Source: a virus. Taken from it: 33,096 nt of DNA. Shown one piece after another: positions 1-33,096 of this stretch. How positions within the stretch are numbered: the first letter of the stretch is position 1; every line of letters starts with the position of its first letter. The translations under genes were made by a program, and so were the position numbers. The notes below the pieces were generated by a model that saw nothing but the letters and a program-made list of their open reading frames with translations, was not told where the DNA came from and made no database searches. The stretch lies in the IMG/VR virus record IMGVR_UViG_3300020204_000210, positions 1-33,096 of that record; one strand, 5' to 3'.

Positions 1-126
1 GTTGCCGAACTCCTTGACGAACACGAGAAACGGGCAGTAGACGAGTGGGAACAAAAAGTTGCGCAGACCGAGGCGAACCAACTCAATGACGAGGAAGCAC
101 TCCGTAAATTCCTAGACGGAAACTAA
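1..126 (+). CDS. C-terminal end of an unidentified protein (partial)
   Basis: The reading frame is open from the first base and ends at TAA 124-126, giving the last 41 residues of a gene that begins outside the window. The fragment is highly charged and probably helical (Glu, Lys, Gln, Asp rich, ending KFLDGN). No motif identifies it. It converges with the leftward helicase gene, whose stop codon overlaps it by 4 bp, so no terminator separates the two. Confidence 0.75.
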   Translation, partial: VAELLDEHEKRAVDEWEQKVAQTEANQLNDEEALRKFLDGN

Positions 127-2042
127 ACCGCCAAACCCCGTTGCGTGAAAAGCGAAACTATCTCCGCCCCCGTGCCACCACCCAACACTTCCCCGCCGTC
201 GGTCGCCACATCAACGACACCACGCTTGCGTTCTATCAAGTCATGGATGTATTCGTCAATAGTCCCGTTACACAACAGGTAGGTTGCCGTCACGCTCCCG
301 TGCTGACCGAGCCTGTGGCAGCGCGAATAAGTTTGGTCAACGTCCGCCGGAGTCCACGGTAATTCCACAAAAAGAACGTCTTGCGCAGCCGTCAACGTGT
401 GTCCGGTCTTCGCAGCCTGAATACTCAACACGATGACGGGTGCTGTTTCGCACGGTTCTTCTTGGAAACGGGACTTCACAGCCTCCACATCTTCCACACG
501 CATACCACCCTGAATCTTTAGATTCCCGTATTTGTTCGCTATTTCATCAACAACGTCCCGGTGGTGGGCTGCGACGACGACCTTCAGACCCGACTCTTGA
601 TGGGAATTTATGAATTCTTGTACCGCTTCCATCTTCGCTTTGGCTGCCAGCCGCCGCAAAACGGACAATTTCACGAGATGTTCGTTCGCTTCCGCCTTCA
701 TCCGGGCTAAAACGGCTGCCGACCTGGGTGACAGACCGAGTTCTTCCGCGATTTGTTTGGCGCGTTCCACCAAATACTCCACGATGTCCCGCTCTGCTTT
801 CTCGTATTCGGTCATCGCTGCGGGACTACCCGTGACCCACACGGGTGCGTGCCGTACGGGTGGAAGGTCGGCGAGAACCTGCTGTTTGGTTCGCCGGATG
901 TAGCACACTCCTCGGAGTTTCTCGTTCAGTTCATCAAGGTTTGAGTGACCTGAGATGTTCCATTGTCCCCATTTATCTCGGAACGCTGCGCAATAACGCC
1001 GATAAAAACCCCAACGACCACCGAAAAGATTTAGTTTCCCGATTACTTCCAACTGGCTTGCGTACTCAGCCGGGCGATTCGTGACCGGCGTGCCGGTCAA
1101 GCACAACACGATGCCGTCGGCTGGCAGATTTTTGGCGATTTTGACGGAGGCTTTGGTGCGTTGCGCATCGGGACTTTTGATGTAGTGGCTTTCGTCAAAC
1201 ACGAGTGTTCGGTATCCCGTGAGGCGTTTCTCCCAATGGGCGATGTTTGAGTAGCCGATGACCGTTACATCTGTTTGTTGTTCGGGGAAGGTTTGCCTAT
1301 CGGTAATTGTGGACACGGTGCGTTCGGGTAACCACTTTGCGTACTCTTTCTTCCAATTGAGTACGAGGTTTGGTGGGCATACGACCAACACGGGATAAGA
1401 ATCGTTCACATACTCTGCTGTTGCTATTGCTTGTAGGGTTTTGCCAAGTCCCATGTCGTCGGCGATGAAACAACGCCGGGCGTGCGCAGCGTAGGCGACA
1501 CCAGCACGCTGATACGGGAGCAACGGCAGTCCCGCAACATCCAAGTTCGCTTCGGTTGAGCGGGACATTTGTACGGATTCCTCGTGCTTGTCCTTGATGT
1601 GGTCGGCAAGTTGTACGAGTTCTGCTTCTACGGGTTCACGGAACAGTTCCGCCCACGCCAACACTTCGGCTATTGACGAGATGGGTGCTCTCCATGCTTT
1701 CGTCTTTGCGTGCCAAGTAATGCTCGGTATCTGCTTGACGGCTTTGACTTTCACAGGGTCGTAGGCAAACGACAGGTAGATGTAGTCGCCGTCTTTGCGT
1801 ATGCCGAACACTTTGTTGAGTGGTTCGGGTAGGTCAAATGTGAGGACATCGGGTTCTACGGTGAACCCGTGTCTGTCGGCGAAGTCCCGTATTTCGGCGA
1901 TGGCGGTCATTGGGATACGCCACACTTTGGCGAGTTTGTCCCACTTTGCTCCGTTGATGCGTTTGATGTCCGCTACTTCGTCGGCATCGTACGGTGACTG
2001 CGCTACGAGATGGTCGTCGTTTAGGAATAGTCGTTTGGTCAC
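123..2042 (-). CDS. SNF2-family DNA helicase/translocase, SMARCAL1-like layout
   Basis: A 639-residue superfamily 2 ATPase. Visible motifs are LLPYQRAG (about 174-181), Walker A DDMGLGKT (195-202), Walker B DESH (283-286), motif III LTGTP (315-319) and a C-terminal motif VI with QTYSRCHRLGQ, the SNF2 arginine-finger signature. The N-terminus holds two similar segments (about 32-44 and 108-120) with a W-x-K-x-K-x-WR-x-P pattern, resembling the HARP-like modules before annealing-helicase cores. A role in phage DNA recombination or replication-fork remodelling is likely (inference). The start is GTG. There is no Shine-Dalgarno sequence, but TACAAT lies 6 nt upstream, so it may be made from a leaderless mRNA as well as by read-through from the genes upstream. 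Confidence 0.93.
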   Translation of the reverse strand: MTKRLFLNDDHLVAQSPYDADEVADIKRINGAKWDKLAKVWRIPMTAIAEIRDFADRHGFTVEPDVLTFDLPEPLNKVFGIRKDGDYIYLSFAYDPVKVKAVKQIPSITWHAKTKAWRAPISSIAEVLAWAELFREPVEAELVQLADHIKDKHEESVQMSRSTEANLDVAGLPLLPYQRAGVAYAAHARRCFIADDMGLGKTLQAIATAEYVNDSYPVLVVCPPNLVLNWKKEYAKWLPERTVSTITDRQTFPEQQTDVTVIGYSNIAHWEKRLTGYRTLVFDESHYIKSPDAQRTKASVKIAKNLPADGIVLCLTGTPVTNRPAEYASQLEVIGKLNLFGGRWGFYRRYCAAFRDKWGQWNISGHSNLDELNEKLRGVCYIRRTKQQVLADLPPVRHAPVWVTGSPAAMTEYEKAERDIVEYLVERAKQIAEELGLSPRSAAVLARMKAEANEHLVKLSVLRRLAAKAKMEAVQEFINSHQESGLKVVVAAHHRDVVDEIANKYGNLKIQGGMRVEDVEAVKSRFQEEPCETAPVIVLSIQAAKTGHTLTAAQDVLFVELPWTPADVDQTYSRCHRLGQHGSVTATYLLCNGTIDEYIHDLIERKRGVVDVATDGGEVLGGGTGAEIVSLFTQRGLAV

Positions 2043-2060
2043 GAGATTATTGTACGACGA

Positions 2061-2249
2061 TTAGTTCTTGGTTGAGAGAGATTCTTCCCATAGTTCTACC
2101 GCCTTGTCGTGGATGCGGTCTTGGTACTTGTCGCTAGTCCATGCTTCTTCGGTGAACGGTAGATGTCCGTGTTCTATCAGCCACTCCGTTGCGGTGATTA
2201 GCCAATTCTCGTGCTCGTTGCTTGGTAGGTCGTAGAATTGTGTGGTCAT
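2061..2249 (-). CDS. Small hypothetical protein, 62 aa
   Basis: An acidic, tryptophan-containing protein with no recognised domain. Its ATG overlaps the TGA of the gene before it (ATGA), which suggests translational coupling in the leftward operon that starts near 3442. The helicase gene follows after a gap of about 18 bp. Confidence 0.75.
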   Translation of the reverse strand: MTTQFYDLPSNEHENWLITATEWLIEHGHLPFTEEAWTSDKYQDRIHDKAVELWEESLSTKN

Positions 2250-2470
2250 TTGAGTTCCGATACGCCCACAACGCCGTCACCTAGAACATCGTTCACAAAC
2301 TTTTTCATCGCGTTCATCCGTGCGTTGTATCTGTCCACCGCTTCTCGGTAGGTGACCTTGCCGAGTTCGTGGATACAGTTCAGATACACAGCGTCGGTGA
2401 CATCGGTGATGAGCGTGTCCATTTGGGTTTCGGGTACGGTGAGTTTGCTATCAACAGTTTTCATAAACAT
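2246..2470 (-). CDS. Small hypothetical protein, 74 aa
   Basis: A mostly helical, soluble-looking protein of unknown function. The start overlaps the LysM gene by 20 bp. AAAGGACAGG sits at Shine-Dalgarno distance before the first ATG; a second in-frame ATG two codons later is an alternative start. The stop codon overlaps the next start as ATGA. Confidence 0.7.
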   Translation of the reverse strand: MFMKTVDSKLTVPETQMDTLITDVTDAVYLNCIHELGKVTYREAVDRYNARMNAMKKFVNDVLGDGVVGVSELK

Positions 2471-2786
2471 AAACCTGTCCTTTTTGTATGACTATGATTT
2501 CACAGTCTTGGTTGGTTGGTAGAAAGATGCGGTCTCCGCTTTGGATGAGTGTTCCGTACGCATTTACGAGTTTGTCGGTTGCGTGTTGGATGCTCCCATC
2601 GCAGTAGGTTTCTGCGATACGCCACAGGGTGTCTCCGTACTGAACGGTGTGCTCCACAGGTTCACAGGTGAACGCGCCTGCTCGTTTGCTTGCGTATCCG
2701 ATGGATAATGTCATCGCAACGAACACAAGTCCGATGGTGACGATGTTACGCAGTTTGCGTGAACGGTATCGGTGAACAGTTCTCAT
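2451..2786 (-). CDS. Membrane-anchored LysM-domain protein
   Basis: 111 residues from the preferred ATG. A basic N-terminus (RYRSRK) is followed by a single membrane segment (about IVTIGLVFVAMTLSIGYA), then a LysM domain beginning HTVQYGDTLWRIAETYC and ending with a GDRIFLP-type strand. LysM domains bind peptidoglycan N-acetylglucosamine, so the protein probably sits in the membrane with LysM facing the cell wall. A TTG 39 bp upstream also extends the frame, but AGAGGAAAG lies 9 nt before this ATG and the ATG overlaps the preceding TGA (ATGA), which fixes the start. It may assist lysis or wall attachment (inference). Confidence 0.85.
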   Translation of the reverse strand: MRTVHRYRSRKLRNIVTIGLVFVAMTLSIGYASKRAGAFTCEPVEHTVQYGDTLWRIAETYCDGSIQHATDKLVNAYGTLIQSGDRIFLPTNQDCEIIVIQKGQVYVYENC

Positions 2787-2956
2787 TTTGCGTATCTTTC
2801 CTCTGCGGATAAAGAATGTACCCAACGACCAGAAGATAAACGGAATTTCTTTGTCTTCGGTGCGTCGTCTAGTTGGAGAATAAGTAGTTCTCCAAACTCT
2901 TCGTCACTCAAATCATTTGGGACAAAAAATTTCACCATAACTGCTCTTCTGCTCAT
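2783..2956 (-). CDS. Small hypothetical protein, 57 aa
   Basis: A short frame linked at both ends by ATGA overlaps: its ATG overlaps the stop of the upstream gene and its TGA overlaps the LysM start. The translation begins MSRRAVMVKFFVPNDLSDEE and ends SAEERYAK. No domain is recognised. The double coupling and the absence of any other gene in the gap make it likely to be real. Confidence 0.7.
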   Translation of the reverse strand: MSRRAVMVKFFVPNDLSDEEFGELLILQLDDAPKTKKFRLSSGRWVHSLSAEERYAK

Positions 2957-3162
2957 AGTGGTGCGTCGCTCACTACATCTAAGATTTCGTGCTCATCAAC
3001 ATCAAGCACGACCGACTCATTCGTGTAGGGGTTCTTGCCGATGAGCGTCACTTTGCCCTTCGTCGTCTTCGACTTCTTGGGTGTTGAGTAAACGTCAACT
3101 GTTATTTCTCCGACTCGTACGATGTCAAATCTCTTGACTAGTTTGACGAATTTTTTGCGCAT
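2953..3162 (-). CDS. Small hypothetical protein, 69 aa
   Basis: A basic N-terminus (MRKKFVKLVKRF) is followed by beta-rich sequence. The ATG is chosen because it forms a TGATG junction with the preceding stop; TTG and GTG codons just upstream lie inside the previous gene. Function unknown. Confidence 0.7.
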   Translation of the reverse strand: MRKKFVKLVKRFDIVRVGEITVDVYSTPKKSKTTKGKVTLIGKNPYTNESVVLDVDEHEILDVVSDAPL

Positions 3163-3395
3163 CACCAATTGTCCTCGCTGTCCACAGTTTCCATTATGGT
3201 TGAGTTTTCCGTGTTGGTTTGTATTTGTACCTCATTTATCTCGTTGATAAACGGTAGGGACATGCTTCCTGCTTTTACGCGCTTGCCCTTGTAGTTGTGA
3301 ATAAGTTGCTCAACGAATTTATGAGCACTCAATTTCGGTGGGATGACGAATGTGACCGTCACATGCTTGTATTGTTCTTTCGTTATTTCGCTCAC
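3162..3395 (-). CDS. Small hypothetical protein, 77 aa; first gene of leftward operon
   Basis: The start is GTG, preceded by the standard leader hairpin and a GGAGAAAG ribosome-binding site. It leads the operon running down to the LysM and helicase genes. The sequence is alpha/beta with no known motif. Confidence 0.75.
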   Translation of the reverse strand: MSEITKEQYKHVTVTFVIPPKLSAHKFVEQLIHNYKGKRVKAGSMSLPFINEINEVQIQTNTENSTIMETVDSEDNW

Positions 3396-3410
3396 TTGGT
3401 ATCGCTTTCT

Positions 3411-3471
3411 CCACCTTTCGGTGGGCTAGTTGTTACATACCATCATACAGGGGGGTGTAACACGGTGTCAA
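3411..3471 (-). promoter_or_regulatory. Promoter plus leader hairpin (leftward)
   Basis: On the minus strand, TTGACA (3471-3466), an 18-nt spacer containing GTGTTACACC, then TATGAT (3447-3442). This is one of the best consensus promoters in the window. The leader carries ACTAG and a CCACC-tttc-GGTGG hairpin (3411-3424) just before the ribosome-binding site. Confidence 0.8.
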
Positions 3472-3477
3472 GTATGG

Positions 3478-4320
3478 TCACAAGTCGTAGACCGCGACAT
3501 CTCCGTCTCGGTATCTAAAAGTCGTAAAGTCCCCTTTCGCAGTCTTTGATTTCGGGAAACGCACAAACTTGTTTGGTTCGTCAGCATGTCGCTCCGCACG
3601 ATTCATCTCCCTGCGTCGCTCCTGAATCCGAGTCATCACACGACCACAACCAAGTTGCTTCCAATTCTTGTGCCAGTCAGGGGAGTCCCGATACACAAGG
3701 TTGGTCGTATCTAAGAAATACGAATACATACTCAAAGTTTTGCTGTCGTAGTGGTACAGGGGAAAGTAACGGTAAGAACCATACGCTCGGTTCGCATCAA
3801 AATCGGGACTTTTGAGTTCGGTCTGCTCAAACATTGAGCGCAATGTTTTCTTCCATAGGTCGGTTGCTGTGGTGAAAGAGAAACCTTCGCACGGGTATGC
3901 GGTTGTGTCTCTTGGTGAAAGCAGTTCGTTCCTGTCTATGGTGATGAAAGGAGGTAACAGTATGTTGCGGTCTTCCCGTACGAACTGCGACGAGTTCGGG
4001 TCAAAGAAGAAGTTGTCTGTTTCTATGACTAGATGTCCCGACCATCCGCCCAAGTCGGGGGAGAAGCGAGATGCTGTAACATTCCAAGCACCCGCAGACA
4101 TTTTGTCTGCTGAGTTTCCTGCTTGTTCCCAACCTTCCTTGTTAAACACAATTGTTCCGACGGGTCGCACTTTGTGCGGAATGTCCAAACATTTAAGAAC
4201 TTTATGTGCGAAGTTTCCTGCCCAAATACAATGATTAGACGCAAGCCCGATGACCGATGCAGTCTCGTAAATAGCGATGCCGAGTTCGTTGAGAATTTGT
4301 TCTTCTTCTTCTAATTTCAT
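3478..4320 (-). CDS. Transglutaminase/papain-like fold protein, putative Cys-His-Asp enzyme
   Basis: 280 residues. The order SNHCIWAGNFAHKVL (Cys31 at a helix start), GGWSGHLVIE (His96) and FFFDPNSSQF (Asp107) matches the Cys...His...Asp layout of the transglutaminase, NAT and papain-like folds. The GHLVIE...FFDP spacing is typical of the two central strands. The C-terminal part is basic and unassigned. An AGGAGGTG ribosome-binding site lies inside the upstream small gene, whose TGA overlaps this ATG. Substrate is unknown; peptidase, amidase or acyltransferase activity are all possible. Family assignment is by motif reading only. Confidence 0.65.
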   Translation of the reverse strand: MKLEEEEQILNELGIAIYETASVIGLASNHCIWAGNFAHKVLKCLDIPHKVRPVGTIVFNKEGWEQAGNSADKMSAGAWNVTASRFSPDLGGWSGHLVIETDNFFFDPNSSQFVREDRNILLPPFITIDRNELLSPRDTTAYPCEGFSFTTATDLWKKTLRSMFEQTELKSPDFDANRAYGSYRYFPLYHYDSKTLSMYSYFLDTTNLVYRDSPDWHKNWKQLGCGRVMTRIQERRREMNRAERHADEPNKFVRFPKSKTAKGDFTTFRYRDGDVAVYDL

Positions 4321-4418
4321 TCCTGCTCACCTCCTGATGAATACTGTTTAACACAAATTGCGACCATAGTCCCGCCTATGACGAGACCTAGTAATCCGAG
4401 TATTGACTCAAATATCAT
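4317..4418 (-). CDS. Small single-span membrane protein, 33 aa
   Basis: A short frame, MIFESILGLLGLVIGGTMVA followed by ICVKQ and a polar tail ending GGEQE. Its stop overlaps the start of the next gene, and its 3' end carries that gene's AGGAGG site. The frame stays open further upstream but runs into repeat DNA. The ATG at 4418 is preferred because an ideal promoter places transcription start on it (next entry). Confidence 0.6.
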   Translation of the reverse strand: MIFESILGLLGLVIGGTMVAICVKQYSSGGEQE

Positions 4419-4425
4419 AAGTAGT

Positions 4426-4454
4426 AATCTAGCGGAGTGAGACACATCTGTCAA
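4426..4454 (-). promoter_or_regulatory. Consensus promoter for a leaderless mRNA
   Basis: Minus strand: TTGACA (4454-4449), 17-nt spacer, TAGATT (4431-4426), then 7 nt to the ATG at 4418. Transcription would start at or next to the A of the start codon. No Shine-Dalgarno sequence is present. Confidence 0.75.
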
Positions 4455-4493
4455 GTCCCGTTTCTGGACTTGACCGAAGAAACAGACGGGACT
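4453..4493. repeat. AGTCCCG / CGGGACT inverted cluster, island A
   Basis: AGTCCCG near 4454 and CGGGACT near 4487 face each other. The left copy also forms CAAGTCC-CGTTTCT-GGACTTG, a perfect 7-bp stem. It overlaps the -35 end of the leftward promoter. Confidence 0.6.
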
Positions 4494-4562
4494 CCCCCGC
4501 CACCCCACCCCGAACCCGAAATTTCGCCCCCCCACCCGACCCGAAGTCGTCACTCTTCCTAT

Positions 4563-4578
4563 GACGGTGGCGGAAAGC
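4563..4578 (+). repeat. 16-bp repeat, copy 1
   Basis: Exact GACGGTGGCGGAAAGC preceded by TTCCTAT. It is in the same orientation as all other copies and lies upstream of the promoter of island A. Confidence 0.9.
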
Positions 4579-4596
4579 CGGTGCCGGACGCCCACC

Positions 4597-4650
4597 GTGT
4601 AACACCCCCCGTCTAAGGTGGTGGCAACTACTAGCCCGACCTCGCGTCGG
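4597..4650 (+). promoter_or_regulatory. Cassette promoter and leader hairpin, island A
   Basis: GTGTAACACC-N7-TAAGGT (4597-4619), then ACTACTAG and the hairpin CCGAC-CTCGC-GTCGG (4636-4650), followed by GAGAAAGGAAAA and the ATG at 4667. There is no clear TTGACA. Confidence 0.7.
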
Positions 4651-4666
4651 AGAAAGGAAAACCCAC

Positions 4667-4867
4667 ATGAGCAAGTCTCAGTTCGGAATTCGCGCCCACG
4701 CGCAAGTTCAGACCATTGACGGGGAGTCGTTCGAGTTCCAACCCGAACATCTCTTCTGCGATGAGTGCTGGTCGTGCGCGGACACCGCGTATGCCCATGC
4801 TCTTTGGCACGGCGTTACCACGGCGTTCACCAAAGACGGGCATTCCATTACCGTTATCCGCGCCTGA
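4667..4867 (+). CDS. Small Cys/His-containing protein, 66 aa
   Basis: The middle of the protein contains LFCDECWSC with downstream histidines, which could bind a metal. It is transcribed alone from the cassette promoter and ends just before a strong terminator, so it is a monocistronic unit. Function unknown. Confidence 0.8.
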   Translation: MSKSQFGIRAHAQVQTIDGESFEFQPEHLFCDECWSCADTAYAHALWHGVTTAFTKDGHSITVIRA

Positions 4868-4884
4868 GCGCGTCTGACGCGACA

Positions 4885-4920
4885 CCCCCGTGCCTGATAA
4901 GGGTACGGGGGGTTTCGTCG
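4885..4920 (+). terminator. Rho-independent-type terminator
   Basis: A 10-bp stem (CCCCCGTGCC with GGTACGGGGG, one G-T pair) and a short loop are followed by TTTCGTCGTTTC. It sits between convergent genes and ends the 66-residue protein's transcript. Confidence 0.75.
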
Positions 4921-4923
4921 TTT

Positions 4924-5547
4924 CTAGGGGTTCTTAGGCAGTAATGAGCCCTTCTTGGAGCATGATTTGGGTGCTTTGTCGCCCCACGCGCACTTGTCCC
5001 AGGGAGCCCAGCCCGAATAGTCGTAAAGCAGTTTCCCTGCCCGCAAGTTCGTCAGGGGGTCTAGCAAGGGTTCTTGGTTGCAGATGCCCATGTCCAAGCA
5101 GACCCGCGCCCACTTGTTCCGCTTGAGGTTGTAGTTCACCCCGTTGATTTGGAGCAGTCCCGTGTCCGAACGGTGATTCCACTCCCTGACCCGCAAGATT
5201 TCGCAGGTCGGGGAAGGGACATCTCCACCCATAAGGTTGGGACACCCGCCGCTTTCCCTGAGAATAATGTGTTTCAGCATCGGGAGATGTTCGGGTTTCC
5301 ACCCGGCTTCTGCCGCCATTTCGGGAAGCCAGTGGTCTACCTGACCATGTAAGAACTGAATAGCGGGTTTAGCGGGAACGGTAACAGTCCCACTTACCCT
5401 GTCCGCCACGGGCGGGACTTGTTGAGTTATGGAAGAGATGATTATTGCTTGGTCGGTTACTTCCGGTGCCGGTGCTTCTATCTTTGACCCGATTCCGAAA
5501 GCAGTTCCGTACAAAGCAATAATGCTTACGAGTGTTTTGCCTAACAA
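4924..5547 (-). CDS. Exported lysozyme-like transglycosylase (SLT-type), probable lytic enzyme
   Basis: 207 residues. A hydrophobic N-terminus (about 5-20, LVSIIALYGTAFGIG) looks like a signal peptide or anchor, followed by a Pro/Val/Thr-rich linker. The C-terminal domain has ILRESGG with the probable catalytic Glu98, GLLQIN (130-135) and NLRAGKLLYDYSGWAPW, the three hallmark blocks of SLT/lysozyme-fold muramidases. It is expected to cleave glycan strands after export, in lysis or entry. Several cysteines near the catalytic core may form disulfides. The start is TTG with AAAGGA at good distance; no better start is seen. Confidence 0.88.
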   Translation of the reverse strand: MLGKTLVSIIALYGTAFGIGSKIEAPAPEVTDQAIIISSITQQVPPVADRVSGTVTVPAKPAIQFLHGQVDHWLPEMAAEAGWKPEHLPMLKHIILRESGGCPNLMGGDVPSPTCEILRVREWNHRSDTGLLQINGVNYNLKRNKWARVCLDMGICNQEPLLDPLTNLRAGKLLYDYSGWAPWDKCAWGDKAPKSCSKKGSLLPKNP

Positions 5548-5830
5548 GTTGTTGTCCTTTGTTTGGGGTATGTTGCTGTCCGGGGTATTGATGCTTCCCG
5601 TCTAATAACTATTTACAAGTTTACCATTTGATGTCTTTTGGGGTCAATAGGCTGCGCGCATGGCATCAATTTTGCTGTTTTTCGTCTGGTCGCCCGGTCT
5701 TCGTTCGGTCTTCCCTGGTTTTGGGTTGGAAGTCCCGAAACTGTTGCTGGGTAACGGGACTAGCGGGGTGGCTGAACCTAGTTGGTTGGGGGTTTGGGGT
5801 ATCTACTTAGGTGGCAGACCACCGATACGG

Positions 5831-5848
5831 GTGTGACGCGGTTCACAC
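5831..5848. promoter_or_regulatory. Perfect CRP-family-like operator dyad
   Basis: GTGTGA-CGCGGT-TCACAC is a perfect 18-bp dyad containing TGTGA-N6-TCACA, the consensus of CRP/FNR-family regulators. Its centre lies about 60 bp upstream of the start expected from the promoter at 5865-5893. Confidence 0.6.
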
Positions 5849-5864
5849 GGGATTTCCCGAACAT

Positions 5865-5893
5865 TTGACGGGTCGCACGGTCAGCAATAGGTG
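5865..5893 (+). promoter_or_regulatory. Putative promoter for the gene at 5918
   Basis: TTGACG, 17-nt spacer, TAGGTG. The -10 is weak, which fits dependence on an activator bound at the dyad upstream. Confidence 0.45.
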
Positions 5894-5917
5894 GGCAACA
5901 ACACGAAAGGCAACACG

Positions 5918-6142
5918 ATGAAGACAACGACACGGCTACTGATAGACGAACTAGACCGCTCGCGACGCGCAGGGTGGGCGTTCGGATTCACGCAGAAAGA
6001 GCAAGCGCAGATGCTGAGAGATGAGAACGACAAACTGAAATGGTTGGTGCGTCACTTGGTGCGGAAGATTATCTTCCACAAACGCCTACACAACGACGAC
6101 GACCTAGTGGAACTAGCCAAACACTTGGAGATGTCTGTCTAG
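5918..6142 (+). CDS. Small basic helical protein, 74 aa
   Basis: The ATG is chosen over an upstream GTG because AAAGG lies 7 nt before it. The sequence is Arg/Lys rich and probably helical (QMLRDENDKLKWLVRHLVRK), and could be a short coiled coil or nucleic-acid-binding protein. No family is recognised. Confidence 0.7.
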   Translation: MKTTTRLLIDELDRSRRAGWAFGFTQKEQAQMLRDENDKLKWLVRHLVRKIIFHKRLHNDDDLVELAKHLEMSV

Positions 6143-6174
6143 CCCCACTAGGTGCGTTTTACTGATTCGGTGGA

Positions 6175-6414
6175 TTAGGCGTACTCAACCTCGTAAGAGT
6201 GAACGATGAAATCCTCACCACTTGCTTCGCTCATGAGACCTTTCAGTTCTTCTTCACCGCCATGGCAGAAGTAGAAGATTTTGGAATCATGCGTGCCGAA
6301 CTTGTCGTATCCTTCTTCTTCGCAGTCTTCCGCGAAAGAGATGAAGACAGGGCGAATCTGTTTGGGCAGGTCGCGCCACTCGATTTGGCAGTATGCGCCG
6401 ATAGGTGTGTTCAC
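6175..6414 (-). CDS. Small hypothetical protein, 79 aa
   Basis: The start is taken as GTG at 6414, which overlaps the preceding TGA as GTGA; an upstream in-frame start lies inside the previous gene. The protein is acidic (EDCEEEGYDKF). No known domain. Confidence 0.7.
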   Translation of the reverse strand: MNTPIGAYCQIEWRDLPKQIRPVFISFAEDCEEEGYDKFGTHDSKIFYFCHGGEEELKGLMSEASGEDFIVHSYEVEYA

Positions 6415-6668
6415 TTTGCTACCACCCACTTCCCTTCCACGAGCACGAATCCCATGTGCTCCGCGTAATCAGGGTCATCGTAGAACGCGACATCGCGACA
6501 GTAATCGCAAATCTCGGATACCGAGTAGACGCGCTCCATAGGGCATGAACAACCGTTTGCCTTGCGGAGCACTTCGGAGCACTCCCTACAAAGGTTGTTG
6601 GTGAGCGGAGACCACTCGTCTCCGCAGTTGGCGCAGGCAACATCGTTGCCGAACTCAGGTGTGGTCAT
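6411..6668 (-). CDS. Zinc-ribbon protein, 85 aa
   Basis: Several Cys pairs are visible: CANCGDEW, LCREC, CSCPMERV and CDYC, consistent with one or two zinc ribbons. Second gene of a coupled leftward trio (ATGA upstream, GTGA downstream). A nucleic-acid-binding or adaptor role is possible but unproven. Confidence 0.75.
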   Translation of the reverse strand: MTTPEFGNDVACANCGDEWSPLTNNLCRECSEVLRKANGCSCPMERVYSVSEICDYCRDVAFYDDPDYAEHMGFVLVEGKWVVAK

Positions 6669-6880
6669 GAGAGCACCTCAACCGATTCCACCTCATACCA
6701 ATGGGAGAACCCTTCCTCAAACAAATCCGACAACGCTTGTACGCGAGCATCGTCTTCGTCTGTCGTGGTCACCATTACCGCGATGTGGGTAATCGTTGTC
6801 TCGGCATGGTACTCGTCTTTGAGAGCGAGATTCACCTGAAAGGTGAACTCCTCAACGAGTGTTGTTTCTTCTGTATTCAT
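6665..6880 (-). CDS. Small acidic protein, 71 aa; possible relative of the proteins at 10491 and 10718
   Basis: First gene of the trio, behind a cassette promoter. The pattern FTFQV...TTTDEDDARVQALSDL...GFSHWYEV resembles the two tandem proteins at 10491 and 10718 (a strand, then D-E-D-x-A, a helix, then an aromatic turn). Function unknown. Confidence 0.75.
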   Translation of the reverse strand: MNTEETTLVEEFTFQVNLALKDEYHAETTITHIAVMVTTTDEDDARVQALSDLFEEGFSHWYEVESVEVLS

Positions 6881-6893
6881 GGTATTCCTTTCT

Positions 6894-6949
6894 CCACCCG
6901 TTCGGGTGGGCTAGTTGTTGTTATTCAGATTACGCACGGGGTGTAGCGA
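6894..6949 (-). promoter_or_regulatory. Cassette promoter and leader hairpin (leftward)
   Basis: Minus strand: element CTACACC, N7 (CCGTGCG), TAATCT at 6932-6927; the leader hairpin CCACCCG-AA-CGGGTGG is at 6909-6894. The stem sequence differs from the usual CCGAC form but pairs perfectly. Confidence 0.65.
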
Positions 6950-6973
6950 AGTGTGACTTCACTTCACCCCGTG
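6938..6973. repeat. Large inverted repeat between operons
   Basis: The two arms (CGGGGTGTAGCGAAGT and ACTTCACTTCACCCCG) pair over 16 positions with two mismatches around a GTG loop. It overlaps the end of the gene at 6964 and the upstream element of the next promoter, so it could be both a 3' end signal and an operator. Confidence 0.6.
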
Positions 6974-7308
6974 TAGTTCGGGAGAAGTTCCTTCCACAAG
7001 TCGTTGTAATCTTCTTCCTTGCGCTTGCGGTGGTTCTGCTGAACTTCCTTCTGCCACTCCACGAGTTCGTCACCCTCACCGTTCTCAATAAGACCGAGAA
7101 ACGGATTCGGGTATCCGACGACATCGTTCACGAAGTCTTCCGCGTCTCCGAGTGCGTTCTCTCCGAGAAACTCCACCGATTCCCTGCTACGCATAAGCGG
7201 ATTCTCAGGGTTCACGGGGTGCTCCAACAAGATTCGCACCTGAGCGTCGTCGTTCTCCCACACGGTGAGAGTCCAACCGAGTTGCTGAATCTGTCTCTGT
7301 ATCTTCAC
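6964..7308 (-). CDS. Hypothetical protein, 114 aa
   Basis: GTG start at 7308 directly after the cassette leader (GGAGAAGGGATACCGAA). Longer in-frame starts would run through the promoter and hairpin. Polar protein with a basic C-terminal helix (NHRKRKEEDYNDLWKEL). No family recognised. Confidence 0.75.
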   Translation of the reverse strand: MKIQRQIQQLGWTLTVWENDDAQVRILLEHPVNPENPLMRSRESVEFLGENALGDAEDFVNDVVGYPNPFLGLIENGEGDELVEWQKEVQQNHRKRKEEDYNDLWKELLPNYTG

Positions 7309-7323
7309 TTCGGTATCCCTTCT

Positions 7324-7383
7324 CCGACCTTTGGTCGGGCTAGTTGCTTCTATACCTACCACTATAACACGGGGGTGTAACAC
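7324..7383 (-). promoter_or_regulatory. Cassette promoter and leader hairpin (leftward)
   Basis: Minus strand: GTGTTACACC, N7, TATAGT (7383-7361), then the leader hairpin CCGACC-aaa-GGTCGG (7338-7324). The preceding hexamer is GTTACC, a weak -35. Confidence 0.7.
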
Positions 7384-7395
7384 GGTAACCGTCGC

Positions 7396-7415
7396 AAGTT
7401 ACCGCTCGGTAACTT
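7396..7415. promoter_or_regulatory. AAGTTAC dyad, copy 1
   Basis: AAGTTAC-CGCTCG-GTAACTT, a perfect inverted repeat just upstream of the leftward cassette promoter and overlapping the stop codon of the gene at 7414. Two more copies with the same arms and spacing lie at 9341 and 15681. Confidence 0.65.
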
Positions 7416-7590
7416 AGTCCTTCATCAACGACTTCACGATGAACGCAATACCAACACAAATCAGCGCACCGACCCCGAAGACCAAATCCAACTCCGAGAA
7501 ATCGTACCTGTTGTGATAATCCGCAAACAGTCCCGACCATGCGTACACGGTCATAAGTCCCGCCATAAGCATCGGCGAATCGGGACTCAC
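7414..7590 (-). CDS. Small membrane protein, 58 aa
   Basis: GTG start overlapping the preceding TAG by one base. Two hydrophobic stretches (around MLMAGLMTVYAWSGLF and FGVGALICVGIAFIV) suggest two membrane spans with a polar hairpin between. It could be a small holin-like or transporter-associated protein, but nothing in it is specific. Confidence 0.7.
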   Translation of the reverse strand: MSPDSPMLMAGLMTVYAWSGLFADYHNRYDFSELDLVFGVGALICVGIAFIVKSLMKD

Positions 7591-7889
7591 TACTCGGACT
7601 GCGACGGGACTGCTACGCCGAACGCATCGTACGCACTCAGCGCGTGGTCTAGTTGCCAATGTGCCTTCTCGGGCTTGGCGTTGCCGATGGCTTCGACCGT
7701 CAGATAGTTATCCCCTTCGGCGGGGTCTGCGAGTAGGTCGCGCATCGTGTTGCGTGCGGTGAGCACCGCCCACGCTTGGTCTAGTTCGGGGTTGCCCGTG
7801 TCGTGTACGACGACAAGGGTCTGCCATGTGACTAGGTAGGTCTTATCCATCGGGTGGTGATTAGGTGGGGTGGCGTTGTTCGTAGTCAT
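7590..7889 (-). CDS. Hypothetical protein, 99 aa, probably from a leaderless mRNA
   Basis: The ATG at 7889 has no ribosome-binding site but follows a -10-like TACGCT by exactly 7 nt. MDKTYLV at 7850 is an alternative start, also without a Shine-Dalgarno site. The protein is soluble alpha/beta with several Trp, Asp and Ala residues. Function unknown. Confidence 0.7.
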   Translation of the reverse strand: MTTNNATPPNHHPMDKTYLVTWQTLVVVHDTGNPELDQAWAVLTARNTMRDLLADPAEGDNYLTVEAIGNAKPEKAHWQLDHALSAYDAFGVAVPSQSE

Positions 7890-7896
7890 ACGGGCA

Positions 7897-7925
7897 AGCG
7901 TAGGGGGTCTGAGACGCGATAGCAA
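7897..7925 (-). promoter_or_regulatory. Putative promoter for a leaderless mRNA
   Basis: Minus strand: TTGCTA, 17-nt spacer, TACGCT, then 7 nt to the ATG. Both boxes are imperfect, but the geometry matches the stronger example at 4426-4454. Confidence 0.5.
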
Positions 7926-7981
7926 GCCCGTAGATAGCACTAACCCCCGCTACCCGTGCTAGGGGTGCGGGGGTCGCGTAC

Positions 7982-8128
7982 TCAGTTGCCTGCGTGTGTG
8001 GCGCACCACCAACAAACGATGTTGTCGTGGTCGTCGCTCCATGTCGGCAATAGGTTGCTATCCGTATCGCTCATGGTATCCCCGCAGTTCGGGCAAGGTT
8101 GCCCTTCGTTCTCGGTGACGATGCTCAT
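7982..8128 (-). CDS. Small zinc-ribbon protein, 48 aa
   Basis: A short frame directly behind a leader hairpin and GGAGAAGGGAGTAAGC ribosome-binding site. It contains CPNC (about 12-15) and CWWC (39-42), two Cys knuckles that would form one zinc ribbon, with an acidic linker. Function unknown. Confidence 0.75.
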   Translation of the reverse strand: MSIVTENEGQPCPNCGDTMSDTDSNLLPTWSDDHDNIVCWWCATHAGN

Positions 8129-8142
8129 GCTTACTCCCTTCT

Positions 8143-8154
8143 CCCCTTGCGGGG
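8143..8154 (-). promoter_or_regulatory. Leader hairpin without obvious promoter
   Basis: CCCC-GCAA-GGGG preceded by AACTAG on the minus strand, before the 48-residue zinc-ribbon gene. No GTGTnACACC-N7-TAnnnT is visible in the short gap after the gene at 8184, so this copy may act inside a longer transcript. Confidence 0.6.
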
Positions 8155-8183
8155 GCTAGTTGTTATTGGTTGTCGCTGAAGCG

Positions 8184-8462
8184 TCAGATTATGCCGTAGG
8201 ACTCCCTACCCCACGGGTTCATCCAGTAGCCGTCACCTGAGCGGGTATCGTCAAGGTGATTACCCTGAACGATGCTCACGATTATGTTCGTGAGTTCGTT
8301 GAGCGCGTCGGTCTCGCTATCACCGATGTCGCGCACGGTCTCCATGACTGCGCCCGTGCGAAGGTCGTCAAGGATACTGACGATAATGTCGCGCCCGTTC
8401 GCGCCGATGCTTAGGTAGTGCTCCGCGAGTAGTTCGCTGAGAGAGTAATCCTTCGTTGCCAC
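8184..8462 (-). CDS. Hypothetical protein, 92 aa
   Basis: GTG start 3 bp after the preceding stop, with GGGGTGGTGAG as a possible ribosome-binding site. The N-terminal half looks helical (LSELLAEHYL, VSILDDLRTG). No recognised domain. Confidence 0.75.
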   Translation of the reverse strand: MATKDYSLSELLAEHYLSIGANGRDIIVSILDDLRTGAVMETVRDIGDSETDALNELTNIIVSIVQGNHLDDTRSGDGYWMNPWGRESYGII

Positions 8463-8465
8463 GAC

Positions 8466-8903
8466 TCACCACCCCCCCTGCGCGTCACGGTCTGCGATGA
8501 CTTCATCGGTGTTCTCCACGATGAGATTCTGCCACCGCACCATGCTCGGTAGGTCTGCGTTGTTGAGTAGCGCGAGCGTCTCCGCTTCGTACTCCGCGAG
8601 TGCCTTCGCTGAGTAACGCGCCACCGCCTTAGCGGGGAATCGCGTGTGTATCGCTTCGCTCCCCGTGAGCGCGTACGACGATACTTCTACGCCTTCGCGC
8701 ACTTGGTAATCCGACAGACGGATAACCGCCGAGAATTGCTTGCGGTCTGCGTCGTGGTAGATGCTGAGCGTCACTTGCTTGCGGTATCCGTCTGCGTCGG
8801 GTTGCGCCAACGGGTTGCGCCACTTGTAGGTGACTTCGCGTTTGTTGAGTCGTGCGACTCGCTGAGCGCACTCACTCCAGTCGGTTGTGATAATGGTACT
8901 CAA
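8466..8903 (-). CDS. Hypothetical protein, 145 aa
   Basis: TTG start at 8903 chosen because the leader hairpin and GGAG (6 nt away) lie directly upstream; a longer frame would translate through the hairpin. Central beta-rich part (QVTLSIYHDADRKQFSAVIR) and a helical C-terminal part rich in Ala and Glu. Function unknown. Confidence 0.75.
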   Translation of the reverse strand: MSTIITTDWSECAQRVARLNKREVTYKWRNPLAQPDADGYRKQVTLSIYHDADRKQFSAVIRLSDYQVREGVEVSSYALTGSEAIHTRFPAKAVARYSAKALAEYEAETLALLNNADLPSMVRWQNLIVENTDEVIADRDAQGGW

Positions 8904-8918
8904 TTGCTTCTCCGTTCT

Positions 8919-8972
8919 GCCGACATCGGGTCGGCGGTTGTTGGTAATGAGATTACGCACGGGGTGCTACGA
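8919..8972 (-). promoter_or_regulatory. Cassette promoter and leader hairpin (leftward)
   Basis: Minus strand: GTAGCACC, N7 (CCGTGCG), TAATCT (8955-8950), then GCCGAC-CCGAT-GTCGGC (8935-8919). The hairpin is the same variant as at 19888. Confidence 0.65.
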
Positions 8973-9028
8973 AGTGTGAGCACGATGCGATGGGGGTAGG
9001 GAATCTGCGAAGCGCGATGCGATGGGGA

Positions 9029-9141
9029 GCGCACGCGCACGGGCACGCGCACGGGCACGCGCACGGGCACGGGCACACGGGCGGGCACACGGGTACGCAC
9101 GCGGGCGCACGCGCACGCACGCGCACGCGCACGCGCACGCG
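9029..9141. repeat. Alternating GC/AC low-complexity tract
   Basis: About 110 bp of GCACGC and GGGCAC units, almost entirely alternating purine and pyrimidine. Such tracts can adopt left-handed DNA and are prone to slippage. Confidence 0.85.
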
Positions 9142-9144
9142 GGG

Positions 9145-9228
9145 AGTCCCGATGCGAAAGGGCGATGCGGGAGTCCCGCCACAACTTTCGTTGTGCGGGG
9201 CTGTCTGTTCTGTGGGAACGGGCGGGAC
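9145..9228. repeat. AGTCCCG / CGGGACT inverted cluster, island B
   Basis: AGTCCCG at about 9147 and 9172, CGGGACT at about 9221. The second and third copies extend to AGTCCCGCC...GGCGGGACT. Confidence 0.65.
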
Positions 9229-9296
9229 TGTGTGCGGGGTGACCGAACGAATAACGGGCGCGACCCAACTTCTTCTTCTCTTACGACTCTTCCTAC

Positions 9297-9312
9297 GACG
9301 GTGGCGGAAAGC
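9297..9312 (+). repeat. 16-bp repeat, copy 2
   Basis: Exact GACGGTGGCGGAAAGC preceded by TTCCTAC. Confidence 0.9.
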
Positions 9313-9316
9313 CGCG

Positions 9317-9334
9317 ATTTCGTCATGACGAAAT
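9317..9334. promoter_or_regulatory. Perfect 18-bp palindrome
   Basis: ATTTCGTCATGACGAAAT reads the same on both strands. It lies between the 16-bp repeat and the AAGTTAC dyad and is a candidate dimer-binding site. Confidence 0.55.
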
Positions 9335-9340
9335 GGCAGG

Positions 9341-9360
9341 AAGTTACTGCACGGTAACTT
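9341..9360. promoter_or_regulatory. AAGTTAC dyad, copy 2
   Basis: AAGTTAC-TGCACG-GTAACTT, perfect arms, shortly after the 16-bp repeat and upstream of the island B promoter. Confidence 0.65.
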
Positions 9361-9436
9361 GTGGTACATCGGGTGTGACGGGGAACACACCACATTCTTC
9401 CCCGACCGTGCGTAGACTAGGTAGCAGTAAATAACT

Positions 9437-9494
9437 GTGTAACACCTACCTACTAAGGTGGTGTGTAGAAATCAACTAGCCCGACGAGAGTCGG
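9437..9494 (+). promoter_or_regulatory. Cassette promoter and leader hairpin, island B
   Basis: GTGTAACACC-N7-TAAGGT (9437-9459), ACTAG, then CCGAC-GAGA-GTCGG (9481-9494) and GAGAAAGCAAGGGAAG before a GTG start. ACACC and GGTGT flank the -10 as a dyad. Confidence 0.7.
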
Positions 9495-9512
9495 AGAAAG
9501 CAAGGGAAGCAA

Positions 9513-9992
9513 GTGAAGAAGCAAGAAGCAAGAAAGCCACTAAATGAGTATGTGCGTGAACCGCACTTCATTCAGAAAGCGAAGACGCTGTGGGGCGACC
9601 ACACCGTAGACGCTTCTCATCTGAGAGCGATGATAAACGGCGAAGTGCAAGTTCAGTTCGCCAAGATTACCGAGAACATAAAGGACAGGTATTGTCAGAA
9701 ATGCAACAAGCCGAAGTTCTATGTGTTCACGAAAGACATACCGAACACACCGTTGGCAGACAAGAAACTTGTGGTATGCACATACTGTCACACGATGAAG
9801 ACGGTGTATCTGAATGAACGGTCGCACGGCAACACACCGTTGCGAGCAGACCAGATAGCAAGAGGTATCGTTACTGTAAAGAAGTTCTGTTGCGGTGCTA
9901 TCTACGGAGTCGCGCACGATACGCAAGAGAAAGTAGACAACGCTTGCAAGGATTTCTGTGCAAGACACCCGAACAAGAAAGGAGTGAAGTGA
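9513..9992 (+). CDS. Zinc-ribbon-containing hypothetical protein, 159 aa
   Basis: GTG start behind the cassette leader. CQKCNKPKF and CTYCHTM form one likely zinc ribbon in the middle. CCGAIYG and CKDFC follow near the C-terminus, which is basic (RHPNKKGVK). A nucleic-acid-binding role is plausible; no family is recognised. Confidence 0.8.
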   Translation: MKKQEARKPLNEYVREPHFIQKAKTLWGDHTVDASHLRAMINGEVQVQFAKITENIKDRYCQKCNKPKFYVFTKDIPNTPLADKKLVVCTYCHTMKTVYLNERSHGNTPLRADQIARGIVTVKKFCCGAIYGVAHDTQEKVDNACKDFCARHPNKKGVK

Positions 9993-10132
9993 TGAAACGC
10001 AAGAAATGGAATGACGCTGATAAGCAGGCGTTCGCGGACGGTGCGCGCACTCGCGCTCAGACCCACGCTGACAAGCGCAAGCGCGAGAACAAGCGAGCGT
10101 GTCGCGGATACAGGTGGCGTGGAAGCGAGTAA
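9992..10132 (+). CDS. Small, highly basic protein, 46 aa
   Basis: Starts at a TGATG junction with the preceding gene, with AAGGAG at good distance. Almost half Arg/Lys (MKRKKWNDADKQ, ADKRKRENKRA), suggesting DNA or RNA binding by charge. Confidence 0.65.
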   Translation: MKRKKWNDADKQAFADGARTRAQTHADKRKRENKRACRGYRWRGSE

Positions 10133-10150
10133 TCGCACCACGCCATTACC

Positions 10151-10204
10151 GCGTAGCACCCATTCGGTACTATCGGTATCAACAACTAGACCGACGAGAG
10201 TCGG
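10151..10204 (+). promoter_or_regulatory. Cassette promoter and leader hairpin
   Basis: GCGTAGCACC-N7-TACTAT (10151-10173), AACTAG, CCGAC-GAGA-GTCGG (10191-10204), then GGAAAGGCAAGAGA and ATG. The upstream element is a degenerate GTGTnACACC at the same 7-bp spacing. Confidence 0.65.
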
Positions 10205-10218
10205 GGAAAGGCAAGAGA

Positions 10219-10491
10219 ATGACTACAAGTAAAGCAAGACCCATTATCTTCCTAGATAAGGTCGGGCAGACACGGAAGGACTACATTCAGCGTGAGTGGG
10301 GTTCGCTCGTGGGCAAGACGGTGGAGACCGTCCGTCCGCTTACGAAGGACGAGTGCTTAGACATGATGTGGGATTACGAGCGCGAAGATGCGTTCGTCGT
10401 AATCTTCACGGACGGTACGGCACTCATTCCGTCACAAGACCCCGAGTGCAACGGAGCAGGGTATCTACTCACCGCGAAGGTGGTGAAGTGA
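10219..10491 (+). CDS. Hypothetical protein, 90 aa
   Basis: First gene of a four-gene coupled operon. Alpha/beta sequence ending in strand-rich FVVIFTDGTALIP and a short tail. The start after the cassette leader is preferred over in-frame codons that run through the promoter. Function unknown. Confidence 0.8.
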   Translation: MTTSKARPIIFLDKVGQTRKDYIQREWGSLVGKTVETVRPLTKDECLDMMWDYEREDAFVVIFTDGTALIPSQDPECNGAGYLLTAKVVK

Positions 10492-10721
10492 TGACCACGA
10501 CCGAACACAAGCACCATTTCACCGTGAAGTTCGTAGGTGACTATTTCGTGCTAATCACCGATGTAGACGCGACCGACGACGACGACGCTTACGAGCAAGC
10601 GAAAGCGCAAGTGGAGCGTCACTACGGGTGGGCGGTAGATAAAGTTCCGCACCACTACGAGACGGTGAACAACAACGAGTATCCACACGGCGTGGTAGAC
10701 GCGGAGTTCTTCCGAGCATGA
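10491..10721 (+). CDS. Small protein, 76 aa, tandem paralogue 1
   Basis: Starts at TGATG. The core FTVKFVGDYFVLITDVDATD, then DDAYEQAKAQVERHYGWAVD, aligns along its length with the next gene. Predicted: a two-strand hairpin followed by a helix. Function unknown. Confidence 0.8.
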   Translation: MTTTEHKHHFTVKFVGDYFVLITDVDATDDDDAYEQAKAQVERHYGWAVDKVPHHYETVNNNEYPHGVVDAEFFRA

Positions 10722-10924
10722 CCACAACTAACGAGATACCAACCGAGACATGGTGGAAGGTCACCTTCATAGGTGACCATTTCACGCTCACCACGAACAT
10801 TCACGCGAGCGACGAAGACCAAGCGATAGCGAACGCGAGCGCGAACATAGAGGCGTTCTACGGGTGGGACATGACCCGTACCGCTCACGACGCGGAAGCA
10901 GAAGACACGGGGCAAGTATGGTGA
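10718..10924 (+). CDS. Small protein, 68 aa, tandem paralogue 2
   Basis: ATGA overlap with its paralogue. WKVTFIGDHFTLTTNIHASD, then EDQAIANASANIEAFYGWDM, shares the strand-strand-helix pattern and the YGW turn. The pair looks like a recent tandem duplication. Confidence 0.8.
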   Translation: MTTTNEIPTETWWKVTFIGDHFTLTTNIHASDEDQAIANASANIEAFYGWDMTRTAHDAEAEDTGQVW

Positions 10925-11112
10925 ACAACACGCTCATAGGTAAGCGAGTAATGCTCATAAGCACCAACGACCCGTACACGCGCTTGCGATACGGCGACGA
11001 AGGCACGGTGACGAACACAGACTGTATGGGAACGGTGTTCGTGAAGTGGGATAACGGAAGCACACTCGGACTCATAGAAGACGCAGGAGACAGATACGAG
11101 GTGGTCGGCTAA
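10918..11112 (+). CDS. DUF4314-like small protein, 64 aa
   Basis: The sequence GKRVMLISTNDPYTRLRYGD, then EGTV, G-T-V-F-V-K-WDNGSTLGLI and DRYEVV follows the DUF4314 pattern (V-x-L, DPY, GT-x-GTV, WDNGS-x-L, D-x-Y/F). The fold is a small beta barrel; biochemical function is not established. ATG at 10918 overlaps the previous gene by 7 bp; GTG at 10921 is an alternative. The stop codon lies in the loop of a hairpin. Confidence 0.75.
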   Translation: MVNNTLIGKRVMLISTNDPYTRLRYGDEGTVTNTDCMGTVFVKWDNGSTLGLIEDAGDRYEVVG

Positions 11113-11121
11113 TCACCGACC
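11103..11121 (+). terminator. 3' hairpin with the stop codon in its loop
   Basis: GGTCGG-CTAATCA-CCGACC spans the TAA of the DUF4314-like gene. No U-run follows, so it may protect the 3' end or terminate weakly. Confidence 0.5.
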
Positions 11122-11133
11122 GCCGAAGTAATC

Positions 11134-11197
11134 GTGTCACACCTATTCGTTATTGTGCGTAATAGGAAGTAACAACTAGACCGACCGAGAAGGTCGG
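11134..11197 (+). promoter_or_regulatory. Cassette promoter and leader hairpin
   Basis: GTGTCACACC-N7-TATTGT (11134-11156), overlapping GTGCGTAATAGG, then AACTAG and CCGACC-GAGAA-GGTCGG (11181-11197). Confidence 0.7.
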
Positions 11198-11211
11198 AGA
11201 AAGGCAAGAGA

Positions 11212-11496
11212 ATGGCAACCACTCACATCACACACACGGCAGAGGGAGCGACTATCGTCCGCGTGGTACTCAGCGAGAACGACCTACGCAACGCACGGGT
11301 CATCGTGGAAGCACGACGCGAGGACGACACGGAGACCGACCACCTAGTGCAGGTAGAGACACGCGAAGAGGTCTACACCACGCTGAAGGGAACGAGGTGG
11401 ACGGACGGAACGCTGTATCTGAATGCGTGGGAGTGTGCGAACCCCGATGGCGGACAGGTGGAGAACCACTACCCCGAATACTTCACCGTCAAGTGA
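11212..11496 (+). CDS. Hypothetical protein, 94 aa
   Basis: Single-gene unit between a cassette promoter and a strong terminator. Thr-rich N-terminus, then acidic alpha/beta sequence with a single Cys (AWECANPDGG). Function unknown. Confidence 0.8.
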   Translation: MATTHITHTAEGATIVRVVLSENDLRNARVIVEARREDDTETDHLVQVETREEVYTTLKGTRWTDGTLYLNAWECANPDGGQVENHYPEYFTVK

Positions 11497-11511
11497 CATC
11501 AACGGGAACGG

Positions 11512-11543
11512 GCGGTCGGGCTAACAACCCGACCGCTCTTCTC
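11512..11543 (+). terminator. Terminator hairpin
   Basis: A perfect 9-bp stem GCGGTCGGG-ctaacaa-CCCGACCGC followed by TCTTCTC. Confidence 0.7.
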
Positions 11544-11561
11544 GTATCCGCAACTTATTTG

Positions 11562-11650
11562 TAAGTCCCGTCTAAGACAGGAAGAGAGAAGAGTCCCGCG
11601 TTCTGTTCGCGGGGGCGGGACTGTTCTGTTCGCGGGGGCGGGACTACATA
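11562..11650. repeat. AGTCCCG / CGGGACT cluster with 23-bp tandem duplication
   Basis: AGTCCCG at about 11564 and 11592, CGGGACT at about 11616 and 11639. A 23-bp unit starting GTTCTGTTCGCGGGGGCGGG occurs twice in tandem (11600-11622 and 11623-11645). This cluster has no 16-bp repeat. Confidence 0.8.
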
Positions 11651-11654
11651 AAAG

Positions 11655-11692
11655 AAAAACCCCACGCCACCCCTTGCGGAGTGGAGCAGGGA
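11655..11692 (-). terminator. Terminator for the leftward gene at 11703
   Basis: Minus strand: CCACTCC-GCAA-GGGGTGG (GNRA-type loop, one G-T pair) followed by CGTGGGG and TTTTTCTTTT. Confidence 0.75.
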
Positions 11693-11702
11693 TTTCTCGG
11701 TC

Positions 11703-11918
11703 TCAGACCTTCGCTTCCATTCGACGGATTTCGTTGCCGTCTGTGTCCGCGAGGACGATTTCGCCCTTCGCCCACAGGGTGCTATTGACCGCCGTGTTGA
11801 GGATAAACGCCATTGCGCTAAATGTCGCGTCGGTGTCGTCCACCCCGTAGAGGGTTTCGGTTTCGGACTCGCTGTTGAGAGTCGCGGTGACCGTGTATCT
11901 CCGTAGGTGCTTACTCAT
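11703..11918 (-). CDS. Small hypothetical protein, 71 aa
   Basis: ATG after the cassette leader (GGGGGAAGGAACACTA); upstream in-frame codons run through the hairpin. The pattern RRYTVTATL...VDDTDATFSAMAFIL resembles the strand-then-acidic-helix layout of the 10491/10718 family, but weakly. Divergent from the gene at 12081 across two back-to-back cassette promoters. Confidence 0.75.
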   Translation of the reverse strand: MSKHLRRYTVTATLNSESETETLYGVDDTDATFSAMAFILNTAVNSTLWAKGEIVLADTDGNEIRRMEAKV

Positions 11919-11932
11919 TAGTGTTCCTTCCC

Positions 11933-11987
11933 CCGACACTTGGTCGGTCTAGTTGATACCTACCACTATAATGGTAGGGTGTAACAT
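11933..11987 (-). promoter_or_regulatory. Cassette promoter and leader hairpin (leftward)
   Basis: Minus strand: ATGTTACACC-N7-TATAGT (11987-11965), leader hairpin CCGAC-caagt-GTCGG (11947-11933). CTACC and GGTAG flank the -10 as a dyad. Confidence 0.7.
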
Positions 11988-12010
11988 AGTAACGCACGGT
12001 AGGTCACACT

Positions 12011-12063
12011 ATGTAACACCCCGTGCGTAAGGTATGTAACAACTACTAGACCCCGACAAGGGG
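12011..12063 (+). promoter_or_regulatory. Cassette promoter and leader hairpin
   Basis: ATGTAACACC-N7-TAAGGT (12011-12033), ACTAG, then CCCC-GACAA-GGGG (12051-12063). Divergent from the promoter at 11965-11987 with about 23 bp between the upstream elements, so one regulator could control both. Confidence 0.7.
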
Positions 12064-12080
12064 AGAGAGGCAAGGGAAAC

Positions 12081-12410
12081 ATGAAGACCTATGAGACGGC
12101 AAGTGGACTCCCTCACCTACTGAAAGACGGCACGGACTCCGAAAGAGTCACCTGGGCGGTCTACGCAGGCATGGTGAGTGGCTACCGTTCTTCGGTAGAG
12201 GACATGAAGACGGTCATGGCACTCCGTGACGCTAAGGCGCGAGGACAGGAAGAGATGTTCCGCGTCATGTGGAATAGGAAGCGTGCGGAACGGTTGGCGT
12301 GGCTAACGCTCACTCAACGCTCGTGGCAGAAGCAGACTCGTCGGGCTACCCGTGCGAAACATCACGACAGTATCGCAATTCGCGAGAAGTATGTGAGGTG
12401 CTCGGCGTAA
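12081..12410 (+). CDS. Hypothetical basic protein, 109 aa
   Basis: Helical, with a strongly basic C-terminal half (WNRKRAERLAWL, KQTRRATRAKHH). DNA binding is possible by charge only. Single-gene transcription unit; its stop codon overlaps a hairpin. Confidence 0.8.
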   Translation: MKTYETASGLPHLLKDGTDSERVTWAVYAGMVSGYRSSVEDMKTVMALRDAKARGQEEMFRVMWNRKRAERLAWLTLTQRSWQKQTRRATRAKHHDSIAIREKYVRCSA

Positions 12411-12420
12411 TCAACGCCGA
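12402..12420 (+). terminator. 3' hairpin with the stop codon at its loop
   Basis: TCGGCGT-AATCA-ACGCCGA, perfect 7-bp stem across the TAA, the same design as at 11103. Confidence 0.5.
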
Positions 12421-12439
12421 CCGAACGGGCAAGGCGTAG

Positions 12440-12513
12440 CGGGGTGGACATCACACCCCGTTACACCCCGTGCGTAAGATAGGTATCAACAACTAGCCCG
12501 CCTCGCGAGGCGG
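12440..12513 (+). promoter_or_regulatory. Pre-promoter hairpin, cassette promoter and leader hairpin
   Basis: CGGGGTG-GACATCA-CACCCCG (12440-12460), then CCGTTACACC-N7-TAAGAT (12458-12480), AACTAG and the self-complementary CCGCCTCGCGAGGCGG (12498-12513). Its stem is fully changed from CCGAC yet still pairs. Confidence 0.7.
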
Positions 12514-12527
12514 AGAAAGGCAAGACA

Positions 12528-12734
12528 ATGACCGAATACCAATACAGGGTGGATTACTCCACCGAAGCAGAAGACGGGTGTTACGGACTCATCTCAGCGT
12601 TCTATGACGACGAATACAGCGCGGAAACATGCGCGGTCAGGTTGCTCGGAACGGAAACCCGAAGCGGTCACCTCGTTACCGCGAGCAAGGTATTCTCACC
12701 CGAAGGGAAATTGCTCAACGAATTCGAGGTCTGA
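12528..12734 (+). CDS. Small hypothetical protein, 68 aa
   Basis: Begins with strands (EYQYRVDYSTEAEDGCYGLI) followed by a helix and an ASKVFSPEGKLLNEFEV tail. Single-gene unit ending at a strong terminator. Function unknown. Confidence 0.8.
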   Translation: MTEYQYRVDYSTEAEDGCYGLISAFYDDEYSAETCAVRLLGTETRSGHLVTASKVFSPEGKLLNEFEV

Positions 12735-12750
12735 GAAGACCGAAGAAGAA

Positions 12751-12787
12751 GGGGTGCGGAGAGAAATCTCCCGCCCCAATTTTTTTA
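12751..12787 (+). terminator. Strong rho-independent-type terminator
   Basis: A long stem (GGGGTG with CGCCCC, a bulged C, then GGAGA with TCTCC) closed by a GAAA loop and followed by AATTTTTTTAT. Confidence 0.85.
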
Positions 12788-12927
12788 TGTAGTCCCGCGA
12801 GCACGCTGTTTTTATGTAGTCCCGCGAGTCGCGTTGAGAGACGGGACTGTTGTCCGCCTGCTTTGTGGCGCGGGACTGTTTTTGTTGGGGACGGATTTGG
12901 CGTGTTTTGGGGACGCATACTTCCTAT

Positions 12928-12943
12928 GACGGTGGCGGAAAGC
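12928..12943 (+). repeat. 16-bp repeat, copy 3
   Basis: Exact GACGGTGGCGGAAAGC preceded by TTCCTAT. Confidence 0.9.
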
Positions 12944-12983
12944 CGGGTTGGCGTGCAGCCGAAGTTCGGTTTTTTGTTTTTTT

Positions 12984-13016
12984 GTCGGGTCGGTCGGGTC
13001 GGTCGGTCGGGTCGGG
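12984..13016. repeat. GTCGG short tandem repeat
   Basis: Repeated GTCGGGTCGGTCGGG-type units after a T-rich tract. The unit equals the 3' arm of the leader hairpin, which may be coincidence. Confidence 0.6.
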
Positions 13017-13046
13017 TGGTGTGACGCAGGTCTCTTGACAACAACC

Positions 13047-13069
13047 GTGTTACACCCCTATGTTATTGT
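13047..13069 (+). promoter_or_regulatory. Cassette promoter, upstream copy in island C
   Basis: GTGTTACACC-N7-TATTGT. A TTGACA lies at 13035, too far for this -10 but 18 bp from TATGTT, so two overlapping starts are possible. Confidence 0.55.
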
Positions 13070-13094
13070 ATTGGGAGTAAGGCGGTGATACCAC

Positions 13095-13166
13095 GAGTGG
13101 ACATCACACTCTGTAACACCCCGTGCGTAAAGTAATCAACATCAACTAGCCCGACTACCAAGTCGG
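13095..13166 (+). promoter_or_regulatory. Pre-promoter hairpin, second cassette promoter and leader hairpin
   Basis: GAGTG-GACATCA-CACTC (13095-13111), CTGTAACACC-N7-TAAAGT (13111-13133), ACTAG, then CCGACT-ACCA-AGTCGG (13151-13166). Confidence 0.7.
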
Positions 13167-13183
13167 AGAAAGCAAGGGAAGAA

Positions 13184-13489
13184 ATGAAACTAACCGCAGA
13201 ACAGTTGGAGATACTGACCGACGCGATAGACGCAACAGGCGTAGAAATGCGACCTTACTCAGGTCGCGGTATGTACGGACAGTCGTGTCTCGGGATAGTC
13301 CCCAACACCGACACCGCACGATACTTCATGCATCTCGCGCAAGTCCTCATTGGGGACGGGCAAGAGGAAACGCTTGACCTACTCATGGGGAGTCCTTCGC
13401 GAGAGGATTCACTCGGCAAGAACACCATCGTCTACTTCCCGACTCTTCTCGTTGAGGACGAGGACGAGGACGAGGACGAATTGGTATGA
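13184..13489 (+). CDS. Hypothetical protein with acidic tail, 101 aa
   Basis: Soluble alpha/beta sequence ending in an Asp/Glu run (VEDEDEDEDELV) coded by a GAGGAC repeat, which may vary in length. Monocistronic behind island C. Function unknown. Confidence 0.8.
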   Translation: MKLTAEQLEILTDAIDATGVEMRPYSGRGMYGQSCLGIVPNTDTARYFMHLAQVLIGDGQEETLDLLMGSPSREDSLGKNTIVYFPTLLVEDEDEDEDELV

Positions 13490-13501
13490 CCGCGAGGTGG
13501 G

Positions 13502-13577
13502 CAGGGTGTGGACATCACACCCTGTAACACCCCGTGCGTAATGTAGGTAGGTAAGAACAACTAGCCCCCGAGAGGGG
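13502..13577 (+). promoter_or_regulatory. Pre-promoter hairpin, cassette promoter and leader hairpin
   Basis: CAGGGTGT-GGACATC-ACACCCTG (13502-13524, perfect 8 bp), CTGTAACACC-N7-TAATGT (13522-13544), then CCCC-GAGA-GGGG (13566-13577). Confidence 0.7.
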
Positions 13578-13591
13578 AGAAAGAGATACAA

Positions 13592-14014
13592 GTGGAAACA
13601 GAAATCAAGAACGATGAAATCGCTGAGGCGATAAACATCGTCACGAACGCTGTCGCTGAACACGGCGCACCTGTGTGGGTCGTCAAAGTTCCGACACGGA
13701 TACGACAACTCGTACCTGCGAACATCAAGGCAGGACTCCTCGCAACCGCGAAGATAAGCGAAGGTTGGGCGAAAGACATAGACGGCTCGTACATCAAAGG
13801 ACGCTTGGACTACCGCTCAGTCATCATCACATGGGCGAAGGACAAGGTGTTTCAGCAGGTGACCGTCAAGGAAATCGCTGAGGCGACAGGCGCGTCACAA
13901 AACATCGTGCGCGATGTCATCAACGACCGACCCGACATCTTCCGCAAGAGCGAGGGTTGGACATACGAAATCAGAGACCCACAAGCAGACAGAAAGGCAG
14001 GACAGAAAAAGTGA
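13592..14014 (+). CDS. Probable HTH DNA-binding protein, 140 aa
   Basis: GTG start behind the leader. Residues about 90-115 (QVTVKEIAEATGASQNIVRD) read as a helix-turn-helix: a short helix, A-x-x-x-G-A turn, then a recognition helix. The N-terminal half is helical and the C-terminus basic. First gene of a seven-gene coupled operon, so it could be an operon regulator, but this is inference. Confidence 0.7.
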   Translation: METEIKNDEIAEAINIVTNAVAEHGAPVWVVKVPTRIRQLVPANIKAGLLATAKISEGWAKDIDGSYIKGRLDYRSVIITWAKDKVFQQVTVKEIAEATGASQNIVRDVINDRPDIFRKSEGWTYEIRDPQADRKAGQKK

Positions 14015-14247
14015 AGACATACATCAAGTACGAACTATCGGACGGCTCTTACACCTTCCATACGGCACTCCCTATGGGGGTGACCTTGACCAAGCACCTA
14101 TGGGACGCGGAACACGACTATCTCGTCGTAGATGTATCCCATTGGGACAAGCAGGACAAAGAAGCGTTCGGTGAAGCACCGAGCGGAGACCAACTCGCAC
14201 AACTAGAAGGTCTCTTGGAACTCATCACAAAAAAGGAGAACAAGTGA
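14011..14247 (+). CDS. Small hypothetical protein, 78 aa
   Basis: GTGA overlap with the HTH gene. Begins MKTYIKYELSDGSYTF with a beta-rich first half and a helical end (LAQLEGLLELITKKENK). Function unknown. Confidence 0.75.
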   Translation: MKTYIKYELSDGSYTFHTALPMGVTLTKHLWDAEHDYLVVDVSHWDKQDKEAFGEAPSGDQLAQLEGLLELITKKENK

Positions 14248-14687
14248 AAACCGAAGTAACAACCAAATACGAAGTAGAACCCAAACAGAATCAGGGCGAC
14301 CCCGCGTTCTATGTTTGGGACGGACAGGCGCACGAACTCGTCGCAACCGTCCTCTACGGCGAACGCGAGATTCGCGTGTATTGCGACGGCGAGATGCGAC
14401 TCAACATTTGGGAAACCAAAGAGTCTCGCGACCGAGGTGACTCACCTGAGGTCGTGCGATACTGCGACAAACTCCAAGAGAACGGAATCACCACCGACGA
14501 AGACATCACCAAAGCAGACGAAGAAGGTCGCTTGGAGTGGGTCAACAACGCATGGTTTGACCTTTACGCATACGGTGAAGGTATCACCGATGGTTGGTTG
14601 GACTGCGTGGACTTTGACCTCGTGTCTGCGGTCAAGGGAGCAGAAGAACTCATCACCAACGACGAGTTTTGGGGAGGTGTGAAATGA
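14244..14687 (+). CDS. Hypothetical acidic protein, 147 aa
   Basis: GTGA overlap. Acidic, with many aromatic residues in the C-terminal part (WVNNAWFDLYAYGEG, DGWLDCVDFDL). Likely globular and soluble. No family recognised. Confidence 0.75.
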   Translation: MKTEVTTKYEVEPKQNQGDPAFYVWDGQAHELVATVLYGEREIRVYCDGEMRLNIWETKESRDRGDSPEVVRYCDKLQENGITTDEDITKADEEGRLEWVNNAWFDLYAYGEGITDGWLDCVDFDLVSAVKGAEELITNDEFWGGVK

Positions 14688-14947
14688 AAGTGAAGGACAT
14701 CATCTCCGTACTCAACGAGCGATACGGCAAGGACGACGACATCGTTGTCATTTGGTGGGACAGCGAACTCTTCATGTCGTACGACCACGATAAGGACGAG
14801 GAATACCCTCTGTCCAAGAAAGTGTGGGAGAACGCTGTGAACATCTTGGAGAACAGGAAGGACGGTTTCGGCGACCACCTCAACGAACTGCTCCACGACG
14901 AAATACAGAACGCTGTGAACATCGCAGAGAAAGAAGAGGAGAAGTGA
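14684..14947 (+). CDS. Small acidic protein, 87 aa; possible relative of the protein at 24863
   Basis: ATGA overlap. Starts VKDIISVLNERYGKDDDIVV and continues with an IWWD segment and S-x-x-x-W-x-x-A-V motif, similar in order to VKSVIEKLQRLNPDEHILFD...SQEAWLDAVE at 24863. Function unknown. Confidence 0.75.
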   Translation: MKVKDIISVLNERYGKDDDIVVIWWDSELFMSYDHDKDEEYPLSKKVWENAVNILENRKDGFGDHLNELLHDEIQNAVNIAEKEEEK

Positions 14948-15120
14948 AGACCGTAATCACAAAACCGCTAAAACCGAAGACCGACGCGCAGGGCAACCGC
15001 GTGTGCGCGTGGGAAGGGTGTGCGACGCGCTTGTCGCGATACAACGACCACATCGTTTGTCGCGCTCACAGCGTTGAGTACGCGGTAAACTATCTACCGA
15101 TACACGAGGACAAATCATGA
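14944..15120 (+). CDS. Small Cys/His protein, 58 aa
   Basis: GTGA overlap. CAWEGCATRLSRYNDHIVCRAH has a C-x4-C...C-x2-H arrangement that could bind zinc. Confidence 0.7.
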   Translation: MKTVITKPLKPKTDAQGNRVCAWEGCATRLSRYNDHIVCRAHSVEYAVNYLPIHEDKS

Positions 15121-15305
15121 CCAATAACGAAGAACAACTTCTCGTATCCATGTACGGTGCTACCGAACTCGTGGACAAGGCTCTCAAAGACATCGCAGGC
15201 AGAGACCTCGTGTCCACTCAGGAGATGACCGACCTACTGTTGGACATCAGGCTGTACCTCATCACCGAGCAAGAAACGAACAAGCAAGTAACATCGTCAG
15301 AGTGA
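15117..15305 (+). CDS. Small helical protein, 62 aa
   Basis: ATGA overlap. Probably all-helical (EQLLVSMYGATELVDKALKD). No motif. Confidence 0.7.
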   Translation: MTNNEEQLLVSMYGATELVDKALKDIAGRDLVSTQEMTDLLLDIRLYLITEQETNKQVTSSE

Positions 15306-15499
15306 AAGTCGCGTGTTCCATTTGTAACGAGATGATAGACACCACCACGATGTCCACCTATGTGAAGGTGGTCGGGTGGGCTGAGTGGAAGAACGACCGA
15401 GTTATCGGAAACATCAAGAACCCCTCCACCCCCGTCGGGTACGCACACAAGACTTGTGTTGAGTCACCCAAGTCCCGCGACCAAATCGCGCTGTTCTAG
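15302..15499 (+). CDS. Small Cys-containing protein, 65 aa
   Basis: GTGA overlap; last gene of the operon. CSICNEMI near the start and HKTC later form a possible C-x2-C...H-x2-C zinc site. Confidence 0.7.
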   Translation: MKVACSICNEMIDTTTMSTYVKVVGWAEWKNDRVIGNIKNPSTPVGYAHKTCVESPKSRDQIALF

Positions 15500-15590
15500 T
15501 CCCGCCCCCGAACCTGCCCCGTAAGTCCCGCCCCCGTTCCCCATCGGCGGGACTGTCGTGCGCCTCCCCACCATCGGGACTTGTGCGCGC

Positions 15591-15622
15591 CTGCGCCCCC
15601 ACGCCCCTGCGCCCCCACGCCC
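15591..15622. repeat. Tandem duplication of a 16-bp unit
   Basis: Two adjacent copies of CTGCGCCCCCACGCCC. Confidence 0.8.
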
Positions 15623-15646
15623 GTGCGTGAGCGCAATTCTTCCCTT

Positions 15647-15662
15647 GACGGTGGCGGAAAGC
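15647..15662 (+). repeat. 16-bp repeat, copy 4
   Basis: Exact GACGGTGGCGGAAAGC preceded by TTCCCTT. Confidence 0.9.
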
Positions 15663-15680
15663 GGAAGAAGTCGGGTCGCA

Positions 15681-15715
15681 AAGTTACTCGTTGGTAACTT
15701 ACCGTTGGGTAACTT
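15681..15715. promoter_or_regulatory. AAGTTAC dyad, copy 3, with an extra half site
   Basis: AAGTTAC-TCGTTG-GTAACTT (15681-15700) followed by another GTAACTT at 15709-15715. Confidence 0.65.
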
Positions 15716-15743
15716 GTGGGTCTTGCTATGTGACGGTTGTCTC

Positions 15744-15772
15744 TTGACAGGTATCAAAAAATACCATACCAT
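15744..15772 (+). promoter_or_regulatory. Consensus promoter with internal dyad
   Basis: TTGACA, 17-nt spacer, TACCAT. The spacer holds GGTAT-CAAAAA-ATACC, an inverted repeat well placed for repressor binding. Confidence 0.65.
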
Positions 15773-15843
15773 AAATCACACACGGCAACCGACCGTGCGT
15801 AACAGAGGTAGGCACAGAACGAAAAGGGATGACACAAACAACC

Positions 15844-15900
15844 GTGTTACACCCAATCCGTAAAGTGGGAATCAACAACAACAAGACCGACAAGAGTCGG
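15844..15900 (+). promoter_or_regulatory. Cassette promoter and leader hairpin, island D
   Basis: GTGTTACACC-N7-TAAAGT (15844-15866), then CCGAC-AAGA-GTCGG (15887-15900). The leader reads ACAAGA instead of ACTAGA here. Confidence 0.7.
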
Positions 15901-15917
15901 AGAAAGCAAGGAAATAA

Positions 15918-16325
15918 ATGAAAAACCGAATCACTCAAATCACAAAGGATTACCTCGTCGCTCGTGAAGCGGTGGCGGTCGCTGAGAAGGCTCTCGCAAA
16001 TGCGGAGACGATTCTCAAGCAATCGTTCGCTCAGAACGGCGTTGACTTCAACATCGTTGAGGGCAAGAAGGTTCTCCTCGTCAAGAGTCAGCGTCCTACC
16101 TACAATCTTGAGACTCTCAAGGGTCTCGTGTCGGGTGCGATTCTGAAGAAGGTCACCAAGACCGTCATTGACGGAACGAAGTTCAAGGCGTTGGTTGCTG
16201 TCGGAGACATCAAGCAAGATGTCGCTGAGGCGGTCACCGACATCACCGATGTAGAGGCTCTCCGTGTCTACGATGTGGACGCAGAAGGCAACGAAGTCAA
16301 GAAGGCAAACAAGAAGGTTGCATGA
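15918..16325 (+). CDS. Hypothetical protein, 135 aa, upstream of the AAA+/VWA pair
   Basis: The N-terminal third is a long Ala/Glu-rich helix (AREAVAVAEKALANAETIL), followed by Val/Lys-rich alpha/beta sequence and a basic tail. Own cassette promoter and a 3' hairpin. Its position next to the AAA+ gene suggests, but does not show, a shared process. Confidence 0.8.
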   Translation: MKNRITQITKDYLVAREAVAVAEKALANAETILKQSFAQNGVDFNIVEGKKVLLVKSQRPTYNLETLKGLVSGAILKKVTKTVIDGTKFKALVAVGDIKQDVAEAVTDITDVEALRVYDVDAEGNEVKKANKKVA

Positions 16326-16338
16326 AGTCTCACGGTGC

Positions 16339-16358
16339 GTGGGGGAGCAATCCCCCAC
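16339..16358 (+). terminator. 3' hairpin
   Basis: GTGGGGGA-GCAA-TCCCCCAC: perfect 8-bp stem with a GNRA loop, no U-run. Probably a weak terminator or 3' stabiliser. Confidence 0.55.
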
Positions 16359-16363
16359 AAACC

Positions 16364-16455
16364 GTGTAACACCCATCCCATAAGGTGGGTGACATCACAC
16401 GGAGATACCGACCGTGCGTAATGTAAGTAACAACAACTAGACCGACAAGAGTCGG
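16364..16455 (+). promoter_or_regulatory. Cassette promoter and leader hairpin for the AAA+/VWA operon
   Basis: GTGTAACACC-N7-TAAGGT (16364-16386) with CACCCA and TGGGTG flanking the -10. A second ACCGTGCGTAATGT lies near 16411-16424, then AACTAG and CCGAC-AAGA-GTCGG (16442-16455). Confidence 0.7.
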
Positions 16456-16472
16456 AGAAAGCAAGGAAAGAA

Positions 16473-17210
16473 ATGGCAAACAAGAAGGAAGAGCGTCAAG
16501 ACCTTCCGCAATGTTGGAAGGATGTTGAGAACGCTCTCAACGCAGGGATTGACAGGCTCATCCTGTTCGGTCCCCCAGGGACAGGCAAGACCTTCGCAGG
16601 TCTCACCTACGGTGACATCAACGCAGGTTCGTACCGTCTCATCTGCACGGAAGAAATGACGAACGCAGATGTGACAGGTCACTACAAACCGAACGCACAA
16701 GGTGCGTGGGCGTGGCAGGAAGGCTCTGCTATCAAGGCATGGCAGGGCGACGGTCAGCGTGGCGGTCGTCTCGTGATTGACGAGATTGACAAGGCAGGTG
16801 GCGATGTGTTCGCAACCTTGCTCGCAATGACCGACTCCCCTGAGTCAGCGAAGTGGGAACATCCCGAAAGCGGTCGCATCGTGCGTCCGTTGGACGGATT
16901 CTCTGTCGTGATGACCACGAACATTGAGCACATGAACGAACTCCCTGAGGCTCTCAAGGACAGGTTTCCTGTGGCAATCCGTATCAACCAACCGCATCCC
17001 GACGCTTTGGCTCTGCTCTCCGCAGACCTCCGCAACTACGCGGTGCGTATGGCAGACGCAGGTGAGCGACGAATCTCGTTGCGAACCTTCTTCGCATTTG
17101 ACAAACTCCGCAAGACGCTAGGTGATGCGGAAGCATCCCGACTCGTGTTCGGTCGTCAAGCGGAAGCGGTCATTGACGCAATCGCGATTGACAAGGTTGG
17201 TGCGAAATGA
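16473..17210 (+). CDS. AAA+ ATPase, MoxR/CobS-like
   Basis: 245 residues: Walker A GPPGTGKT (33-40), Walker B RLVIDEID (99-106), sensor-1 region TTN (148-150) and a probable arginine finger in LKDRF (Arg164). The compact one-domain form and the partner VWA gene match MoxR/CobS-type ATPases, which remodel protein partners or insert metals through a VWA subunit. Cobalt chelation is unlikely without other cobalamin genes. The stop overlaps the next start (ATGA), indicating a two-subunit complex. Confidence 0.9.
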   Translation: MANKKEERQDLPQCWKDVENALNAGIDRLILFGPPGTGKTFAGLTYGDINAGSYRLICTEEMTNADVTGHYKPNAQGAWAWQEGSAIKAWQGDGQRGGRLVIDEIDKAGGDVFATLLAMTDSPESAKWEHPESGRIVRPLDGFSVVMTTNIEHMNELPEALKDRFPVAIRINQPHPDALALLSADLRNYAVRMADAGERRISLRTFFAFDKLRKTLGDAEASRLVFGRQAEAVIDAIAIDKVGAK

Positions 17211-18712
17211 CCAACACTCTGAACGACAACATCCGTCCCCTCCCCGAAATGTTGGGGAGGAAGGACAGGAAAGATGAACTCGGTGCGTGGCAGGTAGGCG
17301 AGTGCAGACCTGCTCGTGGCGAACCGTTCACCAACATCGTTGACCGCGTGATGCGCGTACCTCAGAAGAACGAGGTGCTTGACCGCGTGGTTCGTGCTCA
17401 CGAGATGATGCATGCGAAGGTTTCCCCTGCTGAGGATTTCCCGAAGTGGGTGGAGAGAGGAATCGCGTCCGAGACCGCTTTGCGTGTCGTTGAGGAAGTG
17501 CGAGTCAACTACCTGACGAAAAAGGCAGGATTTGACATCGGTCAACTCACGGACGGAAGCGAACTCACCTCAGGTATGCAACTCGCAGAACGCGGTGAGT
17601 GGGCTCATGCTGTCTACACGGCGGTCGGATACGCGCTCTGTGGCGGTGGCAAGGACTTCCTCACAGGAGTCCGTCGCGTGAACCGCGCATGGGGAGCAAC
17701 GCTGAAGGACATCATCAAGCGCGTGGAGAAAGAAATCAAACTCGCGGACAAGAGCGGAACGCTCGCGTCTACGGAGATTGACCCACGCACAGGATTGAAC
17801 CCTCTCGGTTTCTCGCATACGGAACGACTCGCGGAGTGGGTTGACCGTCTCGCGAATCCTCCGAAGAACGAGGACGAGCAAGGTGAGGGCGACGAAGAGG
17901 GCGACGAAGAGGGCGACGAAAAGAACGATGACCCTCAGGACAAGAAAGACGGAAACCCGAAGGGCAACGGCAAGGCAGGGAAACAGAAAGACGAACCTGC
18001 TCCTGTTGACCCCGACAAGGTGAACCCTGCTAAACCAAGAGGCAATGGCGGTGTTGAGTCGTGGGCGAAACTCATCCCGACGAAACTTCCGTTGACTCGT
18101 CGTGCGAAAGGTGGGCTCGGTCGCAAGCGCATCGCTTGCAATGTCGGTCGCAATCCTCGTCGTATCGGCAACGCTCTCGTTGACCCTGATAGGCGAGTGT
18201 TTGACCGCACGAAGCGAAGCAACGGCGGTGTCGTCTTGATTGACGGTTCGGGCTCAATGAGTCTGTCTCACAAGGACATCCTTGACATCACGGAGAACGC
18301 TCCAGGTGCGACGGTCGCGGTCTACGCAACCGACCCTGAGAACAAACTTCCCAACCTGTTCGTGCTCGCTGAGAAGGGACGCATGGTTGAGAAACTTCCT
18401 GAGCGTCACGGCGGTAACGGCGTGGACGGAGAGGCGATTCGTTGGGCGATAAAGCAGAAGCAACACGCTCACGCTCCTGTCGTTTGGATTACTGACGGTC
18501 AGGTTCACGGAGTCCGCAATGGATACTCCGATTTCTTGGGCATGGATTGCATCAAGGAAACAATCAAGGGCAAGGTGTTGCTCGCTCCCAATGTCAAGGA
18601 AGGCATTGAGGTTCTCAAGGCACTCAAGGCAAGCAAGAAACCGAAGCGTTGGTTTCCGCATGTTTGGGCAGAGACCTACGAACGATTGCAAGGTCGGCGG
18701 TTGGGGGCGTAA
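17207..18712 (+). CDS. VWA-domain protein, CobT-like, with N-terminal HExxH motif
   Basis: 501 residues. N-terminal region: AHEMMHAKVSP gives HEMMH at 65-69, followed by VVEEVRVNYL, similar to the zinc-metallopeptidase-like domain found before VWA domains in DUF2201-type proteins. Centre: low-complexity acidic segment from a GAGGGCGACGAA repeat (about 17886-17921), then Lys/Pro-rich linker. C-terminal VWA domain: MIDAS motif DGSGSMS (346-352) with later DGEAIRWA and WITDGQV segments. It probably partners the AAA+ ATPase; whether it cuts protein or bridges a target is unknown. Confidence 0.88.
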   Translation: MTNTLNDNIRPLPEMLGRKDRKDELGAWQVGECRPARGEPFTNIVDRVMRVPQKNEVLDRVVRAHEMMHAKVSPAEDFPKWVERGIASETALRVVEEVRVNYLTKKAGFDIGQLTDGSELTSGMQLAERGEWAHAVYTAVGYALCGGGKDFLTGVRRVNRAWGATLKDIIKRVEKEIKLADKSGTLASTEIDPRTGLNPLGFSHTERLAEWVDRLANPPKNEDEQGEGDEEGDEEGDEKNDDPQDKKDGNPKGNGKAGKQKDEPAPVDPDKVNPAKPRGNGGVESWAKLIPTKLPLTRRAKGGLGRKRIACNVGRNPRRIGNALVDPDRRVFDRTKRSNGGVVLIDGSGSMSLSHKDILDITENAPGATVAVYATDPENKLPNLFVLAEKGRMVEKLPERHGGNGVDGEAIRWAIKQKQHAHAPVVWITDGQVHGVRNGYSDFLGMDCIKETIKGKVLLAPNVKEGIEVLKALKASKKPKRWFPHVWAETYERLQGRRLGA

Positions 18713-18750
18713 TCCCCTACCGCCACAGAATAACGAAATGTGTTATTCTG
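18696..18750 (+). terminator. Two 3' hairpins after the VWA gene
   Basis: GGCGGT...GGGG-gcgtaat-CCCC...ACCGCC (18696-18724) has the stop codon in its loop. It is followed by a perfect 9-bp hairpin CAGAATAAC-gaaatgt-GTTATTCTG (18726-18750). Confidence 0.6.
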
Positions 18751-18793
18751 TTCGGTAGAGCGAAAGGGCTTTATTTCCTTTCACCTTACGCTC

Positions 18794-18841
18794 CGAGGGA
18801 GTCGGTGGCAATCCTTGCGCCACCACTCCCTCGTTTTATTT
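18794..18841 (+). terminator. Strong rho-independent-type terminator
   Basis: A 15-bp stem (CGAGGGAGT, bulged C, GGTGGC with its complement) followed by TTTTATTT. It ends the AAA+/VWA operon and overlaps the stop of the convergent gene. Confidence 0.88.
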
Positions 18842-19183
18842 GGAGCGTTTGCGAAGAGCCTCACCGAAAGCGATGTCAAAGAATCGGATTGCTAGGTAGC
18901 ACGACGATACCACGAGTGCCTCCCTGTACGAGAGGGAGACTCCGAGAGGATTCAATCCGAACATCACACCGAGCGCAATCACGGCGGTCGTGAGAGCGAA
19001 AGCACCAATGCTCATCGTTAGCATTGACCACACCTGTTTGACGCTCATCTTTTTTTGCTCCTCTATCGGAGGCGATTCTTCGTAATCATCTTGGTCTTCG
19101 TCATCAACATTGTAGGGAGGATTGAAGCGACCGTCCCTGCCACTTGAACCAACTCCACCCATACGCCACCGTTCGTTTTCCAT
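18836..19183 (-). CDS. Membrane protein with two predicted spans, 115 aa
   Basis: Long polar, acidic N-terminus (DDEDQDDYEESPPIEEQKK), then two hydrophobic segments (MLTMSIGAFALTTAVIALGV and a second around VVSSCYLAIRFFDIAF) and a basic end. The topology resembles small phage or actinobacterial membrane proteins of unknown role. TAGGAT lies 7 nt before the ATG. Confidence 0.75.
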   Translation of the reverse strand: MENERWRMGGVGSSGRDGRFNPPYNVDDEDQDDYEESPPIEEQKKMSVKQVWSMLTMSIGAFALTTAVIALGVMFGLNPLGVSLSYREALVVSSCYLAIRFFDIAFGEALRKRSK

Positions 19184-19192
19184 TTTGTAATC

Positions 19193-19567
19193 CTACGAAT
19201 TGTTGCGGATTATTTGGTGAACGCGCTGACGAGAAAGCGAATACACCTCGGCTAACGCACGAGCGGAGCGACCCTGCCGATACAAAGAAACGATTTCCGT
19301 ATCACGCACGGAATCCTGTTGCCTCCCAGGTTTCTGTTTCTCCCAACGCCAATCAGGAAAGCCCGACAGTTGCCCAACCCGTTCAGAAGAGAGAGTCCCC
19401 TGACGCTGACGCTGACGATTGTACGCAATCCATGCACCGAGTGCGATGTTGCGACCGTCAACGGTTTCCGTGTGAGTTGTCGGAACGAGCGATGTCCCCG
19501 TTCGGGCGACATACTGTTCCAATGCTTTGATGTGTGTTGACCAACGGTCATTTCGTGAAATGCTCAT
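19193..19567 (-). CDS. Helicase-associated-domain protein with C-terminal HTH, 124 aa
   Basis: The N-terminal 75 residues follow the helicase-associated (HA) domain pattern: W...L..Y....G...VP......DGRNIALGAWIAYNRQR...G.L...RV..L...P.W.W. The C-terminus DTEIVSLYRQGRSARALAEV, then YSLSRQRVHQII, reads as a sigma-region-4/resolvase-like helix-turn-helix. HA domains occur alone in actinobacteria and probably bind nucleic acid. No ribosome-binding site; TATTGT lies 7 nt before the ATG, suggesting a leaderless mRNA. Confidence 0.8.
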   Translation of the reverse strand: MSISRNDRWSTHIKALEQYVARTGTSLVPTTHTETVDGRNIALGAWIAYNRQRQRQGTLSSERVGQLSGFPDWRWEKQKPGRQQDSVRDTEIVSLYRQGRSARALAEVYSLSRQRVHQIIRNNS

Positions 19568-19727
19568 AGTCCCGACAATAGTTCGCCGAAGGCTTTACAA
19601 ATGCAAGTCCCGCCCTGTGCGGGCGGTAGCGGGGCTTGCGGAGCGGGTGTGGACATCGGGACTTGCGGGCGGTTGGGCGCGGTCGGGGGGCGGTCGGGCG
19701 CACCTGCGGTTGAGCATCTCTTCGTAT

Positions 19728-19743
19728 CACGGTGGCGGAAAGC
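19728..19743 (+). repeat. 16-bp repeat, copy 5 (one change)
   Basis: CACGGTGGCGGAAAGC, first base C instead of G, preceded by CTTCGTAT. Confidence 0.85.
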
Positions 19744-19783
19744 CGGTGCTGTGAGTCCGAAATCTTGGAACTTCGGAAATGTC

Positions 19784-19812
19784 TTGACATCCCGTCACAT
19801 TCGTATTAGTGT
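19784..19812 (+). promoter_or_regulatory. Consensus-type promoter, island E
   Basis: TTGACA, 17-nt spacer, TAGTGT, about 36 bp before the cassette promoter. Confidence 0.6.
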
Positions 19813-19847
19813 GTGCGTAGTAGATGTTAGGTAGCACACAAATAACC

Positions 19848-19904
19848 GTGTGACACCCCCACCGTAGGTTGGTGGGCATCAACAACCGCCGACCCGATGT
19901 CGGC
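19848..19904 (+). promoter_or_regulatory. Cassette promoter and leader hairpin, island E
   Basis: GTGTGACACC-N7-TAGGTT (19848-19870), flanked by CCACC and GGTGG, then GCCGAC-CCGAT-GTCGGC (19888-19904). ACTAG is replaced by AACCG. Confidence 0.7.
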
Positions 19905-19920
19905 AGAAAGCAAGGCAACA

Positions 19921-20184
19921 ATGGGTAATCAAGTAGCAGAGGGATACGCAGAGGCAGTTGAGGACGGTCTGATTGACCTGACTCAGGCACTCACTATCCA
20001 CCTATCAGGCAATCACTATCCACCCGTTCACCCGTCCTTTGTGGATACCGCGTTGGAGGCAATCCGACTCGCTAACGAAGGACAGTTTGACGAGGATGTC
20101 ACTATGGCGAACGGTCTCGTTCGTTCGGTTCACTTCATCATTGACGGACTCCACTTGTGGGCGTTCGTGAAGGAGAGCGTCTGA
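19921..20184 (+). CDS. Hypothetical protein, 87 aa
   Basis: Acidic and mostly helical, with a His/Pro-rich middle (LSGNHYPPVHPSF). First gene behind island E. Function unknown. Confidence 0.8.
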   Translation: MGNQVAEGYAEAVEDGLIDLTQALTIHLSGNHYPPVHPSFVDTALEAIRLANEGQFDEDVTMANGLVRSVHFIIDGLHLWAFVKESV

Positions 20185-20185
20185 C

Positions 20186-20413
20186 ATGGAGCGTTGGCAA
20201 CGAGCATTAGACGCTCACATCACCCGTGAACCCTCCGAGCACGCACCGTGTGAGGAGTGTGGGGAGAACACCCGTACAGATTTGTGGGACGACGAAGCAC
20301 CCGTGATTTGCTACGAGTGCGCTAACCCGAACGACCCCGAGGTCGTTCAATGGAAACAATGGAAACTGCGTAAGCAGGCTGAGGAAGTCGTCAAAGCAAT
20401 CCTCGGTAAGTGA
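20186..20413 (+). CDS. Zinc-ribbon protein, 75 aa
   Basis: CEECGENTRTDLW and CYEC form a C-x2-C...C-x2-C ribbon; the C-terminal third is a charged helix (WKLRKQAEEVVKAI). AAGGAGAG lies at normal distance from the ATG. Confidence 0.8.
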   Translation: MERWQRALDAHITREPSEHAPCEECGENTRTDLWDDEAPVICYECANPNDPEVVQWKQWKLRKQAEEVVKAILGK

Positions 20414-20414
20414 G

Positions 20415-20477
20415 TTGACACCGTAATACACCCCCCTGTAGTATGGGGGGTGAACAACTAGACCGACCAAGCGTCGG
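20415..20477 (+). promoter_or_regulatory. Consensus promoter inside a dyad, with leader hairpin
   Basis: TTGACA (20415-20420), 18-nt spacer, TAGTAT (20439-20444). The -10 lies in the loop of CACCCCCC...GGGGGGTG (20429-20452). Leader hairpin CCGAC-CAAGC-GTCGG (20463-20477). Confidence 0.8.
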
Positions 20478-20494
20478 AGAAAGCAAGGTAAGCA

Positions 20495-21142
20495 ATGCCA
20501 AACGAATGCAGTAACACGCTGACAATCGCAGGTGACCCGTACGAGATTTCTCGTTTCGTGAAGGCTGTGACCGTCAACTACATCAACGAAGAAACGAAAG
20601 CACCTGAGACGGACATCCGTATCCTCAAGTCGCTGTACCCGTGTCCTGCGGAACTCTACGAAGTCAAGGCTGACTTCACGGAGAAACCCGAAATGCGTGA
20701 GAAGTACGGCGCGTCAGATTGGTACGAATGGTGCAACCGTCGTTGGGGAACGAAGTGGGGCGACTACGAACACCTCATTCCAGTCCACAAGGAAGGCGCG
20801 TCAATCGCAATCTTTCAGTTCACGAGCGCATGGTCACCACCTATTGGAGGGTTGGCGTATGTGTCCAAACAGTTCTCAAGTCTGTCGTTCGTTCTCTCTT
20901 ACGAGGAGGGCGGTATGTGTTTCTTGGGTTCAGCACTCATCATTGACGGTGAGGTCGTATCCGAAATGGAGGGCGAGTACCCCAACATAGACGACTACAA
21001 GGCTGACGAAGATGACTACGACTACGACAAGCACTATGAAGCGTTGTCGGAGAACCTCGCTAAGTGCGAGCAGGCTGTTCTCGCGTTCCTTCCGAAGTCG
21101 CACGAACAGTACGGCAAGCAACTCGGAAAGACGCAAGTCTGA
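20495..21142 (+). CDS. Api92/YubB-like ferredoxin-fold protein, 215 aa
   Basis: Opens with MPNECSNTLTIAGDPYEISR, the usual start of Api92-like proteins (N-x-L-x-I-x-G), and later has SDWYEWCNRRWGTKWG and FQFTSAWSPP, both characteristic of that phage and plasmid family. The N-terminal domain is predicted as a ferredoxin-like fold; activity is unknown. The C-terminus adds an acidic Asp/Tyr-rich segment. Confidence 0.75.
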   Translation: MPNECSNTLTIAGDPYEISRFVKAVTVNYINEETKAPETDIRILKSLYPCPAELYEVKADFTEKPEMREKYGASDWYEWCNRRWGTKWGDYEHLIPVHKEGASIAIFQFTSAWSPPIGGLAYVSKQFSSLSFVLSYEEGGMCFLGSALIIDGEVVSEMEGEYPNIDDYKADEDDYDYDKHYEALSENLAKCEQAVLAFLPKSHEQYGKQLGKTQV

Positions 21143-21148
21143 GAAACC

Positions 21149-21241
21149 CTGTGACACCCCTGCCGTAAGGTGGGGACTGTCACAAACACGGGAAACCGTG
21201 CGTAACTACAACAACATAAACTAGCCCGACCTGAGGGTCGG
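21149..21241 (+). promoter_or_regulatory. Cassette promoter and leader hairpin
   Basis: CTGTGACACC-N7-TAAGGT (21149-21171) within a GTGACACCCC...GGGG...GTCAC dyad, a second ACCGTGCGTAAC at about 21196, then CCGACC-TGAG-GGTCGG (21226-21241). Confidence 0.7.
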
Positions 21242-21255
21242 AGAGGAGCAAGGAA

Positions 21256-21702
21256 ATGCATACAGGAATAGCACTCGTCGTACAAGCAGACAGCGCAGAA
21301 GAGGCGGTCGCTTGTGTGGAACATTTCAACGAGCACAACGCTCAGTGGTCGGATTGGAACGAGCACGGCGGTCGTTGGAGCGATGTCATTGAGGGCGCGG
21401 TTCTGCGCTACTCCGATGACCCCAAGAAGTTCAACGAACTCGTTGAGCAATACAAGGGCTACAAGAAGGCGGAAATAGAGCGATTTATGGCTGAGGTTGG
21501 CGACTTGACAATCAAGGAAATCGTCACGAACCCGAAACTTTGGCAGGCGAACAAACTGTTGAAGTTGGTGTACGGAGAGTTCGGCGAGAGGCAACATTTC
21601 TTTGATGCTGACGCTCACACCACAAGCGACAACTACCTCAACGAGCGCATCAAGGAGAACCCCGACAAGCAGTTCATCGTCATTTGGGACTACCACTACT
21701 GA
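21256..21702 (+). CDS. Hypothetical protein with W-S-D-W...GGRWSD motif, 148 aa
   Basis: The N-terminal half contains AQWSDWNEHGGRWSDVIEGA, a Trp/Gly pattern of the kind seen in phage hypothetical proteins (recalled, not searched). It is followed by charged helices and an aromatic strand at the end (FIVIWDYHY). Function unknown. Confidence 0.8.
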   Translation: MHTGIALVVQADSAEEAVACVEHFNEHNAQWSDWNEHGGRWSDVIEGAVLRYSDDPKKFNELVEQYKGYKKAEIERFMAEVGDLTIKEIVTNPKLWQANKLLKLVYGEFGERQHFFDADAHTTSDNYLNERIKENPDKQFIVIWDYHY

Positions 21703-21705
21703 CCC

Positions 21706-21801
21706 TTGACTGTGTGACACCCCTGCCCTATTATGGGGGTGTCACATTCCGAAAGGTTCGTGCGTAATAGAAGTAACAACAACTAGCCCTGCCGAGGCAG
21801 G
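21706..21801 (+). promoter_or_regulatory. Best-formed cassette promoter, operator dyad and leader hairpin
   Basis: TTGACT (21706-21711), 17-nt spacer, TATTAT (21729-21734). The spacer is exactly GTGTGACACC plus 7 nt. GTGACACCCC and GGGGTGTCAC form a perfect 10-bp dyad around the -10. Leader hairpin CCTGC-CGAG-GCAGG (21788-21801). Confidence 0.85.
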
Positions 21802-21819
21802 AGAAAGCAAGGAAAGAAA

Positions 21820-22095
21820 ATGGATACCAAGAAACCGTTGAGAGCAGAAGATGTGGCAGAGTTCCTCATCGCTCTCCGTCACGCTCAGCAGGCGATGCTC
21901 AACTTGTCAATCAAGTGGGAGAAGTTTGACGGGTTGGATGAAGTCCTGTGCGACGGATACCCGTTTGACAAGTCATTTGACGAGCAGGTCTACGACATGA
22001 AGTCGTGGAGTGAGCGTCTTGAACAGCACCACGACAGGATGCGTCTCGCAGAGTTTGAGTTTTGGAAGAACAACAACAAGCAAGGGGGCAACTGA
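21820..22095 (+). CDS. Helical hypothetical protein, 91 aa
   Basis: Charged and Trp-containing, probably all-helical (LIALRHAQQAMLNLSIKWEK). First gene of a five-gene coupled operon. Function unknown. Confidence 0.78.
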   Translation: MDTKKPLRAEDVAEFLIALRHAQQAMLNLSIKWEKFDGLDEVLCDGYPFDKSFDEQVYDMKSWSERLEQHHDRMRLAEFEFWKNNNKQGGN

Positions 22096-22421
22096 TGACC
22101 ACCGATACGACACTTGAGGAGATGTTTGAGACCGTACTAGATGCGGTTGAAACGGCACACCTCGTAGCGTTCGACCGTTGTCACAAGATTTATTTGGCAA
22201 TGGACGAGATTGAAGCGAAGTGGTTTAGCGAAAGCAACTACACCGTGTTCAAGGGTTCACCAATAGAGATGTACCTAGAGGTCATCAAATGGTGGAATGA
22301 GTCGTGCGGTCTCAGGTTCATCCAATCGGTTACCCACAACGAGACGAACCGCAACGCAGGCTACAAGACCCTCGTCCCACAAGGGGCAGGGGACAACTAC
22401 GAAGAGGAGGAAACAGAATGA
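22095..22421 (+). CDS. Hypothetical protein, 108 aa
   Basis: TGATG junction. Acidic helical start and end (EEMFETVLDAVETAH; EEEETE), with aromatic residues in the middle. No motif. Confidence 0.75.
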   Translation: MTTDTTLEEMFETVLDAVETAHLVAFDRCHKIYLAMDEIEAKWFSESNYTVFKGSPIEMYLEVIKWWNESCGLRFIQSVTHNETNRNAGYKTLVPQGAGDNYEEEETE

Positions 22422-22813
22422 GCAAGAGCAAGTTCAACAAGCACCACTACGACATCCCGTATGTCCACCCGTTCAACCGTGAAGGTGACGATGTGTGTAC
22501 GGTCGGTCAGTTGAAGAAGATGTTGGAGATGTTGGACGACGACATCATCGTCTTGGTTGGTACGGACACTTGGTACAACAACATTGAGTCCGCTATGTTC
22601 CCCGACAATGACGGCATAACTTGTCTGACTTTCGTGCAGGGTGAACCGTACGACACGCGATACCCAAACCCGTTCCCTTTTGAACACGAGGACGACCTAG
22701 ACGAAGAAACCGCTCGTTTCGTTGAAGAGTTCACAAAGAACGAAGATAGAGAACCGACAGAAGACGAGATTGCTAAGTTCCGAGAGAACGCTTACGAGGA
22801 GGTAGCGAAATGA
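22418..22813 (+). CDS. Acidic hypothetical protein, 131 aa
   Basis: ATGA junction. VGQLKKMLEMLDDDIIVLVG resembles the first part of the proteins at 14684 and 24863. The C-terminal half is a strongly acidic helix region. Confidence 0.75.
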   Translation: MSKSKFNKHHYDIPYVHPFNREGDDVCTVGQLKKMLEMLDDDIIVLVGTDTWYNNIESAMFPDNDGITCLTFVQGEPYDTRYPNPFPFEHEDDLDEETARFVEEFTKNEDREPTEDEIAKFRENAYEEVAK

Positions 22814-23040
22814 TTACCGAGCAAGACAGACTGAACCTCAAACACGGGGACATCGTTGCTCGCAAGTTTCGTGGCACAGTCACCAACTATGTCATCGTCA
22901 ACCTCACCGCAGGCAAGCGGTGGTTTTGGGTGCGTGACACCCAATGGGGCGACGACGGGTTCTACGACGAAAACCACGATTTGACCGAACCAAAATGGTC
23001 GGTCGTATCCACAACGAACAACGAGGAGAACAAACAATGA
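22810..23040 (+). CDS. Small beta-rich protein, 76 aa
   Basis: ATGA junction. HGDIVARKFRGTVTNYVIVN followed by WFWVRDTQWGDDGF suggests a small barrel-like domain. Function unknown. Confidence 0.75.
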   Translation: MITEQDRLNLKHGDIVARKFRGTVTNYVIVNLTAGKRWFWVRDTQWGDDGFYDENHDLTEPKWSVVSTTNNEENKQ

Positions 23041-23393
23041 AAGAACCATACGAGGGCGTGCGTCGGCACAAGTTGCTGACGAAAGAAATCAGGGATGCGC
23101 TCCCTGCGCTGTACGCAACCGACGAAGTGAAGTTGAGCGACAAGACGATTGTCTGTAAGTTCTTCTCCCCCTTCAACGGGTGGCGTTGGTACGCAACCGA
23201 GTTTGACGGCGAGGACACCTTCTTTGGTGTGGTCGTCGGTTGGGAAACCGAGTGGGGCTACTTCAGTCTCAACGAACTCGCGAGCGTCGCTGTCGCAGGG
23301 GATACCGTTCCTGCGGTGGAGCGCGACCTGTCGTTCTCTCCGTGTCTCGTGAAGGACATCCCTGAACTCGCAGAGAAATACGCAACAACTTGA
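23037..23393 (+). CDS. DUF2958-domain protein, 118 aa
   Basis: ATGA junction. The series ALPALYATDE, CKFFSPFNGWRWYATEFDGE, FGVVVGWETEWGYFSLNEL and VERDLSF follows DUF2958 closely (LY-x-T/E, K-FF-P, W-W-x-x-E, FG-x-V-x-G-x-E-x-GYFSL-EL, ERD). The family is frequent on plasmids and phages; its role is unknown. Confidence 0.8.
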   Translation: MKEPYEGVRRHKLLTKEIRDALPALYATDEVKLSDKTIVCKFFSPFNGWRWYATEFDGEDTFFGVVVGWETEWGYFSLNELASVAVAGDTVPAVERDLSFSPCLVKDIPELAEKYATT

Positions 23394-23403
23394 GCGAGGG
23401 GGG

Positions 23404-23473
23404 TTGACAAATCCCCACCGCCACCCTACAATAACAGTAGGTAATAAATAACTACTAGCCCGACTCAGGTCGG
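23404..23473 (+). promoter_or_regulatory. Consensus promoter and leader hairpin for the Lys-tail gene cluster
   Basis: TTGACA (23404-23409), 17-nt spacer, TACAAT (23427-23432). The spacer has CCCCACC plus 7 nt instead of GTGTnACACC. Leader hairpin CCGAC-TCAG-GTCGG (23460-23473), then GAGAAAGACAAGAA and ATG. Confidence 0.8.
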
Positions 23474-23486
23474 AGAAAGACAAGAA

Positions 23487-23708
23487 ATGGCAACCAAGAC
23501 CGTTATTCTCAAAGAAATAGAACGAGCGGAGAAGGAATACGAGTTCGCGCTCAGCATGGATTGCGATGACGCGATAGAGCGTGCTTACGCTGACGGATAC
23601 CTAGAGGCTCTACACCACCTCTACGGCTTGTCCAATAAGCGTTCAAAGAAATCAACCAAGAAACCAATCAAGAAGAACTCCAAGAAGAAAGGCAAGGGAA
23701 AGAAATGA
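23487..23708 (+). CDS. Small protein with lysine-rich C-terminal tail, 73 aa
   Basis: A short helical domain (VILKEIERAEKEYEFALSMD, then YADGYLEALHHLYG) is followed by a tail of about 24 residues, mostly Lys, ending KKKGKGKK. The DNA for the tail's end, AAAGGCAAGGGAAAGAAATG, also serves as ribosome-binding site and start of the next gene. Confidence 0.8.
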   Translation: MATKTVILKEIERAEKEYEFALSMDCDDAIERAYADGYLEALHHLYGLSNKRSKKSTKKPIKKNSKKKGKGKK

Positions 23709-23965
23709 GCAAGAAGCGTAAAACCAAAACAACGAGCAAGAAGCGTAGAACCAAAAATCGCGAGGTTCGTTTCTTCGTAACTGTCAAGGGGTATGAAACT
23801 CTTAGCAACGGTTTGTTTTACCATCAGAAAGTAATCGTGAACGACGGAAGAAGTGTTATGCGTCCTGCGATTGCTGAAATGCATTACAACAGGAAGGACG
23901 GGTCGTTGACAGTCAAATACACCGACGGTGCTTCAATCACATTCGGAGCAGAAGAGAGGAACTAA
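23705..23965 (+). CDS. Small protein with lysine-rich N-terminal head, 86 aa
   Basis: Starts MSKKRKTKTTSKKRRTKNRE, then a beta-rich domain (RFFVTVKGYETL; SLTVKYTDGASITFGAEERN). The basic head would bind nucleic acid. Stop and next start overlap by one base (TAATG). Confidence 0.78.
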   Translation: MSKKRKTKTTSKKRRTKNREVRFFVTVKGYETLSNGLFYHQKVIVNDGRSVMRPAIAEMHYNRKDGSLTVKYTDGASITFGAEERN

Positions 23966-24420
23966 TGAGCAAGAAGAAACCAAAGCAAAAGCGCAAGAAC
24001 GGTGATTACTTCTATCCGAACGCGAAACTTGACGCTCTACCCGAGACCGTCAAAGTCAGTGTTTCTACCACATTCGCAACAAGAGACCTGATTGCAGACA
24101 TCATCGACGATGAGTATCCCGAATGGGGTAACAACGTCGTGGAATACCTCGGGTATTCACCACGCGATGTCGGGATGGACGAAATCCTTGATTATTGCGT
24201 ACACCAAGCACAAGCAATACTCCAAGATGAAGTTTCAGATTTGAGCAATCTCGTGTTCACTGATGAACACGGTCAACTCATCTACACCGACCGTAAGTTC
24301 GCTTTGAACTTCAATAAATACGGTCAACTCATCTACACCGACTGTAAGTTCGCTAAGTCCAAGAAGTTCAAGAAGTCAACCAAGAAGAACTCCAAGAAGA
24401 AAGGCAAGACCAAGAAATGA
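23965..24420 (+). CDS. Protein with lysine-rich ends and an internal repeat, 151 aa
   Basis: Basic head MSKKKPKQKRKNGDYF, a helical middle (TRDLIADIIDDEYPEWG), a duplicated HGQLIYTDRKFA / YGQLIYTDCKFA segment, and a Lys-rich tail ending KKKGKTKK. The repeat is nearly identical in DNA, so it is a recent duplication. Confidence 0.78.
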   Translation: MSKKKPKQKRKNGDYFYPNAKLDALPETVKVSVSTTFATRDLIADIIDDEYPEWGNNVVEYLGYSPRDVGMDEILDYCVHQAQAILQDEVSDLSNLVFTDEHGQLIYTDRKFALNFNKYGQLIYTDCKFAKSKKFKKSTKKNSKKKGKTKK

Positions 24421-24866
24421 GCAATAAGTCTGAGATTAAAATTCCAGTGTTTCTCAGTGACGACGAAGAAGAGCGTTGTGGCTTGAAGAATACTTATTAC
24501 TTGCTTGACTTCACCCAATCTAGGACGGGGAACGGCTCTGCGGCTTGTTTGGGTGTTTTTGGTGAAAACTTGTACGTTTTTCGGCGCAGTGATTTCCTAC
24601 CCGATGAACGAGAAGCAATTGAGCGTGGTGAGACACACCCCTTTACATACAAACCCCGAAGAAAGACGGGGTTCGAAAAAAGATTACCTCTGAGGCATCT
24701 TTTCCTCACCAAAGAGTGGAACGAAGAAAAAAGTGAAGAAATCGAAGAACTACATGAAAAAATTGACGATTTAGTTCACCAAAACATTAAACTCAAAGAT
24801 GAGTTGAAGAGGGTGAAGAATGAGGCTAAGGCTAAGTCAAAGAAGAAAGGCAAGGTAAAGAAATGA
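24417..24866 (+). CDS. Hypothetical protein with coiled coil and Lys tail, 149 aa
   Basis: Acidic N-terminus, globular middle (YYLLDFTQSRTGNG, LGVFGENLYVF), then a predicted coiled coil (EEIEELHEKIDDLVHQNIKL) running into KSKKKGKVKK. More AT-rich than its neighbours. Confidence 0.78.
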   Translation: MSNKSEIKIPVFLSDDEEERCGLKNTYYLLDFTQSRTGNGSAACLGVFGENLYVFRRSDFLPDEREAIERGETHPFTYKPRRKTGFEKRLPLRHLFLTKEWNEEKSEEIEELHEKIDDLVHQNIKLKDELKRVKNEAKAKSKKKGKVKK

Positions 24867-25135
24867 CGACCGTCAAATCAGTGATTGAGAAACTACAGAG
24901 ACTGAACCCCGATGAACACATCCTGTTTGATTACTTCACCAAGCGCGAGGGCGACGAAGTTCTTGCTAACAAGTTTGGCGATGACGAGTTGGAAATGTCG
25001 CAAGAGGCTTGGTTGGATGCGGTAGAACGCGCTGAACATTGGTACATCGGTCTTGACGAAGAAACATTACGCGAAGCGGTCATTGGAGCGATTGCAGACG
25101 AAGAAATCAAAAAGAAGGGCAAGGTAGAGAAATGA
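24863..25135 (+). CDS. Acidic protein with short Lys tail, 90 aa
   Basis: VKSVIEKLQRLNPDEHILFD and SQEAWLDAVERA parallel the protein at 14684. Ends IKKKGKVEK, a shorter form of the shared tail. Confidence 0.78.
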   Translation: MTTVKSVIEKLQRLNPDEHILFDYFTKREGDEVLANKFGDDELEMSQEAWLDAVERAEHWYIGLDEETLREAVIGAIADEEIKKKGKVEK

Positions 25136-25332
25136 CGACCAAGAGGAAAGTCAAGACCAAGAAGAGGGGCAAGGTTTCGCTGTGTTGCGGAACTCCGTTG
25201 ACGAAAGACAAGTGGGATAGAACCATTTGCTCCGAGTGCGGGCAAGAACTATCCCCGTGCTGTGGCGCGGCGGTGACAGTTGCTTATGACGGCGAGTTGA
25301 GTTGCAAAGTGTGTTGGGCGGGTGTGTGGTGA
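25132..25332 (+). CDS. Zinc-ribbon protein with basic head, 66 aa
   Basis: Head MTTKRKVKTKKRGKV, then CCGTPLTKDKWDRTICSECG and CCGAAV...CKVC: two consecutive zinc-ribbon-like Cys sets. A nucleic-acid-binding role is likely. Confidence 0.8.
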   Translation: MTTKRKVKTKKRGKVSLCCGTPLTKDKWDRTICSECGQELSPCCGAAVTVAYDGELSCKVCWAGVW

Positions 25333-25796
25333 GTAAGGTAATCATCAACATCCAAGACGGCACGGTCGTAGACCTAGACAACTCAGTAATCGTTGATTTG
25401 GACAAACTCAACGACGCACAGGAGGCTCTCTACACAGCGTGGGAGCAGGGCGGTAACGACAACACCGCGTGCGAACTCGGCAAGCAGGCAGGCAAAGACC
25501 TGCACGGCATCCTGTCGGGTTGCGGTTTCGGCGACCTGAACTACGGCAACAGCATCTCATACTCACCGTCAGGCGTGCGAGACGAAATCCAAGCGTTGCT
25601 AGACAACGACCCAACCGACGAGAACCTGTTGATTGCTTCCAAGTGGACGCAGGCAGAGTTGGAGGAGTTCGGGTCGTACGCAATCCAATCCGAGTACCTG
25701 TGGCAGGTGTGGAATACGGACTTCATTGAGAACCTCAGGGATTTCATTTCGGCGAAGAAGAACCACCCCATTGACAACAACACCACAACCAAGTAA
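25329..25796 (+). CDS. Hypothetical protein, 155 aa
   Basis: GTGA junction with the zinc-ribbon gene, so GTG at 25329 is preferred over an upstream in-frame start. Beta-rich start (VIINIQDGTVVDLDNSVIVD), a middle with paired Cys and Gly (ELGKQAGKDLHGILSGCGFG) and a helical end. No family recognised. Confidence 0.78.
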   Translation: MSKVIINIQDGTVVDLDNSVIVDLDKLNDAQEALYTAWEQGGNDNTACELGKQAGKDLHGILSGCGFGDLNYGNSISYSPSGVRDEIQALLDNDPTDENLLIASKWTQAELEEFGSYAIQSEYLWQVWNTDFIENLRDFISAKKNHPIDNNTTTK

Positions 25797-25821
25797 ACTT
25801 GTATTGTCATCGTTAAACATT

Positions 25822-25837
25822 GACGGTGGCGGAAAGC
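25822..25837 (+). repeat. 16-bp repeat, copy 6
   Basis: Exact GACGGTGGCGGAAAGC, 12 bp before the ATG at 25849, so here it forms most of a gene's leader. Confidence 0.9.
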
Positions 25838-25848
25838 AGTAAGTAATC

Positions 25849-26181
25849 ATGTTCAACTTTAATGATGATAAGTTTGAGTTCATTCAGGATGACCCTGATG
25901 TTCTCATGCGTTTGCAGAACCCTGAGAGCGACGAACAAATCACCTTTTTGACCACCGACGGAAAGACGATGGCGGAGGACGAACTGTACCGCGTGGACAA
26001 CATGGGCGACCAATGGTTCGTCGTAATCAACAACCCGTTGTTGCAGGGGAAGATAGATAGTTCCATTGAGAGGAACAGCGAGGAGTACGGCGTTGCATTG
26101 GCTCGTTATCTACCGTTATCATTCGTAATCCAATCGGCTTTGAACGACATCGCTGAAAAAATGGAAGGGAACAAACAATGA
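25849..26181 (+). CDS. Hypothetical protein, 110 aa
   Basis: Acidic N-terminus (FNDDKFEFIQDDPD), beta-rich centre and helical end. The leader is the 16-bp repeat rather than the hairpin cassette. Function unknown. Confidence 0.75.
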   Translation: MFNFNDDKFEFIQDDPDVLMRLQNPESDEQITFLTTDGKTMAEDELYRVDNMGDQWFVVINNPLLQGKIDSSIERNSEEYGVALARYLPLSFVIQSALNDIAEKMEGNKQ

Positions 26182-26489
26182 AAGCAAGCAAAGCGAAGAA
26201 CCCCGAAAAGTTCATTTGTCCCCGTTGCGGTGGGCTGATACCTAGCAACGAAGAATGGGGCAGGTATGTAGGGGCGCTGTCTAGACATACGCGGTCTCGC
26301 GGTGTACCACCTGTTGAAGTGTGTTCGGCGTGCGGAACAGAGGAAGCACTAGAACAGCATTTCGGGAAACTGACCGCGATTGACGAATACCCGATTATCA
26401 ACGATGCAACCATTGCGCGCAGGTTCGGTGCTATCGCGATAATGGAACAACGCAGAGAGTTCCTTGACCCACCCGCAGTTAACGATTAA
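26178..26489 (+). CDS. Zinc-ribbon protein, 103 aa
   Basis: ATGA junction. CPRCGGLIPS and CSACGTEE give a C-x2-C...C-x2-C ribbon with a long insert; the C-terminus is helical. The stop codon abuts another copy of the 16-bp repeat. Confidence 0.8.
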   Translation: MKASKAKNPEKFICPRCGGLIPSNEEWGRYVGALSRHTRSRGVPPVEVCSACGTEEALEQHFGKLTAIDEYPIINDATIARRFGAIAIMEQRREFLDPPAVND

Positions 26490-26503
26490 CGGTGGCGGAA
26501 AGC
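26488..26503 (+). repeat. 16-bp repeat, copy 7 (one change)
   Basis: AACGGTGGCGGAAAGC, overlapping the stop codon of the zinc-ribbon gene and followed by T-rich DNA. Confidence 0.85.
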
Positions 26504-26692
26504 GGAAAACTTTTCGGCTGACCGCGACGGCTGACTTTTTGTTTTTGTTTTTTTGTGAAGCCGGTGGAGATGGCTATCCCAAGCCACCACCACCGGCGCT
26601 TCCTTTTCGTCACAAGGGGGAAGGGAGTCCAAAGGAAGTATTAGCGAAACTACTACACAGCCCCGCTCGCGTGGTGGATACCCGACAGTCCC

Positions 26693-26787
26693 GTTTGCGG
26701 CGGTGATGCACCCAAGTCCCGCCCGACCCACAACAGGTAGTGTCACCCCCCGTCAGTCCCGCTACATGTTGGGTGTTGCGGAAGTCC
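26693..26787 (+). repeat. Direct AGTCCCG cluster
   Basis: Four AGTCCCG copies, all in one orientation, unlike the inverted clusters elsewhere. Confidence 0.65.
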
Positions 26788-26851
26788 CGCCGCTGTGCTG
26801 CTAGAGTAACGGCTCACCACAAAGACCCCATGAATACAGCAGTAATGGGTT

Positions 26852-26867
26852 GACGGTGGCGGAAAGC
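26852..26867 (+). repeat. 16-bp repeat, copy 8
   Basis: Exact GACGGTGGCGGAAAGC preceded by GGTT, within the candidate origin. Confidence 0.9.
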
Positions 26868-27130
26868 ACGGATATCCGAAAGCGAAACGAAAGAGAAGGC
26901 TTACCCCCAATCGGGTAGCCCTCCTTCGGCTGCATCGTCGGCGGGGAACGCCAGCAAAAGGTTTCCCCGAACCCCTTCCAAAGACCAGCAAATCAAAGAT
27001 TTTCGTGGATACCACGAAATCCAACCCGGTTCCGAATGAGTATCTGACGTCAATCAGACGTCACCCGGCTGGTCAGAAAATCAAAAATTTACGATTTCTT
27101 CCACGTTCGCACGTGCGATGAACACGCTGC

Positions 27131-27159
27131 TTGACTTTACTGAAAACATCTGTTACTGT
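27131..27159 (+). promoter_or_regulatory. Consensus promoter for a leaderless mRNA
   Basis: TTGACT (27131-27136), 17-nt spacer, TACTGT (27154-27159), then 6 nt to the ATG at 27166. No Shine-Dalgarno sequence. Confidence 0.75.
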
Positions 27160-27165
27160 TTCCCT

Positions 27166-27570
27166 ATGATTGCCATGAAAAACCCCGACCTGTTCGGCGA
27201 ACAGCACCCAGCCGTGCGACGCAAACAGACACGGGAACAGGCAACCAAAGCCCAAAAGGTCGGCGACGACGCAATCCTCCTCGTGTTTAATTACTGGAAG
27301 AAGCAGGTTTCCCCGCGGTCACGCGCCGTCCTAGACCACCACCGCAGACAACGCATCGGCTGGGCAATCCACGACTACGGGATAGAAGCATGCAAACAAG
27401 CAATAGACGGCATCCTCAAATCAGACTGGCACATGGGCGCGAACCCCGGCAACAAGAAATACAACAGCATCGACGTCATCTTCCGCGACTGCAACCAAGT
27501 CGAAAAGTTCATAGAACTAGCGGGGCTCCGCGACGCACGCGACGAATTCATCAACAACCCCGACTGGTAA
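27166..27570 (+). CDS. Phage replication protein, initiator/organiser-like, 134 aa
   Basis: The C-terminal part (SDWHMGANPGNKKYNSIDVI, then FRDCNQVEKFIELAG) matches the conserved end of phage replisome-organiser-type proteins: S-D-x-H-M-G, N-x-x-x-K-x-Y-x-x-I, then FRD-x-x-x-V-E-x-F. The N-terminal NPDLFGEQHPAVRRKQ and a helical middle would bind DNA or helicase. The frame extends 16 codons upstream, but those cover the promoter, so ATG 27166 (or 27175) is chosen. The preceding hairpin region and following loader-like gene support a replication role. Confidence 0.7.
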   Translation: MIAMKNPDLFGEQHPAVRRKQTREQATKAQKVGDDAILLVFNYWKKQVSPRSRAVLDHHRRQRIGWAIHDYGIEACKQAIDGILKSDWHMGANPGNKKYNSIDVIFRDCNQVEKFIELAGLRDARDEFINNPDW

Positions 27571-27580
27571 TCTAGGCATT

Positions 27581-27596
27581 GACGGTGGAGGAAAGC
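27581..27596 (+). repeat. 16-bp repeat, copy 9, used as ribosome-binding site
   Basis: GACGGTGGAGGAAAGC. The single C-to-A change creates GGAGG, 8-9 nt before the ATG at 27602. A degenerate relative, ACGGTGGAGGAAAC, precedes the ATG at 28021. Confidence 0.9.
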
Positions 27597-27601
27597 CAGC
27601 A

Positions 27602-28024
27602 ATGAACAAAACAGAACTCGCCGAAATAGTAGAACTCATCTACGCCATGTGGAACAAAGAACTCCCCACCAATGTAGAAGCAAAAACCATGACCTACCGC
27701 GCATGGAACACCGTCATCGGCGACCTACCAAAAACAGAAATACTAGAAGCCGCTAAACGACTCTCCGCCCGCGAAACCTACCTCCCTACCGCAGGACTCG
27801 TCCGCACAGAGCACAGACGCATGACCACAAAAGAACCCACACCCGCACAAGCATGGAACCAATATACCGCCATCCGCGACGCAGTGAACTCAGGAACAAC
27901 CCAATACGAACCACCCCACCCACGCCTACAAAAAACAATCCAACAAGTCGGACTCAACCTCCACACCAACGACGACCGCAGACACTTCACAGAAACCTAC
28001 AACACGGTGGAGGAAACCCGATGA
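27602..28024 (+). CDS. Helicase-loader-like protein, 140 aa
   Basis: The N-terminal half (ELAEIVELIYAMWNKELPTN, W-x-x-V-I-G-D-L, EILEAAKRL, YLPTAGLVR) has the helical layout of phage G39P-type helicase loaders: W-x-x-x-L-x-D-L, then a fpPt-like turn. The C-terminal half is polar and less ordered. It lies between the replication protein and DNA-binding genes. Coding strand unusually rich in A and C. Confidence 0.65.
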   Translation: MNKTELAEIVELIYAMWNKELPTNVEAKTMTYRAWNTVIGDLPKTEILEAAKRLSARETYLPTAGLVRTEHRRMTTKEPTPAQAWNQYTAIRDAVNSGTTQYEPPHPRLQKTIQQVGLNLHTNDDRRHFTETYNTVEETR

Positions 28025-28188
28025 GAAAACGCCAAGGACGCCCACCCAAACCCCCCGTAGGCGAACAATCAACCCTCACCATCAAAATCCCCACCCCACT
28101 CAAACAACAACTCATCAACCAAGCCGAAGCATACGACATGACCATCACCGAATACTTAACAACACTCATCCAACGAGATGCCGTATAA
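28021..28188 (+). CDS. Ribbon-helix-helix-like DNA-binding protein, 55 aa
   Basis: ATGA junction with GGAGGAAACCCG before it. Basic arm MRKRQGRPPKPP, a strand (STLTIKIPTPL) and two helices (KQQLINQAEAYDMTITEYLT): the Arc/CopG order. Probably binds DNA as a dimer and may regulate this operon. Confidence 0.75.
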   Translation: MRKRQGRPPKPPVGEQSTLTIKIPTPLKQQLINQAEAYDMTITEYLTTLIQRDAV

Positions 28189-28513
28189 ACCACAACCCGC
28201 AACCAACCCCGACGACACAGTCACCCTCACCATCCCAATACCCGGCTGGTTAAAAAACGAACTCATCCAATCAGCACAAAAACACGAAAACAGTTTACAA
28301 CAACACATAACCCTACTCATCACCAACGCACTCAGAAACACCCAAAACAAACCACCCCTAAACCCAACACCCCCCAACCCACTCCAACCAATCCACAACT
28401 ACCTACAAGGAAAACCCACACTCCAACCCTGCGGACAAACCACCTGCACAAAAACCCCGACCCAACTAAACAACCACACCTACTGCAACACCTGCGGCAT
28501 CCGCCTCCACTAA
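28178..28513 (+). CDS. Ribbon-helix-helix-like protein with C-terminal Cys motif, 111 aa
   Basis: Overlaps the previous gene by 11 bp. DTVTLTIPIPGWLKNELIQS, then SLQQHITLLITNAL, repeats the strand-helix-helix order of its neighbour, so the two may be paralogues. The C-terminus adds CGQTTC...CNTC, a possible zinc site. The coding strand is almost free of G. Confidence 0.75.
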   Translation: MPYKPQPATNPDDTVTLTIPIPGWLKNELIQSAQKHENSLQQHITLLITNALRNTQNKPPLNPTPPNPLQPIHNYLQGKPTLQPCGQTTCTKTPTQLNNHTYCNTCGIRLH

Positions 28514-28542
28514 ACCAAACAACCAAATACAAAACACACAAA

Positions 28543-28594
28543 ACCCAAAAAAACCACGCACGCGCTGACTTTCGGGGTTTTTATTTTTTGGTTT
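28543..28594. terminator. Probable terminator between convergent operons
   Basis: An A-rich arm AAAACCC and a GGGGTTTTTATTTTTTGG arm form a weak hairpin with U-rich ends in the rightward direction. The leftward gene at 28581 stops inside it. Confidence 0.5.
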
Positions 28595-28715
28595 TGGTTG
28601 GTTGCATGGTTTCTGGTTTGGGGGTGTGTCGTGTGCATTGGGGTGGGTGGGTGAGTTTGATGTGGGTGGTGATGGTGTTGTTGCATTTGGGGCAGTGCCA
28701 GTGTTGGGTGGGCAT
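28581..28715 (-). CDS. Small zinc-ribbon protein, 44 aa
   Basis: A short frame 9 bp after the WhiB stop. Translation MPTQHWHCPKCNNTITTHIK, then LTHPPQCTRH and a Lys/Pro tail. CPKC plus C-x2-H gives one zinc-binding knuckle. It has the same composition as the WhiB and proteasome-like genes. A longer overlapping frame was rejected. Confidence 0.65.
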   Translation of the reverse strand: MPTQHWHCPKCNNTITTHIKLTHPPQCTRHTPKPETMQPTKTKK

Positions 28716-28724
28716 GGGTGGTGG

Positions 28725-29024
28725 TTATGTGTTGTCCCACATTTGTGCGATGGATGGTCGGGTGGGTTTGATGCCTTGTCGTTTTTGTTCTGCTGCGAGT
28801 TGTCTTGATGTCATGCCTGCCCATACGCCGTGCATGTCTACGGGGTGGTATTCGAGGGCGTTTTTGAGGCAGGGTTGTTTGACTGGGCAGGTTTCGCAGA
28901 TTTGTCTTGCTGTTTGGATGTAGGTGATGTCTTTGTGTTTTTTGGGGAACATGAGGTCTGTTTTGCCTCGGCATGCTGCGTGTTCTTGCCATCGGTATGG
29001 TTTGTGTGGGTTGTGGGTGTTCAT
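28725..29024 (-). CDS. whiB: WhiB-family iron-sulfur regulator, 99 aa
   Basis: Four conserved cysteines: Cys18 (HAACRG), Cys43 and Cys46 (CETC), Cys52, spaced C...C-x2-C-x5-C, which bind a 4Fe-4S cluster. It is followed by the GVWAGM turn (about 66-71) and a basic region. WhiB proteins are confined to actinobacteria and their phages and act with the principal sigma factor. It may control phage or host genes. It lies 10 bp after the proteasome-like gene. Confidence 0.92.
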   Translation of the reverse strand: MNTHNPHKPYRWQEHAACRGKTDLMFPKKHKDITYIQTARQICETCPVKQPCLKNALEYHPVDMHGVWAGMTSRQLAAEQKRQGIKPTRPSIAQMWDNT

Positions 29025-29034
29025 GTTTGTATAG

Positions 29035-29676
29035 TTATTTTTTGGTTGTGGTTTTGGTGGTTTGTTTTGGGGGTTTGTGGGGGGTTGTGGTTTGGGTTTG
29101 GGTGTGGTATGGGTGTCCTGTGTTGGGGTCGTATCGGGCTGCGATGGCGATTGCTTTGAGTGCGTGTTTGCGGGCTTGTTGTATGTTGCGGGGTGTGGGC
29201 ATTGAGGTGAGTGCGCCTAGGGCGTATGGGGCTCCTGTTCCGAGGGCGTAGTTGTTGTTGTGGTCGGTGAACCATGAGTAGTCGGAGTCGATGTTGTAGA
29301 GGGTGGCGTTGATGGCGAGGAGGAGTTCGGAGCCGTGTGAGGCTTGGGGGTTGTCTTGGCTGGTTGTGGTGTAGCCGTGTGTTTCGAAGAGTTGTTTGAT
29401 GGTGGGGATGATTTTGTTGGTGATGTGTTCGTCTAGTTTTTTGCCTTTTAGGGTGGGTGGGCAGGTGGGGAGTTGGAGGGTGTGGGTGAGGAGGTTGATG
29501 GCTCTGAGGTCTCCTGCTGTGGCTATGAGGTATTTGCCGTTGACTGCTATTTTGGAGACTTCTTGTTTGAGGGTGTTGATTTGGGTGGGTGTGCCGTCTT
29601 CGGCTTGGGTGGTGATTCGGGTGTCTGCTGTGATTAGGCAGTAGTCCGCTCCCTGTATACCGATAACCGTAGTCAT
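29035..29676 (-). CDS. Proteasome-beta/HslV-like Ntn-hydrolase, 213 aa
   Basis: After loss of Met1 the protein would begin TTVIGI with Thr as nucleophile. ADTRI supplies the Asp17 equivalent (Asp18 here) and VSKIAV the Lys33 equivalent (Lys42), with about 8 extra residues between. ATAGD, SELLLAINATLYNIDSD and YALGTGAPYALGAL match later core strands and the GSG-like turn. There is no propeptide and no alpha-subunit gene in the window. The C-terminal 25 residues are a Thr/Lys-rich tail. It may be a stand-alone peptidase or join a host proteasome; both are speculation. Confidence 0.85.
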   Translation of the reverse strand: MTTVIGIQGADYCLITADTRITTQAEDGTPTQINTLKQEVSKIAVNGKYLIATAGDLRAINLLTHTLQLPTCPPTLKGKKLDEHITNKIIPTIKQLFETHGYTTTSQDNPQASHGSELLLAINATLYNIDSDYSWFTDHNNNYALGTGAPYALGALTSMPTPRNIQQARKHALKAIAIAARYDPNTGHPYHTQTQTTTPHKPPKQTTKTTTKK

Positions 29677-29731
29677 GGCTATACGGTTCTAGGAAACGTG
29701 GAAGGAACAGCGCGGCGTTGCTTTACACAAG

Positions 29732-29815
29732 TCATTCGTCATCATCTTCTTCTGATTCGCAAACGGGGTGGTGTCCCCACAGGTTCGCGTATCGGCATGG
29801 GCAGGCGAGACTCAT
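29732..29815 (-). CDS. Possible Cys-rich microprotein, 27 aa
   Basis: ATGA junction with the metallophosphoesterase stop. The whole product is MSLACPCRYANLWGHH, PVC and an acidic tail. C-x-C plus HH and a later Cys suggest metal binding. It is too short for certainty. Confidence 0.4.
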   Translation of the reverse strand: MSLACPCRYANLWGHHPVCESEEDDDE

Positions 29816-30984
29816 GCGGAGTATTCCGTTCCTAGATACATCGCCCACCCGTCATAGATGGGAACGCAGTGGTAGGTGAAGCGGTGTTCGCCTTTGTTTT
29901 GATAGTGGACGATTGCGACTCCCTGTTGCCAGTTTTCGTGGCGTCGGATTGGTCGCCCGTCTAGGTCTACTCCGCCTTTCGTGGAGGGGATTGCGCCGTC
30001 TATGCGTGCCAAGCATCCTGGTGATGCCGCCATGATTGTTTTTGGTCCGTCGTAGTCTTCGCGAGTTTTGTAAGCGGTTTCTATTCTGTGGATGTGTCCG
30101 TAGATAACTGATGTCTTCTCGGCGTTGAGGTACACATTGGCGGTTGACCCTGATGATTTGACGCGGTCGCCGTGGATGATGCGAAGTTTCTCGTTCAACC
30201 AATAGTCGCCCGCCGGATAGCCAGGTTTGTAGGTGATATCAAAGTCGTCCATGCGACATAGGTAGGGAACGGAAAGAACCGGCCACGATTCAGGGGTGTT
30301 GCCTTTTCGGAGTCCGTATGCTGCGGATGCGTTCATTACGAGGAATTTTGGCATCCGTTCTTCGTGGTTTCCGGCTAGCCATGTGATTTTGGCGAATGGT
30401 GCCGCTCTTCTAATTTCGGCGCAGAGTGTTGTTGCGCGGTCTATGGATGCTTGGGTGGTTTGCTGGTAGGACGGGTAGAGAATGTATTTGCCCATTTCGG
30501 GGAGGTCTAGGTTGTCGCCTAGAAGGACAATTTCGTCGGGTTTGGTGTCTGCGACGAACTGTAGGGCGACGGTGATAGCACGCTCGTCGTGTGTTGGTTC
30601 TAGTTCGCCTGCCTTGTTGCGGAAATATCCGATTTGGATATCAGGCAGTATTACGCAAGTTTTGTAACCTGTTTTCTGTTTTGTCGTTTTGTCTTTGCTC
30701 GGGGGCAGTTTTATTGATGGTCCTTGGGTGATTACCGGCCACGCCGGTCCCTGTTCCCACGATGGGGAGAATTGTATGGCTGCGAGGTCGTGGATTTCGG
30801 CTTCGCCTTCTGCGTCCTTTGTGAGTGTTTGGTAGAGGGATACTTGTTTGATGTCGCCGATTTGGTCTAGGTCTATGTCTTTGGCGACGAGCATGTCGGC
30901 TATTCGTCCGAGGAGTTTTTCTTTCCTTGCCCTGGCTTCTTTTTCTGTTGCTATGTTCGTCAGGTTATTTTTGAGGGTTTTCAT
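29812..30984 (-). CDS. Calcineurin-like metallophosphoesterase, 390 aa
   Basis: Core motifs: ILPDIQIG (Asp115, Gln117 in place of the usual His), LLGDNLD (155-160), AGNHE (204-208), HGD (271-273) and GHIH (296-299), the five metal-binding blocks of this superfamily. The first 105 residues are helical, charged and unrelated, and may bind DNA or a partner. The start ATG 30984 overlaps the preceding TGA. The substrate could be nucleic acid or nucleotide; DxQ instead of DxH is unusual. Confidence 0.88.
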   Translation of the reverse strand: MKTLKNNLTNIATEKEARARKEKLLGRIADMLVAKDIDLDQIGDIKQVSLYQTLTKDAEGEAEIHDLAAIQFSPSWEQGPAWPVITQGPSIKLPPSKDKTTKQKTGYKTCVILPDIQIGYFRNKAGELEPTHDERAITVALQFVADTKPDEIVLLGDNLDLPEMGKYILYPSYQQTTQASIDRATTLCAEIRRAAPFAKITWLAGNHEERMPKFLVMNASAAYGLRKGNTPESWPVLSVPYLCRMDDFDITYKPGYPAGDYWLNEKLRIIHGDRVKSSGSTANVYLNAEKTSVIYGHIHRIETAYKTREDYDGPKTIMAASPGCLARIDGAIPSTKGGVDLDGRPIRRHENWQQGVAIVHYQNKGEHRFTYHCVPIYDGWAMYLGTEYSA

Positions 30985-31286
30985 TTGTTGGTCTCCGTAT
31001 TGTTTGGATAACATAAGCATTTCTTGTCATTTGGTTCTGTAAAACATTTACGGTGTTTGGTGATGCTTTCGCGGGAGATGGCGATGCCTTCCTGCTTCAG
31101 GGCGTTGTAGATACTCATCGTTGATGCTTCTGAGCGGAGTGCGTCAAAAAGTGCTTCCCGTGTTTCTTCATCTAGTTTGATTGCTATGCGCCCGAGGGGG
31201 CAAGCAACACTATTGCCGACACTTGTCTCGGCAATGACTTTTAGTTGACTCAACAAGTTTTGACCCGTCGCATTAGTCGGCGCCAT
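30981..31286 (-). CDS. Putative DNA-binding protein, 101 aa
   Basis: AGGAG lies 7 nt before the ATG. A central segment (REALFDALRSEASTMSIYNA, then LKQEGIAISRESITKHRKCF) reads as paired helices of an HTH or small-terminase-like domain. The C-terminus has two Cys. First gene of the metallophosphoesterase operon. Function not certain. Confidence 0.7.
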   Translation of the reverse strand: MAPTNATGQNLLSQLKVIAETSVGNSVACPLGRIAIKLDEETREALFDALRSEASTMSIYNALKQEGIAISRESITKHRKCFTEPNDKKCLCYPNNTETNK

Positions 31287-31379
31287 GTTGTCTCCTGTCT
31301 TCTATGATGCCATAAAATCACATTCGTCAATAAAAGTCAAGCACTATGGAACAAATACAAATTAGAGACGTAGCAAAGA

Positions 31380-31865
31380 TTGCCTTCAGTAATAAAAATT
31401 TTGTCTGCTATCAACTGTGATAATGTTCGTTTTGTGCCCACCCCCCATGACAATCGCAGAGACCATGTATTGCGGGAGCCCCTAGAAAGGGCTGTGGCTA
31501 ACGCATTGGCGAACAATGCCGACCTAAAGGGATTGGTGGAGTCGGTGCTTTTGGAGTTAGATGAGCAAAACCTTATTTCGTACAAACCCAAGAGTTCAAT
31601 TAATTTGTTTACACCTGCTGGTCGGTTGGTGATAATGTTGATGGAGAGACCGTGTTTGACTGTTCGCGAAATGTCGGTTACACTCGGCTGTTCACAGACC
31701 GCGGTCATAAAAGCACTATCCGTGTTGGATAGAGAAAAATTGATAAAACGCAGGAAGGTCAAAGGGAGATACGAGTATTCGCTTGATTACGGTAAACTCA
31801 AAAATCACGCAGAGTTGAGAAGATTAATACGGGTCTTGTCAACCTTGTTGGTTGCATCTGATTAA
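31380..31865 (+). CDS. Winged-helix (MarR-like) DNA-binding protein, about 161 aa
   Basis: The middle LVIMLMERPCLTVREMSVTL, then GCSQTAVIKALSVLDREKLI and KRRKVKGRYEYSL, is a clear winged helix: helix, turn, recognition helix and wing. The start is uncertain: TTG at 31380 has no good ribosome-binding site and TTG 31401 is another choice. More AT-rich than most of the window. Divergent from the operon at 31286. Confidence 0.78.
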   Translation: MPSVIKILSAINCDNVRFVPTPHDNRRDHVLREPLERAVANALANNADLKGLVESVLLELDEQNLISYKPKSSINLFTPAGRLVIMLMERPCLTVREMSVTLGCSQTAVIKALSVLDREKLIKRRKVKGRYEYSLDYGKLKNHAELRRLIRVLSTLLVASD

Positions 31866-31890
31866 TTGAATAAAACAAATTTTTATCAAA

Positions 31891-31963
<73 letters not shown>

Positions 31964-31982
31964 CGAATGGTATTGTCAGCCA

Positions 31983-32249
31983 ATGAGATTTGATGCGCCG
32001 ATAGGGATGTTCCCAATCATTATCTTTCAGTCGCGCTACGGAGGCGTATACGAAGGCGGGCTATGGTTTGCGATAGAACAGTGCGACGACCCCACAGAAA
32101 CGCTCCTAGGGGCGTATGGCGATGACGATGAGTGTGTAGCGTGGTTCACGGAGAACGACCACGCGGTCGGAGTTGGGGCTACGCCGAACGAGGCGTACAC
32201 CATGTTGCTCGCCAAATCTGTGGAGAGACATCAACCTACTGTTGAGTAA
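31983..32249 (+). CDS. Hypothetical protein, 88 aa
   Basis: Starts 20 bp after the tRNA with no Shine-Dalgarno site; TATTGT lies 6 nt upstream, so a leaderless start is possible. MRFDAPIGMFPIIIFQSRYG and VYEGGLWFAIEQ suggest a small alpha/beta domain. Overlaps the convergent gene by 14 bp. Confidence 0.7.
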   Translation: MRFDAPIGMFPIIIFQSRYGGVYEGGLWFAIEQCDDPTETLLGAYGDDDECVAWFTENDHAVGVGATPNEAYTMLLAKSVERHQPTVE

Positions 32250-32571
32250 CCATCCATGCTGAGAATGCTTCATCCTGCACTGGTATAACCCATACTTGAC
32301 AAGACCCGAGTTCTTGTCGTGGTGTACCAATAAAATGCCAAGCAACTTCCATTTCTGCCGAAGGTGTTGCTACACCGACATTGCATTCCATGCCGAAAGT
32401 TTGTAGGAACCATTTGACTACACACGGTGTTTCTTCGTGGGCGCACGGAGCAAACGAATTTCCCTCGTGGGGGCAACGCACCCTAATTACTTCCAACTCT
32501 CCTCTATTGATTTGTAATTCAACGACATGACCATCGCTGTGCCACACCATTGTTTCTGAGGCAGTATCGCT
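32236..32571 (-). CDS. Hypothetical protein with Cys/His cluster, 111 aa
   Basis: ATG 32571 is preferred to an upstream ATG because a promoter places the transcript start on it. VRCPHEGNSFAPCAHEETPC holds three Cys and two His in a short stretch, a possible metal site. Function unknown. Confidence 0.7.
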   Translation of the reverse strand, partial: SDTASETMVWHSDGHVVELQINRGELEVIRVRCPHEGNSFAPCAHEETPCVVKWFLQTFGMECNVGVATPSAEMEVAWHFIGTPRQELGSCQVWVIPVQDEAFSAWMVTQQ

Positions 32572-32578
32572 CATAGTT

Positions 32579-32607
32579 ATCAGCCTACTAAATACGAGAA
32601 CAGTTAT
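32579..32607 (-). promoter_or_regulatory. Promoter for a leaderless mRNA
   Basis: Minus strand: TTGATA, 17-nt spacer, TAGGCT, then 7 nt to the ATG at 32571. No ribosome-binding site. Confidence 0.6.
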
Positions 32608-32666
32608 CAACACCCCTACAGGTGGTCGTCATGGAGCCTTTCGCGGCAACGTCCGCTACTACAAGT

Positions 32667-32792
32667 TTACTCATAAAGGGAGTGGTCGCCGTGAACATAT
32701 CGCTTCCACATTTTTCGCCAATGAAAAATCGGATATGCAATAAACAGGGGAACAATTAGGTAGGTGAATATTTTCAAATATTTTTTGAACAT
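32667..32792 (-). CDS. Small membrane protein, 41 aa
   Basis: MFKKYLKIFTYLIVPLFIAY, then PIFHWRKMWKRYVHGDHSLYE: a basic start, one membrane segment and a basic cytoplasmic-type end. It follows the gene at 32811 by 18 bp on the same strand, so the two may act together at the membrane. Confidence 0.55.
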   Translation of the reverse strand: MFKKYLKIFTYLIVPLFIAYPIFHWRKMWKRYVHGDHSLYE

Positions 32793-32810
32793 ACTTTCAG
32801 TATATTCTGT

Positions 32811-33095
32811 TCAGGCTTCAGTATCAACAGACTCTTTACCCGAATCAGACTTGTTCCGACCCGTAGAAATCATGAGCCCTGCAAGCGTTCCCGTGATAAA
32901 AGTAGCCACCGATGAGAGCACGCTGAAAAACATTTTGTCGTTCTCTGCCTGCACCCCAATTGGCTGGGCGACGAATACGAGTGCATACAGAACACCGATT
33001 GTTGTAATTGTTAAAACCCCGCCCAAGATGCAGCCAACAACAAATTTAAGTCTTGCATCTAGTTCCTCTGGGGTCAATCGCTGTTTATCTTTCAT
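32811..33095 (-). CDS. Membrane protein with two spans, 94 aa (start at window edge)
   Basis: Charged N-terminus, two hydrophobic segments (VVGCILGGVLTITTIGVLYA and VLSSVATFITGTLAGLMIS) and a polar Ser/Lys/Glu tail. Size and topology fit a holin or other small phage membrane protein. The ATG is the third-last codon position of the window, so an earlier start cannot be excluded. Confidence 0.75.
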   Translation of the reverse strand: MKDKQRLTPEELDARLKFVVGCILGGVLTITTIGVLYALVFVAQPIGVQAENDKMFFSVLSSVATFITGTLAGLMISTGRNKSDSGKESVDTEA

Positions 33096-33096
33096 G

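Follow-up and report, generated by a model that had tools for sequence, protein, structure and literature searches.

Few cultured phages are known to have promoter classes of their own. At the middle promoters of T4, a phage box takes the place of the −35 while the host −10 is kept, tens of copies stand at a fixed distance (the MotA box lies 12 ± 1 bp from the −10; PMC2988021), and a phage-coded DNA reader works with a sigma-4-binding partner (MotA/AsiA). Cluster A mycobacteriophages such as L5 and Bxb1 carry about 20–30 short oriented operators and stoperators per genome, the stoperators being 13-bp sites that lie mostly off promoters and block elongation, and among relatives the motif and its regulator diverge together (PMC6550527). 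In Streptomyces, WhiA and WhiB co-activate promoters at GACAC (PMC3781837, PMC4850268). Ordinary actinobacterial sigma-A promoters have a TAnnnT −10, with transcription beginning 6–8 nt further on, and often give leaderless mRNAs.

Here we describe the GTGTnACACC-N7-TAnnnT promoters (class I) of the window, that is, the whole 33,096-nt stretch of viral DNA analyzed, and of its relatives, dsDNA phages of actinobacteria that form an uncultured family. Like T4 middle promoters, they combine a phage box in tens of copies with the host −10, and a phage-coded reader, possibly with WhiB as the sigma-4-binding partner, may be involved. In contrast to T4, the box has another sequence, ends 7 bp from the −10 though occupying part of the −35 (aACY), and changes between close phages, and its candidate reader is MarR/ArsR-like by fold; the best reading is a likeness to MotA boxes, not homology. 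Short oriented sites in similar numbers and a regulator whose divergence follows that of the motif recall Cluster A, whereas nearly all the boxes described here are locked 7 bp before the −10. The actinobacterial setting, a WhiB-like protein, and an ACAC-containing box near the promoter recall WhiA/WhiB promoters, but GACAC is not the consensus and WhiA was encoded in none of the 22 phage genomes searched. The −10 is that of sigma-A promoters, and class V relatives use TTGAC, whereas classes I and IV have a long lineage-specific box instead of the −35, and in classes II and III such a box extends the −35.

The box and its fixed spacing

The preliminary description had proposed a phage-wide class on both strands, and every coordinate that it listed was found again. 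The pattern GTGTNACACC-N7-TANNNT matched 17 times in the window at no more than 2 mismatches, including 8 exact matches, whereas 100 dinucleotide shuffles gave 2.72 matches on average, at most 6, and never 17; the reversed (read-backwards) pattern matched once per strand. All 18 listed or related sites were entirely intergenic, as had been claimed, in a window with a coding fraction of 77% according to our own gene calls. Enrichment at a fixed 7-bp spacing was also borne out, since TAnnnT lay exactly 7 bp downstream of 14 of the 16 TGTnACACC cores in the window and of 75 of the 97 cores in 12 relatives, where each other spacing from 0 to 29 bp occurred 0–4 times. A scan of 2.9 million viral contigs for the extended box AACCGTGTNACACCCC followed by TANNNT matched 37 stretches when the spacing was 7 bp and none when it was 6 bp. 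Two of the minus-strand sites listed earlier, 6949 and 8972, proved to be weak though correctly spaced, and the site at 10151 and two sites with 6-bp spacing were added (Table 1). The class cannot be called phage-wide, as large relatives confine the box to one early-type region (e.g., 85–98 kb of 133 kb, and 88–119 kb of 129 kb in a second one).

Megablast retrieved no phage record matching 25 kb of the window, and tblastn found no annotated phage with gR, g40b, or the VWA protein. In a literature search that covered few subscription journals, no paper combined two of five box spellings, and none joined stoperator terms with terms for actinobacteriophage promoters.

Table 1. Promoter sites, 5′UTR module, and candidate proteins in the window.
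Feature	Positions	Strand	Remarks
Box, 6-bp spacing	3442..3463	-	GTGTTACACC, TATGAT; further site
Class I box promoter, exact	4597..4619	+	GTGTAACACC-ccccgtc-TAAGGT
Weak box promoter	6927..6949	-	TCGCTACACC-ccgtgcg-TAATCT; 7-bp spacing kept
Class I box promoter, exact	7361..7383	-	GTGTTACACC-cccgtgt-TATAGT
Weak box promoter	8950..8972	-	TCGTAGCACC-ccgtgcg-TAATCT; 7-bp spacing kept
Class I box promoter, exact	9437..9459	+	
Weak box promoter	10151..10173	+	GCGTAGCACC-N7-TACTAT; absent from the preliminary list
Class I box promoter, exact	11134..11156	+	
Box promoter	11965..11987	-	ATGTTACACC; inverted repeat CCTACCA/TGGTAGG around −10
Box promoter	12011..12033	+	ATGTAACACC
Box promoter	12458..12480	+	CCGTTACACC
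Class I box promoter, exact	13047..13069	+	First in tandem pair
Box promoter	13111..13133	+	CTGTAACACC; second in tandem pair
Box promoter	13522..13544	+	CTGTAACACC; upstream of g30
g30	13592..14014	+	Second winged-HTH-like protein, under box promoter
Class I box promoter, exact	15844..15866	+	
Class I box promoter, exact	16364..16386	+	Upstream of AAA gene; orthologous promoter in relatives
5′UTR module, example	16433..16473	+	ACAACTAGA-CCGAC-loop-GTCGG-AGAAAGCAAGG, then start codon
g40b	19193..19567	-	124 aa; HTH at C terminus (LSRQRVHQI) similar to sigma region 4.2; relatives match Sigma70_r4
Class I box promoter, exact	19848..19870	+	−10 inside CCCACC/GGTGGG
Box variant, 6-bp spacing	20423..20444	+	GTAATACACC, TAGTAT; further site
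Box promoter	21149..21171	+	CTGTGACACC
TTGACT + exact box + TATTAT	21706..21734	+	Only window site with TTGAC −35
g59	28021..28188	+	Small protein, ribbon-helix-helix look
g62	28725..29024	-	WhiB-like phage protein; conserved between box classes
gR	31434..31862	+	143-aa winged-helix (MarR/ArsR-like fold) protein, candidate box reader

Promoter architecture

The element sits in the 17-bp spacer between −35 and −10, just after the −35 position, and the conserved box is longer than GTGTnACACC, extending as aACY-n-TGTnACACCC upstream into the −35 hexamer; in 12 relatives, the A and C of the aACY part are conserved at 96–97%. The remark that most sites lack a good TTGACA agrees with the counts, as TTGAC, the sigma-A −35 at 17-bp spacing, was present at 8 of the 97 class I box promoters and absent from 89 (92%); the copy at 21706, earlier singled out for its TTGACT, does carry it before an exact box. 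The same genomes also contain box-less TTGAC-N18-TAnnnT promoters. In classes III and IV, the start codon follows TAnnnT by 6 or 7 nt at most promoters (16 of 21 in G032, 14 of 18 in L139, 15 of 19 in L153, and 7 of 14 in G030), and TAnnnT is therefore the true −10 of leaderless mRNAs in several related phages. The architecture common to these classes suggests that TAnnnT serves as the −10 in class I too. At many sites an inverted repeat brackets the −10, and a 5′UTR module is common to box promoters. At the orthologous AAA promoters, box and spacing are kept while the remaining promoter has diverged. A terminator or stoperator reading was rejected, as the sites are locked to the −10 and have no T-run.

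Radiation of boxes among relatives

Other boxes occupy the same promoter place in related phages, for example GGAAATCTGAAGCACC, GGTTGTnATT...CTAATAACGGA, and GCGCCGAAGGAT, with up to 31 copies per genome. At least six box types were found on one fixed promoter frame in one phage family, and where the box was lost or swapped in relatives, its position was always unchanged. The box of classes I and IV is long, a TTG-like −35 is retained in classes II and III, and class V promoters have TTGAC only, with no clear box. The GTGTnACACC class belongs to a wider radiation of boxes in this uncultured actinophage family. Since architecture and −10 are constant and the box changes by lineage, box and reader appear to co-evolve.

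Candidate readers of the box

The model of gR matched MarR/ArsR-type winged helices in PDB, and MotA was not among its listed hits. Proteins of the MarR fold are most often repressors. Genomes with boxes of class I, II, or III encode gR, whose recognition helix groups by box class with one exception (G066). The distance between gR proteins correlated with that between boxes (r 0.83), and the partial correlation, with the average of 10 other proteins as control, was 0.67 (permutation p 0.001), in genomes that are not independent and with phylogeny not fully removed; the gR neighbors WhiB, g57–g60, g63, and g65 had no partial correlation with the box above 0.09. The AAA and VWA proteins, encoded inside the box region, also correlated with the box, and the recognition helix alone did no better than the whole protein or the rest of gR. 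No box was found at gR's own promoter in three class I genomes inspected closely. The distant relatives G078 and G079 and the contig G077 carry 1–3 class I boxes each, with no detectable gR or g40b, and gR is also found in class V phages, whose promoters have TTGAC and no clear box. We regard gR as the best candidate for the box reader, a putative role. The preliminary description named no protein, and gR was put forward in this follow-up.

WhiB proteins are of a kind known to bind sigma-4; the phage WhiB-like protein matched PF02467 at 59 bits and is present in 41 of 42 relatives. A search of the phages for sigma region 4 gave the g40b family (124–150 aa) and a protein of about 215 aa with an N-terminal HTH. 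The N-terminal part of g40b presumably resembles helicase-associated domains. Two further proteins were rejected as readers: the recognition helix of g30 varies within the GTGT class (and a scan of viral contigs with g30 found no relative), and the strand of g59 is nearly constant across classes.

Discussion

At about even probability, we propose that the GTGTnACACC-N7-TAnnnT sites are early promoters with a clade-specific box for a phage factor that replaces the sigma-4/−35 contact, with gR as the best candidate. TAnnnT would serve as the −10 for the host's RNA polymerase carrying its main sigma factor, whereas aACY-n-TGTnACACCC, which reaches from the −35 position to around −20, would be a clade-specific box in place of a normal −35. 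A phage-encoded DNA-binding factor would read this box and contact the polymerase in fixed helical register, standing in for the sigma-4/−35 contact and thus activating transcription; the phage WhiB may help gR. Both models of the preliminary description, an activator- or phage-factor-dependent promoter and an operator built into the spacer, are still live, now for a box that is longer, restricted to an early region, and one of many classes.

A possible but rather unlikely alternative is that the box is an operator, so that host polymerase alone would use the promoters, and a phage repressor in the spacer, gR or another, would silence them at a later stage or on superinfection; as in Cluster A, boxes would then have diverged to evade the repressor of a relative. 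The MarR-like fold of gR, the TTG-like −35 kept in classes II and III, the combination of TTGAC and box at 8 of 97 class I sites, the few boxes in distant relatives without gR, and the Cluster A precedent for co-divergence of motif and repressor (PMC6550527) are consistent with it. However, a repressor needs no base-pair-fixed spacing in one orientation (7 bp in 75 of 97 cores), 92% of box promoters have lost TTGAC, and gR's own promoter has no box in the three genomes inspected. Activation is favored over repression.

That a host transcription factor reads the box, for example WhiA together with phage WhiB, and that boxes differ by lineage because hosts differ, seems improbable to us. The phages do encode WhiB, WhiA and WhiB do co-activate Streptomyces promoters (PMC3781837, PMC4850268), and the box is present in distant relatives without gR; against this, G precedes ACAC at only 7% of 89 sites, no phage WhiA was found in the 22 genomes searched, WhiB and the box do not change together, and many different boxes would demand many host factors. 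WhiA/WhiB was accordingly rejected as the reader. We rate still lower the idea that the reader is some other phage protein, with g40b as the first choice, standing in for sigma region 4. In its favor, g40b is kept in 33 of 41 relatives as a strand-opposed gene within the early region and has an HTH similar to those of sigma region 4.2 and of phage late activators. From one box class to another, however, the recognition helix of g40b (SRQRVHQI) hardly varies, for which g40b was rejected as specificity determinant, and g40b divergence fails to follow that of the box; it could read only a shared part, not the changing box.

Returning to the phage-factor reading with gR, we also consider, tentatively and as an unlikely extension, that this actinophage family may have a T4-independent sigma-appropriation-like system, in which fast-evolving gR and conserved WhiB would redirect RNA polymerase to a private word, and lineages would rewrite 10–30 copies together with the reader. 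With at least six box types on one promoter frame in a phage family seen in metagenomes only, the joint change of a regulator and tens of its sites becomes directly testable. The results provide a promoter map for uncultured actinophages and supply orthogonal promoter/regulator pairs for test in actinobacteria. If the sigma-appropriation-like reading is true, each phage would have a separate transcription code.

Box promoters in the window and its relatives
The preliminary description listed intergenic sites at which a GTGTnACACC element precedes a −10-like TAnnnT by 7 bp, and every coordinate proved correct. In the window, GTGTNACACC-N7-TANNNT gave 17 matches at ≤2 mismatches, against 2.7 expected and a maximum of 6 in 100 shuffles, which confirmed the proposed enrichment, while the reversed pattern gave only 1 match per strand. 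The sites at 6949(−) and 8972(−) are weak and keep the 7-bp spacing. All 18 tested sites were wholly intergenic, in a window that is 77% coding by our own gene calls. The fixed spacing also held outside the window. In 12 relatives, TAnnnT lay exactly 7 bp 3′ of the TGTnACACC core in 75 of 97 cores (any other distance from 0 to 29, ≤4), and among 2.9 million viral contigs a longer exact version of the box matched in 37 stretches, as against none with the spacing one base less. The core was present as described, but the element had been drawn too short: A and C occur at 96–97% immediately 5′ of it in aligned sites, giving aACY-n-TGTnACACCC, so the conserved box begins within the −35 hexamer and reaches about −20. 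The AAA-gene promoter could be traced across orthologues, with box and spacing kept and flanking DNA changed. In large relatives, box sites are confined to one region (e.g., 85–98 kb of 133 kb, 88–119 kb of 129 kb).

Phages sharing the AAA gene were searched for 5-mers whose distance from TAnnnT is constant. The results showed that relatives without GTGTnACACC (class I) still carry boxes (see table), with up to 26–31 copies in the related genomes G031 and G032. A further class, AGGTTGC...TGTGA-TAnnnT, reached 27 copies in the distant relatives G078 and G079, where it is the main box. Class I boxes occur there in addition, 2–3 of them, at G079 3962–4527 (in L273) and G078 20047 and 20980, without gR or g40b (143- and 124-aa proteins). 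In classes III and IV, between half and four fifths of sites have a start codon 6 or 7 nt past TAnnnT (other offsets, mean <1 site); this leaderless-mRNA signature marks TAnnnT, as read from sequence, as a genuine −10. Together, these data show a promoter with a fixed register and a clade-specific box.

Other elements near the promoters
An inverted repeat centred close to the −10 is present at many sites, its longest stem averaging 4.94 bp compared with 4.27 (sd 0.09; maximum of 200 swaps, 4.49) when arms were swapped between sites; at 12 of 87 sites the stem measures 8–10 bp. In orthologous promoters the arms covary, pairing being kept with changed letters (CCCTTCCCC/GGGGAAGGG, CCCCTTACC/GGTAAGGGG). 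The repeat may form a structure, either in read-through RNA or in the DNA. A GGGG-AAA-CCC motif lies 3′ of it, close to the likely transcription start. The 5′UTRs share a module of ACTAG, a small hairpin and GAGAAAG ahead of the start codon, whose stems show compensatory changes (CCGAC/GTCGG, CCGCCT/AGGCGG, CCTGC/GCAGG, CCACCC/GGGTGG). The CCGTGCGTAAnnT-type −10 is often a second promoter 3′ of a boxed one, and in relatives has a CACAC...GTGTG inverted repeat upstream.

The intergenic 15-mer GACGGTGGCGGAAAG was found across classes I–III, often about every 1–4 kb and, in large genomes, only inside the early region. It occupies a single strand irrespective of gene direction (window 9/9, G001 14/14, G008 12/12, G032 9/9, G028 9/9, G031 8/8), and may be a strand-polar signal for replication, recombination or packaging.

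Features of the window and of related viral contigs or genomes (L handles)
Feature	Position or contig	Strand	Remark
WhiB-like protein	28725–29024	−	Pfam Whib
HslV-family peptidase-like protein	29035–29676	−	adjoins WhiB; kept in most relatives
AAA ATPase and partner gene	16473–18712		
gR	31434–31862	+	winged helix, MarR/ArsR type (AlphaFold, Foldseek)
tRNA-Arg (TCT)	31891–31964	+	single copy in the window; directly 3′ of gR
Extra box site	3442–3463	−	6-bp spacing
Extra box site	20423–20444	+	6-bp spacing
ACTAG-hairpin-GAGAAAG	10182, 11172, 12489, 16433, 20454, 21776	+	5′UTR module
ACTAG-hairpin-GAGAAAG	3433, 6918, 7351, 8163	−	5′UTR module
CCGTGCGTAAnnT-type −10	16412, 21196, 21759, 15789, 9402		no box
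Inverted repeat	window sites; L055 14202/14636, L058 14140, L060 14183, L066 14136		−10 hexamer in loop
15-mer GACGGTGGCGGAAAG	4563, 9297, 12928, 15647, 19728, 25822, 26488, 26852, 27581	+	≤2 mismatches
Tandem repeat, ~12-bp unit (ACGCGCACGGGC)	9021–9155		imperfect, GC-rich; adjoins divergent early region
TGAyACACCC	L118, L122		5-mer scan
GGAAATCTGAAGCACC	L077		5-mer scan; related forms include TTTGTAAATCTGATATCGG, TTGGTATCTGTCCTGCG
GGTTGTnATT... then CTAATAGCC, CTAATAACGGA, TTACTACCC or CTTATTACGG	L070, L071, L136, L139, L153, L169		5-mer scan
GCGCCGAAGGAT	L068		5-mer scan
CTAATnATTAG	L074, L075		5-mer scan; overlaps −10
TTGAC alone	group L125–L137		5-mer scan; normal spacing

Gene content and host
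The window, a 33-kb fragment from an IMG/VR record, encodes WhiB, a recognised actinophage marker (PMC10202952, PMC6802176), and also a metallophosphoesterase. Searches with WhiB and the AAA protein recovered relatives as long as 174 kb. AAA loci related to this one also turn up in metagenome bins, of which many bear the label Acidimicrobiia or Actinomycetes, so an actinobacterium is the probable host. Among annotated phages (INPHARED copy), the region had no megablast match, and tblastn found no gR, g40b or VWA proteins.

Candidate reader of the box
Several DNA-binding or sigma-binding proteins are common to the family. WhiB and g40b (sigma-4.2-like HTH, SRQRVHQI) are unlikely to set the box, since their DNA-facing parts are constant across box classes, and the winged-HTH-like protein g30 was rejected because its recognition helix differs within a single class. 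The leading candidate is gR, whose predicted model has a mean pLDDT of 83. In the recognition helix of gR, class I has xKA and class II IDKT, whereas most class III members have E(R/K)T and most members of class V (TTGAC without a clear box) VQKT. Across 16 genomes, gR and the box diverged in step (r 0.83); with ten other proteins taken into account the partial correlation was 0.67 (permutation p 0.001, in tests that remove shared ancestry only in part). Partial correlations for its neighbours WhiB, g57–g60, g63 and g65 were ≤0.09; AAA and VWA, inside the box region, correlated too (0.48 and 0.39, respectively). gR also ranked first in an earlier 21-genome run. The promoter of gR itself has no box in any of the three class I genomes examined. 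Two observations weigh against gR: class I boxes, 1–3 in each case, occur without a detectable gR in contig G077 and in two distant relatives, G078 and G079, and gR is found in class V as well.

Proposed mode of action
We infer that a phage factor would bind from −35 to about −20 and, once bound, would substitute for the sigma-4/−35 contact. The main rival is that the box is an operator bound by a repressor. The single orientation, the base-exact spacing and the loss of TTGAC in 92% of box sites point instead to activation, which is the favoured reading of these sequence features. Activation of this kind would resemble the working of T4 middle promoters (PMC2988021), from which the box promoters differ in spacing and in the predicted fold of the reader. 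Joint divergence of motif and regulator is shared with Cluster A operators, most of which, unlike the box sites, lie away from promoters (PMC6550527). The box promoters are filed under neither system.
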